A DNA stretch of 51,900 nucleotides from Azonexus sp. (GTDB lineage Bacteria > Pseudomonadota > Gammaproteobacteria > Burkholderiales > Rhodocyclaceae): positions 1 to 51,900 of the forward strand of contig JAGOBB010000016.1 of the NCBI GenBank assembly GCA_017983615.1, read 5' to 3'. The notes beneath the pieces were generated by a model that did no database searches, had not been told where the DNA came from, and saw only the letters and a list, made by a program, of their open reading frames with translations. Position numbers and translations under genes: made by a program. Of this stretch, positions 1-51,900 are shown piece after piece. Within the stretch, counting starts at the first letter, position 1. Each line of letters opens with the position of its first letter.

Positions 1-80
1 TCCCGAACAGGACCGTGAAACAGCAACGCGCCAATGATAGTGAGCATCTCGCTCGCGAAAGTAGGTCAACGCCAGACTCC
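1..80 (+). rRNA. rrf: 5S ribosomal RNA, 3' part (5' end outside the window)
   Basis: The first ~80 bases match the 3' two thirds of bacterial 5S rRNA. The conserved TCCCGAAC stretch is followed by GCGCCAATGATAGTG, then GCGAAAGTAGGTCAACGCCAG near the 3' end. The molecule is the last gene of a 16S-23S-5S operon whose remainder must lie upstream. The 3' end is placed by analogy with other 5S rRNAs and is uncertain by a few bases. A strong terminator follows directly. Confidence 0.9.
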
Positions 81-86
81 CATTCC

Positions 87-123
87 AAACCCCCGTTACC
101 ATCAGGTAACGGGGGTTTGTCGT
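87..123 (+). terminator. Rho-independent terminator of the rRNA operon
   Basis: A perfect 14-bp stem (AAACCCCCGTTACC / GGTAACGGGGGTTT) with a 4-nt loop lies immediately after the 5S rRNA and is followed by a T-rich tract. It would end the rRNA transcript and insulate htpG. Confidence 0.9.
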
Positions 124-144
124 TTACGCCACCAAAAAATCACT

Positions 145-172
145 CTTGAAATCGGCGGCTGTGGCCCCATCT
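145..172 (+). promoter_or_regulatory. Sigma-32 (RpoH) heat-shock promoter of htpG
   Basis: CTTGAAA at 145-151 and CCCCATCT at 165-172 are separated by 13 bp. This matches the established sigma-32 consensus (CTTGAAA, 11-16 bp, CCCCATnT). Transcription would start near 180, about 30 nt before the htpG start, as expected for a heat-shock chaperone. Confidence 0.88.
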
Positions 173-209
173 GCTGCAACACATTTTTGTTTCATTGGGA
201 GTTTCAAGC

Positions 210-2132
210 ATGTCCGAGTCCGCCACTGCGACCAATCCGCAAAATCGCGAGACCCTGGGTTTCCAGGCCGAAGTAAAGCAACTGCTGCAACTGATGATTC
301 ACTCCTTGTACAGTAACAAGGAAATTTTCCTGCGCGAGCTGGTTTCCAACGCTTCCGATGCCTGCGACAAGCTGCGTTTCGAGGCGTTGAACAATAGCGC
401 GCTGTACGGCGACAACGGCGATCTGAAGATCCGCATCGCTTTCAACAAAGACGCGCGCACGATTACCATTTCCGACAACGGCATCGGGCTGTCGCGCGAT
501 GAGGCGGTCGAGCATCTGGGCACCATCGCCAAGTCCGGCACCAAGGAATTTTTCTCGGCACTGACTGGCGACCAGGCCAAGGACGCTCACCTGATCGGCC
601 AGTTCGGCGTCGGTTTTTACTCTTCCTTCATCATTGCCGACAAGGTGACGGTGGTTTCCCGTCGCGCCGGCCTCGAAGCCAACCAGGCCGTCTGCTGGGA
701 GTCGGGTGGCGAGGGTGATTACACGGTCGAGATGGTCGAGAAGGCGACGCGTGGCACTGATGTCACGCTGCACCTGCGCGATGGCGAGGATGAGTTCCTC
801 GGTGCCTGGAAGCTGAAGTCCATCATCCGCAAGTATTCTGACCACATCACGTTGCCGATCGTGATGAAGAAGGAGGAGTGGAATCAGGAAAAGGGTGAGC
901 AGGTCGTCACCGACGAAGACGAGACCGTCAACCAGGCCAACGCGCTGTGGGTCCGTTCCAAGTCCGACATCACCGACGAGCAGTACAAGGAATTCTACAA
1001 GCACGTCGCCCACGACTTCGAAGATCCGCTGGCCTGGACGCATGCACGCGTCGAAGGCAAGCAGGAATACACCCAGCTGCTCTACATCCCGGCCCGCGCC
1101 CCGTTCGACCTGTGGGACCGCAACGCGCGCCACGGGATCAAGCTCTACGTCCGCCGTGTGTTCATCATGGACGACGCCGAACAGCTGATGCCGCTTTACA
1201 TGCGCTTCGTGCGCGGGGTGGTCGATTCTTCCGACCTGCCGCTCAACGTCTCGCGTGAAATCCTGCAGCAGAGCAAGGACATCGACGGCATCCGTAGCGG
1301 TTGCACGCGCAAGGTGCTGGGCATGCTGGAAGACCTGGCCGAGAACGACAAGGAAAAGTACGCCCAGTTCTGGACGGCTTTCGGCGCCGTGCTGAAGGAA
1401 GGCGTTGGCGAAGATCATGCCAACAAGGAAAAGATCGCCGGCCTGATTCGCTTTGCTTCGACGCACAACGACACGCCGGACCAGACCGTCTCGCTGGCCG
1501 ACTACATCGGCCGCATGAAGGAAGGCCAGGAGAAGATCTACTTCGTCACTGCCGATACTTTCAACGCCGCCAAGAACAGCCCGCATCTCGAGATCTTCCG
1601 CAAGAAGGGCATCGAAGTACTGCTGCTGTCCGACCGTGTTGACGAGTGGGTGGTCGGTCACCTGACCGAGTTCGATGGCAAGCACCTACAGTCCGTCGCC
1701 AAGGGCGGCCTCGATCTCGGCAAGCTGGAAGACGAAGCCGAGAAGCAGGAAGCCGAGAAGGCAGCCGACGAGTACAAGGAATTGCTGGAAAAGGTGAAGA
1801 CCTCGCTCGGCGACAAGGTCAAGGACGTGCGCGTTACCTATCGCCTGACCGATTCGCCGTCCTGCCTGGTGTCCGACGAGCACGATCCCTCCGGCAATCT
1901 GGCCCGCCTGTTGAAGGCGGCCGGGCAGGCAGCGCCGAATGCCAAGCCGATCCTCGAGATCAACCCGCATCACCTGGTGGTGCAGCGTCTGAAGTACGAA
2001 GAAAGCCGTTTCGACGACTGGGCTGCATTGCTGTTCGAGCAGGCGACGCTGGCCGAAGGCGGCCAGCTTGACGATCCTGCAGGCTTCGTCAAGCGCATCA
2101 ACGATTTGATGATGGCGCTGTCCGGCAAGTAA
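210..2132 (+). CDS. htpG: Molecular chaperone HtpG (bacterial Hsp90)
   Basis: Cytosolic ATP-dependent Hsp90 chaperone that helps fold and reactivate client proteins under stress. The 640-aa product has the usual family length. The GHKL ATPase domain is clear at the N-terminus: [11 protein letters not shown] around residues 41-51, DNGIGL at 89-94, and the glycine-rich lid motif [11 protein letters not shown] near residue 130. Middle and C-terminal dimerisation domains follow. The ATG at 210 was chosen over the in-frame TTG at 195 because GGGAG (197-201) sits 8 nt upstream of it. The gene is monocistronic between a sigma-32 promoter and a terminator. Confidence 0.97.
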
Positions 2133-2150
2133 GTCGTTCACCTGCCAACA

Positions 2151-2180
2151 GGCCGCCCTTCGGGGCGGCCTTTTCGTTTT
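2151..2180 (+). terminator. Rho-independent terminator of htpG
   Basis: GGCCGCCC, a TTCG loop and GGGCGGCC form an 8-bp stem followed by TTTTCGTTTT, 18 nt after the htpG stop codon. Confidence 0.88.
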
Positions 2181-2184
2181 CCGG

Positions 2185-2218
2185 TTTTGGCCCTTTTTTC
2201 GGGCCGACCGTAGCATTC
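2185..2218 (+). repeat. Dispersed motif, copy 1
   Basis: Perfect core CGACCGTAGCATT preceded by TTTTGGCCC and a T6 tract. It lies between the htpG terminator and the next gene. See the dispersed-motif finding. Confidence 0.85.
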
Positions 2219-2393
2219 GGTGTTTTTGCCGATCCCGGCGCTTAAATGGCTGGTTTTACGACAGTTTTTCCAGCGCGCTGGCCGACAAAGCAGTACACTT
2301 GCGGTCTTTCGAGAAACCGTCCGGCGCGTCATTGCCGCTCATGCAGTTTCACGGTTCTCCATCCCCCATTCCCCGTTTTGCAAAGGCGATTCC

Positions 2394-2882
2394 ATGCACC
2401 CCGTCCACGACGTTGACGCACTTCTTATCTGGGCCACGGCACTGGCCTCCAAGCGGCGTCCGGCCGAACTGCTGGAGATCGTCGCGGCGGCCGATCTGCT
2501 CAACAACAACGTTCCCGGCGAACTGAAAATCGTCGATGCTTTCGAGCGTCTGTCGAAGAACGGGCTGATCTGCGAAATCGACGGCGGCTATGCGCTGACC
2601 CCGGCCGCCCAGGCCATCGTCACCGATCTGCCGCGCAAGGCCGAAACGCCGGAGCGGCTGTTCGCGATCAAGGACAACCTGTCGATGTTCAACGTCAAGG
2701 GCGAGCATGCCGTGGTCGTGGTGACGGCCGAACAGGTGACGGCGGCTATTCAGGCGCATCGGGCGGCGGGCAAGACGGCCGCCAAGAATCTGCTGGTCCC
2801 CAAGCCGAAGCCGGAAGCCGAGGTGCACAAGCCGGGCCAGCGTCAGCGCAAGCCGATGCCGGCCCGCAAGCGCAAGGTCTGA
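2394..2882 (+). CDS. Uncharacterised small basic protein upstream of dbpA
   Basis: 162-aa product with no family I can name with confidence. Residues 1-80 are mostly helical and end in a short turn-and-strand stretch (LICEIDGGYALTPAAQAI), an arrangement reminiscent of a winged helix. The last ~35 residues are rich in Lys, Arg, Pro and His, as in nucleic-acid-binding tails. The ATG at 2394 is preferred because AAAGG lies 8 nt upstream; in-frame starts further up (2220) would run through the repeat motif. The stop is 7 nt before dbpA, so co-transcription and an RNA-related role are plausible but inferred from position only. Confidence 0.75.
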   Translation: MHPVHDVDALLIWATALASKRRPAELLEIVAAADLLNNNVPGELKIVDAFERLSKNGLICEIDGGYALTPAAQAIVTDLPRKAETPERLFAIKDNLSMFNVKGEHAVVVVTAEQVTAAIQAHRAAGKTAAKNLLVPKPKPEAEVHKPGQRQRKPMPARKRKV

Positions 2883-2889
2883 GCACAGC

Positions 2890-4290
2890 ATGAGCGAAAC
2901 TACCGCTGCGAGCCAGACTTTCGACACGCTGCCCTTGTCGCCGGCCATGCTGGCCAATCTGGCCCAGCTTGAATACCTGACGATGACGCCGATCCAGGCG
3001 GCCAGCCTGCCGCTGGCGCTGGCAGGGCAGGACCTGATCGCCCAGGCCAAGACTGGCAGCGGCAAGACGGCGGCCTTCGGCCTGGCGCTGCTCAAGCGCC
3101 TGAACACCAGCCGTTTCGCCGTGCAGGCCATGGTGCTCTGCCCGACGCGCGAGCTGGCCGATCAGGTGACGCAGGAAATTCGTCGCCTGGCGCGCTTTGA
3201 AGAGAATATCAAGGTGCTCTCGCTGGTCGGCGGTTCGACGCTGCGCAATCAGGCGAACAGCCTGGAAAACGGCGTGCATATCGTCGTCGGCACGCCCGGC
3301 CGGATCATGGATCACATCGAGCGCGGATACCTGAAGCTCGACGAACTGAACACGCTGGTCCTCGACGAAGCCGACCGCATGCTCGACATGGGTTTTCACG
3401 ATGACATCGCCTACGTCGCCAAGCGTTGCCCGGCGCAGCGCCAGACGCTGCTGTTCTCGGCGACCTATCCGGAAGGCATCGCCCAGCTGGCCCGGCAGTT
3501 CCTGCGTCAGCCGCAGGAGGTCAAGCTCCTTGAGCAACATGAAGAAACCAAGATTCGCCAGCGCTTCTACGAGGTCAAACACGAGGAACGCCTGGATGCC
3601 GTGGTGCGCCTGCTCAAGCATTACCGCCCGGTCAGCACGCTGGCCTTCTGCAACACCAAACAGCGGTGCCGCGACCTGGTCAATGTGCTGCGGCACGCCG
3701 GCATCCATGCACTGACGCTGAACGGCGATCTTGAACAGCGCGAGCGTGACCAGGTGTTGATCCAGTTCGCCAACCGTAGTTGCTCGGTGCTGGTGGCGAC
3801 CGACGTCGCGGCGCGCGGCCTCGACATCGACCAGCTTGAAGCGGTGATCAACGTCGACGTGACGCCTGACCCGGAAATCCACATCCACCGTATCGGCCGC
3901 ACTGGCCGCGGAGACGAGCAGGGCTGGGCGCTGAGTCTGTGCAGTTCCGGCGACCGCCGCCGGGTGGCGACCATCGCCGAAATGATGAAGTGCAAGCTCG
4001 ATGCCCTCGACCTGAAGTCCGTGGAGGTTACCGACAACTCGCCGCTGGTGCCGCCGATGTCGACGCTGCTGATGCTTGGCGGGCGCAAGGACAAGATCCG
4101 CCCGGGCGACGTCATGGGTGCGCTGGCCGGCGAGGCTGGCCTGACCCGCGAGCAGGTCGGCAAGATCACGGTGACCGATCAAAGCACCTACGTCGCCGTG
4201 GCGCGAGGTGTCGCCAAGGAGACGGTGCGCAAGCTGTCGGCCGGCAAGGTCAAGGGCAAGACCGTCAAGGTACGAATCCTGACCAACTGA
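2890..4290 (+). CDS. dbpA: ATP-dependent RNA helicase DbpA
   Basis: DEAD-box helicase that remodels 23S rRNA during 50S subunit assembly. The 466-aa product contains Walker A AKTGSGKT (about residues 53-60), DEAD (VLDEADRMLD), motif III (LFSAT) and motif VI (HRIGRTGRG). The C-terminal ~75 residues (GGRKDKIRPGDVMGAL onward) form the atypical RRM that targets hairpin 92 of 23S rRNA. This tail distinguishes DbpA from RhlE and RhlB. The start ATG is close to the upstream gene and a hairpin terminator follows the stop. Cellular location is cytosolic. Confidence 0.93.
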   Translation: MSETTAASQTFDTLPLSPAMLANLAQLEYLTMTPIQAASLPLALAGQDLIAQAKTGSGKTAAFGLALLKRLNTSRFAVQAMVLCPTRELADQVTQEIRRLARFEENIKVLSLVGGSTLRNQANSLENGVHIVVGTPGRIMDHIERGYLKLDELNTLVLDEADRMLDMGFHDDIAYVAKRCPAQRQTLLFSATYPEGIAQLARQFLRQPQEVKLLEQHEETKIRQRFYEVKHEERLDAVVRLLKHYRPVSTLAFCNTKQRCRDLVNVLRHAGIHALTLNGDLEQRERDQVLIQFANRSCSVLVATDVAARGLDIDQLEAVINVDVTPDPEIHIHRIGRTGRGDEQGWALSLCSSGDRRRVATIAEMMKCKLDALDLKSVEVTDNSPLVPPMSTLLMLGGRKDKIRPGDVMGALAGEAGLTREQVGKITVTDQSTYVAVARGVAKETVRKLSAGKVKGKTVKVRILTN

Positions 4291-4297
4291 GTGCTTT

Positions 4298-4335
4298 TGA
4301 AATCACGCCAACCAATGGCGTGATTTCAATTTTGG
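4298..4335 (+). terminator. Terminator after dbpA
   Basis: A 13-bp stem, TGAAATCACGCCA (4298-4310) with TGGCGTGATTTCA (4316-4328), has a 5-nt loop and is followed by ATTTT. It lies between the convergent genes dbpA and the YgjP-type peptidase. Confidence 0.8.
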
Positions 4336-4390
4336 CTATTTTTTCCGGCCGACCCTGGGGCCAGCCGTTGTTTCTATGGTCGTAGCATTT
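4330..4390 (+). repeat. Dispersed motif, copy 2, split by 27 bp
   Basis: The left half (TTTTGGC, T-tract, GGCCGAC ending at 4353) and the right half (CGTAGCATT, 4381-4389) are both intact but separated by 27 bases (4354-4380) absent from the other copies. It overlaps the tail of the dbpA terminator. Confidence 0.7.
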
Positions 4391-4407
4391 CGGACTGACT
4401 GCCGGAG

Positions 4408-4950
4408 TCACGAAGCGGATGCGCCAACCTCGGCGACCCACAGCGGCGGACCGCCGGCGGCGAGGTGGCACAGGTAGGCGCGCAGGTCGAATTCGAGCTG
4501 GAAGTAGTCGGGTTCGATGTGCGTGCAGAGCTGGTAGAAAGCCTTGTCGTGCTCGCCTTCCTTGAGGTGCGCGATTTCATGGGCGACGATCATGCGCAGG
4601 AACTCGGGCGGCATGTCGCGAAAAATGCTGGCAACGTGGATTTCCCGCTTGGTCTTCAGCTTGCCGCCCTGCACGCGGGCGATCTTGGTGTGCGTGCCGA
4701 GCGCCTGGCGCAAGGTCTGCAATTTGCCGTCGAAGGCCACCTTGCTCGGTTGCGGCGCATTGCGCAGATGCGCTGCCTTGATCGCCAGCACGTAGTCATA
4801 GAGCGCCTTGTCGGTGCGAACGTCGTGCGCCTGCGGATATTTCTTCATCAGGATTTCCCCGAGCCGCCCGGCTGCGATGGCCTGCCTGACCGGATCGACC
4901 AGATGGGCGGGATAGCCGGCCAGGTAGTTGGGTGGAGCCGTCGGGCGCAT
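4408..4950 (-). CDS. YgjP/DUF45-type metallopeptidase-like protein
   Basis: 180-aa cytosolic protein of the YgjP-like metallopeptidase family (DUF45/M48-related). The zinc motif HEIAHLKEGEHDKAFYQLC contains HExxH followed by a downstream His, a pattern shared with the SprT/WSS1-like fold. The physiological substrate of this family is poorly defined. The ATG at 4950 gives a protein close to the usual YgjP size; longer in-frame versions run under the divergent transporter promoter and have atypical composition. It is convergent with dbpA and divergent from the MFS gene. Confidence 0.82.
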   Translation of the reverse strand: MRPTAPPNYLAGYPAHLVDPVRQAIAAGRLGEILMKKYPQAHDVRTDKALYDYVLAIKAAHLRNAPQPSKVAFDGKLQTLRQALGTHTKIARVQGGKLKTKREIHVASIFRDMPPEFLRMIVAHEIAHLKEGEHDKAFYQLCTHIEPDYFQLEFDLRAYLCHLAAGGPPLWVAEVGASAS

Positions 4951-5043
4951 GGCGGTCGGAGTGGTCGCGGAAGTCGTGGATTGTACTGAAACGGCCGGCC
5001 CGACGGACCGTTTTGCTCGCCGCAAATTTCTCGAAAACGTTAT

Positions 5044-6249
5044 ATGCTGGCGGGCCTCCCGAAGTTCTTCAGCCGCATGCAAAACCCCGTTCCCGTCATC
5101 GTCATCGCCCAGCTGTTCGGCACCTCGCTGTGGTTTTCGGCCAACAGCGCTGCCGACGACCTGATCCGCACCTGGGGCATTACATCGGCCGGTATCGGTA
5201 CGCTGACCAACGCCGTTCAGCTCGGCTTCATCCTCGGCACGCTGAGCTTCGCTATTTCCGGCTTGGCCGACCGCTATGCCGCCAGCCGCATCTTCGCTGT
5301 CTGCGCCGTACTTGGCGCCTTGTGCAATGCGGCGTTTGCGCTGTTCGCCGACGGTATGGGCACGGCGATCCCGCTGCGTTTTGCGGTCGGCTTCTGTCTG
5401 GCCGGCGTCTACCCGCTGGGCATGAAACTGGTTGTCAGCTGGGTTCCGGAGCGCGCCGGCGCGGCGCTCGCCCAGCTGGTCGGCATGCTGACGCTGGGCA
5501 CCGCTTTGCCACACGGTATCCGGCTGGCTGGGGCAGGCTGGTCATGGCAGGCCACGATTCTCGTTTCCTCGGGACTGGCGCTGGCCGCCGCCGCACTGAT
5601 CTACCGGCTCGGCGACGGGCCGCACCTGAAGCGCCGGCATGGCGCACCGCCGCTGCGCCTGGGGCGCGTGTTCTACGCCTTCTCGGGACGCGACTTCCGG
5701 GCTTCGGCGCTCGGCTACTTCGGCCACCAGTGGGAGCTTTACGCCTTCTGGACACTGACGCCGGCGCTGGTCCTCATCAGCGGGCTGGCGGCGGCGGGCA
5801 GTCGGGCGCTCTCCGGACTGGCCTTTGCGATCATCGGCATCGGTGCGCTCGGCTGCCTGTTCGGCGGCTGGTGGAGCCATCGCGTCGGCAGCGCTCGTGT
5901 CGCGGCCACGGCCCTGGCCCTGTCGGCGTTCTGTTGCGCGTTGTTCCCGTTGATCGGTGCCTGGCCGGCCTGGGCGAAAATTGCCCTGCTGCTGCTCTGG
6001 GGCGCTACGGTGGTCGCCGATTCGCCGCATTTCTCGGCCCTTTCGGCCCGCGCCTGCGCGCCTGAAATCGTCGGCAGCGCGCTGGCTATCCAGAACTCGA
6101 TCGGCTTCGCAGTAACCATGCTCTCGATCCAGCTCGGCACGGCGTGGATCGCCGATTGGGGCACAAACATCGCCTGGCTGCTGCTGCCCGGACCGCTGCT
6201 CGGCTTGCTCGGCCTCTATCCACTGTGGCGCAGCGCGCAATCGCGATGA
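5044..6249 (+). CDS. Major facilitator superfamily transporter
   Basis: Predicted 12-helix inner-membrane secondary transporter of 401 aa. Hydrophobic segments alternate with short loops, and the loop after helix 2 (SGLADRYAASRIF) matches the MFS motif A region. The substrate cannot be inferred. No good Shine-Dalgarno precedes either candidate start (ATG 5044 or ATG 5077); the latter begins MQNPVPVIVIAQLFGT just before helix 1 and is equally possible. The stop overlaps the next gene's start (ATGA), implying translational coupling. Confidence 0.85.
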   Translation: MLAGLPKFFSRMQNPVPVIVIAQLFGTSLWFSANSAADDLIRTWGITSAGIGTLTNAVQLGFILGTLSFAISGLADRYAASRIFAVCAVLGALCNAAFALFADGMGTAIPLRFAVGFCLAGVYPLGMKLVVSWVPERAGAALAQLVGMLTLGTALPHGIRLAGAGWSWQATILVSSGLALAAAALIYRLGDGPHLKRRHGAPPLRLGRVFYAFSGRDFRASALGYFGHQWELYAFWTLTPALVLISGLAAAGSRALSGLAFAIIGIGALGCLFGGWWSHRVGSARVAATALALSAFCCALFPLIGAWPAWAKIALLLLWGATVVADSPHFSALSARACAPEIVGSALAIQNSIGFAVTMLSIQLGTAWIADWGTNIAWLLLPGPLLGLLGLYPLWRSAQSR

Positions 6250-6458
6250 ATCCAGACGACCTGCAACGCCTGGTGAGCACAGCCATGCCTTTCGGCAAGC
6301 ACAAGGGGACGCTGATCGCCGACCTGCCCGGCAACTATCTCAACTGGTTCGCCCGCGAAGGCTTTCCGCCCGGCCAGATCGGCCGCCTGCTGGCGCTGAT
6401 GCAGGAGATCGACCACAACGGGTTGTCCGACCTGCTCAAACCCCTGCGCCGGCGATAA
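6246..6458 (+). CDS. DUF3820 family small protein
   Basis: 70-aa protein with the DUF3820 signature MPFGKHKGTLIADLP followed by YLNWFAREGFPPGQIG. The family carries the name 'putative quorum-sensing-regulated virulence factor', but no molecular function is established. The start overlaps the MFS stop in an ATGA, so the two are probably made from one mRNA. The fold is thought to relate to exonuclease-associated modules, which gives no firm role here. Confidence 0.82.
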   Translation: MNPDDLQRLVSTAMPFGKHKGTLIADLPGNYLNWFAREGFPPGQIGRLLALMQEIDHNGLSDLLKPLRRR

Positions 6459-6689
6459 ACGCTAAAAATCGGGTCAAGCCGACGAATGCTACGGTCGCCC
6501 GATTATTTTGGCCAAAATGCCAAACGCCGTATCAGTGGGATTGCTGGGCACCTGAAATGCTCGAACAGGCGGGAATTTTTCTTATCTCAAAGTATTCGCG
6601 GGCTTTTTGCAGCGTGACTATGGGTTCGCGTATATCAGAAATTTCTTCAATGGTGATTTTGAAACCATTGCCAGCTTTATAATCTAGCC
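6459..6689. other. Intergenic region upstream of the cytochrome c peroxidase
   Basis: 231 bp without a gene. It holds motif copy 3 (6484-6518, minus orientation) and a TATAAT at 6678-6683. That TATAAT would place a transcription start within a few bases of the ATG at 6690, so the mRNA may be nearly leaderless. No convincing -35 box is seen at the usual distance (6655-6660 reads GATTTT), which suggests an activator or another sigma factor. Confidence 0.5.
6484..6518 (-). repeat. Dispersed motif, copy 3 (minus orientation)
   Basis: Perfect core CGACCGTAGCATT on the minus strand, preceded on that strand by ATTTTGGCC and AAAATAAT. It lies downstream of the DUF3820 gene. Confidence 0.85.
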
Positions 6690-7718
6690 ATGAAGCTTCG
6701 TATCACTCTGGCGATCGTGCTTGTGGTTCTGGCGGTCGGTATGACGTTGCTGATTGGCATGCTTCGCAAGAGCAGCTCAGATCAAGCCACGTCGCCGCTC
6801 GCTTTGAATCCGCTGCGTAGTACCTTGGTGGGCTCTGGCGCGATCATGCCCTTGCCTACTGTCCCTGATTTGCCGGCAGACAAGGTAGCGCTGGGCAAGC
6901 GCCTCTTCTTCGAAACCCGTCTGTCCAGCAACGATACGATCGCCTGTGCGAGTTGCCACAAGCTTGATCAAGGTGGAAGTGATCGCCAGCAGGTTTCTGT
7001 GGGTATCGATGGCAAGAAAGGGCAAGTCAATGCGCCCACAGTCTTCAATAGCAGCCTGAATTTCGTCCAGTTTTGGGATGGACGTGCGGCAAGCCTCGAA
7101 GAGCAGGCTGCCGGGCCGGTGCACAATCCACTGGAAATGGGCTCCAACTGGCCGGAAGTCATTGCCAAGCTCAGCAAGGACGACCGTTATCGCCAGGAAT
7201 TCAATCGGATTTACAAGGCGGGCATCAGTGGCGAAACCATTGTTGACGCTATTGCCACCTACGAGCGCACGCTACTGACTTTGAACAGTCCCTTCGACCG
7301 CTACCTGAGAGGGGACAAGGAGGCGCTCAATTCGCTCGAGCATGCCGGTCTCCGACTTTTTCTCGACTACGGTTGTGCCAGTTGCCATCAAGGGGCTGCT
7401 CTTGGTGGCAACATGTTTCAGCAATTCGGTGTGATGGACAATTACTTTGAGAATCGTGCGCCCAGCAAGGCGGATCTCGGGCGATTCAACGTCACTGGCC
7501 TTGTGTCCGACAAGCATGTATTCAAGGTGCCAAGTCTGCGCAATGTCGGGGTGACGCCTCCCTATTTCCATGACGGTTCTGTGGAATCGCTGGAAGAGGC
7601 GGTTGTCGTTATGGGGCGTTACCAGTTGGGCCGCGAAATTACGGGGGATGATGTCAAGGCGCTAGCGGCGTTTTTGCGGACGCTGACTGGCGAATGGGAA
7701 GGCAAAAAGCTCCAATGA
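6690..7718 (+). CDS. Di-heme cytochrome c peroxidase (CcpA/MauG family)
   Basis: 342-aa periplasmic peroxidase that reduces H2O2 with electrons from c-type cytochromes. The N-terminus (LAIVLVVLAVGMTLLIG) is an uncleaved anchor or signal peptide. Two heme c sites are seen as CASCH at 86-90 and 229-233, the usual spacing for bacterial di-heme peroxidases. Conserved surroundings include LGKRLFFETRLSSN before heme 1 and RNVGVTPPYFHDGSV near the C-terminus. The stop overlaps the start of the downstream c-di-GMP protein (ATGA), so both are expressed together. This suggests peroxide detoxification is tied to second-messenger signalling. Confidence 0.93.
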   Translation: MKLRITLAIVLVVLAVGMTLLIGMLRKSSSDQATSPLALNPLRSTLVGSGAIMPLPTVPDLPADKVALGKRLFFETRLSSNDTIACASCHKLDQGGSDRQQVSVGIDGKKGQVNAPTVFNSSLNFVQFWDGRAASLEEQAAGPVHNPLEMGSNWPEVIAKLSKDDRYRQEFNRIYKAGISGETIVDAIATYERTLLTLNSPFDRYLRGDKEALNSLEHAGLRLFLDYGCASCHQGAALGGNMFQQFGVMDNYFENRAPSKADLGRFNVTGLVSDKHVFKVPSLRNVGVTPPYFHDGSVESLEEAVVVMGRYQLGREITGDDVKALAAFLRTLTGEWEGKKLQ

Positions 7719-10714
7719 AGACGCCAGAGTCCGTGCCCGACGTCCGGCAAGGGTACTTCAGGCTAGGGCTGGCTTTTTTTGTCGGATTCATGGCGGTGGC
7801 CCTGAGTTGGTTCTTCTTCCGGGCTGAGTTGGTGTCGCCTGAAGAGCATTTTGCCTACACGCAGCAGCTTCGTGACCTTGGCGAACTCGATGCGCGCATC
7901 GACGGACAAATTCTGGCGAATCGCCTTGAGCAAGTCCGCAACTACGATGCGATTTCCGCCTATATCGGGCAAATCCAGCGACGTGCCAGCGAGGTGACCC
8001 TTGTCCCCGGATTTCTCTCCGCCGAGGACCAAGCCACCGTCGTTGCTGCTGCAGTTGATCTGCAGAATGCGCTTGACCGCAAGGCGGCCCTGGTCGATAA
8101 ATTCAAACGGGATAACGCGGTACTGCGCAATTCGATATCCTTTTTTCCGGTCGCGACTTCCGCATATCTTGATGCCCAGCGACTGTCGAGCGGGCCCGGC
8201 AGTGTGAGCGATCGCGTCGGAAAATATGCGCGAGAAGTACTGAGTTTCATCTCCCGCCCTGGTGACGAAGGCGCCGAAAGGGTTGCCAAGGCCAGAAAGG
8301 ATTTGGCCGATATTTCTCAGGGAAATGCGCAAAAGCAACTGATCGACAACATCATCCGGCACGGTGAAACCATGGTCACTCGGCTCGGCGTATTGGACTC
8401 GCTGATTGTCGAAATCACCAGCCTGCGCAGCGGCGAACTACTTGAAAAGCTAAGTCGCGAATATGCCGAGGGGCACGCCAGGGCGGATCATTCCGCCAAA
8501 AGATATCGGATCGTACTCTACGCACTGGCCATCCTGATGACTGTGTTTCTGGCCTGGCTGTTCTTCCGCCTGGATCTCGCACGTTACTCCTTGAGCAGGG
8601 CAAATCGCGAGCTTGGCGAGCGCTACGCTGCCCAACTCGCCGTAGAAAAACAGTTATCCCTGCATGCCACAGCCTTTCGCAGTGCTCATGATGGCATCAC
8701 GCTGACCGACGCGTCCGGGAATATCCTGGACGTCAACCCGGCCTTCTCGCGCATTACCGGCTGGGAGCGCAGTGAGGTAATTGGTCGCAATCCCCGTGTC
8801 CTGAAATCAGGGCGCCACGAACGGGAGTTTTACGAGGCTATGTGGAAAAGTCTCAACGAGACCGATAACTGGCGCGGCGAAATCTGGAATCGCAACAAGT
8901 ACGGCGAAGTCTATCCGGAATTATTGTCGATCTCGGCCGTGCGGGACGGGACTGGCACCCTCACTAACTACGTTGCTGTTTTTTCCGATATTGGGCGCCT
9001 TAAGGCTCAGGAATTTCAGCTGACGCAGATGGCCTACTACGATTCGTTGACCGAATTGCCTAACCGGACGCTGCTTGCCGACCGGCTACTCCAGGGGATT
9101 GCACAAACCAGCCGGTCATCCTCGCTGATGGCAATTTGCTACCTTGATCTCGATGGGTTCAAGCCGATCAACGATACCTGGGGACATGCTTCGGGTGATC
9201 AGGTTCTCGTGGAAATTGCCAACCGCATGCGGAAGTTTATGCGGGGTGGCGATACCGTCGCCCGTTTGGGGGGGGATGAATTTGTCCTGCTCCTGATCGG
9301 ACTGGCGAATGAAGTGGAATGCTCCGAGGCGATCAACCGATTGCAAAAGCTGATTGCTCAACCACTGACGGTCTTGCCTGAGACGGTCAGCATCTCGGCG
9401 AGCATCGGGATCACGCTATTTCCGCTCGACAATGAAGATCCGGACACCCTTCTGCGCCATGCCGACCAGGCGATGTATCGCGCCAAGCAGGCCGGCAAGA
9501 ACTGCTATCAGGTATTTGATGCAGAGCAGGATCGCCATACGCGCAGTCGCCATGACCGGCTCAATCGTATCCGTCAGGCCCTGGAAGATCATGAGTTTGT
9601 ACTCTATTACCAACCCAAGGCCAACATGCGCCAAGGCCGGGTGGTCGGGGCAGAGGCGCTGATTCGCTGGTGCCATCCCGAGCGTGGCATTCTTCCTCCG
9701 AGCGAGTTTCTGCCATTGATCAACGACGATGTAATGGTCAAGTTGATTGGCGATTGGGTCATCGAAGCTGCCCTTTCCCAGATGCAGGTCTGGCATGAGG
9801 CGGGACTCGATCTATCGGTCAGCGTCAACGTCGCCAGCAAGCAATTGCAGGCCCCCGAATTTGTCGAAAAACTTAAGGCGGCGCTGCTTCTCCACCCCGA
9901 GGTGGCTCATTTGCTGGAAATGGAAATTCTTGAAACTGCAGCGCTCGAAGATGTCGCCAAAACATCACGTGTTATCGACGAATGCCGCGCACTTGGCGTT
10001 CGCTTCTCGATTGACGATTTTGGAACCGGCTATTCTTCGCTGACCTACCTCAAGCGCCTGCCGGCGGAGATCATCAAGATCGACCAGAGTTTTGTCCGCG
10101 AAATTCTCAGTGACTACAACAATCTGGTGATTGTCCAGGGTGTGATCAGCCTTGCCAGTGCATTCCAGCGCCATGTCATTGCCGAGGGGGTCGAAACAGT
10201 CGAACACGGTCGACTCCTGATGCAGCTAAACTGTGATCATGCCCAAGGCTACGGAATCTCCAAACCGATGCCTGCAGAAGATGTGTTCGAATGGGTCCGT
10301 CTTTGGCAGCCAGACGCAATGTGGCGTGAAATCAGCGATCTGTATTGGGAAGCGGCCGATTACCCGATGCTGATTGCCGAGATTCAACTTCGCAACTGGG
10401 TCAGTCAGATCATCTATTCCGCCAACGAGGGGCTGCCCGCGCCCTATGTGCACCTAGCGAACCCGACGAAATGCGAATTTGGCGGGTGGTATCGCGGAGA
10501 AAGCCGGCATCGGTACGAATGCTTTCCTGTTTTTGAACAGATTGACTATCCCCATCGTTGCATCCATGAAATAGCCAGCAGGATGGACGATCTATGTCGC
10601 GACGGCAAGATTGACGAATTGCGTAACCTGATTCCCGATCTCATTGCTGCTCGCGACGAGACACTTCGGCTACTGAGACAGCTGCAACACTTGGTTGCTG
10701 TCCACAGGACTTAG
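7715..10714 (+). CDS. Membrane PAS-GGDEF-EAL protein with C-terminal CZB domain
   Basis: 999-aa bifunctional-type c-di-GMP enzyme. Order: helix 1 (about 17-38); a periplasmic all-helical sensor that resembles a DAHL domain (ILANRLEQVRNYDAIS); helix 2 (about 265-285); PAS (about 320-430); GGDEF with intact LGGDEF near residue 520 and an RxxD inhibitory site (RGGD); EAL with an intact GAEALIRW near 645; and a C-terminal CZB-like module (about 890-990). The CZB has RNWV, KCEFGGWYRGES and PHRCIHEIAS, consistent with the His/Cys zinc site. CZB domains are known zinc- and oxidant-responsive sensors. Both catalytic signatures look intact; net activity cannot be read from sequence. The start ATG at 7715 overlaps the peroxidase stop. 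Confidence 0.9.
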   Translation: MKTPESVPDVRQGYFRLGLAFFVGFMAVALSWFFFRAELVSPEEHFAYTQQLRDLGELDARIDGQILANRLEQVRNYDAISAYIGQIQRRASEVTLVPGFLSAEDQATVVAAAVDLQNALDRKAALVDKFKRDNAVLRNSISFFPVATSAYLDAQRLSSGPGSVSDRVGKYAREVLSFISRPGDEGAERVAKARKDLADISQGNAQKQLIDNIIRHGETMVTRLGVLDSLIVEITSLRSGELLEKLSREYAEGHARADHSAKRYRIVLYALAILMTVFLAWLFFRLDLARYSLSRANRELGERYAAQLAVEKQLSLHATAFRSAHDGITLTDASGNILDVNPAFSRITGWERSEVIGRNPRVLKSGRHEREFYEAMWKSLNETDNWRGEIWNRNKYGEVYPELLSISAVRDGTGTLTNYVAVFSDIGRLKAQEFQLTQMAYYDSLTELPNRTLLADRLLQGIAQTSRSSSLMAICYLDLDGFKPINDTWGHASGDQVLVEIANRMRKFMRGGDTVARLGGDEFVLLLIGLANEVECSEAINRLQKLIAQPLTVLPETVSISASIGITLFPLDNEDPDTLLRHADQAMYRAKQAGKNCYQVFDAEQDRHTRSRHDRLNRIRQALEDHEFVLYYQPKANMRQGRVVGAEALIRWCHPERGILPPSEFLPLINDDVMVKLIGDWVIEAALSQMQVWHEAGLDLSVSVNVASKQLQAPEFVEKLKAALLLHPEVAHLLEMEILETAALEDVAKTSRVIDECRALGVRFSIDDFGTGYSSLTYLKRLPAEIIKIDQSFVREILSDYNNLVIVQGVISLASAFQRHVIAEGVETVEHGRLLMQLNCDHAQGYGISKPMPAEDVFEWVRLWQPDAMWREISDLYWEAADYPMLIAEIQLRNWVSQIIYSANEGLPAPYVHLANPTKCEFGGWYRGESRHRYECFPVFEQIDYPHRCIHEIASRMDDLCRDGKIDELRNLIPDLIAARDETLRLLRQLQHLVAVHRT

Positions 10715-11014
10715 AGACGTAAACCGGAAGCCCTTGGCGTCATTGAATATCCGCGCCTTACGGACTTGTACTATCTTCGTCCGCCCGGTGCTGGACATGT
10801 CCGCTTCGCCGCATTTTGTTAGCGCCTCCTGGCAGTATTGGTCATCAGGCAGGTCGCTACAGCCTGTAACCGGGAAATGCGGGGATGTTGGCTGACGCTA
10901 GAACTCGACGATCGCGCCATCGGGTTTGCAAAGTCGATAGCGCGCTCGCCGTTTGTGGCCTCGACGAGCACGCAATGCACTGGTCGACGGCTTGCATCAA
11001 GCCATTGCCAAAGA
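10715..11014. other. Gene-free 300-bp stretch
   Basis: No coding region with a plausible start, ribosome-binding site and family match was found. A minus-strand open frame ending at 10670 reads KARIFNDAKGFRFTSL, faintly like a degenerate nucleic-acid-binding strand. It lacks a good start and overlaps the EAL gene, so it may be a remnant. No clear terminator is visible for either flanking gene. Confidence 0.4.
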
Positions 11015-11572
11015 TCACTTCACATTGAACTGCTCGCGCAGGCAGGCCTTATGTTCCGGGCCCAGCTTGTCCTTGCAGGCTGCCCTGGCATTCTGGTGAA
11101 GCTCGCAACGAGCCTGGTTCGGCGCCTTGCTGCAATCGACCGGCGGCATTTTCTGCTGCACGCACTGGCGGAAGGCGGGCCCCGTCTGACCCTGGCATTC
11201 CTTGTACGCCATCTTGCGCGATTCGCATTGCTGCGGATTACCGGCCTTGGCGCAGTCGAAATTCTGCCTCTGCTCGTGCATGCATTGCCGGCGTTGTGGT
11301 CCGGCGCTGTCCTTGCACGCTTCACGGGCTTGCATGCGTGCTTCGCGGTGGGCGGTACAGGCGGCCGGATTCAGCGCCTGGCTGCAGTCGCGTGGGCCGC
11401 GGGCGCGCGGTCCGCCACCCTGCGCCATGCCGGGTCCCATGCCTTGCGTCGCGCCGGGACCCATGCCTCCGCCACCCATTCCTCCCATGCCCGGGCCGGG
11501 CTGGGCGCTGGCCGGCAAGCAAACCAGGGAAGCCATCAAGGCACTGGCGATCATCATCAGGCGGGTTTTCAT
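11015..11572 (-). CDS. Secreted Cys-repeat protein, function unknown
   Basis: 185-aa exported protein. A signal peptide ends at about residue 23 (PASAQ) and is followed by a Gly/Met/Pro-rich linker (GMGGMGGGGMGPG). Three tandem repeats then each carry four cysteines in the pattern C-x8-C-x9(13)-C-x10-C, beginning DCSQALNPAAC, DCAKAGNPQQC and DCSKAPNQARC. Each repeat looks like a pair of charged helices pinned by two disulphides. The start is supported by AGGAGA 6 nt upstream. I do not recognise a family. The antisense frame over this gene is long but is only a shadow. Possible roles are metal binding (Met/Cys-rich) or periplasmic redox buffering. Confidence 0.85.
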   Translation of the reverse strand: MKTRLMMIASALMASLVCLPASAQPGPGMGGMGGGGMGPGATQGMGPGMAQGGGPRARGPRDCSQALNPAACTAHREARMQAREACKDSAGPQRRQCMHEQRQNFDCAKAGNPQQCESRKMAYKECQGQTGPAFRQCVQQKMPPVDCSKAPNQARCELHQNARAACKDKLGPEHKACLREQFNVK

Positions 11573-11707
11573 TTTATTCTCCTAGCGAGTGGGTACAACT
11601 TCATTCTAGGCGCATGAAACCAGGCGTTCCCCCGATGTTGTAAAGGAATGCAAACAGAACGCTTACCGGTTACAAATCGTTACCGCGTGCATGCTATATT
11701 GCCGCGC

Positions 11708-13492
11708 ATGAATGACAGGAATATCGGCGAACATCGCCTGGCACTGACGGAAGTCCTCGACTGGCTGATCGAGGATGGCCTGGTCGACCGCGAGGTGGCC
11801 GAGGCCTTGCGGGCCGAGCGCCGGCTGCATGGCGGCAAGACGCATCCGCTGATCGTCCTCGCTGACCAGAAATGGCGCAGCGCCAAACCGCCGGCAGTCC
11901 TGCTCAGCCTGGAAATGCTGACCGAATGGCTGGCCGGCCGGACAGGGCTCGACTACCAGCACATCGACCCGCTAAAGATCGATTTCACCGGCGTCGCCGA
12001 GGTGATGTCGAGTGCCTATGCAGCGCGCTTCGGCATCCTGCCGGTGCAGGTAACGACACGTGAAGTGGTCATTGCCACCGCCGAACCCTTTGTCCGCGAA
12101 TGGGTTGAGGAACTGCAGCCCATCCTGCGCAAGAACATCCGCCGGGTGATGGCCAATCCGGAAGACATCGGCCGTTACCTGGTCGAGTTCTTCAACTTGG
12201 CCAAGTCGGTCAAGAAGGCCGCGGCGCGTGGCGAGGTGACCAGCGGCCTGTCCAGCTTCGAACAACTGGTCGAACTTGGCAAGGGCAACAAGCAGTTCGA
12301 CGCCAACGACCAGCACATCGTCCATATCGTCGACTGGCTGTGGCAATACGCCTTCGATCAGCGCGCCTCCGACATCCACATCGAGCCGCGGCGCGATCTC
12401 GGCATTGTCCGCTTCCGGATCGACGGCGTGCTGCATCAGGTGTACCAGATTCCGATGGCGGTCATGAATGCGATGACCAGCCGCATCAAGCTGCTCGGCC
12501 GCATGGACGTGATCGAGAAGCGCCGCCCGCAGGATGGCCGGATCAAGACCCGGACGCCGGCCGGCCAGGAAGTCGAACTGCGCTTGTCGACGCTGCCGAC
12601 GGCCTTCGGCGAAAAGCTGGTGATGCGGATTTTCGACCCGGAAGTGCTGGTCCGCGATTTCCGTTCGCTCGGTTTTTCGGACGACGACCAGTCGCGCTGG
12701 AAGCAGATGACCGCCATGCCCAACGGCATCGTGCTGGTTACCGGCCCGACCGGCTCGGGCAAGACGACGACCCTCTATACGACGCTGAAGCAGCTGGCGA
12801 CGCCGGAGGTCAACGTATGCACCATCGAAGACCCGATCGAGATGGTCGAGGCGTCGTTCAACCAGATGCAGGTCCAGGCCAGCATTGACCTCGGCTTCTC
12901 CGATGGCGTGCGCGCACTGATGCGGCAGGACCCGGACATCGTGATGATCGGCGAAATCCGCGATCTGGAAACGGCCGAAATGGCCATCCAGGCCGCGCTG
13001 ACCGGTCACCTCGTGTTGTCTACGTTGCACACCAACGACGCCCCGTCGGCGATCACGCGGATGCTCGATCTCGGTGTGCCGGCCTACCTGATCAACTCGA
13101 CCTTGCTCGGCGTCATGGCCCAGCGCCTGGTCCGCACCCTGTGCCCGCATTGCAAGAAGGCCGTGCAACCCCGTGAGGACCAGCGCGCCGCCTGGCGCTC
13201 GCTGGTCGCGCCGTGGAAGTCGGCCGAGCCGACTCAGATCTGGCTGCCGGTCGGTTGTCTGGAGTGCCGGATGACCGGCTACACCGGCCGCGTCGGCATC
13301 TATGAAATCCTCGTCAACTCTCCGGAAATCAGGCGACTGATCAAGCCCTTGACGGAAATCCCCAAGCTGCGCGAACAGGCCTTCCGCGAAGGCATGCGCC
13401 CCTTGCGCATCTCCGGTGCCCTGAAAGTGGCGCAGGGCATCACCTCGCTGGAAGAGGTGATCAAGGTTGCCCCTCCGTCGGATGATAGTTAA
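11708..13492 (+). CDS. GspE/PilB-family secretion or pilus ATPase
   Basis: 594-aa hexameric AAA+-type ATPase of the GspE/PulE/PilB family, which powers type II secretion or type IV pilus extension from the cytoplasmic face. It has an N-terminal MshEN-like region, the Asp-box region (ASDIHIEPRRDLG), Walker A GPTGSGKTTTLYTTL near residue 344, Walker B (IVMIGEIRDLETAEMA), the His box (LSTLHTNDAPSAI) and the tetracysteine zinc motif (CPHC near 478, CLEC near 516). ATG 11708 is chosen by alignment with the family; the region just upstream (GCTATATT) looks like a -10 box, implying a very short leader. No other pilus or secretion gene is adjacent, so the apparatus is unknown. Confidence 0.9.
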   Translation: MNDRNIGEHRLALTEVLDWLIEDGLVDREVAEALRAERRLHGGKTHPLIVLADQKWRSAKPPAVLLSLEMLTEWLAGRTGLDYQHIDPLKIDFTGVAEVMSSAYAARFGILPVQVTTREVVIATAEPFVREWVEELQPILRKNIRRVMANPEDIGRYLVEFFNLAKSVKKAAARGEVTSGLSSFEQLVELGKGNKQFDANDQHIVHIVDWLWQYAFDQRASDIHIEPRRDLGIVRFRIDGVLHQVYQIPMAVMNAMTSRIKLLGRMDVIEKRRPQDGRIKTRTPAGQEVELRLSTLPTAFGEKLVMRIFDPEVLVRDFRSLGFSDDDQSRWKQMTAMPNGIVLVTGPTGSGKTTTLYTTLKQLATPEVNVCTIEDPIEMVEASFNQMQVQASIDLGFSDGVRALMRQDPDIVMIGEIRDLETAEMAIQAALTGHLVLSTLHTNDAPSAITRMLDLGVPAYLINSTLLGVMAQRLVRTLCPHCKKAVQPREDQRAAWRSLVAPWKSAEPTQIWLPVGCLECRMTGYTGRVGIYEILVNSPEIRRLIKPLTEIPKLREQAFREGMRPLRISGALKVAQGITSLEEVIKVAPPSDDS

Positions 13493-13567
13493 AAGAAACT
13501 AGTACTTCGGAACTAGCCAGCGCGACACAATGTGGCGATAATTACCCCCTCTTCGACAGGGGGTTTT
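13493..13567 (+). promoter_or_regulatory. Leader of the di-iron protein gene with an RBS-covering hairpin
   Basis: Two small hairpins occur. CTAGTAC-TTCG-GAACTAG (13499-13516) follows the ATPase stop. ACCCCCT (13544-13550) pairs with AGGGGGT (13558-13564), enclosing the only Shine-Dalgarno (AGGGGG) of the gene that starts at 13568. The sequence GGCGATAAT (ends 13540) could be a -10 element. The second stem could act as a weak terminator (it is followed by TTTT) or hide the ribosome-binding site. Confidence 0.5.
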
Positions 13568-14341
13568 ATGGCCGTTGAACTCTTCAACGATGGCAAGCAC
13601 ATCGTCCACGCCTTTTACGATCTAGTAGACGACTCCCCGGGTGGCGCTGTCCAGTGCAACCAGTTCCTGGTCGTCGACAACGGCCATGGCGCGCTGATCG
13701 ATCCGGGCGGCAACATGACCTACACCGGCCTGCTGATGGACATGCAGAAGTATTTCTCGTCCAAGGATCTTGACTACATCCTGGCTTCGCACCCGGACCC
13801 CGACATCATCGCTTCGGTCAACAAGTGGTTCGTCGCATCGCATTGCAAGGTCATGATCTCCAGCCTGTGGACCCGTTTCGTACCGCATTTCACGACTGGC
13901 AAGGATGTCTCCGACCGGATTCTCGGCATCCCCGACCAGGGCACCGTGATTCGCCTCGGGCAAAGCCAGTTGCTGGCACTGCCGGCGCATTTCATGCACG
14001 CCGAAGGAAACTTCCAGTTCTACGACCCGGTCGCCAAAATCCTCTTTTCAGGTGACCTCGGTACCTCGCTGGTACCGCACGAACTGGCAGCCGTACCGGT
14101 CACCGACTTTGCTGGCCATCTGAAGTACATGGAAGGCTTTCACCGGCGCTATATTGTTTCGCGCAAGATATGCCGATTCTGGGCCAACATGGTCCGCCAG
14201 CTCGATATCGAGCAGGTCGTGCCGCAACACGGTGCCCGCTTCGTCGGCAAGCAGGCGGTCAGCGATTTCATCGACTGGGTCGAGGGCATCGAATGCGGCA
14301 TCGACCTGATGACGCAGAACAGCTACCAGGTTCCCCGCTAA
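13568..14341 (+). CDS. Oxygen-binding di-iron protein (ODP), metallo-beta-lactamase fold
   Basis: 257-aa cytosolic protein of the flavodiiron-like metallo-beta-lactamase fold without the flavodoxin domain. Candidate iron ligands follow the flavodiiron pattern: HPDPD (H-x-[ED]-x-D, near residue 79), the His pair in PAHFMHAEGNF, Asp in LFSGDLG, and His in VVPQHGARFVG. The family binds O2 at a di-iron site and is often coupled to chemotaxis or c-di-GMP signalling proteins. The window is rich in GGDEF proteins, so an oxygen-sensing role is plausible but inferred. The ATG has AGGGGG directly upstream, inside a hairpin. Confidence 0.87.
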   Translation: MAVELFNDGKHIVHAFYDLVDDSPGGAVQCNQFLVVDNGHGALIDPGGNMTYTGLLMDMQKYFSSKDLDYILASHPDPDIIASVNKWFVASHCKVMISSLWTRFVPHFTTGKDVSDRILGIPDQGTVIRLGQSQLLALPAHFMHAEGNFQFYDPVAKILFSGDLGTSLVPHELAAVPVTDFAGHLKYMEGFHRRYIVSRKICRFWANMVRQLDIEQVVPQHGARFVGKQAVSDFIDWVEGIECGIDLMTQNSYQVPR

Positions 14342-14348
14342 AGCAATT

Positions 14349-14402
14349 ATTAGTTGCTAGTAGGTAGTTGCTAGCAACTAATGACTAGCGACTAACAACT
14401 AG
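14349..14402. repeat. Compact inverted and direct repeats of AGTTGCTAG at a convergent junction
   Basis: A 12-bp perfect inverted repeat (ATTAGTTGCTAG 14349-14360, CTAGCAACTAAT 14371-14382) encloses a 16-bp palindrome TAGTTGCTAGCAACTA (14365-14380). Related units CTAGCGACT and AACAACTAG follow. It sits between convergent genes, so it may work as a bidirectional terminator, though no long T-run is present. Confidence 0.65.
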
Positions 14403-14830
14403 CCTAGCGTGGCTTTCCGGCGTACCGCATCGACATAGGCCAGCGCGTCCATCGGCTGGCCTTCGCGCTGGGCGCGCCAGATCGTTTCTCCCAGGCATTC
14501 GAGCAGCACGTGTTCCGCATCGTGCGGGTCCATCCGGGCGCGCAACTGCTCGAAAGCCATCCGGATGCCGGGTGGCTGGTTGATGCTGACCTGTTCGTGG
14601 ATGGCCAGGTGCAGTGACAGGTGCAGGAATGGATTCATCGCCCCGCCTTCTGGCATCCATTCCTTTTCAACCGCAGCGTTCGGGTCGGCAAGCATGGCCT
14701 GATATTCCGGGTGTCGGGCGGCGATGTCAGCAGCAGTGACTTCGGCGCCGACCAGCGGCAGGCGTTCGACGTGTTTTTTCCAGGCATCGCAGAAGAAACG
14801 ACGGACCTGTTCGCGGGAGGGATTAAACAT
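14399..14830 (-). CDS. DUF1841 family protein
   Basis: 143-aa protein of the DUF1841 family, found mainly in beta- and gammaproteobacteria and of unknown function. Typical family segments are present: MFNPSREQVRRFF at the N-terminus, then HPEYQAML and the His-rich FLHLSLHLAIHEQ. The ATG at 14830 is the family start. Its first 8 bases overlap the end of the FIST gene, and nth, FIST and DUF1841 form one minus-strand operon. His and Glu residues in the central helix could bind metal, but this is speculative. Confidence 0.85.
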   Translation of the reverse strand: MFNPSREQVRRFFCDAWKKHVERLPLVGAEVTAADIAARHPEYQAMLADPNAAVEKEWMPEGGAMNPFLHLSLHLAIHEQVSINQPPGIRMAFEQLRARMDPHDAEHVLLECLGETIWRAQREGQPMDALAYVDAVRRKATLG

Positions 14831-15839
14831 GGGCGCTTTCGAAGAGCAGGGTGAGGGCAGTGTTGTGGAACAGGCGGTTGCGGCCGGCCTGTGGCGCGAT
14901 TTGCCCGGAGCCATAGGCACCGAGCAGGGGCGTATCGGGGAAGGCCTCGCGGAATGCCAGCAGGTCGCGGTCGTCGTTGCCGTAGAACAGTGGCCCGCGA
15001 CCGATGCACGAAAACATCAGCGCGAAATTTGGCCGATTTTTCGGGCTTACCGTAGCATTCAGGGCGCCACGCATTTCCTGCTCTGCCGCCAGCGGCTGGC
15101 GAATCGCCCAGGTCATCGTTTCGCCCTCATTCAGCGCCTCGGCCAGCAGCAAGGAGCCGTCCCCGTTGGCGGAAAGGATGGCGATGCCCGGCTCGTCCGC
15201 ATGGCGCACGAGCGCGATCTGGTGGAGCGGCGGCTGATCGCGCAGTTCGGGCGGCAGGGCACGATACAGACTGTCGATGGCACGGTGCCCGCCGGCGCGT
15301 ACCAGCTCGTAGCCGCGACACTGCTCCACGGCCACCGCATCGCCGAGCAGGCGCAGGCCGCTTGCCCTGGCCAGACAGGCGTTCAGCCCGGGCAGGCGAA
15401 TCTCGGCACAGCCATTCTCGGTGGCCCGGCCATGCGCCCAGGCCACAGCATCGCTGTCGATCAGGCCGGCGCGGGGCGCGCCCTCCTGCCAGTCGAAGGG
15501 TAGTCGGCTGTGGCCGCTGAATGAGAGTATCGGCGAGTCGCCCGGCGCAGCTTCATCCGGCGCGGCAAAGACGAGGGCGGCGGCGGCCGGCTGGTCCAGT
15601 TGCCAGCCACGCTCGGTGAACAGGCCGCTCGCCGTGCAACCGTGGACTGACAGGCAGCCAGCTGCGCGCGCCGCGGCAAGAACGGCCGGTTGGGCATGGC
15701 GGATGAAATCGCGGCTGAGGAACAGGATGACGTTGTCGGCCCGGCTCAGTCCCGCTGCGGTCAGTGCCATGCGCACCGCCTCCTGGGCCAGATCCGGCGT
15801 CGGACGGAGGCCGCTGACCAGGCCGGTCGCCGCCTTCAT
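14823..15839 (-). CDS. FIST-domain sensory protein
   Basis: 338-aa protein with FIST_N (about 1-190) and FIST_C (about 210-325) regions. FIST proteins are proposed small-ligand (amino acid-like) sensors that sit next to signalling or metabolic genes. ATG 15839 overlaps the nth stop (ATGA), which supports this start; a longer version would overlap nth substantially. The stretch ALNATVSPKNRPNFALMF near residue 265 is encoded by dispersed-motif copy 4 read on the opposite strand. It lies between conserved FIST_C strands, apparently in a loop. Confidence 0.82.
   Translation of the reverse strand: MKAATGLVSGLRPTPDLAQEAVRMALTAAGLSRADNVILFLSRDFIRHAQPAVLAAARAAGCLSVHGCTASGLFTERGWQLDQPAAAALVFAAPDEAAPGDSPILSFSGHSRLPFDWQEGAPRAGLIDSDAVAWAHGRATENGCAEIRLPGLNACLARASGLRLLGDAVAVEQCRGYELVRAGGHRAIDSLYRALPPELRDQPPLHQIALVRHADEPGIAILSANGDGSLLLAEALNEGETMTWAIRQPLAAEQEMRGALNATVSPKNRPNFALMFSCIGRGPLFYGNDDRDLLAFREAFPDTPLLGAYGSGQIAPQAGRNRLFHNTALTLLFESAHV
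15025..15060 (+). repeat. Dispersed motif, copy 4 (inside the FIST gene)
   Basis: AAATTTGGCC, GATTTTTC and core TTACCGTAGCATTC (two differences at the start of the core). Oriented opposite to the FIST gene, in which it encodes NATVSPKNRPNF. Confidence 0.8.
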
Positions 15840-16468
15840 ACCGTCTTGCCCCGGAAGGCGCAATGGTCGACGACCACGCAGCGCGCGCATTCCGGCTTGC
15901 GCGCCTTGCACACGTAGCGGCCGTGCAGGATCAGCCAGTGATGCGCATCCTTTTTGAATTCGGCCGGGGTGACGCGGAGCAGCTTTTTCTCGACCTCTTC
16001 GACCGTCTTTCCCGGCGCCAGACCGGTGCGGTTGCCGAGCCGGAAAATGTGCGTGTCGACGGCGATGGTCGGATGGCCGAAGGCCGTGTTGAGCACCACA
16101 TTGGCCGTCTTGCGGCCGACGCCAGGCAGCGCTTCAAGGGCTTCCCGGTCGGCCGGAACCTCGCCGTCGTGTAGCTCCAGCAGCATCCGGCAGGTGGCGA
16201 TGACGTTTTTCGCCTTGGTCCGGAACAGGCCGATGGTCTTGATGTATTCGGTCAGGCCCTCTTCGCCCAGCGCGAGCATGGCGGCCGGTGTCGGCGCCAC
16301 CGGATACAGCCGTGCCGTGGCCTTGTTGACGCCGACGTCAGTCGCCTGTGCCGAAAGGATCACGGCGACCAGCAACTGGAACGGCGTCGCATAGTTCAAC
16401 TCGGTAGTCGGCGCCGGGTTGGCTTCGCGCAAGCGGGTGTAGAAGTGCGCTATATCGTTTTTTTTCAC
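15836..16468 (-). CDS. nth: Endonuclease III (DNA glycosylase/AP lyase)
   Basis: 210-aa base-excision repair enzyme that removes oxidised pyrimidines and nicks the abasic site. The helix-hairpin-helix is LPGVGRKTANVVLN, including the catalytic Lys. The catalytic Asp is in VDTHIFRLGNR. The C-terminal 4Fe-4S loop follows the exact C-x6-C-x2-C-x5-C pattern (CKARKPECARCVVVDHC). Length is normal. It is the first gene of the minus-strand nth-FIST-DUF1841 operon, divergent from the GGDEF gene across an 88-bp gap. Confidence 0.96.
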   Translation of the reverse strand: MKKNDIAHFYTRLREANPAPTTELNYATPFQLLVAVILSAQATDVGVNKATARLYPVAPTPAAMLALGEEGLTEYIKTIGLFRTKAKNVIATCRMLLELHDGEVPADREALEALPGVGRKTANVVLNTAFGHPTIAVDTHIFRLGNRTGLAPGKTVEEVEKKLLRVTPAEFKKDAHHWLILHGRYVCKARKPECARCVVVDHCAFRGKTV

Positions 16469-16556
16469 GGGCGGGGGCGAAGTGGATTGTCAGGCGCCTC
16501 AGGATGCGCCATATTGTGGAAAACAAAATTCTACCTGACAGAGGAGACAGGCCCCC

Positions 16557-17966
16557 ATGCCAGATAGCACTGATGGTGGTCGAATTGCGCTGAAACAGCT
16601 GGTCGAGGGTAATCCGGTGGCGACGATCGTGGTCGACGCGCAGCACCGGGTCTCCCACTGGAACCGCGCCTGTGCCGCGCTGACCGGCGTTCCGGCCAGC
16701 GAAATGATCGGACGTTCCGAGCAATGGCGCGCCTTCTATCCATCCGCCCGGCCGATTCTCGCCGACCTGGTCATCGATGGCGCACTCGATGCGACGGTCG
16801 ATCGCTATTACCGGGGTAAATTCCGGCGTTCGGCGCTGGTTGATGATGGTTACGAAGTCGAGGATTTCTTCCCCACCTTTGGCAAGGACGGACGGTGGCT
16901 GTTCTTCACGGCTGCTCCGATCCGCAACGCGGCCGGCGAAATCATCGGCGCCATCGAAACCCTGCAGGACGTCACCGAACGGCGGCGCGCCGAGGCCGCA
17001 CTGCGCGACAGCGAAGCCTATCTGGCCCAGATCGTCGATGGCTCGTCAGTCGCCATGCTGGTCATCGATGCCGCGCATCGGGTCACCCACTGGAACCGTG
17101 CCTGCGAAGTGACCACCGGTACGCTGGCCAGTGATGTCATCGGCACCCACGATCAGTGGAAGGCTTTCTATTCTTCGAGTCGTCCGATCATGGCCGATCT
17201 CGTCCTCGACAATGCCGGTGAGAGCTCTGTCGATCGCCTCTACCATGGCCGCTACCGGCCGTCACCCCTGATCCGCGGCGGCTTCGAAGCCGAGGATTTC
17301 TTCCCGCATTTCGGCGACCGCGGTCGCTGGTTGTTTTTTACTGCCGCGCCGCTGCGCAATGCGGCTGGCGAGGTCATCGGTGCCATCGAGACCCTGCAGG
17401 ACGTGTCCGAACGCCGGCGTGCCGAGGAGGCATTGCGCGAAAGTGAGGAGCGCTATCGCAGCCTGAGCCTGACCGATTCGCTGACCGGCCTGTTCAACTC
17501 CCGCCATCTGCATGAACGCCTGCCGTCGGAGATCGAACGCGCCAACCGCTATCGGCGCCCGCTATCCTTGTTGGTGCTTGATTGCGACAACTTCAAGAGC
17601 ATCAATGACCGCTTCGGTCACCTCGAAGGCGACAAGGTTCTGCAAAGCCTGGCTGACGTGATCGGGCACTGCATGCGTCGTTCGGACAGCGCCTATCGCT
17701 ACGGCGGCGAGGAATTCGTCGTCATCCTGCCCGAGGCCGACGAGACGGCTGCCATGTCCCTGGCCGAGCGCCTGCGCGAAATGTTTGCCGGACGGGAGAC
17801 GTGTTCGCCGGATGGCGAATCGATCCGGTGCACAGTCAGCATCGGCATCGCCCGGCTGACGCTCGACGATACCGAAGTCACCCTGATCCGGCGGGCCGAC
17901 GAAGCCAGCTATGCGGCCAAGCAGCGCGGCAAGAACTGCGTCGTACTGGCCGAGTCAGCCGCCTGA
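16557..17966 (+). CDS. Diguanylate cyclase with two tandem PAS domains
   Basis: 469-aa soluble protein. Two closely similar PAS modules (about 15-140 and 155-290) share the features HWNRAC, a W-K/R-AFY motif, EDFFP and AETLQDV-like ends (GAIETLQDVTERRRAE and GAIETLQDVSERRRAE). This points to an internal duplication. The C-terminal GGDEF domain (about 305-465) has an intact active site (YRYGGEEFVV) and an RxxD inhibitory site (RRSD), so active, feedback-regulated c-di-GMP synthesis is expected. ATG 16557 has GAGGAGA about 9 nt upstream. No membrane segment is present, so the signal is intracellular. The last 12 bases overlap the convergent rlmN-family gene. Confidence 0.93.
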   Translation: MPDSTDGGRIALKQLVEGNPVATIVVDAQHRVSHWNRACAALTGVPASEMIGRSEQWRAFYPSARPILADLVIDGALDATVDRYYRGKFRRSALVDDGYEVEDFFPTFGKDGRWLFFTAAPIRNAAGEIIGAIETLQDVTERRRAEAALRDSEAYLAQIVDGSSVAMLVIDAAHRVTHWNRACEVTTGTLASDVIGTHDQWKAFYSSSRPIMADLVLDNAGESSVDRLYHGRYRPSPLIRGGFEAEDFFPHFGDRGRWLFFTAAPLRNAAGEVIGAIETLQDVSERRRAEEALRESEERYRSLSLTDSLTGLFNSRHLHERLPSEIERANRYRRPLSLLVLDCDNFKSINDRFGHLEGDKVLQSLADVIGHCMRRSDSAYRYGGEEFVVILPEADETAAMSLAERLREMFAGRETCSPDGESIRCTVSIGIARLTLDDTEVTLIRRADEASYAAKQRGKNCVVLAESAA

Positions 17967-19013
17967 TTTGCTACGAATTCGTGGTTTCAAGGTGATTTCC
18001 CGGTTCTCCGGGTCCAGGCTGCGTGCCCGCAGCTGGCCGCAGCCACCGTCCACATCCTGTCCTGCGGAATTGCGTACCGTGGTCCGGATGCCGCGACCGT
18101 GCAGGTAGCGGGCCAGCGCCGTGACGCGCTCGACCGGCGGGCGGCGATAGCTCAGCGCTGCCGTCGTATTGTAGGGGATCAGGTTCATGATCGCGTACTT
18201 GCCGGTCAGCAGGCGGACAATGCCGTCCATTTCAGCCTCGCTGTCGTTGACCCCGTCGATCAGCGTCCATTGGTACTGGATCGGGTAGCCGGTGCTGCGG
18301 GCGTAATGCTCGGCCAGGTCGACCAGTTCGGCGGGATCGATGCGCGATGCCTTGGGCAGCAGTTCGGCGCGCAGTTCGGCGCGGGTCGAATGCAGTGAAA
18401 CAGCCAGCGCCGGCTTGACCCTTTCCTGCGGCAGGCGCTCGAAAACACGCAGATCACCAACCGTCGAAAAAACCAGGTTCTTGTGGCCGATGGCGCCGGC
18501 CGTGCCGAGCAGGGCTATTGCTTCGAGCACGTTGTCCATATTGTGCGACGGTTCACCCATGCCCATGAAAACGACACGCCGCACCGTCCGCAGGCGCCGG
18601 GCCAGCACCACCTGGGCAACCATCTCGCCACTGCTTACCTGGCGCAACAGGCCGTCCCGACCGGTCATGCAGAAGGTGCAGCCGACCGCGCAGCCGATCT
18701 GCGTCGAAACACAGACGCCGTCGCGCGGCAGCAGCACGCACTCCGCCATCTGTCCGTCGGCCAGTTCGACCAGCAGGCGCGACGAACCGTCGTCGCCCGG
18801 GTGTTCGGAGCGGACGCGGGCCAGTCCGGAGAGTTCGGCGCCGAGGGCGGGCAGGGCATTGCGCAGGGCCAGCGGCAGGTAGTGCTCGGCCGGCTGCGAG
18901 CGCGGGCCGGCATCGAGCGACTTGCCTTGCGTCCAGGCGCGCAGCACACGGTCGATGTGGCAATCCCTGGCGCCGGTGGCGAGCAGGGACTGACGGATGG
19001 CTTCGAGTCGCAT
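17955..19013 (-). CDS. RlmN/Cfr-family radical SAM RNA methyltransferase
   Basis: 352-aa radical SAM enzyme. RlmN methylates C2 of A2503 in 23S rRNA and A37 of some tRNAs. The cluster motif C-x3-C-x2-C is CAVGCTFC; the SAM-binding GMGEP and the second catalytic Cys in DVDGGCGQLRA near the C-terminus are present, so the ping-pong mechanism residues are intact. It is slightly shorter than typical RlmN and lacks the ndk/pilF/ispG neighbours that usually mark the main rlmN. It may therefore be a paralogue. It lies 33 nt downstream of rnfE and is probably read with the rnf operon. Confidence 0.85.
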   Translation of the reverse strand: MRLEAIRQSLLATGARDCHIDRVLRAWTQGKSLDAGPRSQPAEHYLPLALRNALPALGAELSGLARVRSEHPGDDGSSRLLVELADGQMAECVLLPRDGVCVSTQIGCAVGCTFCMTGRDGLLRQVSSGEMVAQVVLARRLRTVRRVVFMGMGEPSHNMDNVLEAIALLGTAGAIGHKNLVFSTVGDLRVFERLPQERVKPALAVSLHSTRAELRAELLPKASRIDPAELVDLAEHYARSTGYPIQYQWTLIDGVNDSEAEMDGIVRLLTGKYAIMNLIPYNTTAALSYRRPPVERVTALARYLHGRGIRTTVRNSAGQDVDGGCGQLRARSLDPENREITLKPRIRSKSGG

Positions 19014-19046
19014 GGGAGCGCTATGCCCGCGATGGGCAAGCGAACA

Positions 19047-19736
19047 TCAGTGGCAGCCGAGTGCTTCGACCGGGGCGGGCGGCTTTAGCCGGGCCCGGTC
19101 GGCGGCCCGCGCATCCATCCAGTTCTTCCAGGCGATCAGACAGCCGAGCAGGATGAAGGCGCCTGGCGGGAGCAGGGCGAGCAGGAAACCAGGATAGCTT
19201 TCCGGCAGAACCTGGATCGGCTGCAGGCTGGGGAAGACCATGTCGATGCCGCCGAACAGCGTGCCGCTGCCAAGAAATTCGCGCAGGGCGCCGAGCAGGG
19301 CCAGCGTCCACAGCATGCCGACGCCCATGAAGATGCCGTCGAGCGTCGACTGCAGCGGCGGGTTCTTGGCGGCGAAGGCCTCGACGCGGGCAAGCACGAT
19401 GCAGTTGGTGACGATCAGCGGGATGAAGATGCCGAGCACCAGGTAAAGCTCGTGCAGATTGGCGTTGAACAGCAGGTCGACGACGGTGACCAGCGCGGCG
19501 ACGATCAGGATGAAGACCGGGATGCGGATTTCGTGCGGGATGAAGTTGCGCAGCGAGGCGACGGCGACGTTGGACAGCGCCATGACGACGATGGTGGCCA
19601 GCGACAGCATGACGCCATTGACGGCGTTGGTGGTCACTGCCAGCAGCGGGCAGAGTCCGAGAATCTGGACAATCGAGGTGTTCTGTTTCCAGATGCCATT
19701 GCGGGCGATGGTCTGCAGTTCGTCGCGGGTGATCAT
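19047..19736 (-). CDS. rnfE: Rnf complex subunit E, membrane protein
   Basis: 229-aa integral membrane subunit of the ion-translocating ferredoxin:NAD oxidoreductase. It starts MITRDELQTIARNGIWKQN and has the typical QILGLCPLLAVTTNAVNG segment, whose Cys helps bind the intramembrane [2Fe-2S] cluster shared with RnfA. About six hydrophobic helices follow. The C-terminal tail (LKPPAPVEALGCH) is slightly longer than the core family. ATG 19736 overlaps the rnfG stop. It is the last rnf gene. Confidence 0.93.
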   Translation of the reverse strand: MITRDELQTIARNGIWKQNTSIVQILGLCPLLAVTTNAVNGVMLSLATIVVMALSNVAVASLRNFIPHEIRIPVFILIVAALVTVVDLLFNANLHELYLVLGIFIPLIVTNCIVLARVEAFAAKNPPLQSTLDGIFMGVGMLWTLALLGALREFLGSGTLFGGIDMVFPSLQPIQVLPESYPGFLLALLPPGAFILLGCLIAWKNWMDARAADRARLKPPAPVEALGCH

Positions 19737-20395
19737 TTGGTCGCTCCTTCGGCAAACAGCCGGTCGCGGTTGGCCGCGGCCCACTGGGCGGCCTTCAATA
19801 CGGCCTTGGACACGGCGCGTGGGGTGACGGTTGCACCGGCGTAATGGTCGATGCGGCCGCCATCCTTCTTGACCTTCCAGTCCTTGTCGGCAGCACCGGC
19901 CAGCGGCTTGCCGGTGAACTGGGTGATCCACGGCCGGGCCTTGTTCTTGTCCTTCTTGACCTCGATGTAGTCGCCGAGGCCCGGCGTTTCCTTGTGCTGG
20001 ATGACGCGCACGCCTGCCACCTGGCCGTCGGCACGGATGGCGACGAGCAGGCGGATCTTGCCGGCATAGCCGTCCGGCGCAACAGCTTCAAAAATGGCGC
20101 CGACCGGTTGGCCAGCCTTGCGGGCGAGGAAGAGACTGCTGGTCTCGGCCAGCCCGAGTTCCGGCGTCGGCGGCAACGAGATCGCTTCCTGGAGCAGCGC
20201 GTTGTCGTACTCGGCGCGCGGTAGCACCTCGTCGATCAACTTCATTTTTTCCTCGACCGCCGAGGCCTCGATGGCCGGCTTGGTCCACAGGTAGGCGGCG
20301 GAGAGCAGGCCGGTGAAGATGATCACGAAGACAAAGAGGATTGCCGCCGTGCGTACGGCCATACCCTGGGCGGTGAAGGCGCGGACTTCGCTCAT
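19733..20395 (-). CDS. rnfG: Rnf complex subunit G, FMN-binding
   Basis: 220-aa protein with one N-terminal helix (AAILFVFVIIFTGLLSA) and a periplasmic FMN-binding domain. The covalent flavinylation motif is YAGATVTPRAV, where the second Thr carries FMN by phosphoester linkage in homologues. ATG 20395 gives the canonical RnfG length and overlaps the rnfD stop by 4 nt. A longer upstream frame is only a shadow of rnfD. Confidence 0.93.
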   Translation of the reverse strand: MSEVRAFTAQGMAVRTAAILFVFVIIFTGLLSAAYLWTKPAIEASAVEEKMKLIDEVLPRAEYDNALLQEAISLPPTPELGLAETSSLFLARKAGQPVGAIFEAVAPDGYAGKIRLLVAIRADGQVAGVRVIQHKETPGLGDYIEVKKDKNKARPWITQFTGKPLAGAADKDWKVKKDGGRIDHYAGATVTPRAVSKAVLKAAQWAAANRDRLFAEGATK

Positions 20396-21408
20396 GCCTT
20401 GTCCTTCATGCCGAAAATCCGCGGCTGGGTGAGCAGGTCGATGACCGGTGCGCTGAGGTTCATCAGCAGCACGGCGAAGGCGACGCCATCGGGATAGCCG
20501 CCGAAGACGCGGATGATGTAGGCGAGCAGGCCGGCGCCGGCACCGAAAATCAGCTTGCCGCGCGGCGTCGTGCAGCCGGAAACCGGGTCGGTCGCGATAA
20601 AGAAGGCACCGATCATCGAGCCTCCGGAGAACAGGTGGAACAGCGGGCTGGCGAACTGTGCTGGCTGGTACAGCCAGAGGGCGCCGGACATGACGAGCAG
20701 GGCGCCGATGAAGGCGACCGGAACGTGCCAGGTGATCAGCTTGCGTTGCCACAGCCAGAGGCCGCCGAGCAGGTAGCCGGCAGCGACCCATTCCCAGCCG
20801 CGTCCGGCGAAATTGCCGTAAATGTCCTGGTTGACCAGCAGGCTGGCGACATTGACGCTGCCATCACCCAGCTTGAGTGCAGTTTTCATCGCGTCGAGCG
20901 GCGTCGCGCCGGACAGCGCATCGACGCGCGGCGCCAGGCCGAGGATGACGTTGACCTGATCGACGAAGGGCAGTTCGAGGCCAATGCTCGGCCATTGCGA
21001 CATCAGCGCCGGGAAGGCAACGATGCAGACGGCGAAGGCGACCATCGCCGGGTTGAACGGGTTCTGGCCTAGGCCGCCGTAGAGGTGCTTGGCGACCACG
21101 ATGGCGAACACCGTGCCGGTGGCAACCAGCCACCACGGGGCGAGCGGCGGGAAGGTCAGGGCGATCAGCCAGGCGGTGACGATGGCCGAGCCGTCGGACA
21201 GGAAGATGGCCAGCGGCTTCTTCTGCAGGTGCAGCATGACGGCTTCGGCCAGCAGCGCGGCGAGCGTGGCGATGACCAGCTGGACCAGGATGGCCGGGCC
21301 GACCAGCCAGGCGTAGGCAGCGATGCCGGGGATCAGCGCGACGCAGACCTGGATCATCACCTGGCTGACGCTGACGTCTTTGAGAAGGAAGGGGGCGGGG
21401 GCGAACAT
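20392..21408 (-). CDS. rnfD: Rnf complex subunit D, membrane protein
   Basis: 338-aa inner-membrane subunit with about nine hydrophobic helices. The flavinylation motif SGATPLDAMKTAL is near residue 172 and would carry a second covalent FMN. Other family landmarks are NPFNPAMVAF and FIATDPVSGCTTPRGKL. The start shares its first base with the rnfC stop. Order B-C-D-G-E is the standard rnf order. Confidence 0.95.
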   Translation of the reverse strand: MFAPAPFLLKDVSVSQVMIQVCVALIPGIAAYAWLVGPAILVQLVIATLAALLAEAVMLHLQKKPLAIFLSDGSAIVTAWLIALTFPPLAPWWLVATGTVFAIVVAKHLYGGLGQNPFNPAMVAFAVCIVAFPALMSQWPSIGLELPFVDQVNVILGLAPRVDALSGATPLDAMKTALKLGDGSVNVASLLVNQDIYGNFAGRGWEWVAAGYLLGGLWLWQRKLITWHVPVAFIGALLVMSGALWLYQPAQFASPLFHLFSGGSMIGAFFIATDPVSGCTTPRGKLIFGAGAGLLAYIIRVFGGYPDGVAFAVLLMNLSAPVIDLLTQPRIFGMKDKA

Positions 21409-23141
21409 TATTCGGTTTTCTCGCTGGCCGGGGCGGTCGGCTCGGGCTCGATCAGGTGGGCGGCGACGCGGCGCGCCTCGATCTCGGCGGCGGCCTGCTG
21501 CTGCTCGGGGGTCAGCGCGTCAACATTCTTGGGCTGGACTGCCTCGCGCTGGGCTTTCGCGCGGGCCATGGCGGCTTCGATGGTGGCCCGTTTTGCGTCT
21601 TTTTCGGGGGCGATCGTAGCATTTGGCGTCGGGGCGGCTTCGCCGGACGCCGGCTGTGCTTCGGCCGGCGCAGCGGCGGCCGCTGCCGCTTCGGCAGCCT
21701 TCTTGGCGGCCTGGGCGGCGGCGGCCTTGGCCAGCTTTTCGGCCTTCTCGGCCTTTTCGCGCTCTTCGCGCAATTGCTTGAATTCGAAGCGTGCCTTGGC
21801 CTGGTCGGCGGCGTTCTTCTCGCGTTCGCGCGCCCAGATCTCGCTCTTGGCGAAGCGGAAATACTGGACCAGCGGAATGCGCGACGGGCAGACGAAGGAG
21901 CAGCAGCCGCATTCGATGCAGTCGAAAATGGCGTATTCCTGCGTCTTGCCGAAATTCTTGGCGCGCGAGAACCAGTACATCTCGAAAGGCTGCAGTTCGT
22001 GCGGGCACGCCTCGGCGCAGGCGCCGCAGCGGATGCACGGCATTTCCGGCGCCTTGGGCGGGAACAGGCGTTCCGAGTGGGCAATCAGGCAGTTGGTCGC
22101 CTTGACCACCGCCACCTGGTCGTTCGGCACCAGGAAACCCATCATCGGGCCGCCCATCACGATGCCGTCGGTATCCGGGTGCGGCTGCGCCAGCTTGAGC
22201 AGTTCGCCCATCGGCGTACCGATCAGCACTTCGTAGTTGCGCGGCGCGTGGACGTTGCCGGTGACCGTGACCAGTCGGGAAACGACTGGCTCGCCGTGGG
22301 CGATGGCGCGCCAGGCGGTGTAGGCGGTGGCGACGTTGAAACACTGAACGCCGAGGTCGGTCGAGCGCTTGGCGGCCGGGACTTCCTTGCCGGTCAGCAC
22401 GCGGATCAACTGCTTGGCACCGCCGGCCGGGTAGAGCGTCGGCACCTGGACGACGGCGAAATCTTCGCCGACGGCCTGGATGGCGGCACGCATGGCGGCG
22501 GCGGCTTCCGGCTTGTTGTCCTCGATGCCGATCAGCACCTTCTCAGGCTGCAGCAGGTCGCGGAAGATGCCAATGCCACGCACGACTTCCTCGGCGCGTT
22601 CGCGCATCAGCAGGTCGTCGCAGGTGATGAAGGGTTCGCATTCGGCGCCGTTGATGACCAGCTCGGCCATCGGCACCGTCTTCGACGGCGTCAGCTTGCC
22701 GTGGGTCGGGAAGACCGCGCCGCCGAGGCCGACGACGCCGGACTGCTGCAGGTAGTTGCGGGCCGCGTCGGGCGTCGCGTTGGCGTAGTCGAAGGGCTGG
22801 TGGGCGATCCACTCGTCACGGCCGTCCGGCTCAATGACCACGCACAGGGAGTCGAGACCCGACGGGTGCGGCTGCACATGCATCGCCACCTCGACCACGG
22901 TGCCCGAAGTCGGGGCGTGCACGGCGGCCGAGATCCAGCCGTCGGCCTCGCCGATCAACTGGCCTTTCAAAACCTTGTCGCCGGCCTGGACGACCGGGCG
23001 TGGCATGCCGCCGATGCTCTGGTGCAGCGGCACGACGAGGCGCGACGGCAGCGGGGCGGCGGCGATCGGCAGGGTCACCGACTGCGTTTTGTTGGTCGGC
23101 GGCTTGACGCCGCCCTTGAACTTGAACAGGTTCATCAGCAT
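21408..23141 (-). CDS. rnfC: Rnf complex subunit C (NADH-binding, two 4Fe-4S)
   Basis: 577-aa peripheral subunit that exchanges electrons with NAD(H). It begins [15 protein letters not shown] (an internal start two codons on is possible). It has a NuoF-like NAD/FMN-binding body with a GLGGAVFPTHGKL motif. Two ferredoxin-type cluster motifs are CIRCGACAEACP (near 368) and CIECGCCSFVCP (near 408). After about residue 450 comes a long Ala/Glu/Lys-rich coiled extension of variable type, usual in proteobacterial RnfC. Dispersed-motif copy 5 lies inside this extension on the opposite strand and encodes NATIAPEKDAKRAT. Confidence 0.94.
   Translation of the reverse strand: MLMNLFKFKGGVKPPTNKTQSVTLPIAAAPLPSRLVVPLHQSIGGMPRPVVQAGDKVLKGQLIGEADGWISAAVHAPTSGTVVEVAMHVQPHPSGLDSLCVVIEPDGRDEWIAHQPFDYANATPDAARNYLQQSGVVGLGGAVFPTHGKLTPSKTVPMAELVINGAECEPFITCDDLLMRERAEEVVRGIGIFRDLLQPEKVLIGIEDNKPEAAAAMRAAIQAVGEDFAVVQVPTLYPAGGAKQLIRVLTGKEVPAAKRSTDLGVQCFNVATAYTAWRAIAHGEPVVSRLVTVTGNVHAPRNYEVLIGTPMGELLKLAQPHPDTDGIVMGGPMMGFLVPNDQVAVVKATNCLIAHSERLFPPKAPEMPCIRCGACAEACPHELQPFEMYWFSRAKNFGKTQEYAIFDCIECGCCSFVCPSRIPLVQYFRFAKSEIWAREREKNAADQAKARFEFKQLREEREKAEKAEKLAKAAAAQAAKKAAEAAAAAAAPAEAQPASGEAAPTPNATIAPEKDAKRATIEAAMARAKAQREAVQPKNVDALTPEQQQAAAEIEARRVAAHLIEPEPTAPASEKTE
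21591..21624 (+). repeat. Dispersed motif, copy 5 (inside rnfC)
   Basis: TTTTGCG, a TCTTTTTC tract and core CGATCGTAGCATTT (one internal change). Oriented opposite to rnfC, within its low-constraint C-terminal extension. Confidence 0.75.
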
Positions 23142-23701
23142 TACGCGGCTTCCTTCAGCGGAGCCGCCTTGATTTCAACGACCGGATACTTCCACTTCCA
23201 GTTGTCGATGTTCTCGCCGATCACTGCCATGTGGATGCATTCGACCGGGCAGGGCGGCAGGCACAGTTCGCAGCCGGTGCATTGCTGGGCGATGATGGTG
23301 TGCATCTGCTTGGCGGCGCCGACAATGGCGTCGACCGGGCAGGCCTGGATGCACAGCGTGCAGCCGATGCACGTGTTCTCGTCGATGATGGCGACCTGCT
23401 TGGGCTTTTCCTCTGCATCGAGCGGCTTGACTTCGCGGCCGAGCAGGTCAGCCAGGCGCTGGACGCCTTCGGTGCCGCCCGGTGGGCACTTGTTGATCTC
23501 GTCGCCTTTGGCGATGGCCTCGGCGTAGGGCTTGCAGCCGGGATAGCCGCATTGGCCGCACTGCGTTTGCGGCAGGATGGCCTCGATCTTTTCGATCAGC
23601 GGGTCGCCCTCGACCTTGAACTTGATCGAGGCGAAACCGAGCGCCGCCCCGAGGACGACCGCCCCAAGGGCCATGATGGCGATGGCGAGCAGGATGTCCA
23701 T
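23141..23701 (-). CDS. rnfB: Rnf complex subunit B (iron-sulfur)
   Basis: 186-aa electron-entry subunit. An N-terminal membrane anchor ([19 protein letters not shown]) is followed by the RnfB-specific four-Cys cluster region ([11 protein letters not shown] with a distal CPPGG). Two 4Fe-4S ferredoxin motifs come next ([12 protein letters not shown] and [12 protein letters not shown]). The stop overlaps the rnfC start by one base. The gene lies 4 nt after rnfA. Confidence 0.95.
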
Positions 23702-23705
23702 GGGG

Positions 23706-24290
23706 CTACTGATACTTGTCCAGGCCGGCGAAGCCCATGAAGGCGAGCGCCATCAGGCCGGCGGTAACCATCGCGATGGCCGCGCCGCGGAAATAGAGCG
23801 GGACATCGGCGCCTTCGATGCGTTCGCGGATGCCGGCGAAGAGGACCAGCACCAGCGAGAAACCGAAGGCACTGCCGGCGCCGAACAACAGTGATTCAAC
23901 GAAGTTGTAGCCGTTGGCGATGTTGAGCAGCGGCACGCCGAGCACGGCGCAATTGGTGGTGATCAGCGGCAGGTAGATGCCCAGCGTCTGCTGCAGCGTC
24001 GGCGAGGTCTTGGCGATGACCATTTCGGTCAGCTGGACGATGGCGGCAATCGTGACGATGAAGGACAGCGTGCGCAGGTATTCCAGCCCGAACGGCATCA
24101 ACAGGTAATGGTCGATGATGTAGCTGGCCCCGGTCGCCATGGTCAGCACGAAGGTCGTCGCGGCACCCATGCCGTAGGCAGTTTCCAGCTTCTTGGAAAC
24201 GCCCATGAAGGGGCACAGGCCGAGGATCTTCACCAGCACGACGTTGTTGACCAGAACCGCGCCGACGAGGATGAATAAGTAGTGGCTCAT
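23706..24290 (-). CDS. rnfA: Rnf complex subunit A, membrane protein
   Basis: 194-aa integral membrane protein and first gene of the rnfABCDGE operon. The conserved [19 protein letters not shown] segment carries the Cys of the intramembrane [2Fe-2S] site. The start is set at 24290 because MSHYLFIL aligns with the universal RnfA N-terminus; an upstream ATG (24332) would add an atypical 14-residue extension. No Shine-Dalgarno precedes it on the coding strand. Confidence 0.94.
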
Positions 24291-24314
24291 AAGAGGAGGT
24301 AGTTTGTGGCCCGT

Positions 24315-24343
24315 ATTATCCGGCTTTGCCATAAGCGGGACAA
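24315..24343 (-). promoter_or_regulatory. Candidate sigma-70 promoter of the rnf operon
   Basis: On the minus strand, TTGTCC (24343-24338) and GATAAT (24320-24315) are 17 bp apart. Transcription would begin near 24308, leaving an ~18-nt leader before rnfA. Confidence 0.6.
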
Positions 24344-24361
24344 CTTGGGCTCCTTATGACC

Positions 24362-25393
24362 CTATACGGTTTTCTTGCGCATCACGTGGGCCAGGGTCTC
24401 CGCCACTTCGGCCACGAGGTCGGGGCCGCGGTAGATGAAGCCGCTGTAGAACTGCACCAGGCTGGCGCCAGCGCGGATTTTCTCGGCCGCGTCTTCGCCA
24501 CCCATGATGCCGCCGACGCCGATGATCGGCAGTTCGCCGGCCAGGGCAATCGACAGCTTTTTCTGCACGGCGGTCGATTTCTGGAAAACCGGCTTGCCGG
24601 ACAGGCCACCGGTTTCGGCGGCATTCGGCAGGCCTTCGACGCCCTCGCGCGATAGCGTGGTGTTGGTCGCGATCACCGCATCGAAACGGTGGCGGCGCAG
24701 GGCGTCAGCGATGGCGGTGATCTGCTCGTCGTCGAGATCGGGGGCGATCTTCAGCGCCATCGGCACGTATTTGCCGTACTGGTCGGCGAGCTGTAGCTGC
24801 TTTGCCTTCAGTTGCGCCAGCAGGTCGTCGAGCGCCTCGTCCTTCTGCAGTTCGCGCAGGTTCTTGGTGTTCGGCGACGAGATGTTGACGGTGACATAGC
24901 TGGCGTCGTTGTAGACCTTGTCGAGGCAGATCAGGTAATCGTCGGCGGCCTTCTCGATCGGCGTCGTCGCGTTCTTACCGATATTGATGCCGAGGATGCC
25001 GCCCTTTTTCGGGAATTCGGCGGCGCGGACATTGCGCAGCAACTGGTCGACGCCGGCGTTGTTAAAGCCCATCCGGTTGATGATGCCCTGCGCTTCCGGG
25101 ATGCGGAACAGGCGGGGCTTCGGGTTGCCGTCCTGTGGGCGTGGGGTGATCGTGCCGATTTCGATGAAGCCGAAGCCAAGCTTGGCCAGGCCGTCGATGT
25201 GGTCGCCGTTCTTGTCCAGACCGGCGGCCAGGCCAACCGGATTGGGGAACTTGAGGCCCATGACCTCGACCGGGCACGGGGCAACCGGTTTGGCCATCAG
25301 GCAGGCGACGCGGTCAATGCCCTGCATGCCGATGCCGTGGGCGGTTTCGGCGTCGAGGGAGAAGAAGAATTTGCGGATCAGGGGATATAGCAT
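24362..25393 (-). CDS. pyrD: Dihydroorotate dehydrogenase (quinone), class 2
   Basis: 343-aa membrane-associated flavoenzyme of pyrimidine synthesis that oxidises dihydroorotate to orotate and reduces ubiquinone. The N-terminal amphipathic segment [20 protein letters not shown] is the quinone-channel helix pair of class 2. The FMN/active-site motif [12 protein letters not shown] includes the catalytic Ser. The [11 protein letters not shown] and [13 protein letters not shown] motifs are present. It sits 72 nt upstream of rnfA but the rnf promoter lies in the gap, so the two need not be one unit. Confidence 0.96.
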
Positions 25394-25455
25394 GATGGGG
25401 CGGCATTTTACCGCATAGCGGGGGTGTTTTCCGCGTTCTCAAGCTTGGTTTTCCG

Positions 25456-25978
25456 CGCTTGAGGCGCGTCTTACTTTCTTTTGCTTCGCCAAAAGAAAGG
25501 TAAGCAAAGAAAAGGCGACCCTGGGTCGGCGCCGGCTTCGCCGGTTCCCTGCGCTACTCGGTTGACGCGGGGGCTGCGGAACTCGGCCCTGCGGGCCTCA
25601 GACAGTCCTCGCCCTTTTTCCGCGCCAGCCTGCGTTGCTCGGCGCCTCCCAAGGGGCCCGGTGAACCATCCGGACTCGACCGCCGGCTTTTTTTGATTTT
25701 GGCCTTTTTTTGGGGTCGACCGTAGCATTCCGTTTCCCGGACAGGATTTCGATCCCGGACGCCTTTCGGGTCCCCCTGAGAGGCGCTGAGCAACGCAGCG
25801 GCTGGCGGAAAAGGGGCGAGGACTGTCTGAGGGGCGTAGCCCCGAGTTCCGCAGCCCCCGCCAGTGGCGAGTAGCGCAAGGGACCGGCGCAGCCGGCGCC
25901 GACCCGGGGGTCGCCTTTTCTTTGGCTACTTTCTTTTGGCGAAGCAAAAGAAAGTACGCCCGCCCTCAAGGCGGAAAG
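25456..25978. repeat. Long imperfect inverted-repeat element (~520 bp)
   Basis: Left arm about 25456-25650 and right arm about 25781-25978 are near reverse complements over some 195 nt, with a ~130-nt spacer. Each outer end also carries its own hairpin, TACTTTCTTTTG / CAAAAGAAAGTA (near perfect on the left, perfect on the right). Shared inner blocks include AAAGAAAAGGCGACC, GGTCGGCGCCGGC, GGGGGCTGCGGAACTCGG and CAGACAGTCCTCGCCC. No transposase gene is inside. It looks like a non-autonomous, MITE-like or structured-RNA repeat. Confidence 0.85.
25695..25730 (+). repeat. Dispersed motif, copy 6 (inside the inverted-repeat spacer)
   Basis: GATTTTGGCC, a T7 tract and the perfect core CGACCGTAGCATT. 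It lies in the non-repeated centre of the long inverted repeat. Confidence 0.85.
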
Positions 25979-26124
25979 CAAAGTTTGAGAAAACCACCCA
26001 ACGCATCATGCGAATGCTTTCTTGATCTGCGCCGATGGCAGCGACGGCCAGTTCAACGATAATCCGCTGATTCTGAAACAATCAGAAACGCCTAATTCCC
26101 CCCGCCAAGGCTAAACTTCTGCCC

Positions 26125-27513
26125 ATGCGATTTTTGCCCTGTTTTTTCCTGATTGCTGTAGCCGTCACCCCCGCCTGGGCCGGCGGACTGGCCGATCCCT
26201 TCGACACCGAAGCGATGGCGCCGCTCAGGCCGTCGCCGCGCCTCTCCGCGCGTGTCGGCGAGGCGCCGTGCGCCACGGCCTTGCCGACGACCGCGCTGAC
26301 TGCCGTCGATGCCGTCGACCTGGCGCTGTGCAATCACCCGCAGACCCGCGAGGTGTGGGCGTCGGCGCGGGTGCAGGCGGCGCTGGTCGGCGTCGCGCAG
26401 GGCGGCTATTTGCCGAATATCGACGCCAGCGCCAGTGCGACACGCTTCCAGAATGAAAACAACCCGTTCACCCGGACTTCGGCGGCGCTGACGCTGTCCT
26501 GGCTGCTGGTCGATTTTGGCCAGCGTTCGGCCAATGTCGAGAATGCCCGGCAATTGCTCAACGCCGCGGCGGCGACACAGGATGCGACCGTGCAGGCGCT
26601 GTTCCTGGCGGCGTTGCAAACCTATTACGCGGCGCAGGCGACGCAGGCCGCCGTGGTGTCGGCCAACGAGGCCGAGCGGGCTGCCGGCGAGAGCTACCGG
26701 GCGGCCGATGCGCGTTACAACGTCGGCGTTGCCACCCCGGCCGACCGCCTGCAGGCGCAGACGGCGCTGTCGCAGGCGACGCTGAACCGCATCAGGGCCG
26801 AGGGCGAGGCGCGCAATGCGCTGGGTGCGCTGGCCAATGCGCTCGGCTTCGGCGCGCAGCAGGCCATGGTGCTGGCCGATTTGCCGGCGGCCCCGACGGA
26901 GACGTCTTTCCAGCAGCAAGTCGATGGCTTGATCAATGAGGCGCAGGCCCGACGTCCCGACTTGCGGGCGGCCGAGGCGCAGGTCAAGTCGGCCGAGGCT
27001 GGCGTCGATCTGGCCCGCGCCCAGGGGCGGCCGACGATTTCGCTGGCGGCCGGGCCGAGCTGGCAGGAGTCGGCTGGCGTCGTCACCCGGGGCAACAGCA
27101 TCGGCCTGAGCCTCAACGTGCCGATCTTTGCCGGCTTCGACACGACTTACCGCGTGCGTTCGGCGGCGGCGCAGGCCGAGGTCCGGGCGGCGCAGCGCGA
27201 CCGGATCAGGAACCAGGTGGCGCTCGACGTCTGGCGTGCCTACCAGAGCCTGACAACGGCGACACAGAGCCTGAAGACGACGGCCGATCTGGTGGCCAGC
27301 GCCGAGCAGTCGGCCAAGGTGGCGCTCGGCCGCTACAAGGCCGGCGTCGGCACTGTGCTCGATCTGCTGACCGCGCAGAGCGCGCTGGCCAGCGCCCGGT
27401 TGCAGCGCATCCAGGCGCAGCTCGACTGGAATGTTTACCGCGCCACGCTGGCTCAGGCGATGGGCGCGCTCGATTACACGCTGCTGCAACCGGCGGCGGA
27501 AGGAAGACCATGA
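26125..27513 (+). CDS. TolC-family outer-membrane efflux protein
   Basis: 462-aa outer-membrane channel of a tripartite exporter. The signal peptide is LPCFFLIAVAVTPAWAGG. Two homologous coiled-coil halves are visible, with typical segments NPQTREVWASAR and AEAQVKSAEAGVDLARAQGRP, and the terminal GVGTVLDLLTAQ region. The product trimerises to span the outer membrane and periplasm. Its stop overlaps the adaptor gene start (ATGA), so it heads a four-gene operon: outer-membrane channel, adaptor, ATPase, permease. Confidence 0.92.
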   Translation: MRFLPCFFLIAVAVTPAWAGGLADPFDTEAMAPLRPSPRLSARVGEAPCATALPTTALTAVDAVDLALCNHPQTREVWASARVQAALVGVAQGGYLPNIDASASATRFQNENNPFTRTSAALTLSWLLVDFGQRSANVENARQLLNAAAATQDATVQALFLAALQTYYAAQATQAAVVSANEAERAAGESYRAADARYNVGVATPADRLQAQTALSQATLNRIRAEGEARNALGALANALGFGAQQAMVLADLPAAPTETSFQQQVDGLINEAQARRPDLRAAEAQVKSAEAGVDLARAQGRPTISLAAGPSWQESAGVVTRGNSIGLSLNVPIFAGFDTTYRVRSAAAQAEVRAAQRDRIRNQVALDVWRAYQSLTTATQSLKTTADLVASAEQSAKVALGRYKAGVGTVLDLLTAQSALASARLQRIQAQLDWNVYRATLAQAMGALDYTLLQPAAEGRP

Positions 27514-28751
27514 AACGTATCGGCAAGATTCTGATCGGAGTGAGCGTGGCCGCCGGGCTGATCGGCGGCGGCGTCTGGTACGCCAAGCAGCGCGAGGCGC
27601 AGAAGCCGGAAGCGCGCTACAAGCTGGCGGCGGTCGAGAAGGGCGACGTGACGCAGACGGTGTCGGCCAACGGCACGCTCAACCCGGTCGTGCTGATCAG
27701 CGTCGGTACGCAGGTGTCGGGCACGGTCAGGAAGCTCTACGTCGATTTCAACGACAAGGTCAAAAAGGGGCAGGCGCTGCTCGAACTCGACGACGCGCTG
27801 GTTTCGGCGACCGAACGGCAGAGCGCGGCCAATGTCGTCAACGCCCAGGCGACGCTGGAACTGGCGCAGGCCAACGAGGCGCGGATGAAGTCGCTGCTCA
27901 CCCAGGAGTACGTCTCGAAGCAGGAGTACGACCAGGCCAGCCAGGCGCTGAAATCGGCCCGGGCCCAGGTGGCGCTGGCCAAGGCGCAGAACGAGCGCGA
28001 CCGGGCCAACCTCAATTTCACGGTGATCCGCTCGCCGGTGGACGGCGTGGTCATCGACCGCGTCGTCGATCTCGGCCAGACGGTGGCGGCCAGTTTCCAG
28101 ACGCCGACGCTGATCAAGATCGCCCAGGATCTGTCGGAAATGCGTATCGACACCAGCTTTGCCGAGGCCGACATCGGCGGCATCCGCGAAGGCCAGAAGG
28201 CGCGCTTTACGGTCGATGCCTTCCCGAACCGCCATTTCACCGGCGATGTCCAGCAGATCCGCCTGAACCCGACCAACCAGCAGAACGTCGTCACCTACAA
28301 CGTCCGCATCAACGTCGCCAATCCGGAAGAAGTCTTGCTGCCGGGCATGACGGCCTATGTCAATATCGGCGTCCAGAAGCGCGAAGGCGTGCTACTGGTG
28401 CCGAACGCCGCGCTGCGCTTCAAGCCTGCCGATCCAGCCGACAAGAAAGCTGAAAATGGCCCTAAAAACGGGCCGACCGTAGCATCGGTGCCGACGCCGG
28501 GATCGGGCGCCGGCGCCGACGGCAGCGCTCCGAAAGGCCCCGCCAAGGGCAAGAAGCGCGACGGCCAGAGCGGCACGGTCCACGTGTTGGCTGGCGACGA
28601 GATCAAGCCGGTCAGCGTCCAGCTCGGCATCACCGACAACCGGATGACCGAGATCGTTGGCGGCGAGCTGAAGGAAGGCGAGCGCGTCGTCACCGGCGAG
28701 AACAGCAACGGCGTCAAGCCGCCGTCCTCGGTCGGCATGCGGATGTTCTGA
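27510..28751 (+). CDS. macA: Periplasmic adaptor (membrane fusion protein) of a MacAB-type exporter
   Basis: 413-aa MacA-like adaptor. An N-terminal signal anchor (ILIGVSVAAGLIGGGVWY) is followed by a lipoyl half-motif (VGTQVSGTVRKLYVDFND), an alpha-hairpin (about 105-165), the second lipoyl half (VIRSPVDGVVIDRVV) and a beta-barrel. Between the barrel and the membrane-proximal domain lies an unusual Pro/Gly/Lys-rich insert of some 50 residues (about 310-355). Its start is encoded by dispersed-motif copy 7. The first and last bases overlap the flanking genes. Confidence 0.92.
   Translation: MKRIGKILIGVSVAAGLIGGGVWYAKQREAQKPEARYKLAAVEKGDVTQTVSANGTLNPVVLISVGTQVSGTVRKLYVDFNDKVKKGQALLELDDALVSATERQSAANVVNAQATLELAQANEARMKSLLTQEYVSKQEYDQASQALKSARAQVALAKAQNERDRANLNFTVIRSPVDGVVIDRVVDLGQTVAASFQTPTLIKIAQDLSEMRIDTSFAEADIGGIREGQKARFTVDAFPNRHFTGDVQQIRLNPTNQQNVVTYNVRINVANPEEVLLPGMTAYVNIGVQKREGVLLVPNAALRFKPADPADKKAENGPKNGPTVASVPTPGSGAGADGSAPKGPAKGKKRDGQSGTVHVLAGDEIKPVSVQLGITDNRMTEIVGGELKEGERVVTGENSNGVKPPSSVGMRMF
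28452..28485 (+). repeat. Dispersed motif, copy 7 (inside the adaptor gene)
   Basis: GAAAATGGCCC, TAAAAACGGG and CGACCGTAGCATC (last core base changed). In sense orientation it encodes ENGPKNGPTVAS within the low-complexity insert. Confidence 0.75.
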
Positions 28752-29454
28752 TGAACGCAGTGGCAAATGAGCCGGTCATCCGGGTCTCCGGCCTCGGCAA
28801 ATCCTACGAAACGGCGGCCGGCCTGTTCCCGGCGCTGAAAGGCGTCGACCTTCAGATCATGCCCGGCGAGTACATCGCCATCATGGGCCCGTCCGGTTCC
28901 GGCAAATCCACCTTCATGAACCTGCTCGGCTGCCTCGACACGCCGACCGTCGGCGACTACCTGCTGGCCGGCGAGAACGTCGCCCAGCTGGACACAGACG
29001 CGCTGGCCGTCTTGCGCAACCGGACGCTGGGCTTCGTCTTCCAGGGCTTCAACCTGCTGCCGCGGATGAGCCTGCAGGACAATGTCGCCCTGCCGCTGGT
29101 CTATGCCGGCGTGGACAAGGCAACGCGGCAGGCGCGAGCGCGCGTCATGCTCGACAAGGTCTGCCTCGGCCAGTATGCCGAATCGCTGCCCAACCGCATT
29201 TCCGGCGGCCAGCAGCAGCGCGTCGCCATCGCACGGGCGCTGGTCAACGAGCCGCGGCTGATCCTCGCCGACGAGCCGACCGGCAACCTCGACAGCCACA
29301 CCAGCGAGGAAATCATGCGCCTGTTCGGCGAGCTCAACGCCGAGGGCATCACCATCGTGATGGTTACCCACGAGCCGGATATTGCTGCGCACTGCAAGCG
29401 GCAGGTCCGCTTTCTCGACGGGCAGATCGTCGGCGACCACCTGACGGGGGCGGC

Positions 29455-29458
<4 letters not shown>
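28751..29458 (+). CDS. macB: ABC exporter ATPase subunit (MacB N-terminal-domain type)
   Basis: 235-aa ATP-binding subunit of the LolD/MacB branch. Walker A is GPSGSGKST, the signature [15 protein letters not shown], Walker [14 protein letters not shown], and the H-loop MVTHEPD. It works with the separate FtsX-like permease that follows. In many enterobacteria these two parts are fused in one MacB protein. The start overlaps the adaptor stop by one base and the stop overlaps the permease start. Confidence 0.92.
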
Positions 29459-30675
<1,217 letters not shown>

Positions 30676-30688
30676 CGGCAGGAATTTC

Positions 30689-30775
30689 ACCGCGGAGACG
30701 CAGAGGCGCCGAGGGAAAGCGAGAAAAAGCGGGGTTTGCTCTGCATCTCCGCGCCTCTGCGGTTCAAGCGGGTTT
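30689..30775. repeat. CGCAGAGGCGC-type imperfect inverted repeat
   Basis: ACCGCGGAGACGCAGAGG (30689-30706) and its near reverse complement around 30740-30764 (CTCTGCATCTCCGCGCCTCTGCGG) bracket an A/G-rich centre. The unit is itself built of short GAGACGCAGAGGCGC-like repeats. This type of CGCAGAG repeat is common in environmental proteobacterial genomes. It occupies most of the gap between the permease and the flavoprotein gene. Confidence 0.7.
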
Positions 30776-30781
30776 TTCACG

Positions 30782-32035
30782 ATGATCAGCCGCCGACACT
30801 TCCTCGCCGGCGCCGGGCTGCTGCCCTTCGTCCGCCTCGCCCGCGCGGCGCCGCAACGCGTGGTGATTGTCGGCGGCGGCTGGGGCGGCCTGGCGGCGGC
30901 CCGCCATCTGCGCGCCCTGGCGCCGGGGCTGGAAGTCGTGCTGATCGACCGCCAGCCGGCCTTTCACTCCTTCGCGCTGAGCAATCGCTGGCTGGTCGGC
31001 CACGGCGACGTGGCCATCGAAAGCCACGACTACGCTGCGCTGGCAAAGCGTTTCCGCTACCAGTTCCGGCAGGCCAGCGTCGACGCCATCGACCGCGAGC
31101 GGCGCGTCGTCGTCGCTGGCGGTGAGACGCTAGCCTACGACTGGCTGGTCCTGTCGCCCGGCATCCGCGAGAACTGGGCGGCCTGGCAGGTCGATGATCC
31201 GGCCACCGTCACCGAGTTGCGCCGGTATTCTGGCGCCATGGTGGCCGGCGCCGATCTGGCCGGCCTGAAACAGCGCTTGATGGCCTTCAAGGGCGGCGAC
31301 CTGCTGATGACCATCCCGCCCGCTCCGTACCGCTGCCCGCCGGCCCCCTACGAGCGGGCGATGCTGATCGCCTGGTGGCTGAAGACGCAGAAGATTCCCG
31401 GCAAACTGGTCGTCGTCGACCCCAACCCGATCATGCCGGCCTTCCGTTCGATTCTGCTCGACCGCTTCAAGGACCAGATCACCTACCTCGACCACGCCAA
31501 GGTCCGCCAGATCGACCCGGCGCGCCGGACGGTCAGCACCGAAGTCGACGACATTCGCTTCGACGAGGCATTGCTCTGCCCGCCGCAACAGGCCGCCGAC
31601 CTGCTCTGGCAAGCCAAGCTGATCCGCCCCGAGGAGGGCGGCCGGCCAAGCGGCTGGGCCGCCCAGGGCGCCGCCGATTTCCGCAGCCCCGCCGACCCGC
31701 GCGTCTTCATCATCGGCGACGCCGCCGGCCTCGTTTCGCCGCTGTTCGGCTACTACCCGAAAACCGGCCAGGTCGCCAACCGCATGGGTTTTTCGGTCGC
31801 CCGCCAGATCGCCGAACAGGCCACCAGCATGGCCTATCCGCCCGTGCTGCCGGAAAGCGTCTGCCACGTCACCAGCAGCGTCGATCCGCTCGAAAACACC
31901 CGCATCGAAACCAGTTACCGGATGCGCGGCGACGGCTTCCTGCTGCAAACCGTCAAACAAACCCGCGACCCCAACCCGGCCGGCGAAGACGTCGCCTGGG
32001 CCGAGATGATGTACAAGGATTTCCTGCGCCCGTGA
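30782..32035 (+). CDS. Tat-exported flavoprotein, sulfide dehydrogenase (FccB)-like
   Basis: 417-aa FAD-dependent pyridine-nucleotide-disulphide family oxidoreductase. The N-terminus [11 protein letters not shown] is a twin-arginine signal, and [16 protein letters not shown] is the FAD dinucleotide fold. [11 protein letters not shown] is the hallmark of flavocytochrome c sulfide dehydrogenase flavoproteins and LLCPPQQA supplies a second Cys; together they could form the redox disulphide. VFIIGDAAG is the second FAD motif. A c-type cytochrome partner (FccA) is not adjacent, so the electron acceptor is unknown. No Shine-Dalgarno is seen: the CGCAGAG repeat lies directly upstream. Confidence 0.85.
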
Positions 32036-32051
32036 TGGCCGGTGAAATTTC

Positions 32052-32087
32052 GATTTTGGGCATTTTTTTCGGCCGACCGTAGCATTC
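32052..32087 (+). repeat. Dispersed motif, copy 8
   Basis: GATTTTGGGC, a T7 tract and the perfect core CGACCGTAGCATT, 17 nt after the flavoprotein stop. The rest of the 210-bp gap to the next gene shows no other recognisable feature. Confidence 0.85.
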
Positions 32088-32245
32088 CGAAAATTATCGG
32101 CGGTGGCTGACAGAAATCGACCCAAAGCGGCAAGGGGGGGAACGGAAAAGCTGCCGCTTAACGCTGGATGTGAAGTGCACCAGAGCGTAGCTTGGGGATC
32201 AAAATGCGTTGAATTTTGATGTCCGGCTATCAGATTTTTCGGGTG

Positions 32246-33001
32246 TCAACGCCCTACGCATAGCTCTATGAAATCGTCAGGATGTCGATAGAAAAAAGTT
32301 CGATCAAAAGGACTTCGCAGGTTGTTTGCGGCGAAATTTGATTTTGCCTTGATCAATGATGAAGGCTTCATAGCGTCTGCAACGACAAGTAGCCAGTTTG
32401 TTGGAATCGCATTCCGATAAGTAGCTATTCGCTTCGCCTTCTCATTTATACGCTGCTGCAGAGATGCTTCTTCAAGGGGGGCAACCCAGCCTGCTCTAGC
32501 CTCTGCCCAATGAGCCATATCGAAGCTTGGAACACCAAGCGCGTGAACAAAGGCAATTTGCTCTGGAAGCTGAATCTGTTGATCTTCGTAATCCTCCGGA
32601 CGCCAATCTATGCGTTCGGAAACGGCAATGTCGAGGGCGAGTACAAAATCGCAAATAGCCTGAGCTGTTTTATCTCGATTGATATCTCTGAGACTCATGC
32701 CGGGAAAAAAGCACATGGACAGGTGGACAGGAGCTCCATGTGCTGCCTGATACAGGCGCTGAGCATTGGCAACTATCTGAGACGAGATCGATTCTCGTGC
32801 TTGCAAGGACTCGCCTCCGGGAGTATCCGAAACAAACAGCTCAGTGACCTCAAGGCCCAATAGCTTGCCATCTACGCGAATAATGAAGTCAGGAGCTTCG
32901 CGAGCTTCAACTATTTCCGCTTGGAGGCTTGCATTGCGGATAAAACTTTCAACTAGAAAGCGCTCACGTTCTTTACGGTAATTGGTCCGACGAGTTTTCA
33001 T
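32246..33001 (-). CDS. Orphan protein with a possible PD-(D/E)xK nuclease core
   Basis: 251-aa protein I cannot assign to a named family. Residues about 30-60 read EAREAPDFIIRVDGKLLG then LEVTEL. This resembles the PD...ExK/T catalytic hairpin of restriction-endonuclease-like folds, although the usual Lys is Thr here. The remainder is alpha/beta with an Arg/Lys-rich C-terminal part. Base composition and codon use are visibly more AT-rich than in the neighbours, suggesting recent acquisition. It stands alone between a motif copy and the DUF411 gene. ATG 33001 is the likely start. Confidence 0.7.
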   Translation of the reverse strand: MKTRRTNYRKERERFLVESFIRNASLQAEIVEAREAPDFIIRVDGKLLGLEVTELFVSDTPGGESLQARESISSQIVANAQRLYQAAHGAPVHLSMCFFPGMSLRDINRDKTAQAICDFVLALDIAVSERIDWRPEDYEDQQIQLPEQIAFVHALGVPSFDMAHWAEARAGWVAPLEEASLQQRINEKAKRIATYRNAIPTNWLLVVADAMKPSSLIKAKSNFAANNLRSPFDRTFFYRHPDDFIELCVGR

Positions 33002-33103
33002 AACGCCCAATGAGAAGTCCGTTTTGAGGTGAATTCACAGATGGCCGCTTTTGGCAGCTGAAAGTCGCCAATTGCTTTTCCCGCTTGGCGAAAGTGCATT
33101 GAC

Positions 33104-33613
33104 TCAGTGCCGCGCGTAAATCGAGGTCTTGCCGTCTTTCTTGACGAGCAGGGTTTCGTAAAACTCGCGGCGCACTCGCGGGGCGGCTTCGCTGTCCTTG
33201 TCGAGCATGGTGCATGCCGTCTCGCAGGTCGGGCTGGAGAATTCGCGGCCGGGGGCGCCGAGGGGCAGGCCGGGGACGGCGAGCCCTAAGGCCTTGGGTT
33301 TTTCGGTCAGCAGTTCCTTGATCTGGTCGGCGTGTACGTGGCCTTCGATGAAGTAGCCGGCGACCGTTGCGCTGGGCACGGCTTCGAGATCCTTCGGCAC
33401 TTTCAGGCGGCGTTTGACGGCTTCCATGTCTTTTTCCGGGACCTGGGTGACTTTGACGGTCAGGCCGTTCTGGCGCAGGTGTTCGGCCCAGTCGATGCAG
33501 GCGAGGCAGACGGCGGGGATGAAGACTTCGATGGTCGGCCAGGCTTTGGCCGGTTCGGCCCGGCCGGGGCCGGCGAGGAGTGCCAGGCCGAGCAGCAGGG
33601 CGGCTTTCAGCAT
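33104..33613 (-). CDS. DUF411 family periplasmic metal-binding protein
   Basis: 169-aa exported protein. The signal peptide (LLLGLALLAGPGRAE) is followed by a thioredoxin-like DUF411 domain with the C-x2-C motif VCLACIDWAEHL and the family segment VPSATVAGYFIEGHVHA. DUF411 proteins are commonly linked to copper handling. The C-terminal ~50 residues carry two further Cys (SPTCETACTM) and form an extra tail. ATG 33613 overlaps the end of the upstream ankyrin gene by 7 nt. Confidence 0.85.
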   Translation of the reverse strand: MLKAALLLGLALLAGPGRAEPAKAWPTIEVFIPAVCLACIDWAEHLRQNGLTVKVTQVPEKDMEAVKRRLKVPKDLEAVPSATVAGYFIEGHVHADQIKELLTEKPKALGLAVPGLPLGAPGREFSSPTCETACTMLDKDSEAAPRVRREFYETLLVKKDGKTSIYARH

Positions 33614-34080
33614 GGCTTGCCGGCCTTGCAGCCTTTGAGTATCCACAGCGAGAGCACGCCGGCCGTTTCGTCGGCCTTGACCTTGCGGGCCATGGAGCCG
33701 GCGTCGCGGCCGTTGTCGGTCTTGGCCAGCGGGTCGGCGCCGGCTTCGAGCAGCATCTGGACGTGTTTGGGCCGGCTGGCGTAAGCGGCCATGTGCAGCG
33801 GCGTGGCGCCCTCGTTGTCGCGGGCGTTGGGGTCGGCGCCGGCGGCGATCAGGGATTTCATGGGGCCGATGTCCCCGTTCATCGCGGCCAGGTGCAGCGG
33901 CGTCGAACCGAGCGAGGTGCGGACGTCGCGCTGCTTGGGGTCGGCCTTGAGCAGGCGGCTGACGTCGTTGGCGGTCCCGGTCCGGGCGGCGTCGTGGATC
34001 GGCTGGTCGTGGCTCGTCACCTGGGCAAACGCCGGGGAGCCAAGCAGGGCGGCGAGCAGGAATAGGGTGTAACGCTTCAT
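33607..34080 (-). CDS. Secreted ankyrin-repeat protein
   Basis: 157-aa protein with a signal peptide (YTLFLLAALLGSPAFAQ) and three to four ankyrin repeats (about 28-130), with typical GSTPLHLAAMNGD and GATPLHMAAYASR helices. Periplasmic ankyrin proteins can protect partner enzymes, as AnkB does for catalase in Pseudomonas; here the overlapping DUF411 gene is the obvious candidate partner. The C-terminus has two Cys (KGCKAGKPC). It is the first gene of a two-gene minus-strand operon. Confidence 0.88.
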   Translation of the reverse strand: MKRYTLFLLAALLGSPAFAQVTSHDQPIHDAARTGTANDVSRLLKADPKQRDVRTSLGSTPLHLAAMNGDIGPMKSLIAAGADPNARDNEGATPLHMAAYASRPKHVQMLLEAGADPLAKTDNGRDAGSMARKVKADETAGVLSLWILKGCKAGKPC

Positions 34081-34217
34081 CAATCGGACCTCTGTCGTCG
34101 GGGCGGTTGTCATTGTTGATCCAGTGTATTCGACAATCCTTGATCTGCCGCAGTTTCGCCTTTTGCTAATATAATGATTTCATTGGCTAATTTTTCGGGC
34201 CGTTGGCGGAGCAGGGT

Positions 34218-34496
34218 ATGGGCAGCATTGCGCGGCATCTCATCATCGAAGGTCGGGTCCAGGGCGTCGGCTATCGCTGGTCCATGGTCGAGCAGGCAAC
34301 GAAGCTCGGCGTGGTCGGCTGGGTGCGCAATCGCGCCGATGGCAGCGTCGAGGCAATGGCCGTCGGCGAGGAGGAGGCGGTGCTGAAGCTGATCGTCTGG
34401 GCGCGGCGCGGCCCGAACCACGCCATCGTGCAGCATGTGCATGTCGCCCTCGGCGAAGGCAGTTTTCGCAGCTTCGAGCAGGCGCCGAACGCCTGA
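34218..34496 (+). CDS. acyP: Acylphosphatase
   Basis: 92-aa enzyme that hydrolyses acyl phosphates. The active-site P-loop [12 protein letters not shown] contains the catalytic Arg, and [10 protein letters not shown] contains the catalytic Asn, both at family positions. Length is typical. The start ATG 34218 is preceded by GGAGCAGG. The gene is divergent from the ankyrin gene and convergent with the MliC/YbaY gene. Confidence 0.94.
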
Positions 34497-34501
34497 CGAC
34501 A

Positions 34502-34537
34502 GAATGCTACGGTCGGCCTCAAAAAAAGGCCAAAATC
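34502..34537 (-). repeat. Dispersed motif, copy 9 (minus orientation)
   Basis: Minus strand: GATTTTGGCC, a T7 tract and the perfect core CGACCGTAGCATT. It lies between the convergent acylphosphatase and MliC/YbaY genes and would serve as the only T-rich tract there. Confidence 0.85.
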
Positions 34538-34559
34538 AAAATTTTCCAGCGGTTCCGAT

Positions 34560-35240
34560 TCAGCGCACCGGGCGATTGGCCGGTTTGAGCACCAGTTCGA
34601 ACGACGCCGGCGCTTCGTTCGGCGCGACCGGATAGGCCTTGTTGCCGGCAAAGAGCAGCTTGCGGCCGGCCTCGATGCGGGCGACGACGATCAGCCGGCT
34701 TTTTTTGCCGATCAGGTCGCGGTCGACGCTGGCGGCAAAGGGGATGGGGACCTGGGCGCCGTTCAGCGCATAGCTTTGTTCGGCCAGCGTCAGCGGCTTG
34801 CCGGGGCGGCCGGTGTCTTCGACGCGGATGGTCAGCGTGGCGTCGGGTGGCAGGGCGATGCGGGCAAGGGTGGTGACGCGACCGGTTATGTCGATGAGGC
34901 TGCTGGCCGCAGCTGGCTGCGCAGCCTGTGCGCCGGCCGGCGGGGTGGTGCCGCGCGTGCAGTGGCGGCGATTGCCCTTGCCGTCTTCGAGGAGGGCGTC
35001 GTCGTCTTTGGTATGCAGGCGGATGTCGCCATTGCGATAGAGCGCGCCGGAGGCGGACGGGACGAGCGGCAGGGTCACTGCTTCGTCGGCGAAATGCAGT
35101 TGGGCCAGCGGCCGGCCGTCGGCATTGGCCGAAAACGAGATGTCGATGTGGCTGCCGTTGTCGCAGGCGTAGGGGATGCGCTCCTCGCCGGCAAAGACGC
35201 AGAGGGGGACGAGCAGCGCCAGCAGGATGCAGCGTTTCAC
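34560..35240 (-). CDS. Exported MliC-YbaY two-domain protein
   Basis: 226-aa secreted protein. A signal peptide ([14 protein letters not shown]) is followed by an MliC-like lysozyme-inhibitor domain (about 20-90, [15 protein letters not shown] to RRHC with a Cys pair). A Pro/Ala linker leads to a YbaY-like domain (about 115-205, [21 protein letters not shown]). The GTG at 35240 overlaps the bpt stop (GTGA), which fixes the start. There is no lipobox Cys, so it is probably soluble in the periplasm. The domain pairing suggests envelope protection. Both assignments rest on motif recognition. Confidence 0.75.
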
Positions 35241-35980
35241 GGCGATGTGGTTTCCGGCAGGGTGACCCAGTGGCCGTCGATCAGGCCTTCGATGGGCCGG
35301 AAGGCGGCCTTGTAGGCCATCTTGCGGCTGGCTGCGATCCAGTAGCCGAGGTAGAGGTAGGGCAGGCCGAGGGCGTGGCATTGTGCCGCCTGCCACAGGA
35401 TGTTGTAGGTGCCGTAACTGGCCTCGGCAACGTCCGGGTCGTAGAAGGTGTAAACCGAGGACAGGCCGTCGTCGAGGATGTCGATCAGGCTGACCATGCG
35501 CACGATGCCGTCTTCGGAAAACTCGATCAGCCGCGTGTCGACGCGGCTTTGCAGCAGGAACTGGGCGTACTGCTCGTGGCTGTCCTCGTCCATGCCGCCG
35601 CCGGGGTGGCGGGCCTGCTGGTAGCGGTTGTACAGTGCGTAATGCTCGTCGAGGTAGACCAGCGGCAGTTCGCGGGCGCGCAGGTTGGCGTGGCGCTTCA
35701 TGGCGCGGCGCTGGCTGCGGTTGGGGTGCAGGTCGGCGACCGGCAGGCGTACCGGCACGCAGGCACGGCAACCGTCGCAATGGGGGCGGTAGGTGAACAC
35801 GCCGCTACGGCGGAAACCGGCACGGACCAGCGCGCTGTAGATTTCGCTGTCGATCAGGTGGGCCGGCGTGGCGACCTGCGAGCGGGCCTCGCGGTCGGCC
35901 AGGTAGCTGCACGGGTAGGGCGAGGTGGCGTAGAACTGGAGCAGCGAGAAGGGCAGTGCAGCGTCGTCGGGCTGGGCCAT
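35237..35980 (-). CDS. bpt: Aspartate/glutamate leucyltransferase (Bpt)
   Basis: 247-aa N-end-rule enzyme (ATE-family fold) that transfers leucine from Leu-tRNA to proteins with N-terminal Asp or Glu, marking them for ClpAP. The N-terminal Cys cluster region (CSYL and [12 protein letters not shown]) matches ATE1/Bpt proteins; the cysteines can bind an Fe-S cluster in ATE homologues. ATG 35980 gives [14 protein letters not shown]; an upstream in-frame start (36016) would overlap aat. It lies 2 nt after aat and is co-transcribed with it. Confidence 0.93.
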
Positions 35981-35982
35981 GG

Positions 35983-36687
35983 CTATCTCGCAGGGTCGAG
36001 GGGATCGGTCGACCACAGGGTGCGCGGACTGCCGCTTGCCGTCAAGGCCGACAGACGAACGAGAAATTCGGCGCGCGGGATTTCCCGCCCGCCGAGCGAG
36101 GCGAGGTGATCGGTGTACATCTGACAGTCGATCATGCCGAATTGGTGGGTCACGAGAAACTCGATCAAATGGGCGAAAGCGACCTTGGAGGCGTCGCTGC
36201 GCCGGGAAAACATCGATTCGCCGTAGAACATCCGCCCGATGGCCATGCCGTACAGGCCACCGACGAGAACGCCATCGGCGTAGGTTTCGACCGAGTGCGC
36301 CCAGCCGAGTTCATGCAGGCGCGTGTAGGCGTGCAGCATCTCCGGCGTGATCCAGGTGCCATCCTGGCCGTCGCGCGGCGTCGACGCGCAGGCCGCCATG
36401 ACGCCGGGGAAGTCGCTGTCGAAGCGGACCTCAAAGGTACCGGCGCGCAGGGTTTTGCGCAGCGAACGGGTCAGGCGGAACTCGTCGGGAAAGAGCACCA
36501 TGCGCGGGTCCGGGCTGTACCACAGCGGCTGCCCGTCGACCGTCCCCCAGGGGAAGATGCCGCGCCGGTAGGCGTCGAGGATGCGGTCGGGCAGCAGGTC
36601 GCCGCCCACGGCCAGCAGGCCGCCCATGTCGTCCCGCGCCGATTCGACCGGCGGAAAAAGGTCGAGCGGGCCGAGATAGGGAATCAT
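35983..36687 (-). CDS. aat: Leucyl/phenylalanyl-tRNA-protein transferase
   Basis: 234-aa enzyme that adds Leu or Phe to proteins with N-terminal Arg or Lys, creating primary N-degrons. Family motifs include [48 protein letters not shown] and the conserved LIDCQ-like segment [16 protein letters not shown]. With bpt downstream, both prokaryotic N-end-rule transferases are encoded together. It lies 7 nt downstream of fbpC. Confidence 0.96.
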
Positions 36688-36694
36688 GGCCGGG

Positions 36695-37846
36695 TCAGCG
36701 GGTGCGCTCTTCAGTCAGCCAGGTGACCGGTTTGGCCTGATGCTGTTCGAGCCTGATTTCGCAGGCCGGGTCGTCGCATTCCTCGTGCTTCTTGAAGGCG
36801 ATGACGTGGTCGGCGTCGAGCCGGATGCCGATTTTTTCACCGAGCGCGTGGTTGTGGTGCGACGGGACCAGCGACAACACTTCGCTGCCGCTGTCGAGCT
36901 TCAGCGTGTACAGGATGTCGGCGCCGCGGAAGGCCTTGTGCAGCACTTCGGCTTGCACCGGGCTGTTGTCGTCGTGGACGATGTCGTCCGGGCGGAGCAG
37001 GACATCGACCTTGCAGCCGTTGTCGCAGGCCGAGCAGGTCTCGTTGCACTCGACCGGGGTGTCGGAAATCAGTGTGCCCAGTTCCATGCGCACGCTGTTG
37101 TGGTCCCCGACGGTGCCGACGACCAGCACGCCCTGGCCGATGAAGTCGGCGACGAAGCGGTTGGCCGGCCGGTGATAGAGATTGTAGGGCACGTCCCACT
37201 GCTGGATGCGGCCCTCGTACATGATGCCGATCTCGTCGGCCATGGCGAAGGCTTCATGCTGGTCGTGGGTGACCATGATGGCGGTGCAGCCCTCACGTTT
37301 CAGAATCTCGCGGACCTCGACCGACAAACGTTCGCGCAGGCCGACATCAAGGTTGGAAAAAGGCTCGTCGAGCAGGATCAATTCCGGCCGCGGCGCCAGC
37401 GCCCGGGCGAGGGCCACGCGCTGCTGCTGGCCGCCGGAGAGTTCGTGCGGATACTTGTTGCCCTGGCCGTTCAGGCCGACTGTGGCCAGCAACTGGCGAA
37501 CGCGCTGATGGGCATCCTCGCTTGGATTGCGGCCAAGGCCGAAGGCAACGTTCTGTTCGATGGTCAGGTGCGGGAACAGCGCGTAATCCTGGAAGACCAT
37601 GCCAATCCGGCGCTTCTCGGGCGAGACCCGCTGGCCGGGACGGCTGACCACTTGTCCGTGCAAGCGGATCTCGCCGCCAGCGATGTCCTCGAAACCGGCA
37701 ATGCAGCGCAGCAGGGTGGTCTTGCCGCAACCCGACGGGCCGAGCAGGCAGGCGATGCTGCCGGCTTCGAGCTGAAAGTCCACACCATCGACGACGGTAT
37801 GCGTGCCGTAGCGCTGGACGACGCCATTTAGTTCAAGTTGAGCCAT
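36695..37846 (-). CDS. fbpC: Ferric iron ABC transporter ATPase with Cys-rich regulatory domain
   Basis: 383-aa ATPase of the Fbp/Sfu Fe3+ importer. Walker [10 protein letters not shown], signature [15 protein letters not shown], Walker [13 protein letters not shown] and H-loop VTHDQHE are intact. The C-terminal regulatory (TOBE) part is unusual: [13 protein letters not shown] (C-x3-C-x2-C-x3-C, about residues 257-270) and a second pair near the end (ECDDPACE). Such clusters could bind iron or Fe-S and give feedback on transport. It is divergent from fbpB across 30 bp carrying a Fur-box-like site, and heads the fbpC-aat-bpt-MliC/YbaY string. Confidence 0.92.
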
Positions 37847-37876
37847 AGCGGTCGATTATAATTCGCATTCACAGAC
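37847..37876. promoter_or_regulatory. Divergent fbpC/fbpB control region with Fur-box-like site
   Basis: The whole gap is 30 bp. GATTATAATTCGCATT (37854-37869), read on the minus strand, matches 13 of 16 bases of a standard Fur box core (AATGAGAATTATTCTC). TATAAT at 37857-37862 could be the fbpB -10, giving an ~8-nt leader. Iron-dependent repression of both directions is likely. Confidence 0.6.
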
Positions 37877-39514
37877 ATGCGTACCGCCCATTTTTCCCCC
37901 CTGCTCATCGTCGGCCTTCTAGTCGCCGTGCTTGCCGGTCTACCGGTCGCCAGCGTCGGCCTCAATCTTTTTGTTGGCGGAACGAGCGGCACATGGGCGC
38001 ATTTGGCGGCGACAGTGCTGCCGGAATACATCGCCAATTCGCTGTGGCTCTGTCTGGGCGTCGGTTGCGGGGTCGGCAGCATCGGCGTGACCACTGCCTG
38101 GCTGACTGCAATGCATGAATTTCCCGGCCGGCGTTTCTTCGAATGGGCGCTGGTGCTGCCGCTGGCCGTGCCGGCCTACGTCATGGCCTATGTTTATACC
38201 GATTTCCTGCAGTTCGTCGGGCCGGTGCAGACCCTGCTGCGCGAAACCTTCGGCTGGCAGCACGGCGATTACTGGTTCCCCGACATCCGCACCCTGCCGG
38301 GCGCCATATTGATGTTCATGAGCGTCCTCTATCCCTACGTTTACCTGCTCGCCCGCACGGCTTTCCTGGAGCGCGCCAGCGGCATGCTCGAAGCCGCTCG
38401 GACGCTGGGCATGGGCTCGTGGCGCGCCTTCTTTTCGGTTTCCCTGCCGCTGGCCCGGCCGGCCATCGTCGCCGGCATTGCGCTGGCGCTGATGGAAACG
38501 CTGGCCGACTACGGGACGGTGGCCTACTTTGCGGTCAATACCTTCACCACCGGCATTTACCGCGCCTGGTTCTCGCTCGGCGACCGTGTTGCCGCGGCGC
38601 AACTGGCGGCCATGCTGCTTGGCTTTGTCCTCTTCCTGCTGATGGCCGAGCGGATGTCCCGCGGTCGCGCCCGTTACAACAATACGACCGGTCGCAACCG
38701 GCCGATGGCTGGTGCCACGTTGCGCGGCCCGGCCGCCTGGCTGGCCACGCTGGCCTGTACCATGCCGCTGCTGCTCGGCTTCGTCCTGCCGGCGACTTTG
38801 CTGCTCAAGATGGCGCTGACCGAGGGCGATGCCCAGTTCGGCGAACGCTTCCTGACCCTGTCGCGCAACAGCTTTGTGCTGGCGGGTTCGACGGCGGTCA
38901 TCGGCGTTTTTCTCGCCCTGTTGCTGGCTTACGGCGCGCGGCTGTCGAAAGCGACTTTCGCCCACGCGTTGAACCGGCTGGTCGGCCTCGGCTACGCCGT
39001 GCCGGGGGCAGTCATCGCGGTTGGCGTACTGATTCCGGTGACCCGTCTCGACAACTGGCTGGCCGGGCAGTGGGCAGCCTGGTTCGGCCACAACCCCGGG
39101 CTGCTGCTGACGGGCGGCATTGCCGCACTGATTTATGCCTACCTTGTCCGCTTCCTGGCCGTTGCGCTGCATACCGTCGAATCCAGCCTGGCCAAGATCA
39201 CGCCGAGCATGGACGATGCGGCGCGCTGCCTGGGGCTGGGGCAGGGCGAAACGCTGCGCCGGGTGCATGTGCCGATGTTGCGCGGCAGTTTATTCACGGC
39301 CGGTCTGCTGGTCTTCGTCGATGTCATGAAGGAGTTACCGGCCACGCTGGTCATGCGCCCGTTCAACTTCGATACGCTGGCCACCCAAGCTTATACGCTG
39401 GCTTCCGACGAACGTCTGGCGGAAGCGTCGACTGCTGCGCTGGCCATTGTGGCGGTCGGCCTGTTGCCGCTGATTGCGCTGTCGCGCCAGATCTCGTCGG
39501 CTCGACGCAGGTAG
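37877..39514 (+). CDS. fbpB: Ferric iron ABC transporter permease (double-length)
   Basis: 545-aa inner-membrane permease with two homologous halves, each with about six helices, as in FbpB/SfuB. The EAA coupling loops are EAARTLGMGSWRAFFSVSLP in the first half and DDAARCLGLGQGETLRRVHVP in the second, matching the pseudo-dimeric FbpB architecture. There is no Shine-Dalgarno in the 30-bp leader region. The stop is 1 nt from the convergent ankyrin gene. It works with FbpC (divergent) and FbpA (nearby, opposite strand). Confidence 0.94.
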   Translation: MRTAHFSPLLIVGLLVAVLAGLPVASVGLNLFVGGTSGTWAHLAATVLPEYIANSLWLCLGVGCGVGSIGVTTAWLTAMHEFPGRRFFEWALVLPLAVPAYVMAYVYTDFLQFVGPVQTLLRETFGWQHGDYWFPDIRTLPGAILMFMSVLYPYVYLLARTAFLERASGMLEAARTLGMGSWRAFFSVSLPLARPAIVAGIALALMETLADYGTVAYFAVNTFTTGIYRAWFSLGDRVAAAQLAAMLLGFVLFLLMAERMSRGRARYNNTTGRNRPMAGATLRGPAAWLATLACTMPLLLGFVLPATLLLKMALTEGDAQFGERFLTLSRNSFVLAGSTAVIGVFLALLLAYGARLSKATFAHALNRLVGLGYAVPGAVIAVGVLIPVTRLDNWLAGQWAAWFGHNPGLLLTGGIAALIYAYLVRFLAVALHTVESSLAKITPSMDDAARCLGLGQGETLRRVHVPMLRGSLFTAGLLVFVDVMKELPATLVMRPFNFDTLATQAYTLASDERLAEASTAALAIVAVGLLPLIALSRQISSARRR

Positions 39515-40105
39515 TCAGGCGGTTGCAGGCTTGTCCGGTCCGGCCGGGCTGTCCTTGTCGGTGAAGTCCAGCAGGGCATCCTGCTCGTCCAGGAACAGCA
39601 AATCCATCGACAGGGTGTTTGTTTCCGTGCCGAAGGTCTCGGAAGTGTCCCGGTCTTCGGTTACCAGATTGGCTTCCGTCTGGGTAAATTCGATGATGTT
39701 GTTTGCTTCGTCGTCCGGTAGCAAAGGGGCAACCGCTTCAGTAGCCAGTGGTGCAACCTCAAGAACGAAAATGGACAGATCGATTGCCAAGCCTTCCGGA
39801 ACCTGCGCGCCTTGTTGCAGCAGCAGGGCGGCGATTTCCTTGTGCCCACGCCGCAAGGCAAGGCGCAGCGGGGCACCGGGGCCATCGCTGGCGGCAGCGT
39901 TTGGATCGGCGCCATGGGCGAGCAGTTCACGAACAATCGCCTCATTGCCCTCGAAGCAGGCGGCACGCAACGGCAAGCCACGGGTGCCGTGCATATCCGG
40001 CTCCTCGATGTCGGCGCCAGCGTCCAGCGCATCGATCACGCTGCTCACTCGGCCGGCACGGATGGATTCGATCAGCTGGCTGGTGTTGAATCCCTTGCTC
40101 GTCAT
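39515..40105 (-). CDS. Cytosolic ankyrin-repeat protein within the fbp locus
   Basis: 196-aa protein without a signal peptide. Residues about 8-105 form three ankyrin repeats (VIDALDAGADIEEPD, AIVRELLAHGADPNA, EIAALLLQQGAQVPE). The C-terminal ~75 residues are strongly acidic and Thr-rich (EFTQTEANLVTEDRDTSET) with no known domain. It lies 64 nt downstream of fbpA on the same strand, so it may be read from the Fur-controlled fbpA promoter. Function unknown. Confidence 0.85.
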   Translation of the reverse strand: MTSKGFNTSQLIESIRAGRVSSVIDALDAGADIEEPDMHGTRGLPLRAACFEGNEAIVRELLAHGADPNAAASDGPGAPLRLALRRGHKEIAALLLQQGAQVPEGLAIDLSIFVLEVAPLATEAVAPLLPDDEANNIIEFTQTEANLVTEDRDTSETFGTETNTLSMDLLFLDEQDALLDFTDKDSPAGPDKPATA

Positions 40106-40169
40106 TTCCCGAAGTCCCTCGATATCCGGAGATTGTAGGCAATCCCCGGGGCTTTGGCGAGGGGCGGGA

Positions 40170-41186
40170 TTATTTGAATCCGACGCGGTCGAAAATGATC
40201 TGGGCCTTGGCTTGGTACATCGCCAGATTCTTGACCGGCAGCTTGTCGGCCTTGAATTTGCCGAGCGAGTCCAGCGCCGGATTGGCGATCTTCACGCTGG
40301 CGACGGCCGGCCATTCGTTGTTGCCATCGGCAAAATAGGCCTGGGCCTGGTCGGAGGCAAGATATTCCAGGAACTTGATTGCGGCGTCCTTGTGCGGCGC
40401 CGTCTTCAGCATGCCGCCGCCGGAAACGTTGATGTGGGCCCCGTTACCGCCCTGGTCCGGCCAGACGATGCCTACTTTCTCCATCAGTTTTTGCTCTTCT
40501 GGCTTGGCCGACCGTAGCATTCTGGCCACATAGTAGGTGTTGGAAATGGTGACGCCGCATTCGCCGGCAGAGACCGCCTTGATCTGGTCGGTATCCCCGC
40601 CCTTCGGGGCGCGTGCGAAATTGGCCACCATGCCGCGGGCGATTTCTTCGGCCTTGGCTTCGCCCTGATGCGCGATGATTGAAGCCATCAGCGACAGGTT
40701 GTACGGATGCGAACCCGAGCGCGAGCAGAACTTGCCCTTCAGCTTCGGATTGGCCAGGTCGGCATAGTTTTGGACGTCTTCCGGCTTGACAGTAGCCTTG
40801 TTGTAGACGATGACCCGGGCGCGGGTCGAGAAGGAAAACCAGTCTTCGGTGCGCAGGTGGGCCGGGATACGGGATTCCAGCAGTTTGGAGGTGACTGGTG
40901 CGAACAGGCCCAGTTCGTGGGCCTTGGCCAGACGTGCGGCGTCGACAGTCAGGAAGACGTCGGCCGGGCTGTTGGCGCCTTCGTTCTTTATCCGTTCGAG
41001 CAGTTCGTCTTCCTTGCCTTCGATGCGGTTGATCTTGATGCCGGTCTGTTGCGTGAAGTTGGCGTAGAGCGCTTCATCGGTCTGGTAGTGCCGGGCGGAA
41101 TAGAGATTCAGGGTGTTTTCCTGAGCGATGGCGGGGTGGCTGAAAACGGCGATCGCGGCGGCGACCAGGACGGGCATCGACTTCAT
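40170..41186 (-). CDS. fbpA: Ferric iron-binding periplasmic protein
   Basis: 338-aa Fe3+ substrate-binding protein of the FbpABC importer. A signal peptide (MPVLVAAAIAVFSHPAIAQ) precedes the class II periplasmic-binding fold. Key parts are NLYSARHYQTDEALY at the N-terminus, SPADVFLTVDAARL, and the iron-binding Tyr pair in NTYYVARM. Start 41186 has GGAG 8 nt upstream. Dispersed-motif copy 10 lies antisense within the gene just after the Tyr pair, encoding RMLRSAKPEEQKL with rare AGA and CTA codons. Confidence 0.94.
   Translation of the reverse strand: MKSMPVLVAAAIAVFSHPAIAQENTLNLYSARHYQTDEALYANFTQQTGIKINRIEGKEDELLERIKNEGANSPADVFLTVDAARLAKAHELGLFAPVTSKLLESRIPAHLRTEDWFSFSTRARVIVYNKATVKPEDVQNYADLANPKLKGKFCSRSGSHPYNLSLMASIIAHQGEAKAEEIARGMVANFARAPKGGDTDQIKAVSAGECGVTISNTYYVARMLRSAKPEEQKLMEKVGIVWPDQGGNGAHINVSGGGMLKTAPHKDAAIKFLEYLASDQAQAYFADGNNEWPAVASVKIANPALDSLGKFKADKLPVKNLAMYQAKAQIIFDRVGFK
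40488..40522 (+). repeat. Dispersed motif, copy 10 (inside fbpA)
   Basis: GTTTTTGCTCTTC tract, then GGCTTGGC and the perfect core CGACCGTAGCATT. Antisense to fbpA. Confidence 0.8.
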
Positions 41187-41203
41187 GCTGCAACTCCACA
41201 TGG

Positions 41204-41263
41204 ATATGAGAATGGTTCCAGTTTACTAACCAACGGTGGGTTTGTAAATGAGAATGGTTATCG
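41204..41263 (-). promoter_or_regulatory. Two Fur-box-like sites upstream of fbpA
   Basis: The 12-mer ATGAGAATGGTT occurs twice, in TATGAGAATGGTTCC (41205-41219) and AAATGAGAATGGTTATC (41246-41262). The second, read as GATAACCATTCTCATTT, is close to the Fur consensus GATAATGATTCTCATT. The positions 18-77 nt upstream of the start codon suit iron-responsive repression of fbpA. Confidence 0.72.
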
Positions 41264-41271
41264 AATTGTGG

Positions 41272-41300
41272 CGTAAAAAAAGCGGCTCGTAAGCCGCTTT
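41272..41300 (-). terminator. Rho-independent terminator of the NlpC/P60 gene
   Basis: AAAGCGGCT (41279-41287) and AGCCGCTTT (41292-41300) form a 9-bp stem with a CGTA loop. On the minus strand it is followed by a run of seven T, just after the hydrolase stop at 41304. Confidence 0.85.
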
Positions 41301-41303
41301 CGA

Positions 41304-41810
41304 TCAATTGCCTTCGAGAATCCGTCGGGCGCCGTTATAGCGGGACATCCAGTAGCTGCTGTCCATGTTCTCGACACGGACTTCGGCACCGGCACGCGGC
41401 GCGTGGAGGAAATGATTGTCGCCGAGATAAATGCCGACATGCGAGAAGGTCCGGCGCATGGTGTTGAAGAACACCAAGTCGCCTGGCTTGAGTTGCTGGG
41501 AGTCGATTTTTTCGCCGACTTCGCTCATTTCGCGGGCAGTGCGGGGCAGGGAGGTACCGATGCTGTCCTTGAACACCAGGCGAACAAAACCGCTGCAGTC
41601 CAGACCGCTGTCTTCGTCGTTGCCGCCCCAGCGGTAACGGACACCCACCAACTTCAATCCTTGAAGGATGACATCCTGAGCAGCGTTGGTGTAACGTTCC
41701 AGAAACGACTGCTCCTCCGGCTTGCGAACCTGCTCAGCGGCCGCAGATGCGCCGATCCCGCCGATCAGCAGCGAGCTTGAGAGCAAGATGGAAAGCAGTA
41801 CTTTATGCAT
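41304..41810 (-). CDS. NlpC/P60 family cell-wall endopeptidase
   Basis: 168-aa exported cysteine peptidase that cleaves peptidoglycan stem peptides. The signal peptide is LLSILLSSSLLIGGIGASAA. The catalytic Cys is in GLDCSGFVRLVF, the His in FSHVGIYLGDNHF, and the third polar residue in LHAPRAG, as in Spr/MepS-type enzymes. ATG 41810 marks the signal peptide start. No lipobox Cys is present, so it is soluble in the periplasm. It is divergent from the response-regulator operon. Confidence 0.92.
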   Translation of the reverse strand: MHKVLLSILLSSSLLIGGIGASAAAEQVRKPEEQSFLERYTNAAQDVILQGLKLVGVRYRWGGNDEDSGLDCSGFVRLVFKDSIGTSLPRTAREMSEVGEKIDSQQLKPGDLVFFNTMRRTFSHVGIYLGDNHFLHAPRAGAEVRVENMDSSYWMSRYNGARRILEGN

Positions 41811-41878
41811 AGCCTTGAAATGTATTTGAAAAGCTTGGCACTGTAAAGGTGCTGTAGCAATCGTCCACAACAACTATG

Positions 41879-41899
41879 TTCATAATTCGTAATTATGAA
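41879..41899. promoter_or_regulatory. Perfect 9-bp inverted repeat, operator-like
   Basis: TTCATAATT and AATTATGAA flank a CGT spacer. It lies between the divergent NlpC/P60 and small-ORF/response-regulator genes, 33 nt before the small ORF. The size and symmetry fit a dimeric repressor site; the regulator is unknown. Confidence 0.6.
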
Positions 41900-41931
41900 T
41901 ACAATTTACATCCACGAGGGGTGAGGAGACT

Positions 41932-42087
41932 ATGAATTCCTTCAATGCATTGCAAATCAAGGAGCCTGACGGCATGGCCGTCAGCGGCTTCGTCTGCCTG
42001 GACGAATGCGGGCTTGATTTCGGCAATGTGACCCATCGGGTTGAGTCCTCCGGTGTTGTCGCTATAGGGGGGGCTGTCAATGGCTGA
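41932..42087 (+). CDS. Small ORF (51 aa) ahead of the response regulator
   Basis: Short ORF starting MNSFNALQIKEPDGM and ending VVAIGGAVNG, with no family I recognise. A purine-rich GAGGGGTGAGGAG lies just upstream of its ATG, and its last 8 nt overlap the response-regulator start, suggesting translational coupling. It has two Cys (FVCLDECGLDF). It could be a real small partner protein or a leader peptide. Codon use is compatible with coding, but the evidence is limited to context. Confidence 0.55.
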   Translation: MNSFNALQIKEPDGMAVSGFVCLDECGLDFGNVTHRVESSGVVAIGGAVNG

Positions 42088-43198
42088 CGATCTGCCCCGT
42101 ATCTTGATAGTCGATGATTCCCGTGTTGTCCGTATGTCGCTGATCCAGCATCTCAAGGGGCATTACGAGGTGCGTGAAGAGGGGGATGGTGAAGCGGCCT
42201 GGCAGTCGCTGGTTGTTGATCACTCGATCAGGGCTGTGATTTCCGATTTGCAGATGCCCAAGCTGAACGGCTATGAATTGCTGGAGCGCGTGCGCACCTC
42301 GAAACTTCGACGCTTGCAGGAACTGCCATTCATTCTGGTTTCCGGAGAGGAAACCGAGGAGGAGAGAGTCAAGGCCAGGGAGCTTGGTGTATCCGATTTC
42401 GTGACGAAGGGGGCTGGCGGCACGGAGGTCTTGACGCGGCTGAATAATCTTCTGGCGTTGTCGAGCACCCGGGAGAATCTGGACGCCGGTCGCGAGCATA
42501 TGGTTCAGGATCCGGTGAGCGGATTGTTCACCCGCAAATATCTGGAATTGCAGGCGGCCCAGGCCATTTCACATGCGACCCGGCATGGTGTCGATGTCAG
42601 TGTGATGGTGCTGGGTTTCGACGGATTTGGCGGCATCTGCGAGCGGCTCGGCGAGCAGATGGCCGAGGAGGTCGGCAACCGTTTCGCCAAGATGCTGGGG
42701 GGCAAGATGCGTCATGAAGACAGTCTCGGGCACTTCGGTAGCGGTCAGTACGCAGTTGTCTCGCCGGGTACGGCACCGGCTTTTTGCGCAACCTTTGCCG
42801 AGCGTGTCCGCGAGGCAGTTGAGGTGGCGCGCCTCTCGGTGCAGGGAAAAACCGTGGCCCTGACGGTAAGCATCGGACTGGCCAGCGTCCCGACCGATCA
42901 CGCCGACTCGGCCGGGGCATTGCTCGACCTTGCCGGGCAGCGCATGCAAAACGCCATGTATGAGGGCGGAAACCGTACCGACTCTGGCGGCATTCTGCCC
43001 GCATCAAGGCCGATTTCGATTCACCACGCCCTTGAGCTGCTGTCTGCCAATCGTCAAGGCGTCGTTATTCCGCATTTGCCGGCGCTGGCTGAGCGCTTGT
43101 TGCCGTTGATGCGACTGATGAATCAGGAACTTGATTTCGGGCTACCGGTAGACGAAATCGAACTGCTTTTAAGCGAACGGAAACCCGAAAACAATTAG
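42080..43198 (+). CDS. Response regulator with degenerate GGDEF domain
   Basis: 372-aa protein. The receiver domain (1-130) has the acidic pocket (IVDDS), phospho-acceptor Asp in ISDLQMPKLNGYE, and the conserved Thr/Ser and Lys (LVSGEE, FVTKGAGG). A GGDEF-like domain follows (about 145-290), but its signature reads GHFGSGQYAVV in place of GGDEF, so it should not make c-di-GMP. A ~75-residue C-terminal region (from about 300) is all-helical. Likely a phosphorylation-controlled protein-binding or GTP-sensing output. No kinase gene is adjacent. Confidence 0.85.
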   Translation: MADDLPRILIVDDSRVVRMSLIQHLKGHYEVREEGDGEAAWQSLVVDHSIRAVISDLQMPKLNGYELLERVRTSKLRRLQELPFILVSGEETEEERVKARELGVSDFVTKGAGGTEVLTRLNNLLALSSTRENLDAGREHMVQDPVSGLFTRKYLELQAAQAISHATRHGVDVSVMVLGFDGFGGICERLGEQMAEEVGNRFAKMLGGKMRHEDSLGHFGSGQYAVVSPGTAPAFCATFAERVREAVEVARLSVQGKTVALTVSIGLASVPTDHADSAGALLDLAGQRMQNAMYEGGNRTDSGGILPASRPISIHHALELLSANRQGVVIPHLPALAERLLPLMRLMNQELDFGLPVDEIELLLSERKPENN

Positions 43199-43247
43199 TC
43201 CGTTTCGTATTTTGTTGTGCAGGAAAACCTATTGATAGAGGGAATTT

Positions 43248-45140
43248 ATGGCAACGTACAAGGAGTTTCATCAATATTCCATCGAGAAGCCCGATGAGTT
43301 CTGGACCGAGCAGGCTCAACTGATCGACTGGAAGGAACCGTTTTCCCAGGTCTGTGACTATTCACGCCCGCCGTTTGCCAAATGGTTCGTCGGTGGCAAG
43401 ACCAACCTGTGCCACAACGCAGTCGATCGCCACGCTGCCAAGCGTCCGAACGACAGGGCCTTGATTTACGTTTCGACCGAAACAAACGAGGAGAAGATCT
43501 ACACCTTCGCCGAGTTGCAACGCGAAATCGAGCGCATGGCCGCGATCTACCAGAGCCTGGGGGTCAAGAAGGGCGATCGCGTCCTGATCTATATGCCGAT
43601 GATTGCCCAGGCCTGTTTCGCCATCCTGGCTGCGACCCGTATCGGCGCCATTCACTCGGTCGTCTTCGGCGGTTTTGCTTCGGGCTCCTTGGCCACTCGC
43701 ATCGATGATGCCAAGCCGGCGCTGATCGTTTCTTCCGATGCCGGCATGCGTGGTGGCAAGGCTGTGCCGTACAAGAATTTGCTGGATGAGGCGATCGAAC
43801 TGGCGGAGCACAAGCCGGCCAAGGTACTGATGATCGACCGTGGCCTGGACAAGGGCTTCAACAAGGTGGAAGGTCGGGATGTCGACTATGCCACGCTGCG
43901 CGACCAGTTCATGGATGCTCAGGTGCCGTGCGAATGGCTGGAATCGTCCGAGCCGTCCTACATCCTGTATACCTCGGGAACGACCGGCAAGCCGAAGGGC
44001 GTGCAGCGCGATACTGGCGGTTACGCCGTGGCGCTAGCTTCGTCAATGAAGCACATCTATTGCGGCAGTGCAGGCGAGACTTATTTCTCGACCTCGGACA
44101 TCGGCTGGGTGGTCGGCCACTCCTACATCATCTACGGCCCGCTGATTGCCGGCATGGCGACGGTAATGTACGAAGGTACGCCGTTGCGCCCCGACCCGGG
44201 CATCTGGTGGCAGATTGTCGAAAAGTACAAGGTCACCGTGATGTTCTCGGCGCCGACAGCTGCCCGCGTGCTGAAGAAACAGGACCCGGCCTACATGCAC
44301 AAATACGACTTGTCGTCGCTGAGGCACATCTTCATGGCTGGCGAGCCGCTCGATCAGCCGACGCACGAGTGGTTCATGAACGAACTGCAAAAGCCGGTGA
44401 TCGACAACTACTGGCAGACCGAAACGGGCTGGCCGATGCTGGCCGCCTTGCCGGGCGTCGAAAAGACGCCGATCAAGTACGGGTCGCCAAGTTTTCCGGT
44501 CTATGGCTACAACCTGAAGATCTTCCGCGAGGATGGTTCCGAGTGCGCGGCCAACGAAAAGGGCATCGCTGCGGTCATCCCGCCGCTGCCGCCGGGCTGC
44601 CTGAGCACCGTCTGGGGTCAGGACGACCGCTTTGTCAGCACCTATTTCACGCTGTTCAAGGATCCGCTGGTTTATTCCTCCTACGACTGGGCGATCAAGG
44701 ACGATGATGGCTACTTCACGATCCTCGGCCGTACCGACGACGTGATCAACGTTGCCGGTCACCGTCTGGGTACCCGCGAAATCGAGGAGGCGATCCAGAA
44801 TCATGCGGCGATTGCCGAGGTGGCCGTGGTCGGCGTCGAAGACAAGCTCAAGGGCCAGGTGCCGATGGCCTTTGCCGTGGTCAAGGATGCTTCCCGAGTG
44901 GCGACGCCGGAATTGGTGAAGGCACTGGAGAAGGAAGTCTTTGCGACGGTCGACGGTATTTTGGGCGCCATTGGCCGTCCGGCCCGCGTGCACTTCGTGA
45001 CCGGTCTGCCGAAGACCCGTTCCGGCAAGATGCTGCGTCGTTCGCTACAGGCGCTGGCCGAAGGGCGTGATCCGGGCGATCTGACAACCATCGACGACCC
45101 GTCCACGCTGGAGCAGATCAAGAACGCGCTGGCCAGCTGA
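43248..45140 (+). CDS. prpE: Propionyl-CoA synthetase
   Basis: 630-aa AMP-forming acyl-CoA synthetase that activates propionate for the methylcitrate or methylmalonyl route. The P-loop is YTSGTTGKPKGV, followed by the adenylate-binding YWQTETGWPM and the hinge region TILGRTDDVINVAGHRLGT. The catalytic, acetylation-regulated Lys is in TRSGKMLRR. The N-terminal YKEFHQYSIEKPDEFW and the overall sequence fit PrpE better than acetyl-CoA synthetase (which would have YWETETG-type variants and a longer N-terminus). GAGGGA lies 7 nt before the ATG. A strong terminator follows. No prpBCD genes are in the window. Confidence 0.9.
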   Translation: MATYKEFHQYSIEKPDEFWTEQAQLIDWKEPFSQVCDYSRPPFAKWFVGGKTNLCHNAVDRHAAKRPNDRALIYVSTETNEEKIYTFAELQREIERMAAIYQSLGVKKGDRVLIYMPMIAQACFAILAATRIGAIHSVVFGGFASGSLATRIDDAKPALIVSSDAGMRGGKAVPYKNLLDEAIELAEHKPAKVLMIDRGLDKGFNKVEGRDVDYATLRDQFMDAQVPCEWLESSEPSYILYTSGTTGKPKGVQRDTGGYAVALASSMKHIYCGSAGETYFSTSDIGWVVGHSYIIYGPLIAGMATVMYEGTPLRPDPGIWWQIVEKYKVTVMFSAPTAARVLKKQDPAYMHKYDLSSLRHIFMAGEPLDQPTHEWFMNELQKPVIDNYWQTETGWPMLAALPGVEKTPIKYGSPSFPVYGYNLKIFREDGSECAANEKGIAAVIPPLPPGCLSTVWGQDDRFVSTYFTLFKDPLVYSSYDWAIKDDDGYFTILGRTDDVINVAGHRLGTREIEEAIQNHAAIAEVAVVGVEDKLKGQVPMAFAVVKDASRVATPELVKALEKEVFATVDGILGAIGRPARVHFVTGLPKTRSGKMLRRSLQALAEGRDPGDLTTIDDPSTLEQIKNALAS

Positions 45141-45158
45141 CAGCACGCGTCTATTCAC

Positions 45159-45193
45159 AAAGCCCGCCGGCAAGTTTGTCGGCGGGCTTTTTT
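45159..45193 (+). terminator. Rho-independent terminator of prpE
   Basis: AAAGCCCGCCG (45159-45169) pairs with CGGCGGGCTTT (45180-45190) and is followed by further T residues, 18 nt after the prpE stop. Confidence 0.9.
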
Positions 45194-45272
45194 GCGACTG
45201 TCGTGTAAGAATCGACGAGCGGTAGGGGTGTTAGAATGGCCGCCAGACCTACCTTTGCGTTGTTTGCTGCTG

Positions 45273-46775
45273 ATGATTTACGAAACCGTTGCTGCTGTCG
45301 ATCTGGGTTCCAATAGTTTCCGCCTGCAGGTAGGGCGGGTGGTCGACGACCAGATTTATACGCTGGACTCAATGAAGGAGCCCGTCAGGCTCGCTTCCGG
45401 CCTGATGCCCGACAAGCGGCTGGATGCCTCGGCGCAGGCGCGGGCGCTGGACGCCTTGCGTCGTTTCGGTGAGCGTCTCGGGGGACTGGACAAGGGGGCG
45501 GTTCGGGCCGTGGCGACCAATACCCTGCGTGTTGCCAAGAATGCCGTCGAATTCCTGCCGCTGGCCGAGCAGGCCCTCGGCTTTCCCATTGAAATCATTG
45601 CCGGTCGCGAAGAAGCCCGCCTGATCTACATCGGCGCTTCGCACTCCTTGCCGAGCGCGGCGCACAAGCGGCTGGTCATCGATATCGGCGGCGGTTCCAC
45701 GGAGTTCATCATCGGCAAGCGGCACGAGCCGCAATTGATGGAATCCCTGTACATGGGATGCGTCAGCTATACGCTGCGTTTTTTCCCGGATCGCAGGATC
45801 GACAAGAAGCGGCTGCGCGAAGCGCAGATTGCGGCAGCCAAGGAAATCGAACTGATTGCCCACGACTATCAGCGTCTGGGCTGGAAGGAGGCGGTCGGCT
45901 CCTCCGGTTCGGCGCGAGCGATTGCGGATGTGCTGGAGTTGAACGGGCTGAATCCGAATGGCGAAAGCGGTATTACGCGGGTCGGGCTCGACCGGCTCTG
46001 TGCCATGCTGATCAAGGCTGGGTCGGCCGAAGCGCTGGATCTGCCGGGGATCAAGGGTGACCGCTTGCCGGTATTCCCGGGCGGGATCGCCATCATGTCG
46101 GCGATTTTCGAGGAACTGGACATCGAGCGCATGTCGTATGCCGATGGCGCGCTCCGCCTCGGCGTGTTGTATGACCTGCTTGGCCGTTTCCATCATCACG
46201 ACATGCGCGATTCGACGGTGACCCAGTTCCGGCGCCGCTATCAGGTCGAGGGCGACCAGGTCGAACGTGTCGAGGCCACGGCGCTGTCGGCGCTGACCCA
46301 GTTGTCGGATGGTTCGCCGTCGGAATCGGATGTGCAGTTCCTGTCTTGGGCTTGCCGCTTGCATGAAATCGGCATTTCGGTGGCGCACAACGCGTATCAC
46401 AAGCACGGGGCTTATGTGCTGACCTACGCCGATATGCCCGGATTTTCAAAGAAGGATCAGGCGCGGCTGGCCATGTTGGTCCTCGGGCATCGTGGGAAGC
46501 TGGAAAAACTGGGCGGTGTTCCGGTGGACGACAGCGCCTGGAACCTGGTGTTCTGCCTGCGCCTGGCCGTGCTGCTGCACCGCACCCGGGACGACAGGGC
46601 AATGCCGGCTTGGCGGGTGATGCGCAGTGGTAACGGCTTCCTGATCGAGCTGCCATCCGACTGGCTGGCAGACAACCCCTGGACAGCTGCGGCCTTCAAG
46701 GAAGAGTCCAGCGTCTGGAAGCAGATTGGACGGGAATACATCGTCAAATCCAAGCCGACAAGGAAGCCGGTGTGA
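45273..46775 (+). CDS. ppx: Exopolyphosphatase (Ppx/GppA family)
   Basis: 500-aa phosphatase of the ASKHA fold that trims inorganic polyphosphate (or acts on pppGpp). Motifs include AAVDLGSNSFRLQVGRV (phosphate 1), DIGGGSTEFIIG (phosphate 2), VGSSGSARAIADVL, and a C-terminal HD-like region (LHEIGISVAHNAYHKHG) typical of long Ppx proteins. ATG 45273 is taken by homology to the family N-terminus; no strong Shine-Dalgarno is seen. The stop overlaps the mlaE-type permease start (GTGA), an unexpected link between polyphosphate metabolism and lipid transport. Confidence 0.92.
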   Translation: MIYETVAAVDLGSNSFRLQVGRVVDDQIYTLDSMKEPVRLASGLMPDKRLDASAQARALDALRRFGERLGGLDKGAVRAVATNTLRVAKNAVEFLPLAEQALGFPIEIIAGREEARLIYIGASHSLPSAAHKRLVIDIGGGSTEFIIGKRHEPQLMESLYMGCVSYTLRFFPDRRIDKKRLREAQIAAAKEIELIAHDYQRLGWKEAVGSSGSARAIADVLELNGLNPNGESGITRVGLDRLCAMLIKAGSAEALDLPGIKGDRLPVFPGGIAIMSAIFEELDIERMSYADGALRLGVLYDLLGRFHHHDMRDSTVTQFRRRYQVEGDQVERVEATALSALTQLSDGSPSESDVQFLSWACRLHEIGISVAHNAYHKHGAYVLTYADMPGFSKKDQARLAMLVLGHRGKLEKLGGVPVDDSAWNLVFCLRLAVLLHRTRDDRAMPAWRVMRSGNGFLIELPSDWLADNPWTAAAFKEESSVWKQIGREYIVKSKPTRKPV

Positions 46776-47878
46776 GTGAAACTCCCCGCTTGCATGTCGA
46801 GCCGGGGAAAGTGGTGCTTTCCGGTTGCTGGACGCTGGCCGGCATGTTGCCCCAGTTGAGTGTTTTGCAGAGTGAATTGGCCGAGTGCGCGCATGTTGCC
46901 GACGACTGGGACTTGTCGGCGGTCACGCGCCTGGACAGCGCAGCCGCGGTCCTTCTGTGGCGGACCTGGGGCGGCACCTGGCCGGCGCACCTGAACATTG
47001 GCGCGCTGCATCGTCAGGTGCTCGCCCGGGTTGCCGAATTGCCTAGGGAAATGCCTGCGCCACCGGTCCATCGAATCCTGTTTCCAGAATTCGTCGGGAC
47101 CGTGTTGCTCAAGGCATTGGCCAATCTGCAGGGCATGATCGCCCTGTTCGGGCAGCTGCTGCTCGATACCCTCTATCTCTTCCGGCACCCAGCCGAGGTA
47201 CCGTGGAAGGAGCTTACGGCCAATGTTTACAAGGCCGGGGCGCAGGCCCTGCCGGTTACTGCACTGGTTGGCTTCCTGATCGGGGTGACCATCAGCTATC
47301 TGTCGGCTCTGCAGCTCAAGAGCTTCGGGGCCGATGTGTTTATCGTCAATATCCTCGGCATCTCGATCATTCGCGAACTCGGGCCGGTACTGGTGGCGGT
47401 GCTGGTCGCCGGGCGCTCCGGTTCGGCGATGACCGCCCAGATCGGCGTGATGCGGGTGACCGAGGAGATCGATGCGCTGTCGACAATGGGCATTTCACGC
47501 AGCCTGCGGGTGGTTTTGCCCAAAATTTTGGGGCTGACCGTAGCATTGCCGCTGCTGGTGCTGTGGACGTCGGCGGTCGCCCTGTTTGGTGGCATGCTGG
47601 CTGCCCTGCTGCAACTGGACCTGTCGCTGATCTATTTTCTGGACAACCTGCCCCGTGCCGTGCCCGTGGCGAACCTGGTCATTGGGTTGAGCAAGGGGGT
47701 GGTGTTCGGCTTCGTCATTGCCGTCGTCGCCTGCCACTTCGGCCTGCACGTCAAACCGAATACGGAAAGCCTGTCGGCCAATACGACCAGCGCGGTGGTG
47801 ACGGCGATTACCACGGTGATCCTGATCGACGCGATATTTGCCATCTTCACCCGCAACGTCGGGGTGCCGCAGCTATGA
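46772..47878 (+). CDS. MlaE-family ABC permease with N-terminal STAS-like domain
   Basis: 368-aa inner-membrane permease of an MCE-type lipid transporter. An N-terminal ~95-residue cytosolic domain (with WDLSAVTRLDSAAAVLLWRTW) looks like a STAS domain. It is followed by the interfacial helix and MlaE core: LVGFLIGVTISYLSA, GISIIRELGPVLVAVLVAGRSG and MRVTEEIDALSTMG are canonical. The GTG start overlaps the ppx stop. Dispersed-motif copy 11 lies in sense within a transmembrane segment (LPKILGLTVALPLL). Confidence 0.92.
   Translation: MSETPRLHVEPGKVVLSGCWTLAGMLPQLSVLQSELAECAHVADDWDLSAVTRLDSAAAVLLWRTWGGTWPAHLNIGALHRQVLARVAELPREMPAPPVHRILFPEFVGTVLLKALANLQGMIALFGQLLLDTLYLFRHPAEVPWKELTANVYKAGAQALPVTALVGFLIGVTISYLSALQLKSFGADVFIVNILGISIIRELGPVLVAVLVAGRSGSAMTAQIGVMRVTEEIDALSTMGISRSLRVVLPKILGLTVALPLLVLWTSAVALFGGMLAALLQLDLSLIYFLDNLPRAVPVANLVIGLSKGVVFGFVIAVVACHFGLHVKPNTESLSANTTSAVVTAITTVILIDAIFAIFTRNVGVPQL
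47521..47547 (+). repeat. Dispersed motif, copy 11 (inside the MlaE-type gene)
   Basis: CAAAATTTTGGGGC followed by TGACCGTAGCATTG (first and last core positions changed). Sense orientation; encodes KILGLTVAL with GTA and GCA codons that are uncommon here. Confidence 0.7.
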
Positions 47879-48630
47879 CCCAGCCGCCGGTCATCGAATT
47901 GAGCGGCGTGTGTGCAAGCTTTCGCGGGCTGATCGTGCATCGCGATCTTGCCCTGCGGGTCGAGGAAGGGCAGGTCGTCGGTTTGCTCGGCGGTTCCGGC
48001 AGTGGCAAGACCACGGTGCTGCGCGAAATTCTCGGCCTGCTGCGGCCCGATGCCGGGAGCATCAAGCTGTTCGGCGTCGACCTCGGCGAACCTGATATGC
48101 GGGTGCAGCGCAATCTGCGTCGTCGCCTCGGCATGCTGTTCCAGCATGGCGCCTTGTTTTCCGCGCTCAGCGTTTTCGACAACATTGCCTTTCCCTTGCG
48201 CGAATTGCGTTGCCTGGACGAAGACTGGATCCGCCGTCTGGTGCACCTCAAGCTGGCCATGGTCGGGCTTGAGCCGTCGCATGCCAAGCTGAAGCCAGCC
48301 GAGTTGTCGGGGGGTATGGTCAAACGCGTTGCCCTAGCTCGTGCCCTCGCGCTGGAGCCCGAACTGCTTCTGCTTGACGAACCGACGGCGGGACTCGATC
48401 CTGATCGCAGCCAGAATTTCGTCGAGCTCATCGGCAGCTTGCAGCGCGAACTGGGATTGACAGTCGTCATGGTCACCCACGACCTGAACACCCTGGCCGG
48501 GCTGGCCAGTCATGTGGCCGTGCTGGCCGACCAGCATATCGTCGCTTTCGGACCCAGGGACGAGATCATGGCGGTCGATCATCCCTTCGTTAACGGCTTT
48601 TTTGGCGCAGACCGCCAGAAACTGCTTTAA
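47875..48630 (+). CDS. MlaF-family ABC ATPase
   Basis: 251-aa ATP-binding subunit that drives the MCE lipid transporter. Walker A GGSGSGKTT, signature [15 protein letters not shown] (the GGM variant typical of MlaF), Walker B LLLLDEPTAGLDP and H-loop VTHDLN are intact. ATG 47875 overlaps the permease stop (ATGA). Confidence 0.94.
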   Translation: MTQPPVIELSGVCASFRGLIVHRDLALRVEEGQVVGLLGGSGSGKTTVLREILGLLRPDAGSIKLFGVDLGEPDMRVQRNLRRRLGMLFQHGALFSALSVFDNIAFPLRELRCLDEDWIRRLVHLKLAMVGLEPSHAKLKPAELSGGMVKRVALARALALEPELLLLDEPTAGLDPDRSQNFVELIGSLQRELGLTVVMVTHDLNTLAGLASHVAVLADQHIVAFGPRDEIMAVDHPFVNGFFGADRQKLL

Positions 48631-48639
48631 TTGACCATC

Positions 48640-49566
48640 ATGGAAAACAAGTCATACGCCTTCGCCGCCGGACTCTTCGCACTCCTGCTTGGGGCGGCAA
48701 GCTTGCTGGCGCTGTACTGGCTGAATGGCAGTCGCGATGCGGTGCATGATTACGTCGTCGTGACCAAACAGAACATCGGTGGCCTGAACCCGCAGGCACA
48801 GGTCCGCTACCGCGGCATCAGGGTCGGCAAGGTCAGCGACATACGTCTCGACCCGGAGGACTACAGCAACATCCTGGTGACCATTTCGGTCAACGAAGAT
48901 GTTCCGTTGACCAAGGGTACGGTCGCCAAACTGAACTATCAGGGCGTGACAGGGTTGGCGCATATCCTGTTGCTGGAAACCGGCAAGGATCTTGATCCTC
49001 TGGAACCGAACGACCTTTCGCCGCCGCGGATTGCGATGATTCCGTCGTTGATCGACGAACTTGGCGAAACGGGCATGGCTACCCTCAAATTGGCCAGCCA
49101 GCTGATGGTCAATGCCAATGCGCTGCTCAACGAGAAAAACCGGGCGCACCTGACGGCAACGCTGGCCAATCTCGAGGCGGCTTCAGGCAACATGAAACCG
49201 GCGCTGGAAAACCTGAATGTGACGCTGCTCCAGGTGAACAAGCTGCTCGACGACAAGAACCTGAAGCAGCTCTCGCAGGCGGCCGGCGAAGTTGGACCGC
49301 TGCTGGCCGACACCCGGGTGTTGATCGGCAAGATGCAGGCGACCACCGACAAGCTCGATGTGGCGATCGGCGATGCCTCGGCCGGCGGAACGTCTGCACT
49401 GATGCCGCGCCTGAACGAACTGGCAACGGATTTCTCGATGACCTCTCGGCAGTTGAGCCGAGTCCTGCGCATTCTTGAGGACACGCCGCAGGGCCTCGTG
49501 TTCGGCGTGCCGGCCTTGCTGCCTGGTCCTGGCGAGCCGGGATTCACGCCGACGGGAGGGCGCTGA
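48640..49566 (+). CDS. MCE-domain (MlaD-like) substrate-binding protein
   Basis: 308-aa periplasmic protein anchored by one N-terminal helix (FAAGLFALLLGAASLLALYWL). The MCE domain (about 38-115) has VRYRGIRVGKV and the conserved GVTGLAHILL. A long helical region (about 140-270), rich in Asn, Leu and Ala, could form a tube-like coil like PqiB/YebT or longer MCE proteins. ATG 48640 is preferred over the in-frame TTG 48631. Confidence 0.92.
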   Translation: MENKSYAFAAGLFALLLGAASLLALYWLNGSRDAVHDYVVVTKQNIGGLNPQAQVRYRGIRVGKVSDIRLDPEDYSNILVTISVNEDVPLTKGTVAKLNYQGVTGLAHILLLETGKDLDPLEPNDLSPPRIAMIPSLIDELGETGMATLKLASQLMVNANALLNEKNRAHLTATLANLEAASGNMKPALENLNVTLLQVNKLLDDKNLKQLSQAAGEVGPLLADTRVLIGKMQATTDKLDVAIGDASAGGTSALMPRLNELATDFSMTSRQLSRVLRILEDTPQGLVFGVPALLPGPGEPGFTPTGGR

Positions 49567-49567
49567 C

Positions 49568-50173
49568 ATGCGCTGGCTGACCTGTCTGGTTCTTTGCCTG
49601 GGGCTCTCGGCATGCTTTTCCAGTGGCAAGCGGGGAGGGGAGAGTCCGCTGGTTGTCTACGACTTCGGCCCGATGCCCGCCGGTCTGCTTGCTGCTCCCC
49701 GCAAGCAGCCGCTGGTGCTGGAAGTTCGCGCCCCCCTGTGGTTTGACTCGCAGGGCATCGATTTTCGACTTGCCTACGACGATGCCGCACGTCTGCGCGA
49801 ATATGCGCGGGCCCGTTGGGCCGGTCCACCAGCACAAATGATCCAGCAGCGGTTGAACCAGCAGCTGGGCTTGTCGACGGCCGGTCAATCCCAGGCACGG
49901 TGCCTGTTGCGGATCGAAATCACCGAGTTCAGTCAGCTCTTTGCCACCCTCAAGGATAGTCGCGGCCTGCTGCAAGGGCGGGTTGTCCTGCTCGATCGCT
50001 CGCGGCGTCAACTGGCCGAATTGGCGCTCAATCTCCAAAAGCCGTCGCCGTCGCCGGATGCGCGTGGCGGCGTCGCTGCGCTGACAGGCACCGTTGACCA
50101 ATTGGCGTCGGATTTGTACGGCTGGGAGAAAAAGCTGATGGAAGCCGGCAATCCCGGCGGGTGCTTCGGTTAG
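49568..50173 (+). CDS. ABC-type transport auxiliary lipoprotein (PqiC/MlaD-linked)
   Basis: 201-aa lipoprotein. The signal with lipobox LSAC places the lipidated Cys at residue 16. The body (VYDFGPMP, PLVLEVRAPLWFDSQGIDFRLAYDD) matches the ABC-transport auxiliary/PqiC-like domain, which attaches MCE systems to the outer membrane. It starts 1 nt after the MCE gene stop and closes the operon of permease, ATPase, MCE protein and lipoprotein. Its stop overlaps the convergent tetR stop by 4 nt. Confidence 0.87.
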   Translation: MRWLTCLVLCLGLSACFSSGKRGGESPLVVYDFGPMPAGLLAAPRKQPLVLEVRAPLWFDSQGIDFRLAYDDAARLREYARARWAGPPAQMIQQRLNQQLGLSTAGQSQARCLLRIEITEFSQLFATLKDSRGLLQGRVVLLDRSRRQLAELALNLQKPSPSPDARGGVAALTGTVDQLASDLYGWEKKLMEAGNPGGCFG

Positions 50174-50793
50174 GCCGAAACGATGCGCTCGGTAATGCGC
50201 TGCTTGAGATCGGCGATATTGTTGTCGAAGCCGCTGTAGTGCATCAGCGACAAGCCGAAGACGCAGGCATAGAGCAAGAGGCTGCGGCTCTTCGCCTCGG
50301 CATCCGACATGCCGGCGGCCACGAACAGCTTGCGCGTACATTCCAGACGGTAAAGATCGACAGCCTCGACGAAGGCAGCGGCGTGCGGGTCGTGGCGTGC
50401 CCAGTCGCGGACGGCCAGTTCGATCGACATCCCCTTGCGGTTACGGCTGGCGCCGTAAACTTCGATAGCATGAAGCAACTGGTTGTGCTCACAGCCCGGC
50501 GCGACCGAGGTTGTCTTTTCAATGTCACGGATGCGACCGGCCTTCCAGTGTTCCAGGACGGCATCCAGAAGTGCCTGCCGGTCCTTGAAGTGCCAGTAAA
50601 AACTGCCCTTGGTCACACCGCAGCGTTTGGCCAAGACCTCAACGCGCAATCCGGTTACCCCTTCCTTGGCCAGCACATCGATGGCAACATCGATCCAGCG
50701 ATCGGGGGCGAGTTGCGTACGCGCCGCGACGGGTCGCGCGCGTGTCTTTGTTGAAGTGGATTTGGCCAATGGCTTGACAGCTTTATTTTCCAT
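50170..50793 (-). CDS. TetR-family transcriptional regulator
   Basis: 207-aa repressor. The N-terminal helix-turn-helix is near residues 35-80 (AIDVLAKEGVTGLRVEVLAKRCGVTKGSFYWHFKDRQALL). A helical ligand-binding domain follows. The positively charged ~28-residue N-terminal arm (STSTKTRARPVAARTQ) is longer than usual. It is divergent from etfBA and its start codon lies inside a palindromic operator, so autoregulation and control of the ETF genes are likely; the effector may be an acyl-CoA. Confidence 0.92.
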   Translation of the reverse strand: MENKAVKPLAKSTSTKTRARPVAARTQLAPDRWIDVAIDVLAKEGVTGLRVEVLAKRCGVTKGSFYWHFKDRQALLDAVLEHWKAGRIRDIEKTTSVAPGCEHNQLLHAIEVYGASRNRKGMSIELAVRDWARHDPHAAAFVEAVDLYRLECTRKLFVAAGMSDAEAKSRSLLLYACVFGLSLMHYSGFDNNIADLKQRITERIVSA

Positions 50794-50829
50794 ACGCTAC
50801 CGTATGCTTTTCCATACTATACAGTATGG
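50791..50829. promoter_or_regulatory. Paired palindromic operators between tetR and etfB
   Basis: CATACGCTACCGTATG (50791-50806) and CCATACTATACAGTATGG (50812-50829) share CATAC/GTATG arms. The first overlaps the tetR start codon. Both are well placed to block transcription in either direction. Confidence 0.75.
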
Positions 50830-50907
50830 TCATTGTGCTGATTGGGCATGGGTCTGTCAAACAGGCGAAGACGTTTGAGCCGAATCAATCGAGTAAAGGA
50901 GAGGCTT

Positions 50908-51669
50908 GTGAAAATACTGGTTCCCGTCAAACGGGTCGTCGACTACAACGTCAAGGTCCGCGTCAAGGCGGACGGCACGGGCGTCGACCTGGCCAACGTC
51001 AAGATGAGCATGAACCCCTTCGACGAAATCGCCGTCGAAGAAGCCGTGCGCCTCAAGGAAGCCGGCCTCGCCACTGAAGTCATCGCCGTCTCCTGCGGCG
51101 TTGCGGCCTGCCAGGAGACGCTCCGCACCGCACTCGCCATCGGCGCCGACCGCGCCATCCTGGTTGAGAGCGATGTGGAACTGCAACCGCTCGCCGTCGC
51201 CAAACTCCTCAAGGCCCTCTGCGACAAGGAACAACCCCAACTCGTCATCTGCGGCAAACAAGCCATCGACGACGACGCCAACCAGACCGGCCAGATGCTC
51301 GCCGCCCTGCAAGGCTGGCCGCAAGCCACCTTCGCCTCCAAGGTCGTCATCGCTGACGCGAATGGGCAAAAATCAGCGACCGTCACCCGCGAAATCGACG
51401 GCGGCCTGGAAACCCTGGTCATCAGCCTGCCGGCCGTCGTCACCACTGACCTGCGCCTGAACGAGCCGCGCTACGCCACGCTGCCCAACATCATGAAAGC
51501 CAAGAAAAAGCCGCTCGACACCGTCAAGCCGGCTGATCTCGGCGTCGATGTCACCCCGCGCCTGAGCACCCTCAAGGTCGTCGAACCCGCCAAGCGCAGT
51601 GCCGGCATCAAGGTCGCCGACGTCGCCGACCTCGTCAACAAACTCAAGAACGAAGCCAAGGTGATCTGA
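50908..51669 (+). CDS. etfB: Electron transfer flavoprotein beta subunit
   Basis: 253-aa subunit that with EtfA carries electrons from acyl-CoA (and other) dehydrogenases to ETF:quinone oxidoreductase. It begins [15 protein letters not shown] and holds the family segment [28 protein letters not shown] and [19 protein letters not shown]. The C-terminal recognition loop and helix are present. GTG 50908 is the start, with AAGGAGAGG about 5 nt upstream. It is 2 nt from etfA and controlled from the TetR operator region. Confidence 0.95.
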
Positions 51670-51671
51670 TC

Positions 51672-51900
51672 ATGAGCATCCTCGTCATTGCCGAACACGA
51701 CCACCAATCCCTCAAGGCCGCCACCCTCAACACCGTCGCCGCCGCGCAAAAGATTGGGGGCGACATCCACCTTCTTGTCGCCGGTACCAACTGCACCGCA
51801 GCCGCCCAGCAAGCCGCCACGCTCGACGGCGTCAGCATCGTCACGGTCGCCGACGCCGCCCACTACCAGGCCCAGACCGCCGAGAACCTGACCGCCCTGG
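51672..51900 (+). CDS. etfA: Electron transfer flavoprotein alpha subunit, N-terminal part (cut by window end)
   Basis: The first ~76 codons are visible: MSILVIAEHDHQSLKAATL and HLLVAGTNCTAAAQQAA are typical of the EtfA N-terminal domain. The C-terminal FAD-binding domain lies beyond the window. It is in operon with etfB. Confidence 0.93.
   Translation, partial: MSILVIAEHDHQSLKAATLNTVAAAQKIGGDIHLLVAGTNCTAAAQQAATLDGVSIVTVADAAHYQAQTAENLTAL

Follow-up and report, generated by a model that had tools for sequence, protein, structure and literature searches.

A dispersed core-plus-AT-tract motif in Azonexus and its relatives as a probable DNA uptake signal

Why DNA uptake signals exist is disputed, and the hosts of one group of them, the DUS of Neisseriaceae, are betaproteobacteria. 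In the available part of a 2025 paper, Neisseriaceae and Pasteurellaceae are the sole families named as having such signals (PMC12616744; this and the other papers are cited for their available sections). The Pasteurellaceae USS (Hin AAGTGCGGT, Apl ACAAGCGGT) combines an asymmetric core with two one-sided AT-rich segments in one-turn steps and exists in two types; it occurs in many copies, some of them in genes, and its perfect copies outnumber the near-perfect ones, a mark of uptake sequences (PMC1626085). Its inner core is GCGG (PMC12616744). The Neisseriaceae DUS (GCCGTCTGAA and its dialects) shows dialects following phylogeny, serves secondarily at terminators, and goes with ComP-type pilins (PMC3630211; PMC12616744), and is described without flanking AT segments in the available part of PMC1626085.

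With the USS, the motif that we describe in Azonexus sp. shares an asymmetric core (CGACCGTAGCATT) with two AT-rich tracts on one side, upstream (centres about 9 and 20 nt away in the first 30 copies of the source genome, G000), a large number of copies, some of them in genes, an excess of perfect over near-perfect copies, and the existence of distinct types, here called dialects. Its core (13 nt) is longer than that of the USS, a distance of about 11 nt separates its tract centres where the USS has 12, and its near tract starts 5 nt off the core instead of adjoining it. Moreover, the host is not a member of the Pasteurellaceae but belongs to another class, Betaproteobacteria (the 16S of G060, a genome of the same genus, is Rhodocyclaceae-like). 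This 16S shows 0 mismatches to the Rhodocyclaceae probe RHC175, and 1, 2, and 2-4 mismatches to probes for Azoarcus, Azonexus/Dechloromonas, and Accumulibacter, respectively; among plasmid-borne rRNA genes, it is most similar (89.7%) to that of Niveibacterium microcysteis, of the Rhodocyclaceae. Dialects and ComP-type pilins recall the DUS, from which the motif differs by its AT tracts and by its core: the DUS core looks unlike the dialect cores by eye, and CTG is absent from both strands of CGACCGTAGCATT. Among the matches listed by our literature search, uptake sequences in this bacterial group are not reported, 12-mer and 14-mer forms of the core returned unrelated subjects only, and neither a Verminephrobacter paper nor the Dechloromonas aromatica genome paper describes, in its available sections, an uptake sequence of its own. 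From the anatomy and the distribution of the motif, we infer that it is likely a DNA uptake signal sequence, which would act as an own-lineage tag in natural transformation.

Copies in the window and in the source genome

The window is the whole stretch of 51,900 nt that was analysed. Scanning it for mismatches recovered the six perfect cores that an earlier note on this DNA had counted (2205, 6485 on the minus strand, 25717, 32074, 34503 on the minus strand, and 40509), three cores with one mismatch (21611, 28474, and 47535) and one with two (15047). With a split copy, read in the printed sequence, all eleven copies listed in that note are present (its plus-strand coordinates begin 14-22 nt ahead of the core). 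Gene calls agree with its counts, placing five copies in genes (15047, 21611, 28474, 40509, and 47535) and the other six between genes, and the upstream AT tracts it had described accompany the copies, although just the far tract is clear at 40509. Three further matches with two mismatches were found (16788 on the minus strand, 9679, and 48913), for 1.2 such matches expected by chance in the window. We rejected 9679 and 48913, which have no clear tracts and whose number fits this expectation; 16788, where both A/T tracts are properly positioned, probably represents a twelfth copy in degenerate form. The copies are as follows.

2179..2217, plus strand: full motif, perfect core at 2205-2217, intergenic, directly behind a hairpin and T-run
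4324..4389, plus strand: split copy, intergenic, AT tracts and CGACC (4350-4354) separated by a 27-nt interruption from GTAGCATT (4382-4389)
6485..6523, minus strand: full motif, perfect core at 6485-6497, intergenic
15021..15059, plus strand: variant TTACCGTAGCATT, core at 15047-15059, antisense within gene 14823-15839
16788..16826, minus strand: probable degenerate copy CGACCGTCGCATC, core at 16788-16800, antisense within gene 16557-17966
21585..21623, plus strand: one-mismatch copy, core at 21611-21623, antisense within gene 21408-23141
25691..25729, plus strand: perfect copy, core at 25717-25729, located centrally in a dispersed palindromic repeat of about 560 bp
28448..28486, plus strand: one-mismatch copy, core at 28474-28486, sense within gene 27510-28751
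32048..32086, plus strand: perfect copy, core at 32074-32086, convergent genes on either side
34503..34541, minus strand: perfect copy, core at 34503-34515, convergent genes on either side
40483..40521, plus strand: perfect copy, core at 40509-40521, antisense within gene 40170-41177, far tract clear and near tract not clear
47509..47547, plus strand: one-mismatch copy, core at 47535-47547, sense within gene 46844-47878

A plasmid search with 86 bases around the first of these copies gave partial matches only, over its first 30 bases. TTTTNNGGCCGACCGTAGCATT has 0 matches in viral_contigs, a count that says little, its weight hanging on the host coverage of this set.

The earlier note had considered that the genome-wide count might be near chance. 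Instead, G000 carries 382 perfect copies of CGACCGTAGCATT (189 forward and 193 reverse), for 0 copies of the reversed control and a chance expectation of 0.09. This amounts to one copy per 7.6 kb, a density below that of the Haemophilus and Neisseria uptake sequences. Another 134 copies are singly mismatched, giving 516 within one mismatch. Perfect copies thus outnumber singly mismatched ones (382 versus 134, for dialect A only), which counts for an uptake sequence by the mark given in PMC1626085.

The note had also observed that nine of its eleven copies point along the plus strand and proposed, as an alternative, a strand-orientation signal. Such a signal would be FtsK-orienting or Chi-like and follow the replichores. 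The excess holds inside the window but is local only, as forward and reverse copies are balanced genome-wide. Similarly, sampled G000 sites are oriented 29 to 36 relative to local GC skew, and 20 places sampled along the G070 chromosome, a single contig, give 39 to 42. When eight sampled genomes are pooled, the G-rich and C-rich strands carry 119 and 125 sites, although two of these genomes are nominally uneven in opposite senses (12:3 in G064 and 16:33 in G085). Some single-contig genomes appeared to carry the motif almost exclusively on the plus strand among the matches listed; since a minus-strand site of G030 is absent from these matches, and since the 20 G070 stretches show no bias, we rejected this extreme bias as a listing artefact. 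Balanced orientations are in keeping with an uptake sequence. A strand-orientation signal is therefore extremely improbable, and the strong orientation towards the terminus that is typical of KOPS was not seen in the genome-wide counts or the GC-skew samples. KOPS, Chi, MatS, and parS are also short motifs, frequent or dispersed on chromosomes, and are strand-biased or confined to domains, unlike the Azonexus motif, which is unbiased and even where sampled.

Across five G000 contigs, copies are evenly spaced (CV 0.68, P 0.0004) and their density is uniform. Even spacing counts for an uptake sequence. Both features also speak for a site to which a nucleoid-associated or chromosome-organising protein binds, evenly spread and tolerated chiefly between genes, and AT tracts beside an asymmetric core would fit a DNA-bending protein. 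However, an excess of perfect over singly mismatched copies is unlike the usual protein sites (PMC1626085).

Among the 65 sampled G000 sites, 39 are intergenic and 24 lie inside genes. Convergent gaps are favoured, with 14 sites in 11.4 kb (1.23 per kb) versus 3 in 10.2 kb of divergent gaps (0.29 per kb). Exact-dialect sites are intergenic in 12 of 21 cases in G085, 6 of 11 in G073, and 10 of 18 in G070. This intergenic excess does not hold throughout: the figure is just 3 of 18 in G030, where non-coding DNA makes up 14%. A hairpin and T-run precedes 9 of the 39 intergenic G000 sites versus 27 of 420 control places (P 0.002), as might be expected of a global transcription regulator site or of a part of terminators. 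Yet no such hairpin is found at the other 30 intergenic sites, the intragenic sites are numerous, and few sites lie between divergent genes, the home of promoters; moreover, terminator use is a secondary role in known uptake sequences (PMC12616744). We thus consider a regulatory or terminator function very improbable. Finally, intragenic exact-dialect sites prefer one orientation (42 to 19, P 0.004), as also described for known uptake sequences (PMC2346458); this bias is absent in G070 when dialect-blind sites are counted, 20 of them being antisense and 24 sense.

Dialects within the genus and the origin of copies

Several dialects exist in the genus, and GACCG and the AT tracts are common to them. 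Dialect A (CGACCGTAGCATT) occurs in three species; others include dialects B (GGTYGACCGTAGCA) and D (GTCGACCGCRGCA). Read on the opposite strand, dialect D is TGCYGCGGTCGAC and holds the GCGG of the USS, where dialects A and B have ACGG. Counting from the G of GACCG, the far tract lies at -23..-18 in dialects A, B, and D and in G061, and the near tract, at -12..-7, is strongly developed in A and B but less so elsewhere, being weak in dialect D. The two-segment plan of the USS is thus shared, with a weak near segment in D. Phased tracts, the absence of which had been contemplated in the earlier note, are thus present both in other genomes of the genus and in the logo made from the first 30 copies of the source genome. 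These profiles were obtained in two ways. An iterated weight matrix recovered the motif in G000, G085, G073, G064, and G030, but it drifted to codon periodicity in G061, G063, G066, and G032 and yielded just 16 weak sites in G060. These last five genomes were judged by anchored profiles and word counts instead, which revealed no motif in G066 and G060.

With a dialect-blind pattern, 44 of the 76 genomes of the genus score far above control, and the remaining 32 are at intermediate or background level. In 373 genomes from 67 sister genera, the same pattern gives at most 24 matches per genome, and CGACCGTAGCATT, sought beyond the genus in 393 genomes of the order, is found in 18 of them, as a single copy each. 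In the samples searched, the motif is confined to the genus. We placed the dialects on a tree of the comEC domain, which covers 68 of the 76 genomes and, being based on one gene, is a weak proxy for the species tree. Dialect A forms one clade (100/99), dialect B requires 3 changes and dialect D 10, and all dialect labels together require 25 changes versus 41.3 when shuffled; the weak-signal label shows no clustering on this tree. With this weak proxy, dialects are congruent with phylogeny. A dialect that shifts inside a genus, together with background levels in several clades and in the 67 sister genera sampled, would be odd for housekeeping chromosome biology, and a chromosome-organising protein is an unlikely explanation of the motif.

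The motif could also be a short repeat of the MITE or REP-like kind, mobile or copied, and have spread by transposition. Indeed, the perfect copy at 25717 sits in the dispersed palindromic repeat mentioned above, and the motif is central in each of the three distinct copies of this repeat in the examined G000 DNA. However, the flanks of the 65 G000 sites share no stretch longer than 45 bases, except for one pair and one overlap between neighbouring sites; the motif is therefore not always embedded in a longer mobile repeat, another outcome foreseen in the earlier note. In addition, where orthologous places with homologous sequence were found, they can be aligned over the site either gaplessly or with gaps of 1-4 bases, and several differ by point changes, each fitting the dialect of its own genome. 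For example, the ortholog of 15047 carries the same variant TTACCGTAGCATT in G094 and GGTTGACCGTAGCAGT in G085 and G073, and the ortholog of 34503 (minus strand) is found in G073 and G085, each with its own dialect. Similarly, the alignment is gapless at the ortholog of 40509, where G030 has its own CCGCAGCATT form. Such sites, and flanks that are unrepeated apart from one pair, indicate that copies arise by mutation rather than by insertion, and a mobile repeat is highly improbable.

Uptake signal and competence genes

If the motif is an uptake signal, the type IV pilus competence machine would, through its surface DNA receptor, prefer DNA carrying the tag of the cell's own lineage. Receptor contacts would fall on the asymmetric core (inner GACCG / CGGTC), and the two AT-rich tracts, at distances of roughly one and two helical turns, may ease bending or melting at outer-membrane passage. 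Point mutation would create copies, which would accumulate if motif-bearing fragments are taken up and recombined more often. Copies would drift along with the specificity of the receptor, yielding dialects, and would decay once competence is lost. The motif would then probably represent a third, independently evolved family of uptake signals, comprising four or more dialects and, apparently, repeated losses within one genus. It would have converged on the Pasteurellaceae plan of a core plus two phased AT tracts, and one dialect also on the Pasteurellaceae GCGGT core. Such a family would provide a natural experiment on receptor-signal co-evolution, with 76 genomes in one genus, and would also inform on the mechanical need for phased AT tracts and on the birth and decay of signals. 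It would suggest a rule for transforming these bacteria, namely to put the right dialect into the DNA.

Our search for competence genes covered the ComEC domain and PF16732 only. A ComEC domain is found in 71 of the 76 genomes of the genus, including G000. The other five, of which one is motif-rich and four are not, gave no match and were excluded because all are under 90% complete. A ComP_DUS-type pilin (PF16732) scores above cut-off in seven of the eight genomes searched, the motif-poor G060 among them, and there are minor-pilin clusters with FimT-, PilV-, PilW-, and ComP-like reading frames (named by eye, except for PF16732). We also considered that comEC decay might track motif loss, which the counts do not show: split, truncated, or two-piece matches occur in 3 of the 44 motif-rich genomes versus 4 of the 32 others (P 0.45), and some of the split matches span two contigs, perhaps through breaks in the assembly. 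In the motif-rich G002, the comEC matches lie about 34 kb apart.

Abundance and anatomy of the motif

The 13-nt core CGACCGTAGCATT occurs in six perfect copies in the window, as the earlier note had counted, and sites with at most two mismatches number 13, against 1.2 expected. The window's own genome (G000; 2.92 Mb assembly in 34 contigs, 86% complete) carries 189 perfect cores in forward and 193 in reverse orientation, where chance predicts 0.09 and a reversed control pattern yields 0 matches. The plus-strand tilt noted in the window is absent genome-wide. As 516 copies have at most one mismatch, 134 are singly mismatched.

Upstream A/T-rich tracts, also claimed earlier, accompany most window sites (numbered by core start), typically in the order ATTTT-GGCC-n-TTTTTT-nGGGC followed by the core. 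At 40509 only the far tract is clear, and inspection of the surrounding sequence revealed no tracts at 9679 and 48913; both are in place at 16788, a site missing from the earlier list. One copy, at 4324-4389, retains its tracts but is interrupted: 27 bases separate CGACC from GTAGCATT. It adjoins a hairpin plus T-run. A logo of the first 30 G000 copies confirms the phased tracts: upstream of the core, positions -21 to -17 and -11 to -6 are mostly T or A, and G-G-C-C lies between the two stretches. Read on the reverse complement, the core AATGCTACGGTCG comes first and two AT-rich tracts follow, with centres about 9 and 20 bases away; their spacing of 11 is close to one helical turn.

Dialects and clade limits

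Word counts run without reference to the motif recover the same place in other genomes of the genus.

Top words in motif-blind counts (G numbers denote genus genomes)
G085, G073: GGTTGACCGTAGCA
G030, G032: GTCGACCGCAGCA
G061: GTCGACCGTG, consensus cacgGTCGACCGTg in an anchored profile; other top words come from repeats
G063, G064: GTCGACCGCT, weak
G060, G066: no motif word

Whole-genome counts of GGTYGACCGTAGCA reach 326 in G073, 304 in G085, 222 in G074, 138 in G070, 119 in G084 and 106 in G090 (controls: 0 or 1), and those of GTCGACCGCRGCA reach, among others, 267 in G030, 245 in G032, 204 in G086 and 195 in G065 (controls for these four genomes: 0 to 3). A pattern blind to dialect (five A/T, then 14 bases, then GYYGACCG) is high in 44 of the 76 genus genomes; another 11 are intermediate and 21 stand at background level, "high" being set in this analysis at 100 or more matches and at least five times the genome's own control.

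Profiles were anchored in ten other genus genomes. The far tract is 62-76% A+T in seven of them, measured at their best-populated GTYGACCG anchors (G085, G073, G061, G063, G064, G032, and G030; control anchors: 33-44%), and 53% in G094 (19 places, GCCGACCG). It was not seen in the profiles of G066 (32%) or G060 (39%, or 52% at nine places with GTTGACCG). The near tract, strong in dialects A (the G000 form) and B, is weak in the others. The G061 consensus cacgGTCGACCGTg (stretches L167-L170) is palindromic, so that only the AT tracts would set the orientation in this genome, which has 804 dialect-blind matches.

Orthologous sites tend to carry the form of the genome in which they lie. Site 34503, for instance, reads GGCCGACCGTAGCATT in G000 and GGTCGACCGTAGCAAT in G073 and G085, and site 40509 reads CCGTAGCATT in G000 and CCGCAGCATT in G030, with no core at the latter's orthologue in G094, G073 and G085.

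ComEC-domain nucleotide sequences from 68 of 76 genomes (the remaining eight had no match or only short pieces) gave a tree on which dialect A forms one clade (100/99), and B requires three changes, D ten and motif-free genomes seven. All labels together require 25 changes versus 41.3 when shuffled, on an arbitrary root, with labels assigned in this analysis and with a single gene, which does not amount to a species tree; the weak-signal label alone shows no clustering. This pattern suits an old genus signal with dialect changes and several losses.

Outside the genus, 18 of 393 genomes (in an order sample of 399) have a perfect core, always in one copy. Among 373 genomes from 67 other genera (in a family sample of 395), dialect-blind counts stay at or below 24, and controls in the same genomes go up to 26. 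A form with 27 specified bases matches three assemblies in the species collection: Loclat_bin-15563 (taken to be G094, as the site context is identical), AG28 and CTSoil_120, the last once, inside a dispersed palindrome. G495, from another genus of the family, has 14 dialect-blind matches versus 3 in its control. Several of the 14 combine GGTCGACCG with full tracts, and there is one inverted pair; perhaps this genome received DNA from the window's genus or has an old connection to it.

Genomic placement

In 447.5 kb of G000 (20 sampled stretches plus the window), 39 of 65 perfect sites are intergenic, 24 lie in genes and 2 at edges, an intergenic excess (P 1e-18) given a 13% non-coding share by a simple custom gene caller. 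Density is 1.23 sites per kb in convergent gaps, 0.76 in tandem and 0.29 in divergent ones, and a hairpin plus T-run precedes 9 of the 39 intergenic sites versus 27 of 420 control places. For exact-dialect sites, the intergenic share is 12 of 21 in G085, 6 of 11 in G073 and, in G070, 10 of 18; such enrichment is not general, as G030 has 3 of 18. Intragenic exact-dialect sites pooled over five genomes are antisense in 42 cases versus 19 sense, a bias not seen at G070 dialect-blind sites (20 antisense, 24 sense).

On the five G000 contigs with a complete site listing, sites occur at uniform density (chi-square 1.1). They are spaced more evenly than random placement would give (CV 0.68, P 0.0004), gaps below 1 kb making up 2.8% versus 13% expected. 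Orientation shows no bias against GC skew in G000 (29 to 36), G070 (39 to 42) or eight pooled genomes (119 to 125); G064 (12:3) and G085 (16:33) are nominally uneven, in opposite senses.

A mobile repeat is a very unlikely source of the motif, since flanks are, one pair apart, not shared: the 300-bp flanks of the 65 G000 sites, with the site masked, gave nine similar alignments in all. Four of these concern the only pair of sites in a longer repeat (25717 and one other, sharing a palindrome of about 560 bp), one joins neighbouring sites with overlapping flanks, and four are 24-45-base fragments. Where homologous sequence was found in G094, G085, G073 or G030, the alignment runs through the orthologous place either ungapped or with gaps of only 1-4 bases.

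The palindrome itself (25436-25998, imperfect) has relatives matched in both orientations, at no fewer than 9 places in G029, 6 in G094, 17 in G073 and 18 in G085. The motif is at its centre in three distinct copies in the G000 DNA covered and in copies in AG28, G094 and CTSoil_120; a G061 copy lacks it there. Elsewhere in the window, a minus-strand gene run (17955-24290) resembles, by eye, an Rnf electron-transport cluster.

A candidate DNA uptake signal

The motif, whose abundance, anatomy, placement, dialects and clade limits are directly observed, is probably a DNA uptake signal. According to PMC1626085, the Pasteurellaceae uptake signal sequence (USS) joins a core of strong consensus to two AT-rich segments spaced by roughly one helical turn, the same plan as here. 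Host and dialect A core differ from those of the USS, and the core also differs from the Neisseriaceae DNA uptake sequence; we suggest that the motif may work like a USS, and claim no membership in that family. The receptor would contact GACCG, AT tracts may assist bending, and copies would spread by transformation and decay once competence goes, although a comparison of broken comEC with the motif was negative for such decay.

The ComEC domain was detected in 71 of 76 genus genomes, among them all 51 of good quality. In G002 (contig C33) and G088 (contig C1), about 32-34 kb separate two pieces of the match, as though a large insertion had interrupted comEC (the smaller G002 piece is below cut-off); G002 is motif-rich and G088 is not. 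A ComP_DUS-type pilin scores above cut-off in seven of eight genomes and does not single out the receptor, because motif-poor G060 has one. Six such pilins sit in minor-pilin clusters, beside genes that by eye resemble ispH or rpsT.

Finally, inverted motif copies overlap at GGTCGACC in G030 (e.g. stretch L106 near 10950), forming a hairpin. Two overlapping pairs are among the matches listed for G030; the arrangement recalls the inverted pairs of uptake sequences that occur at terminators.
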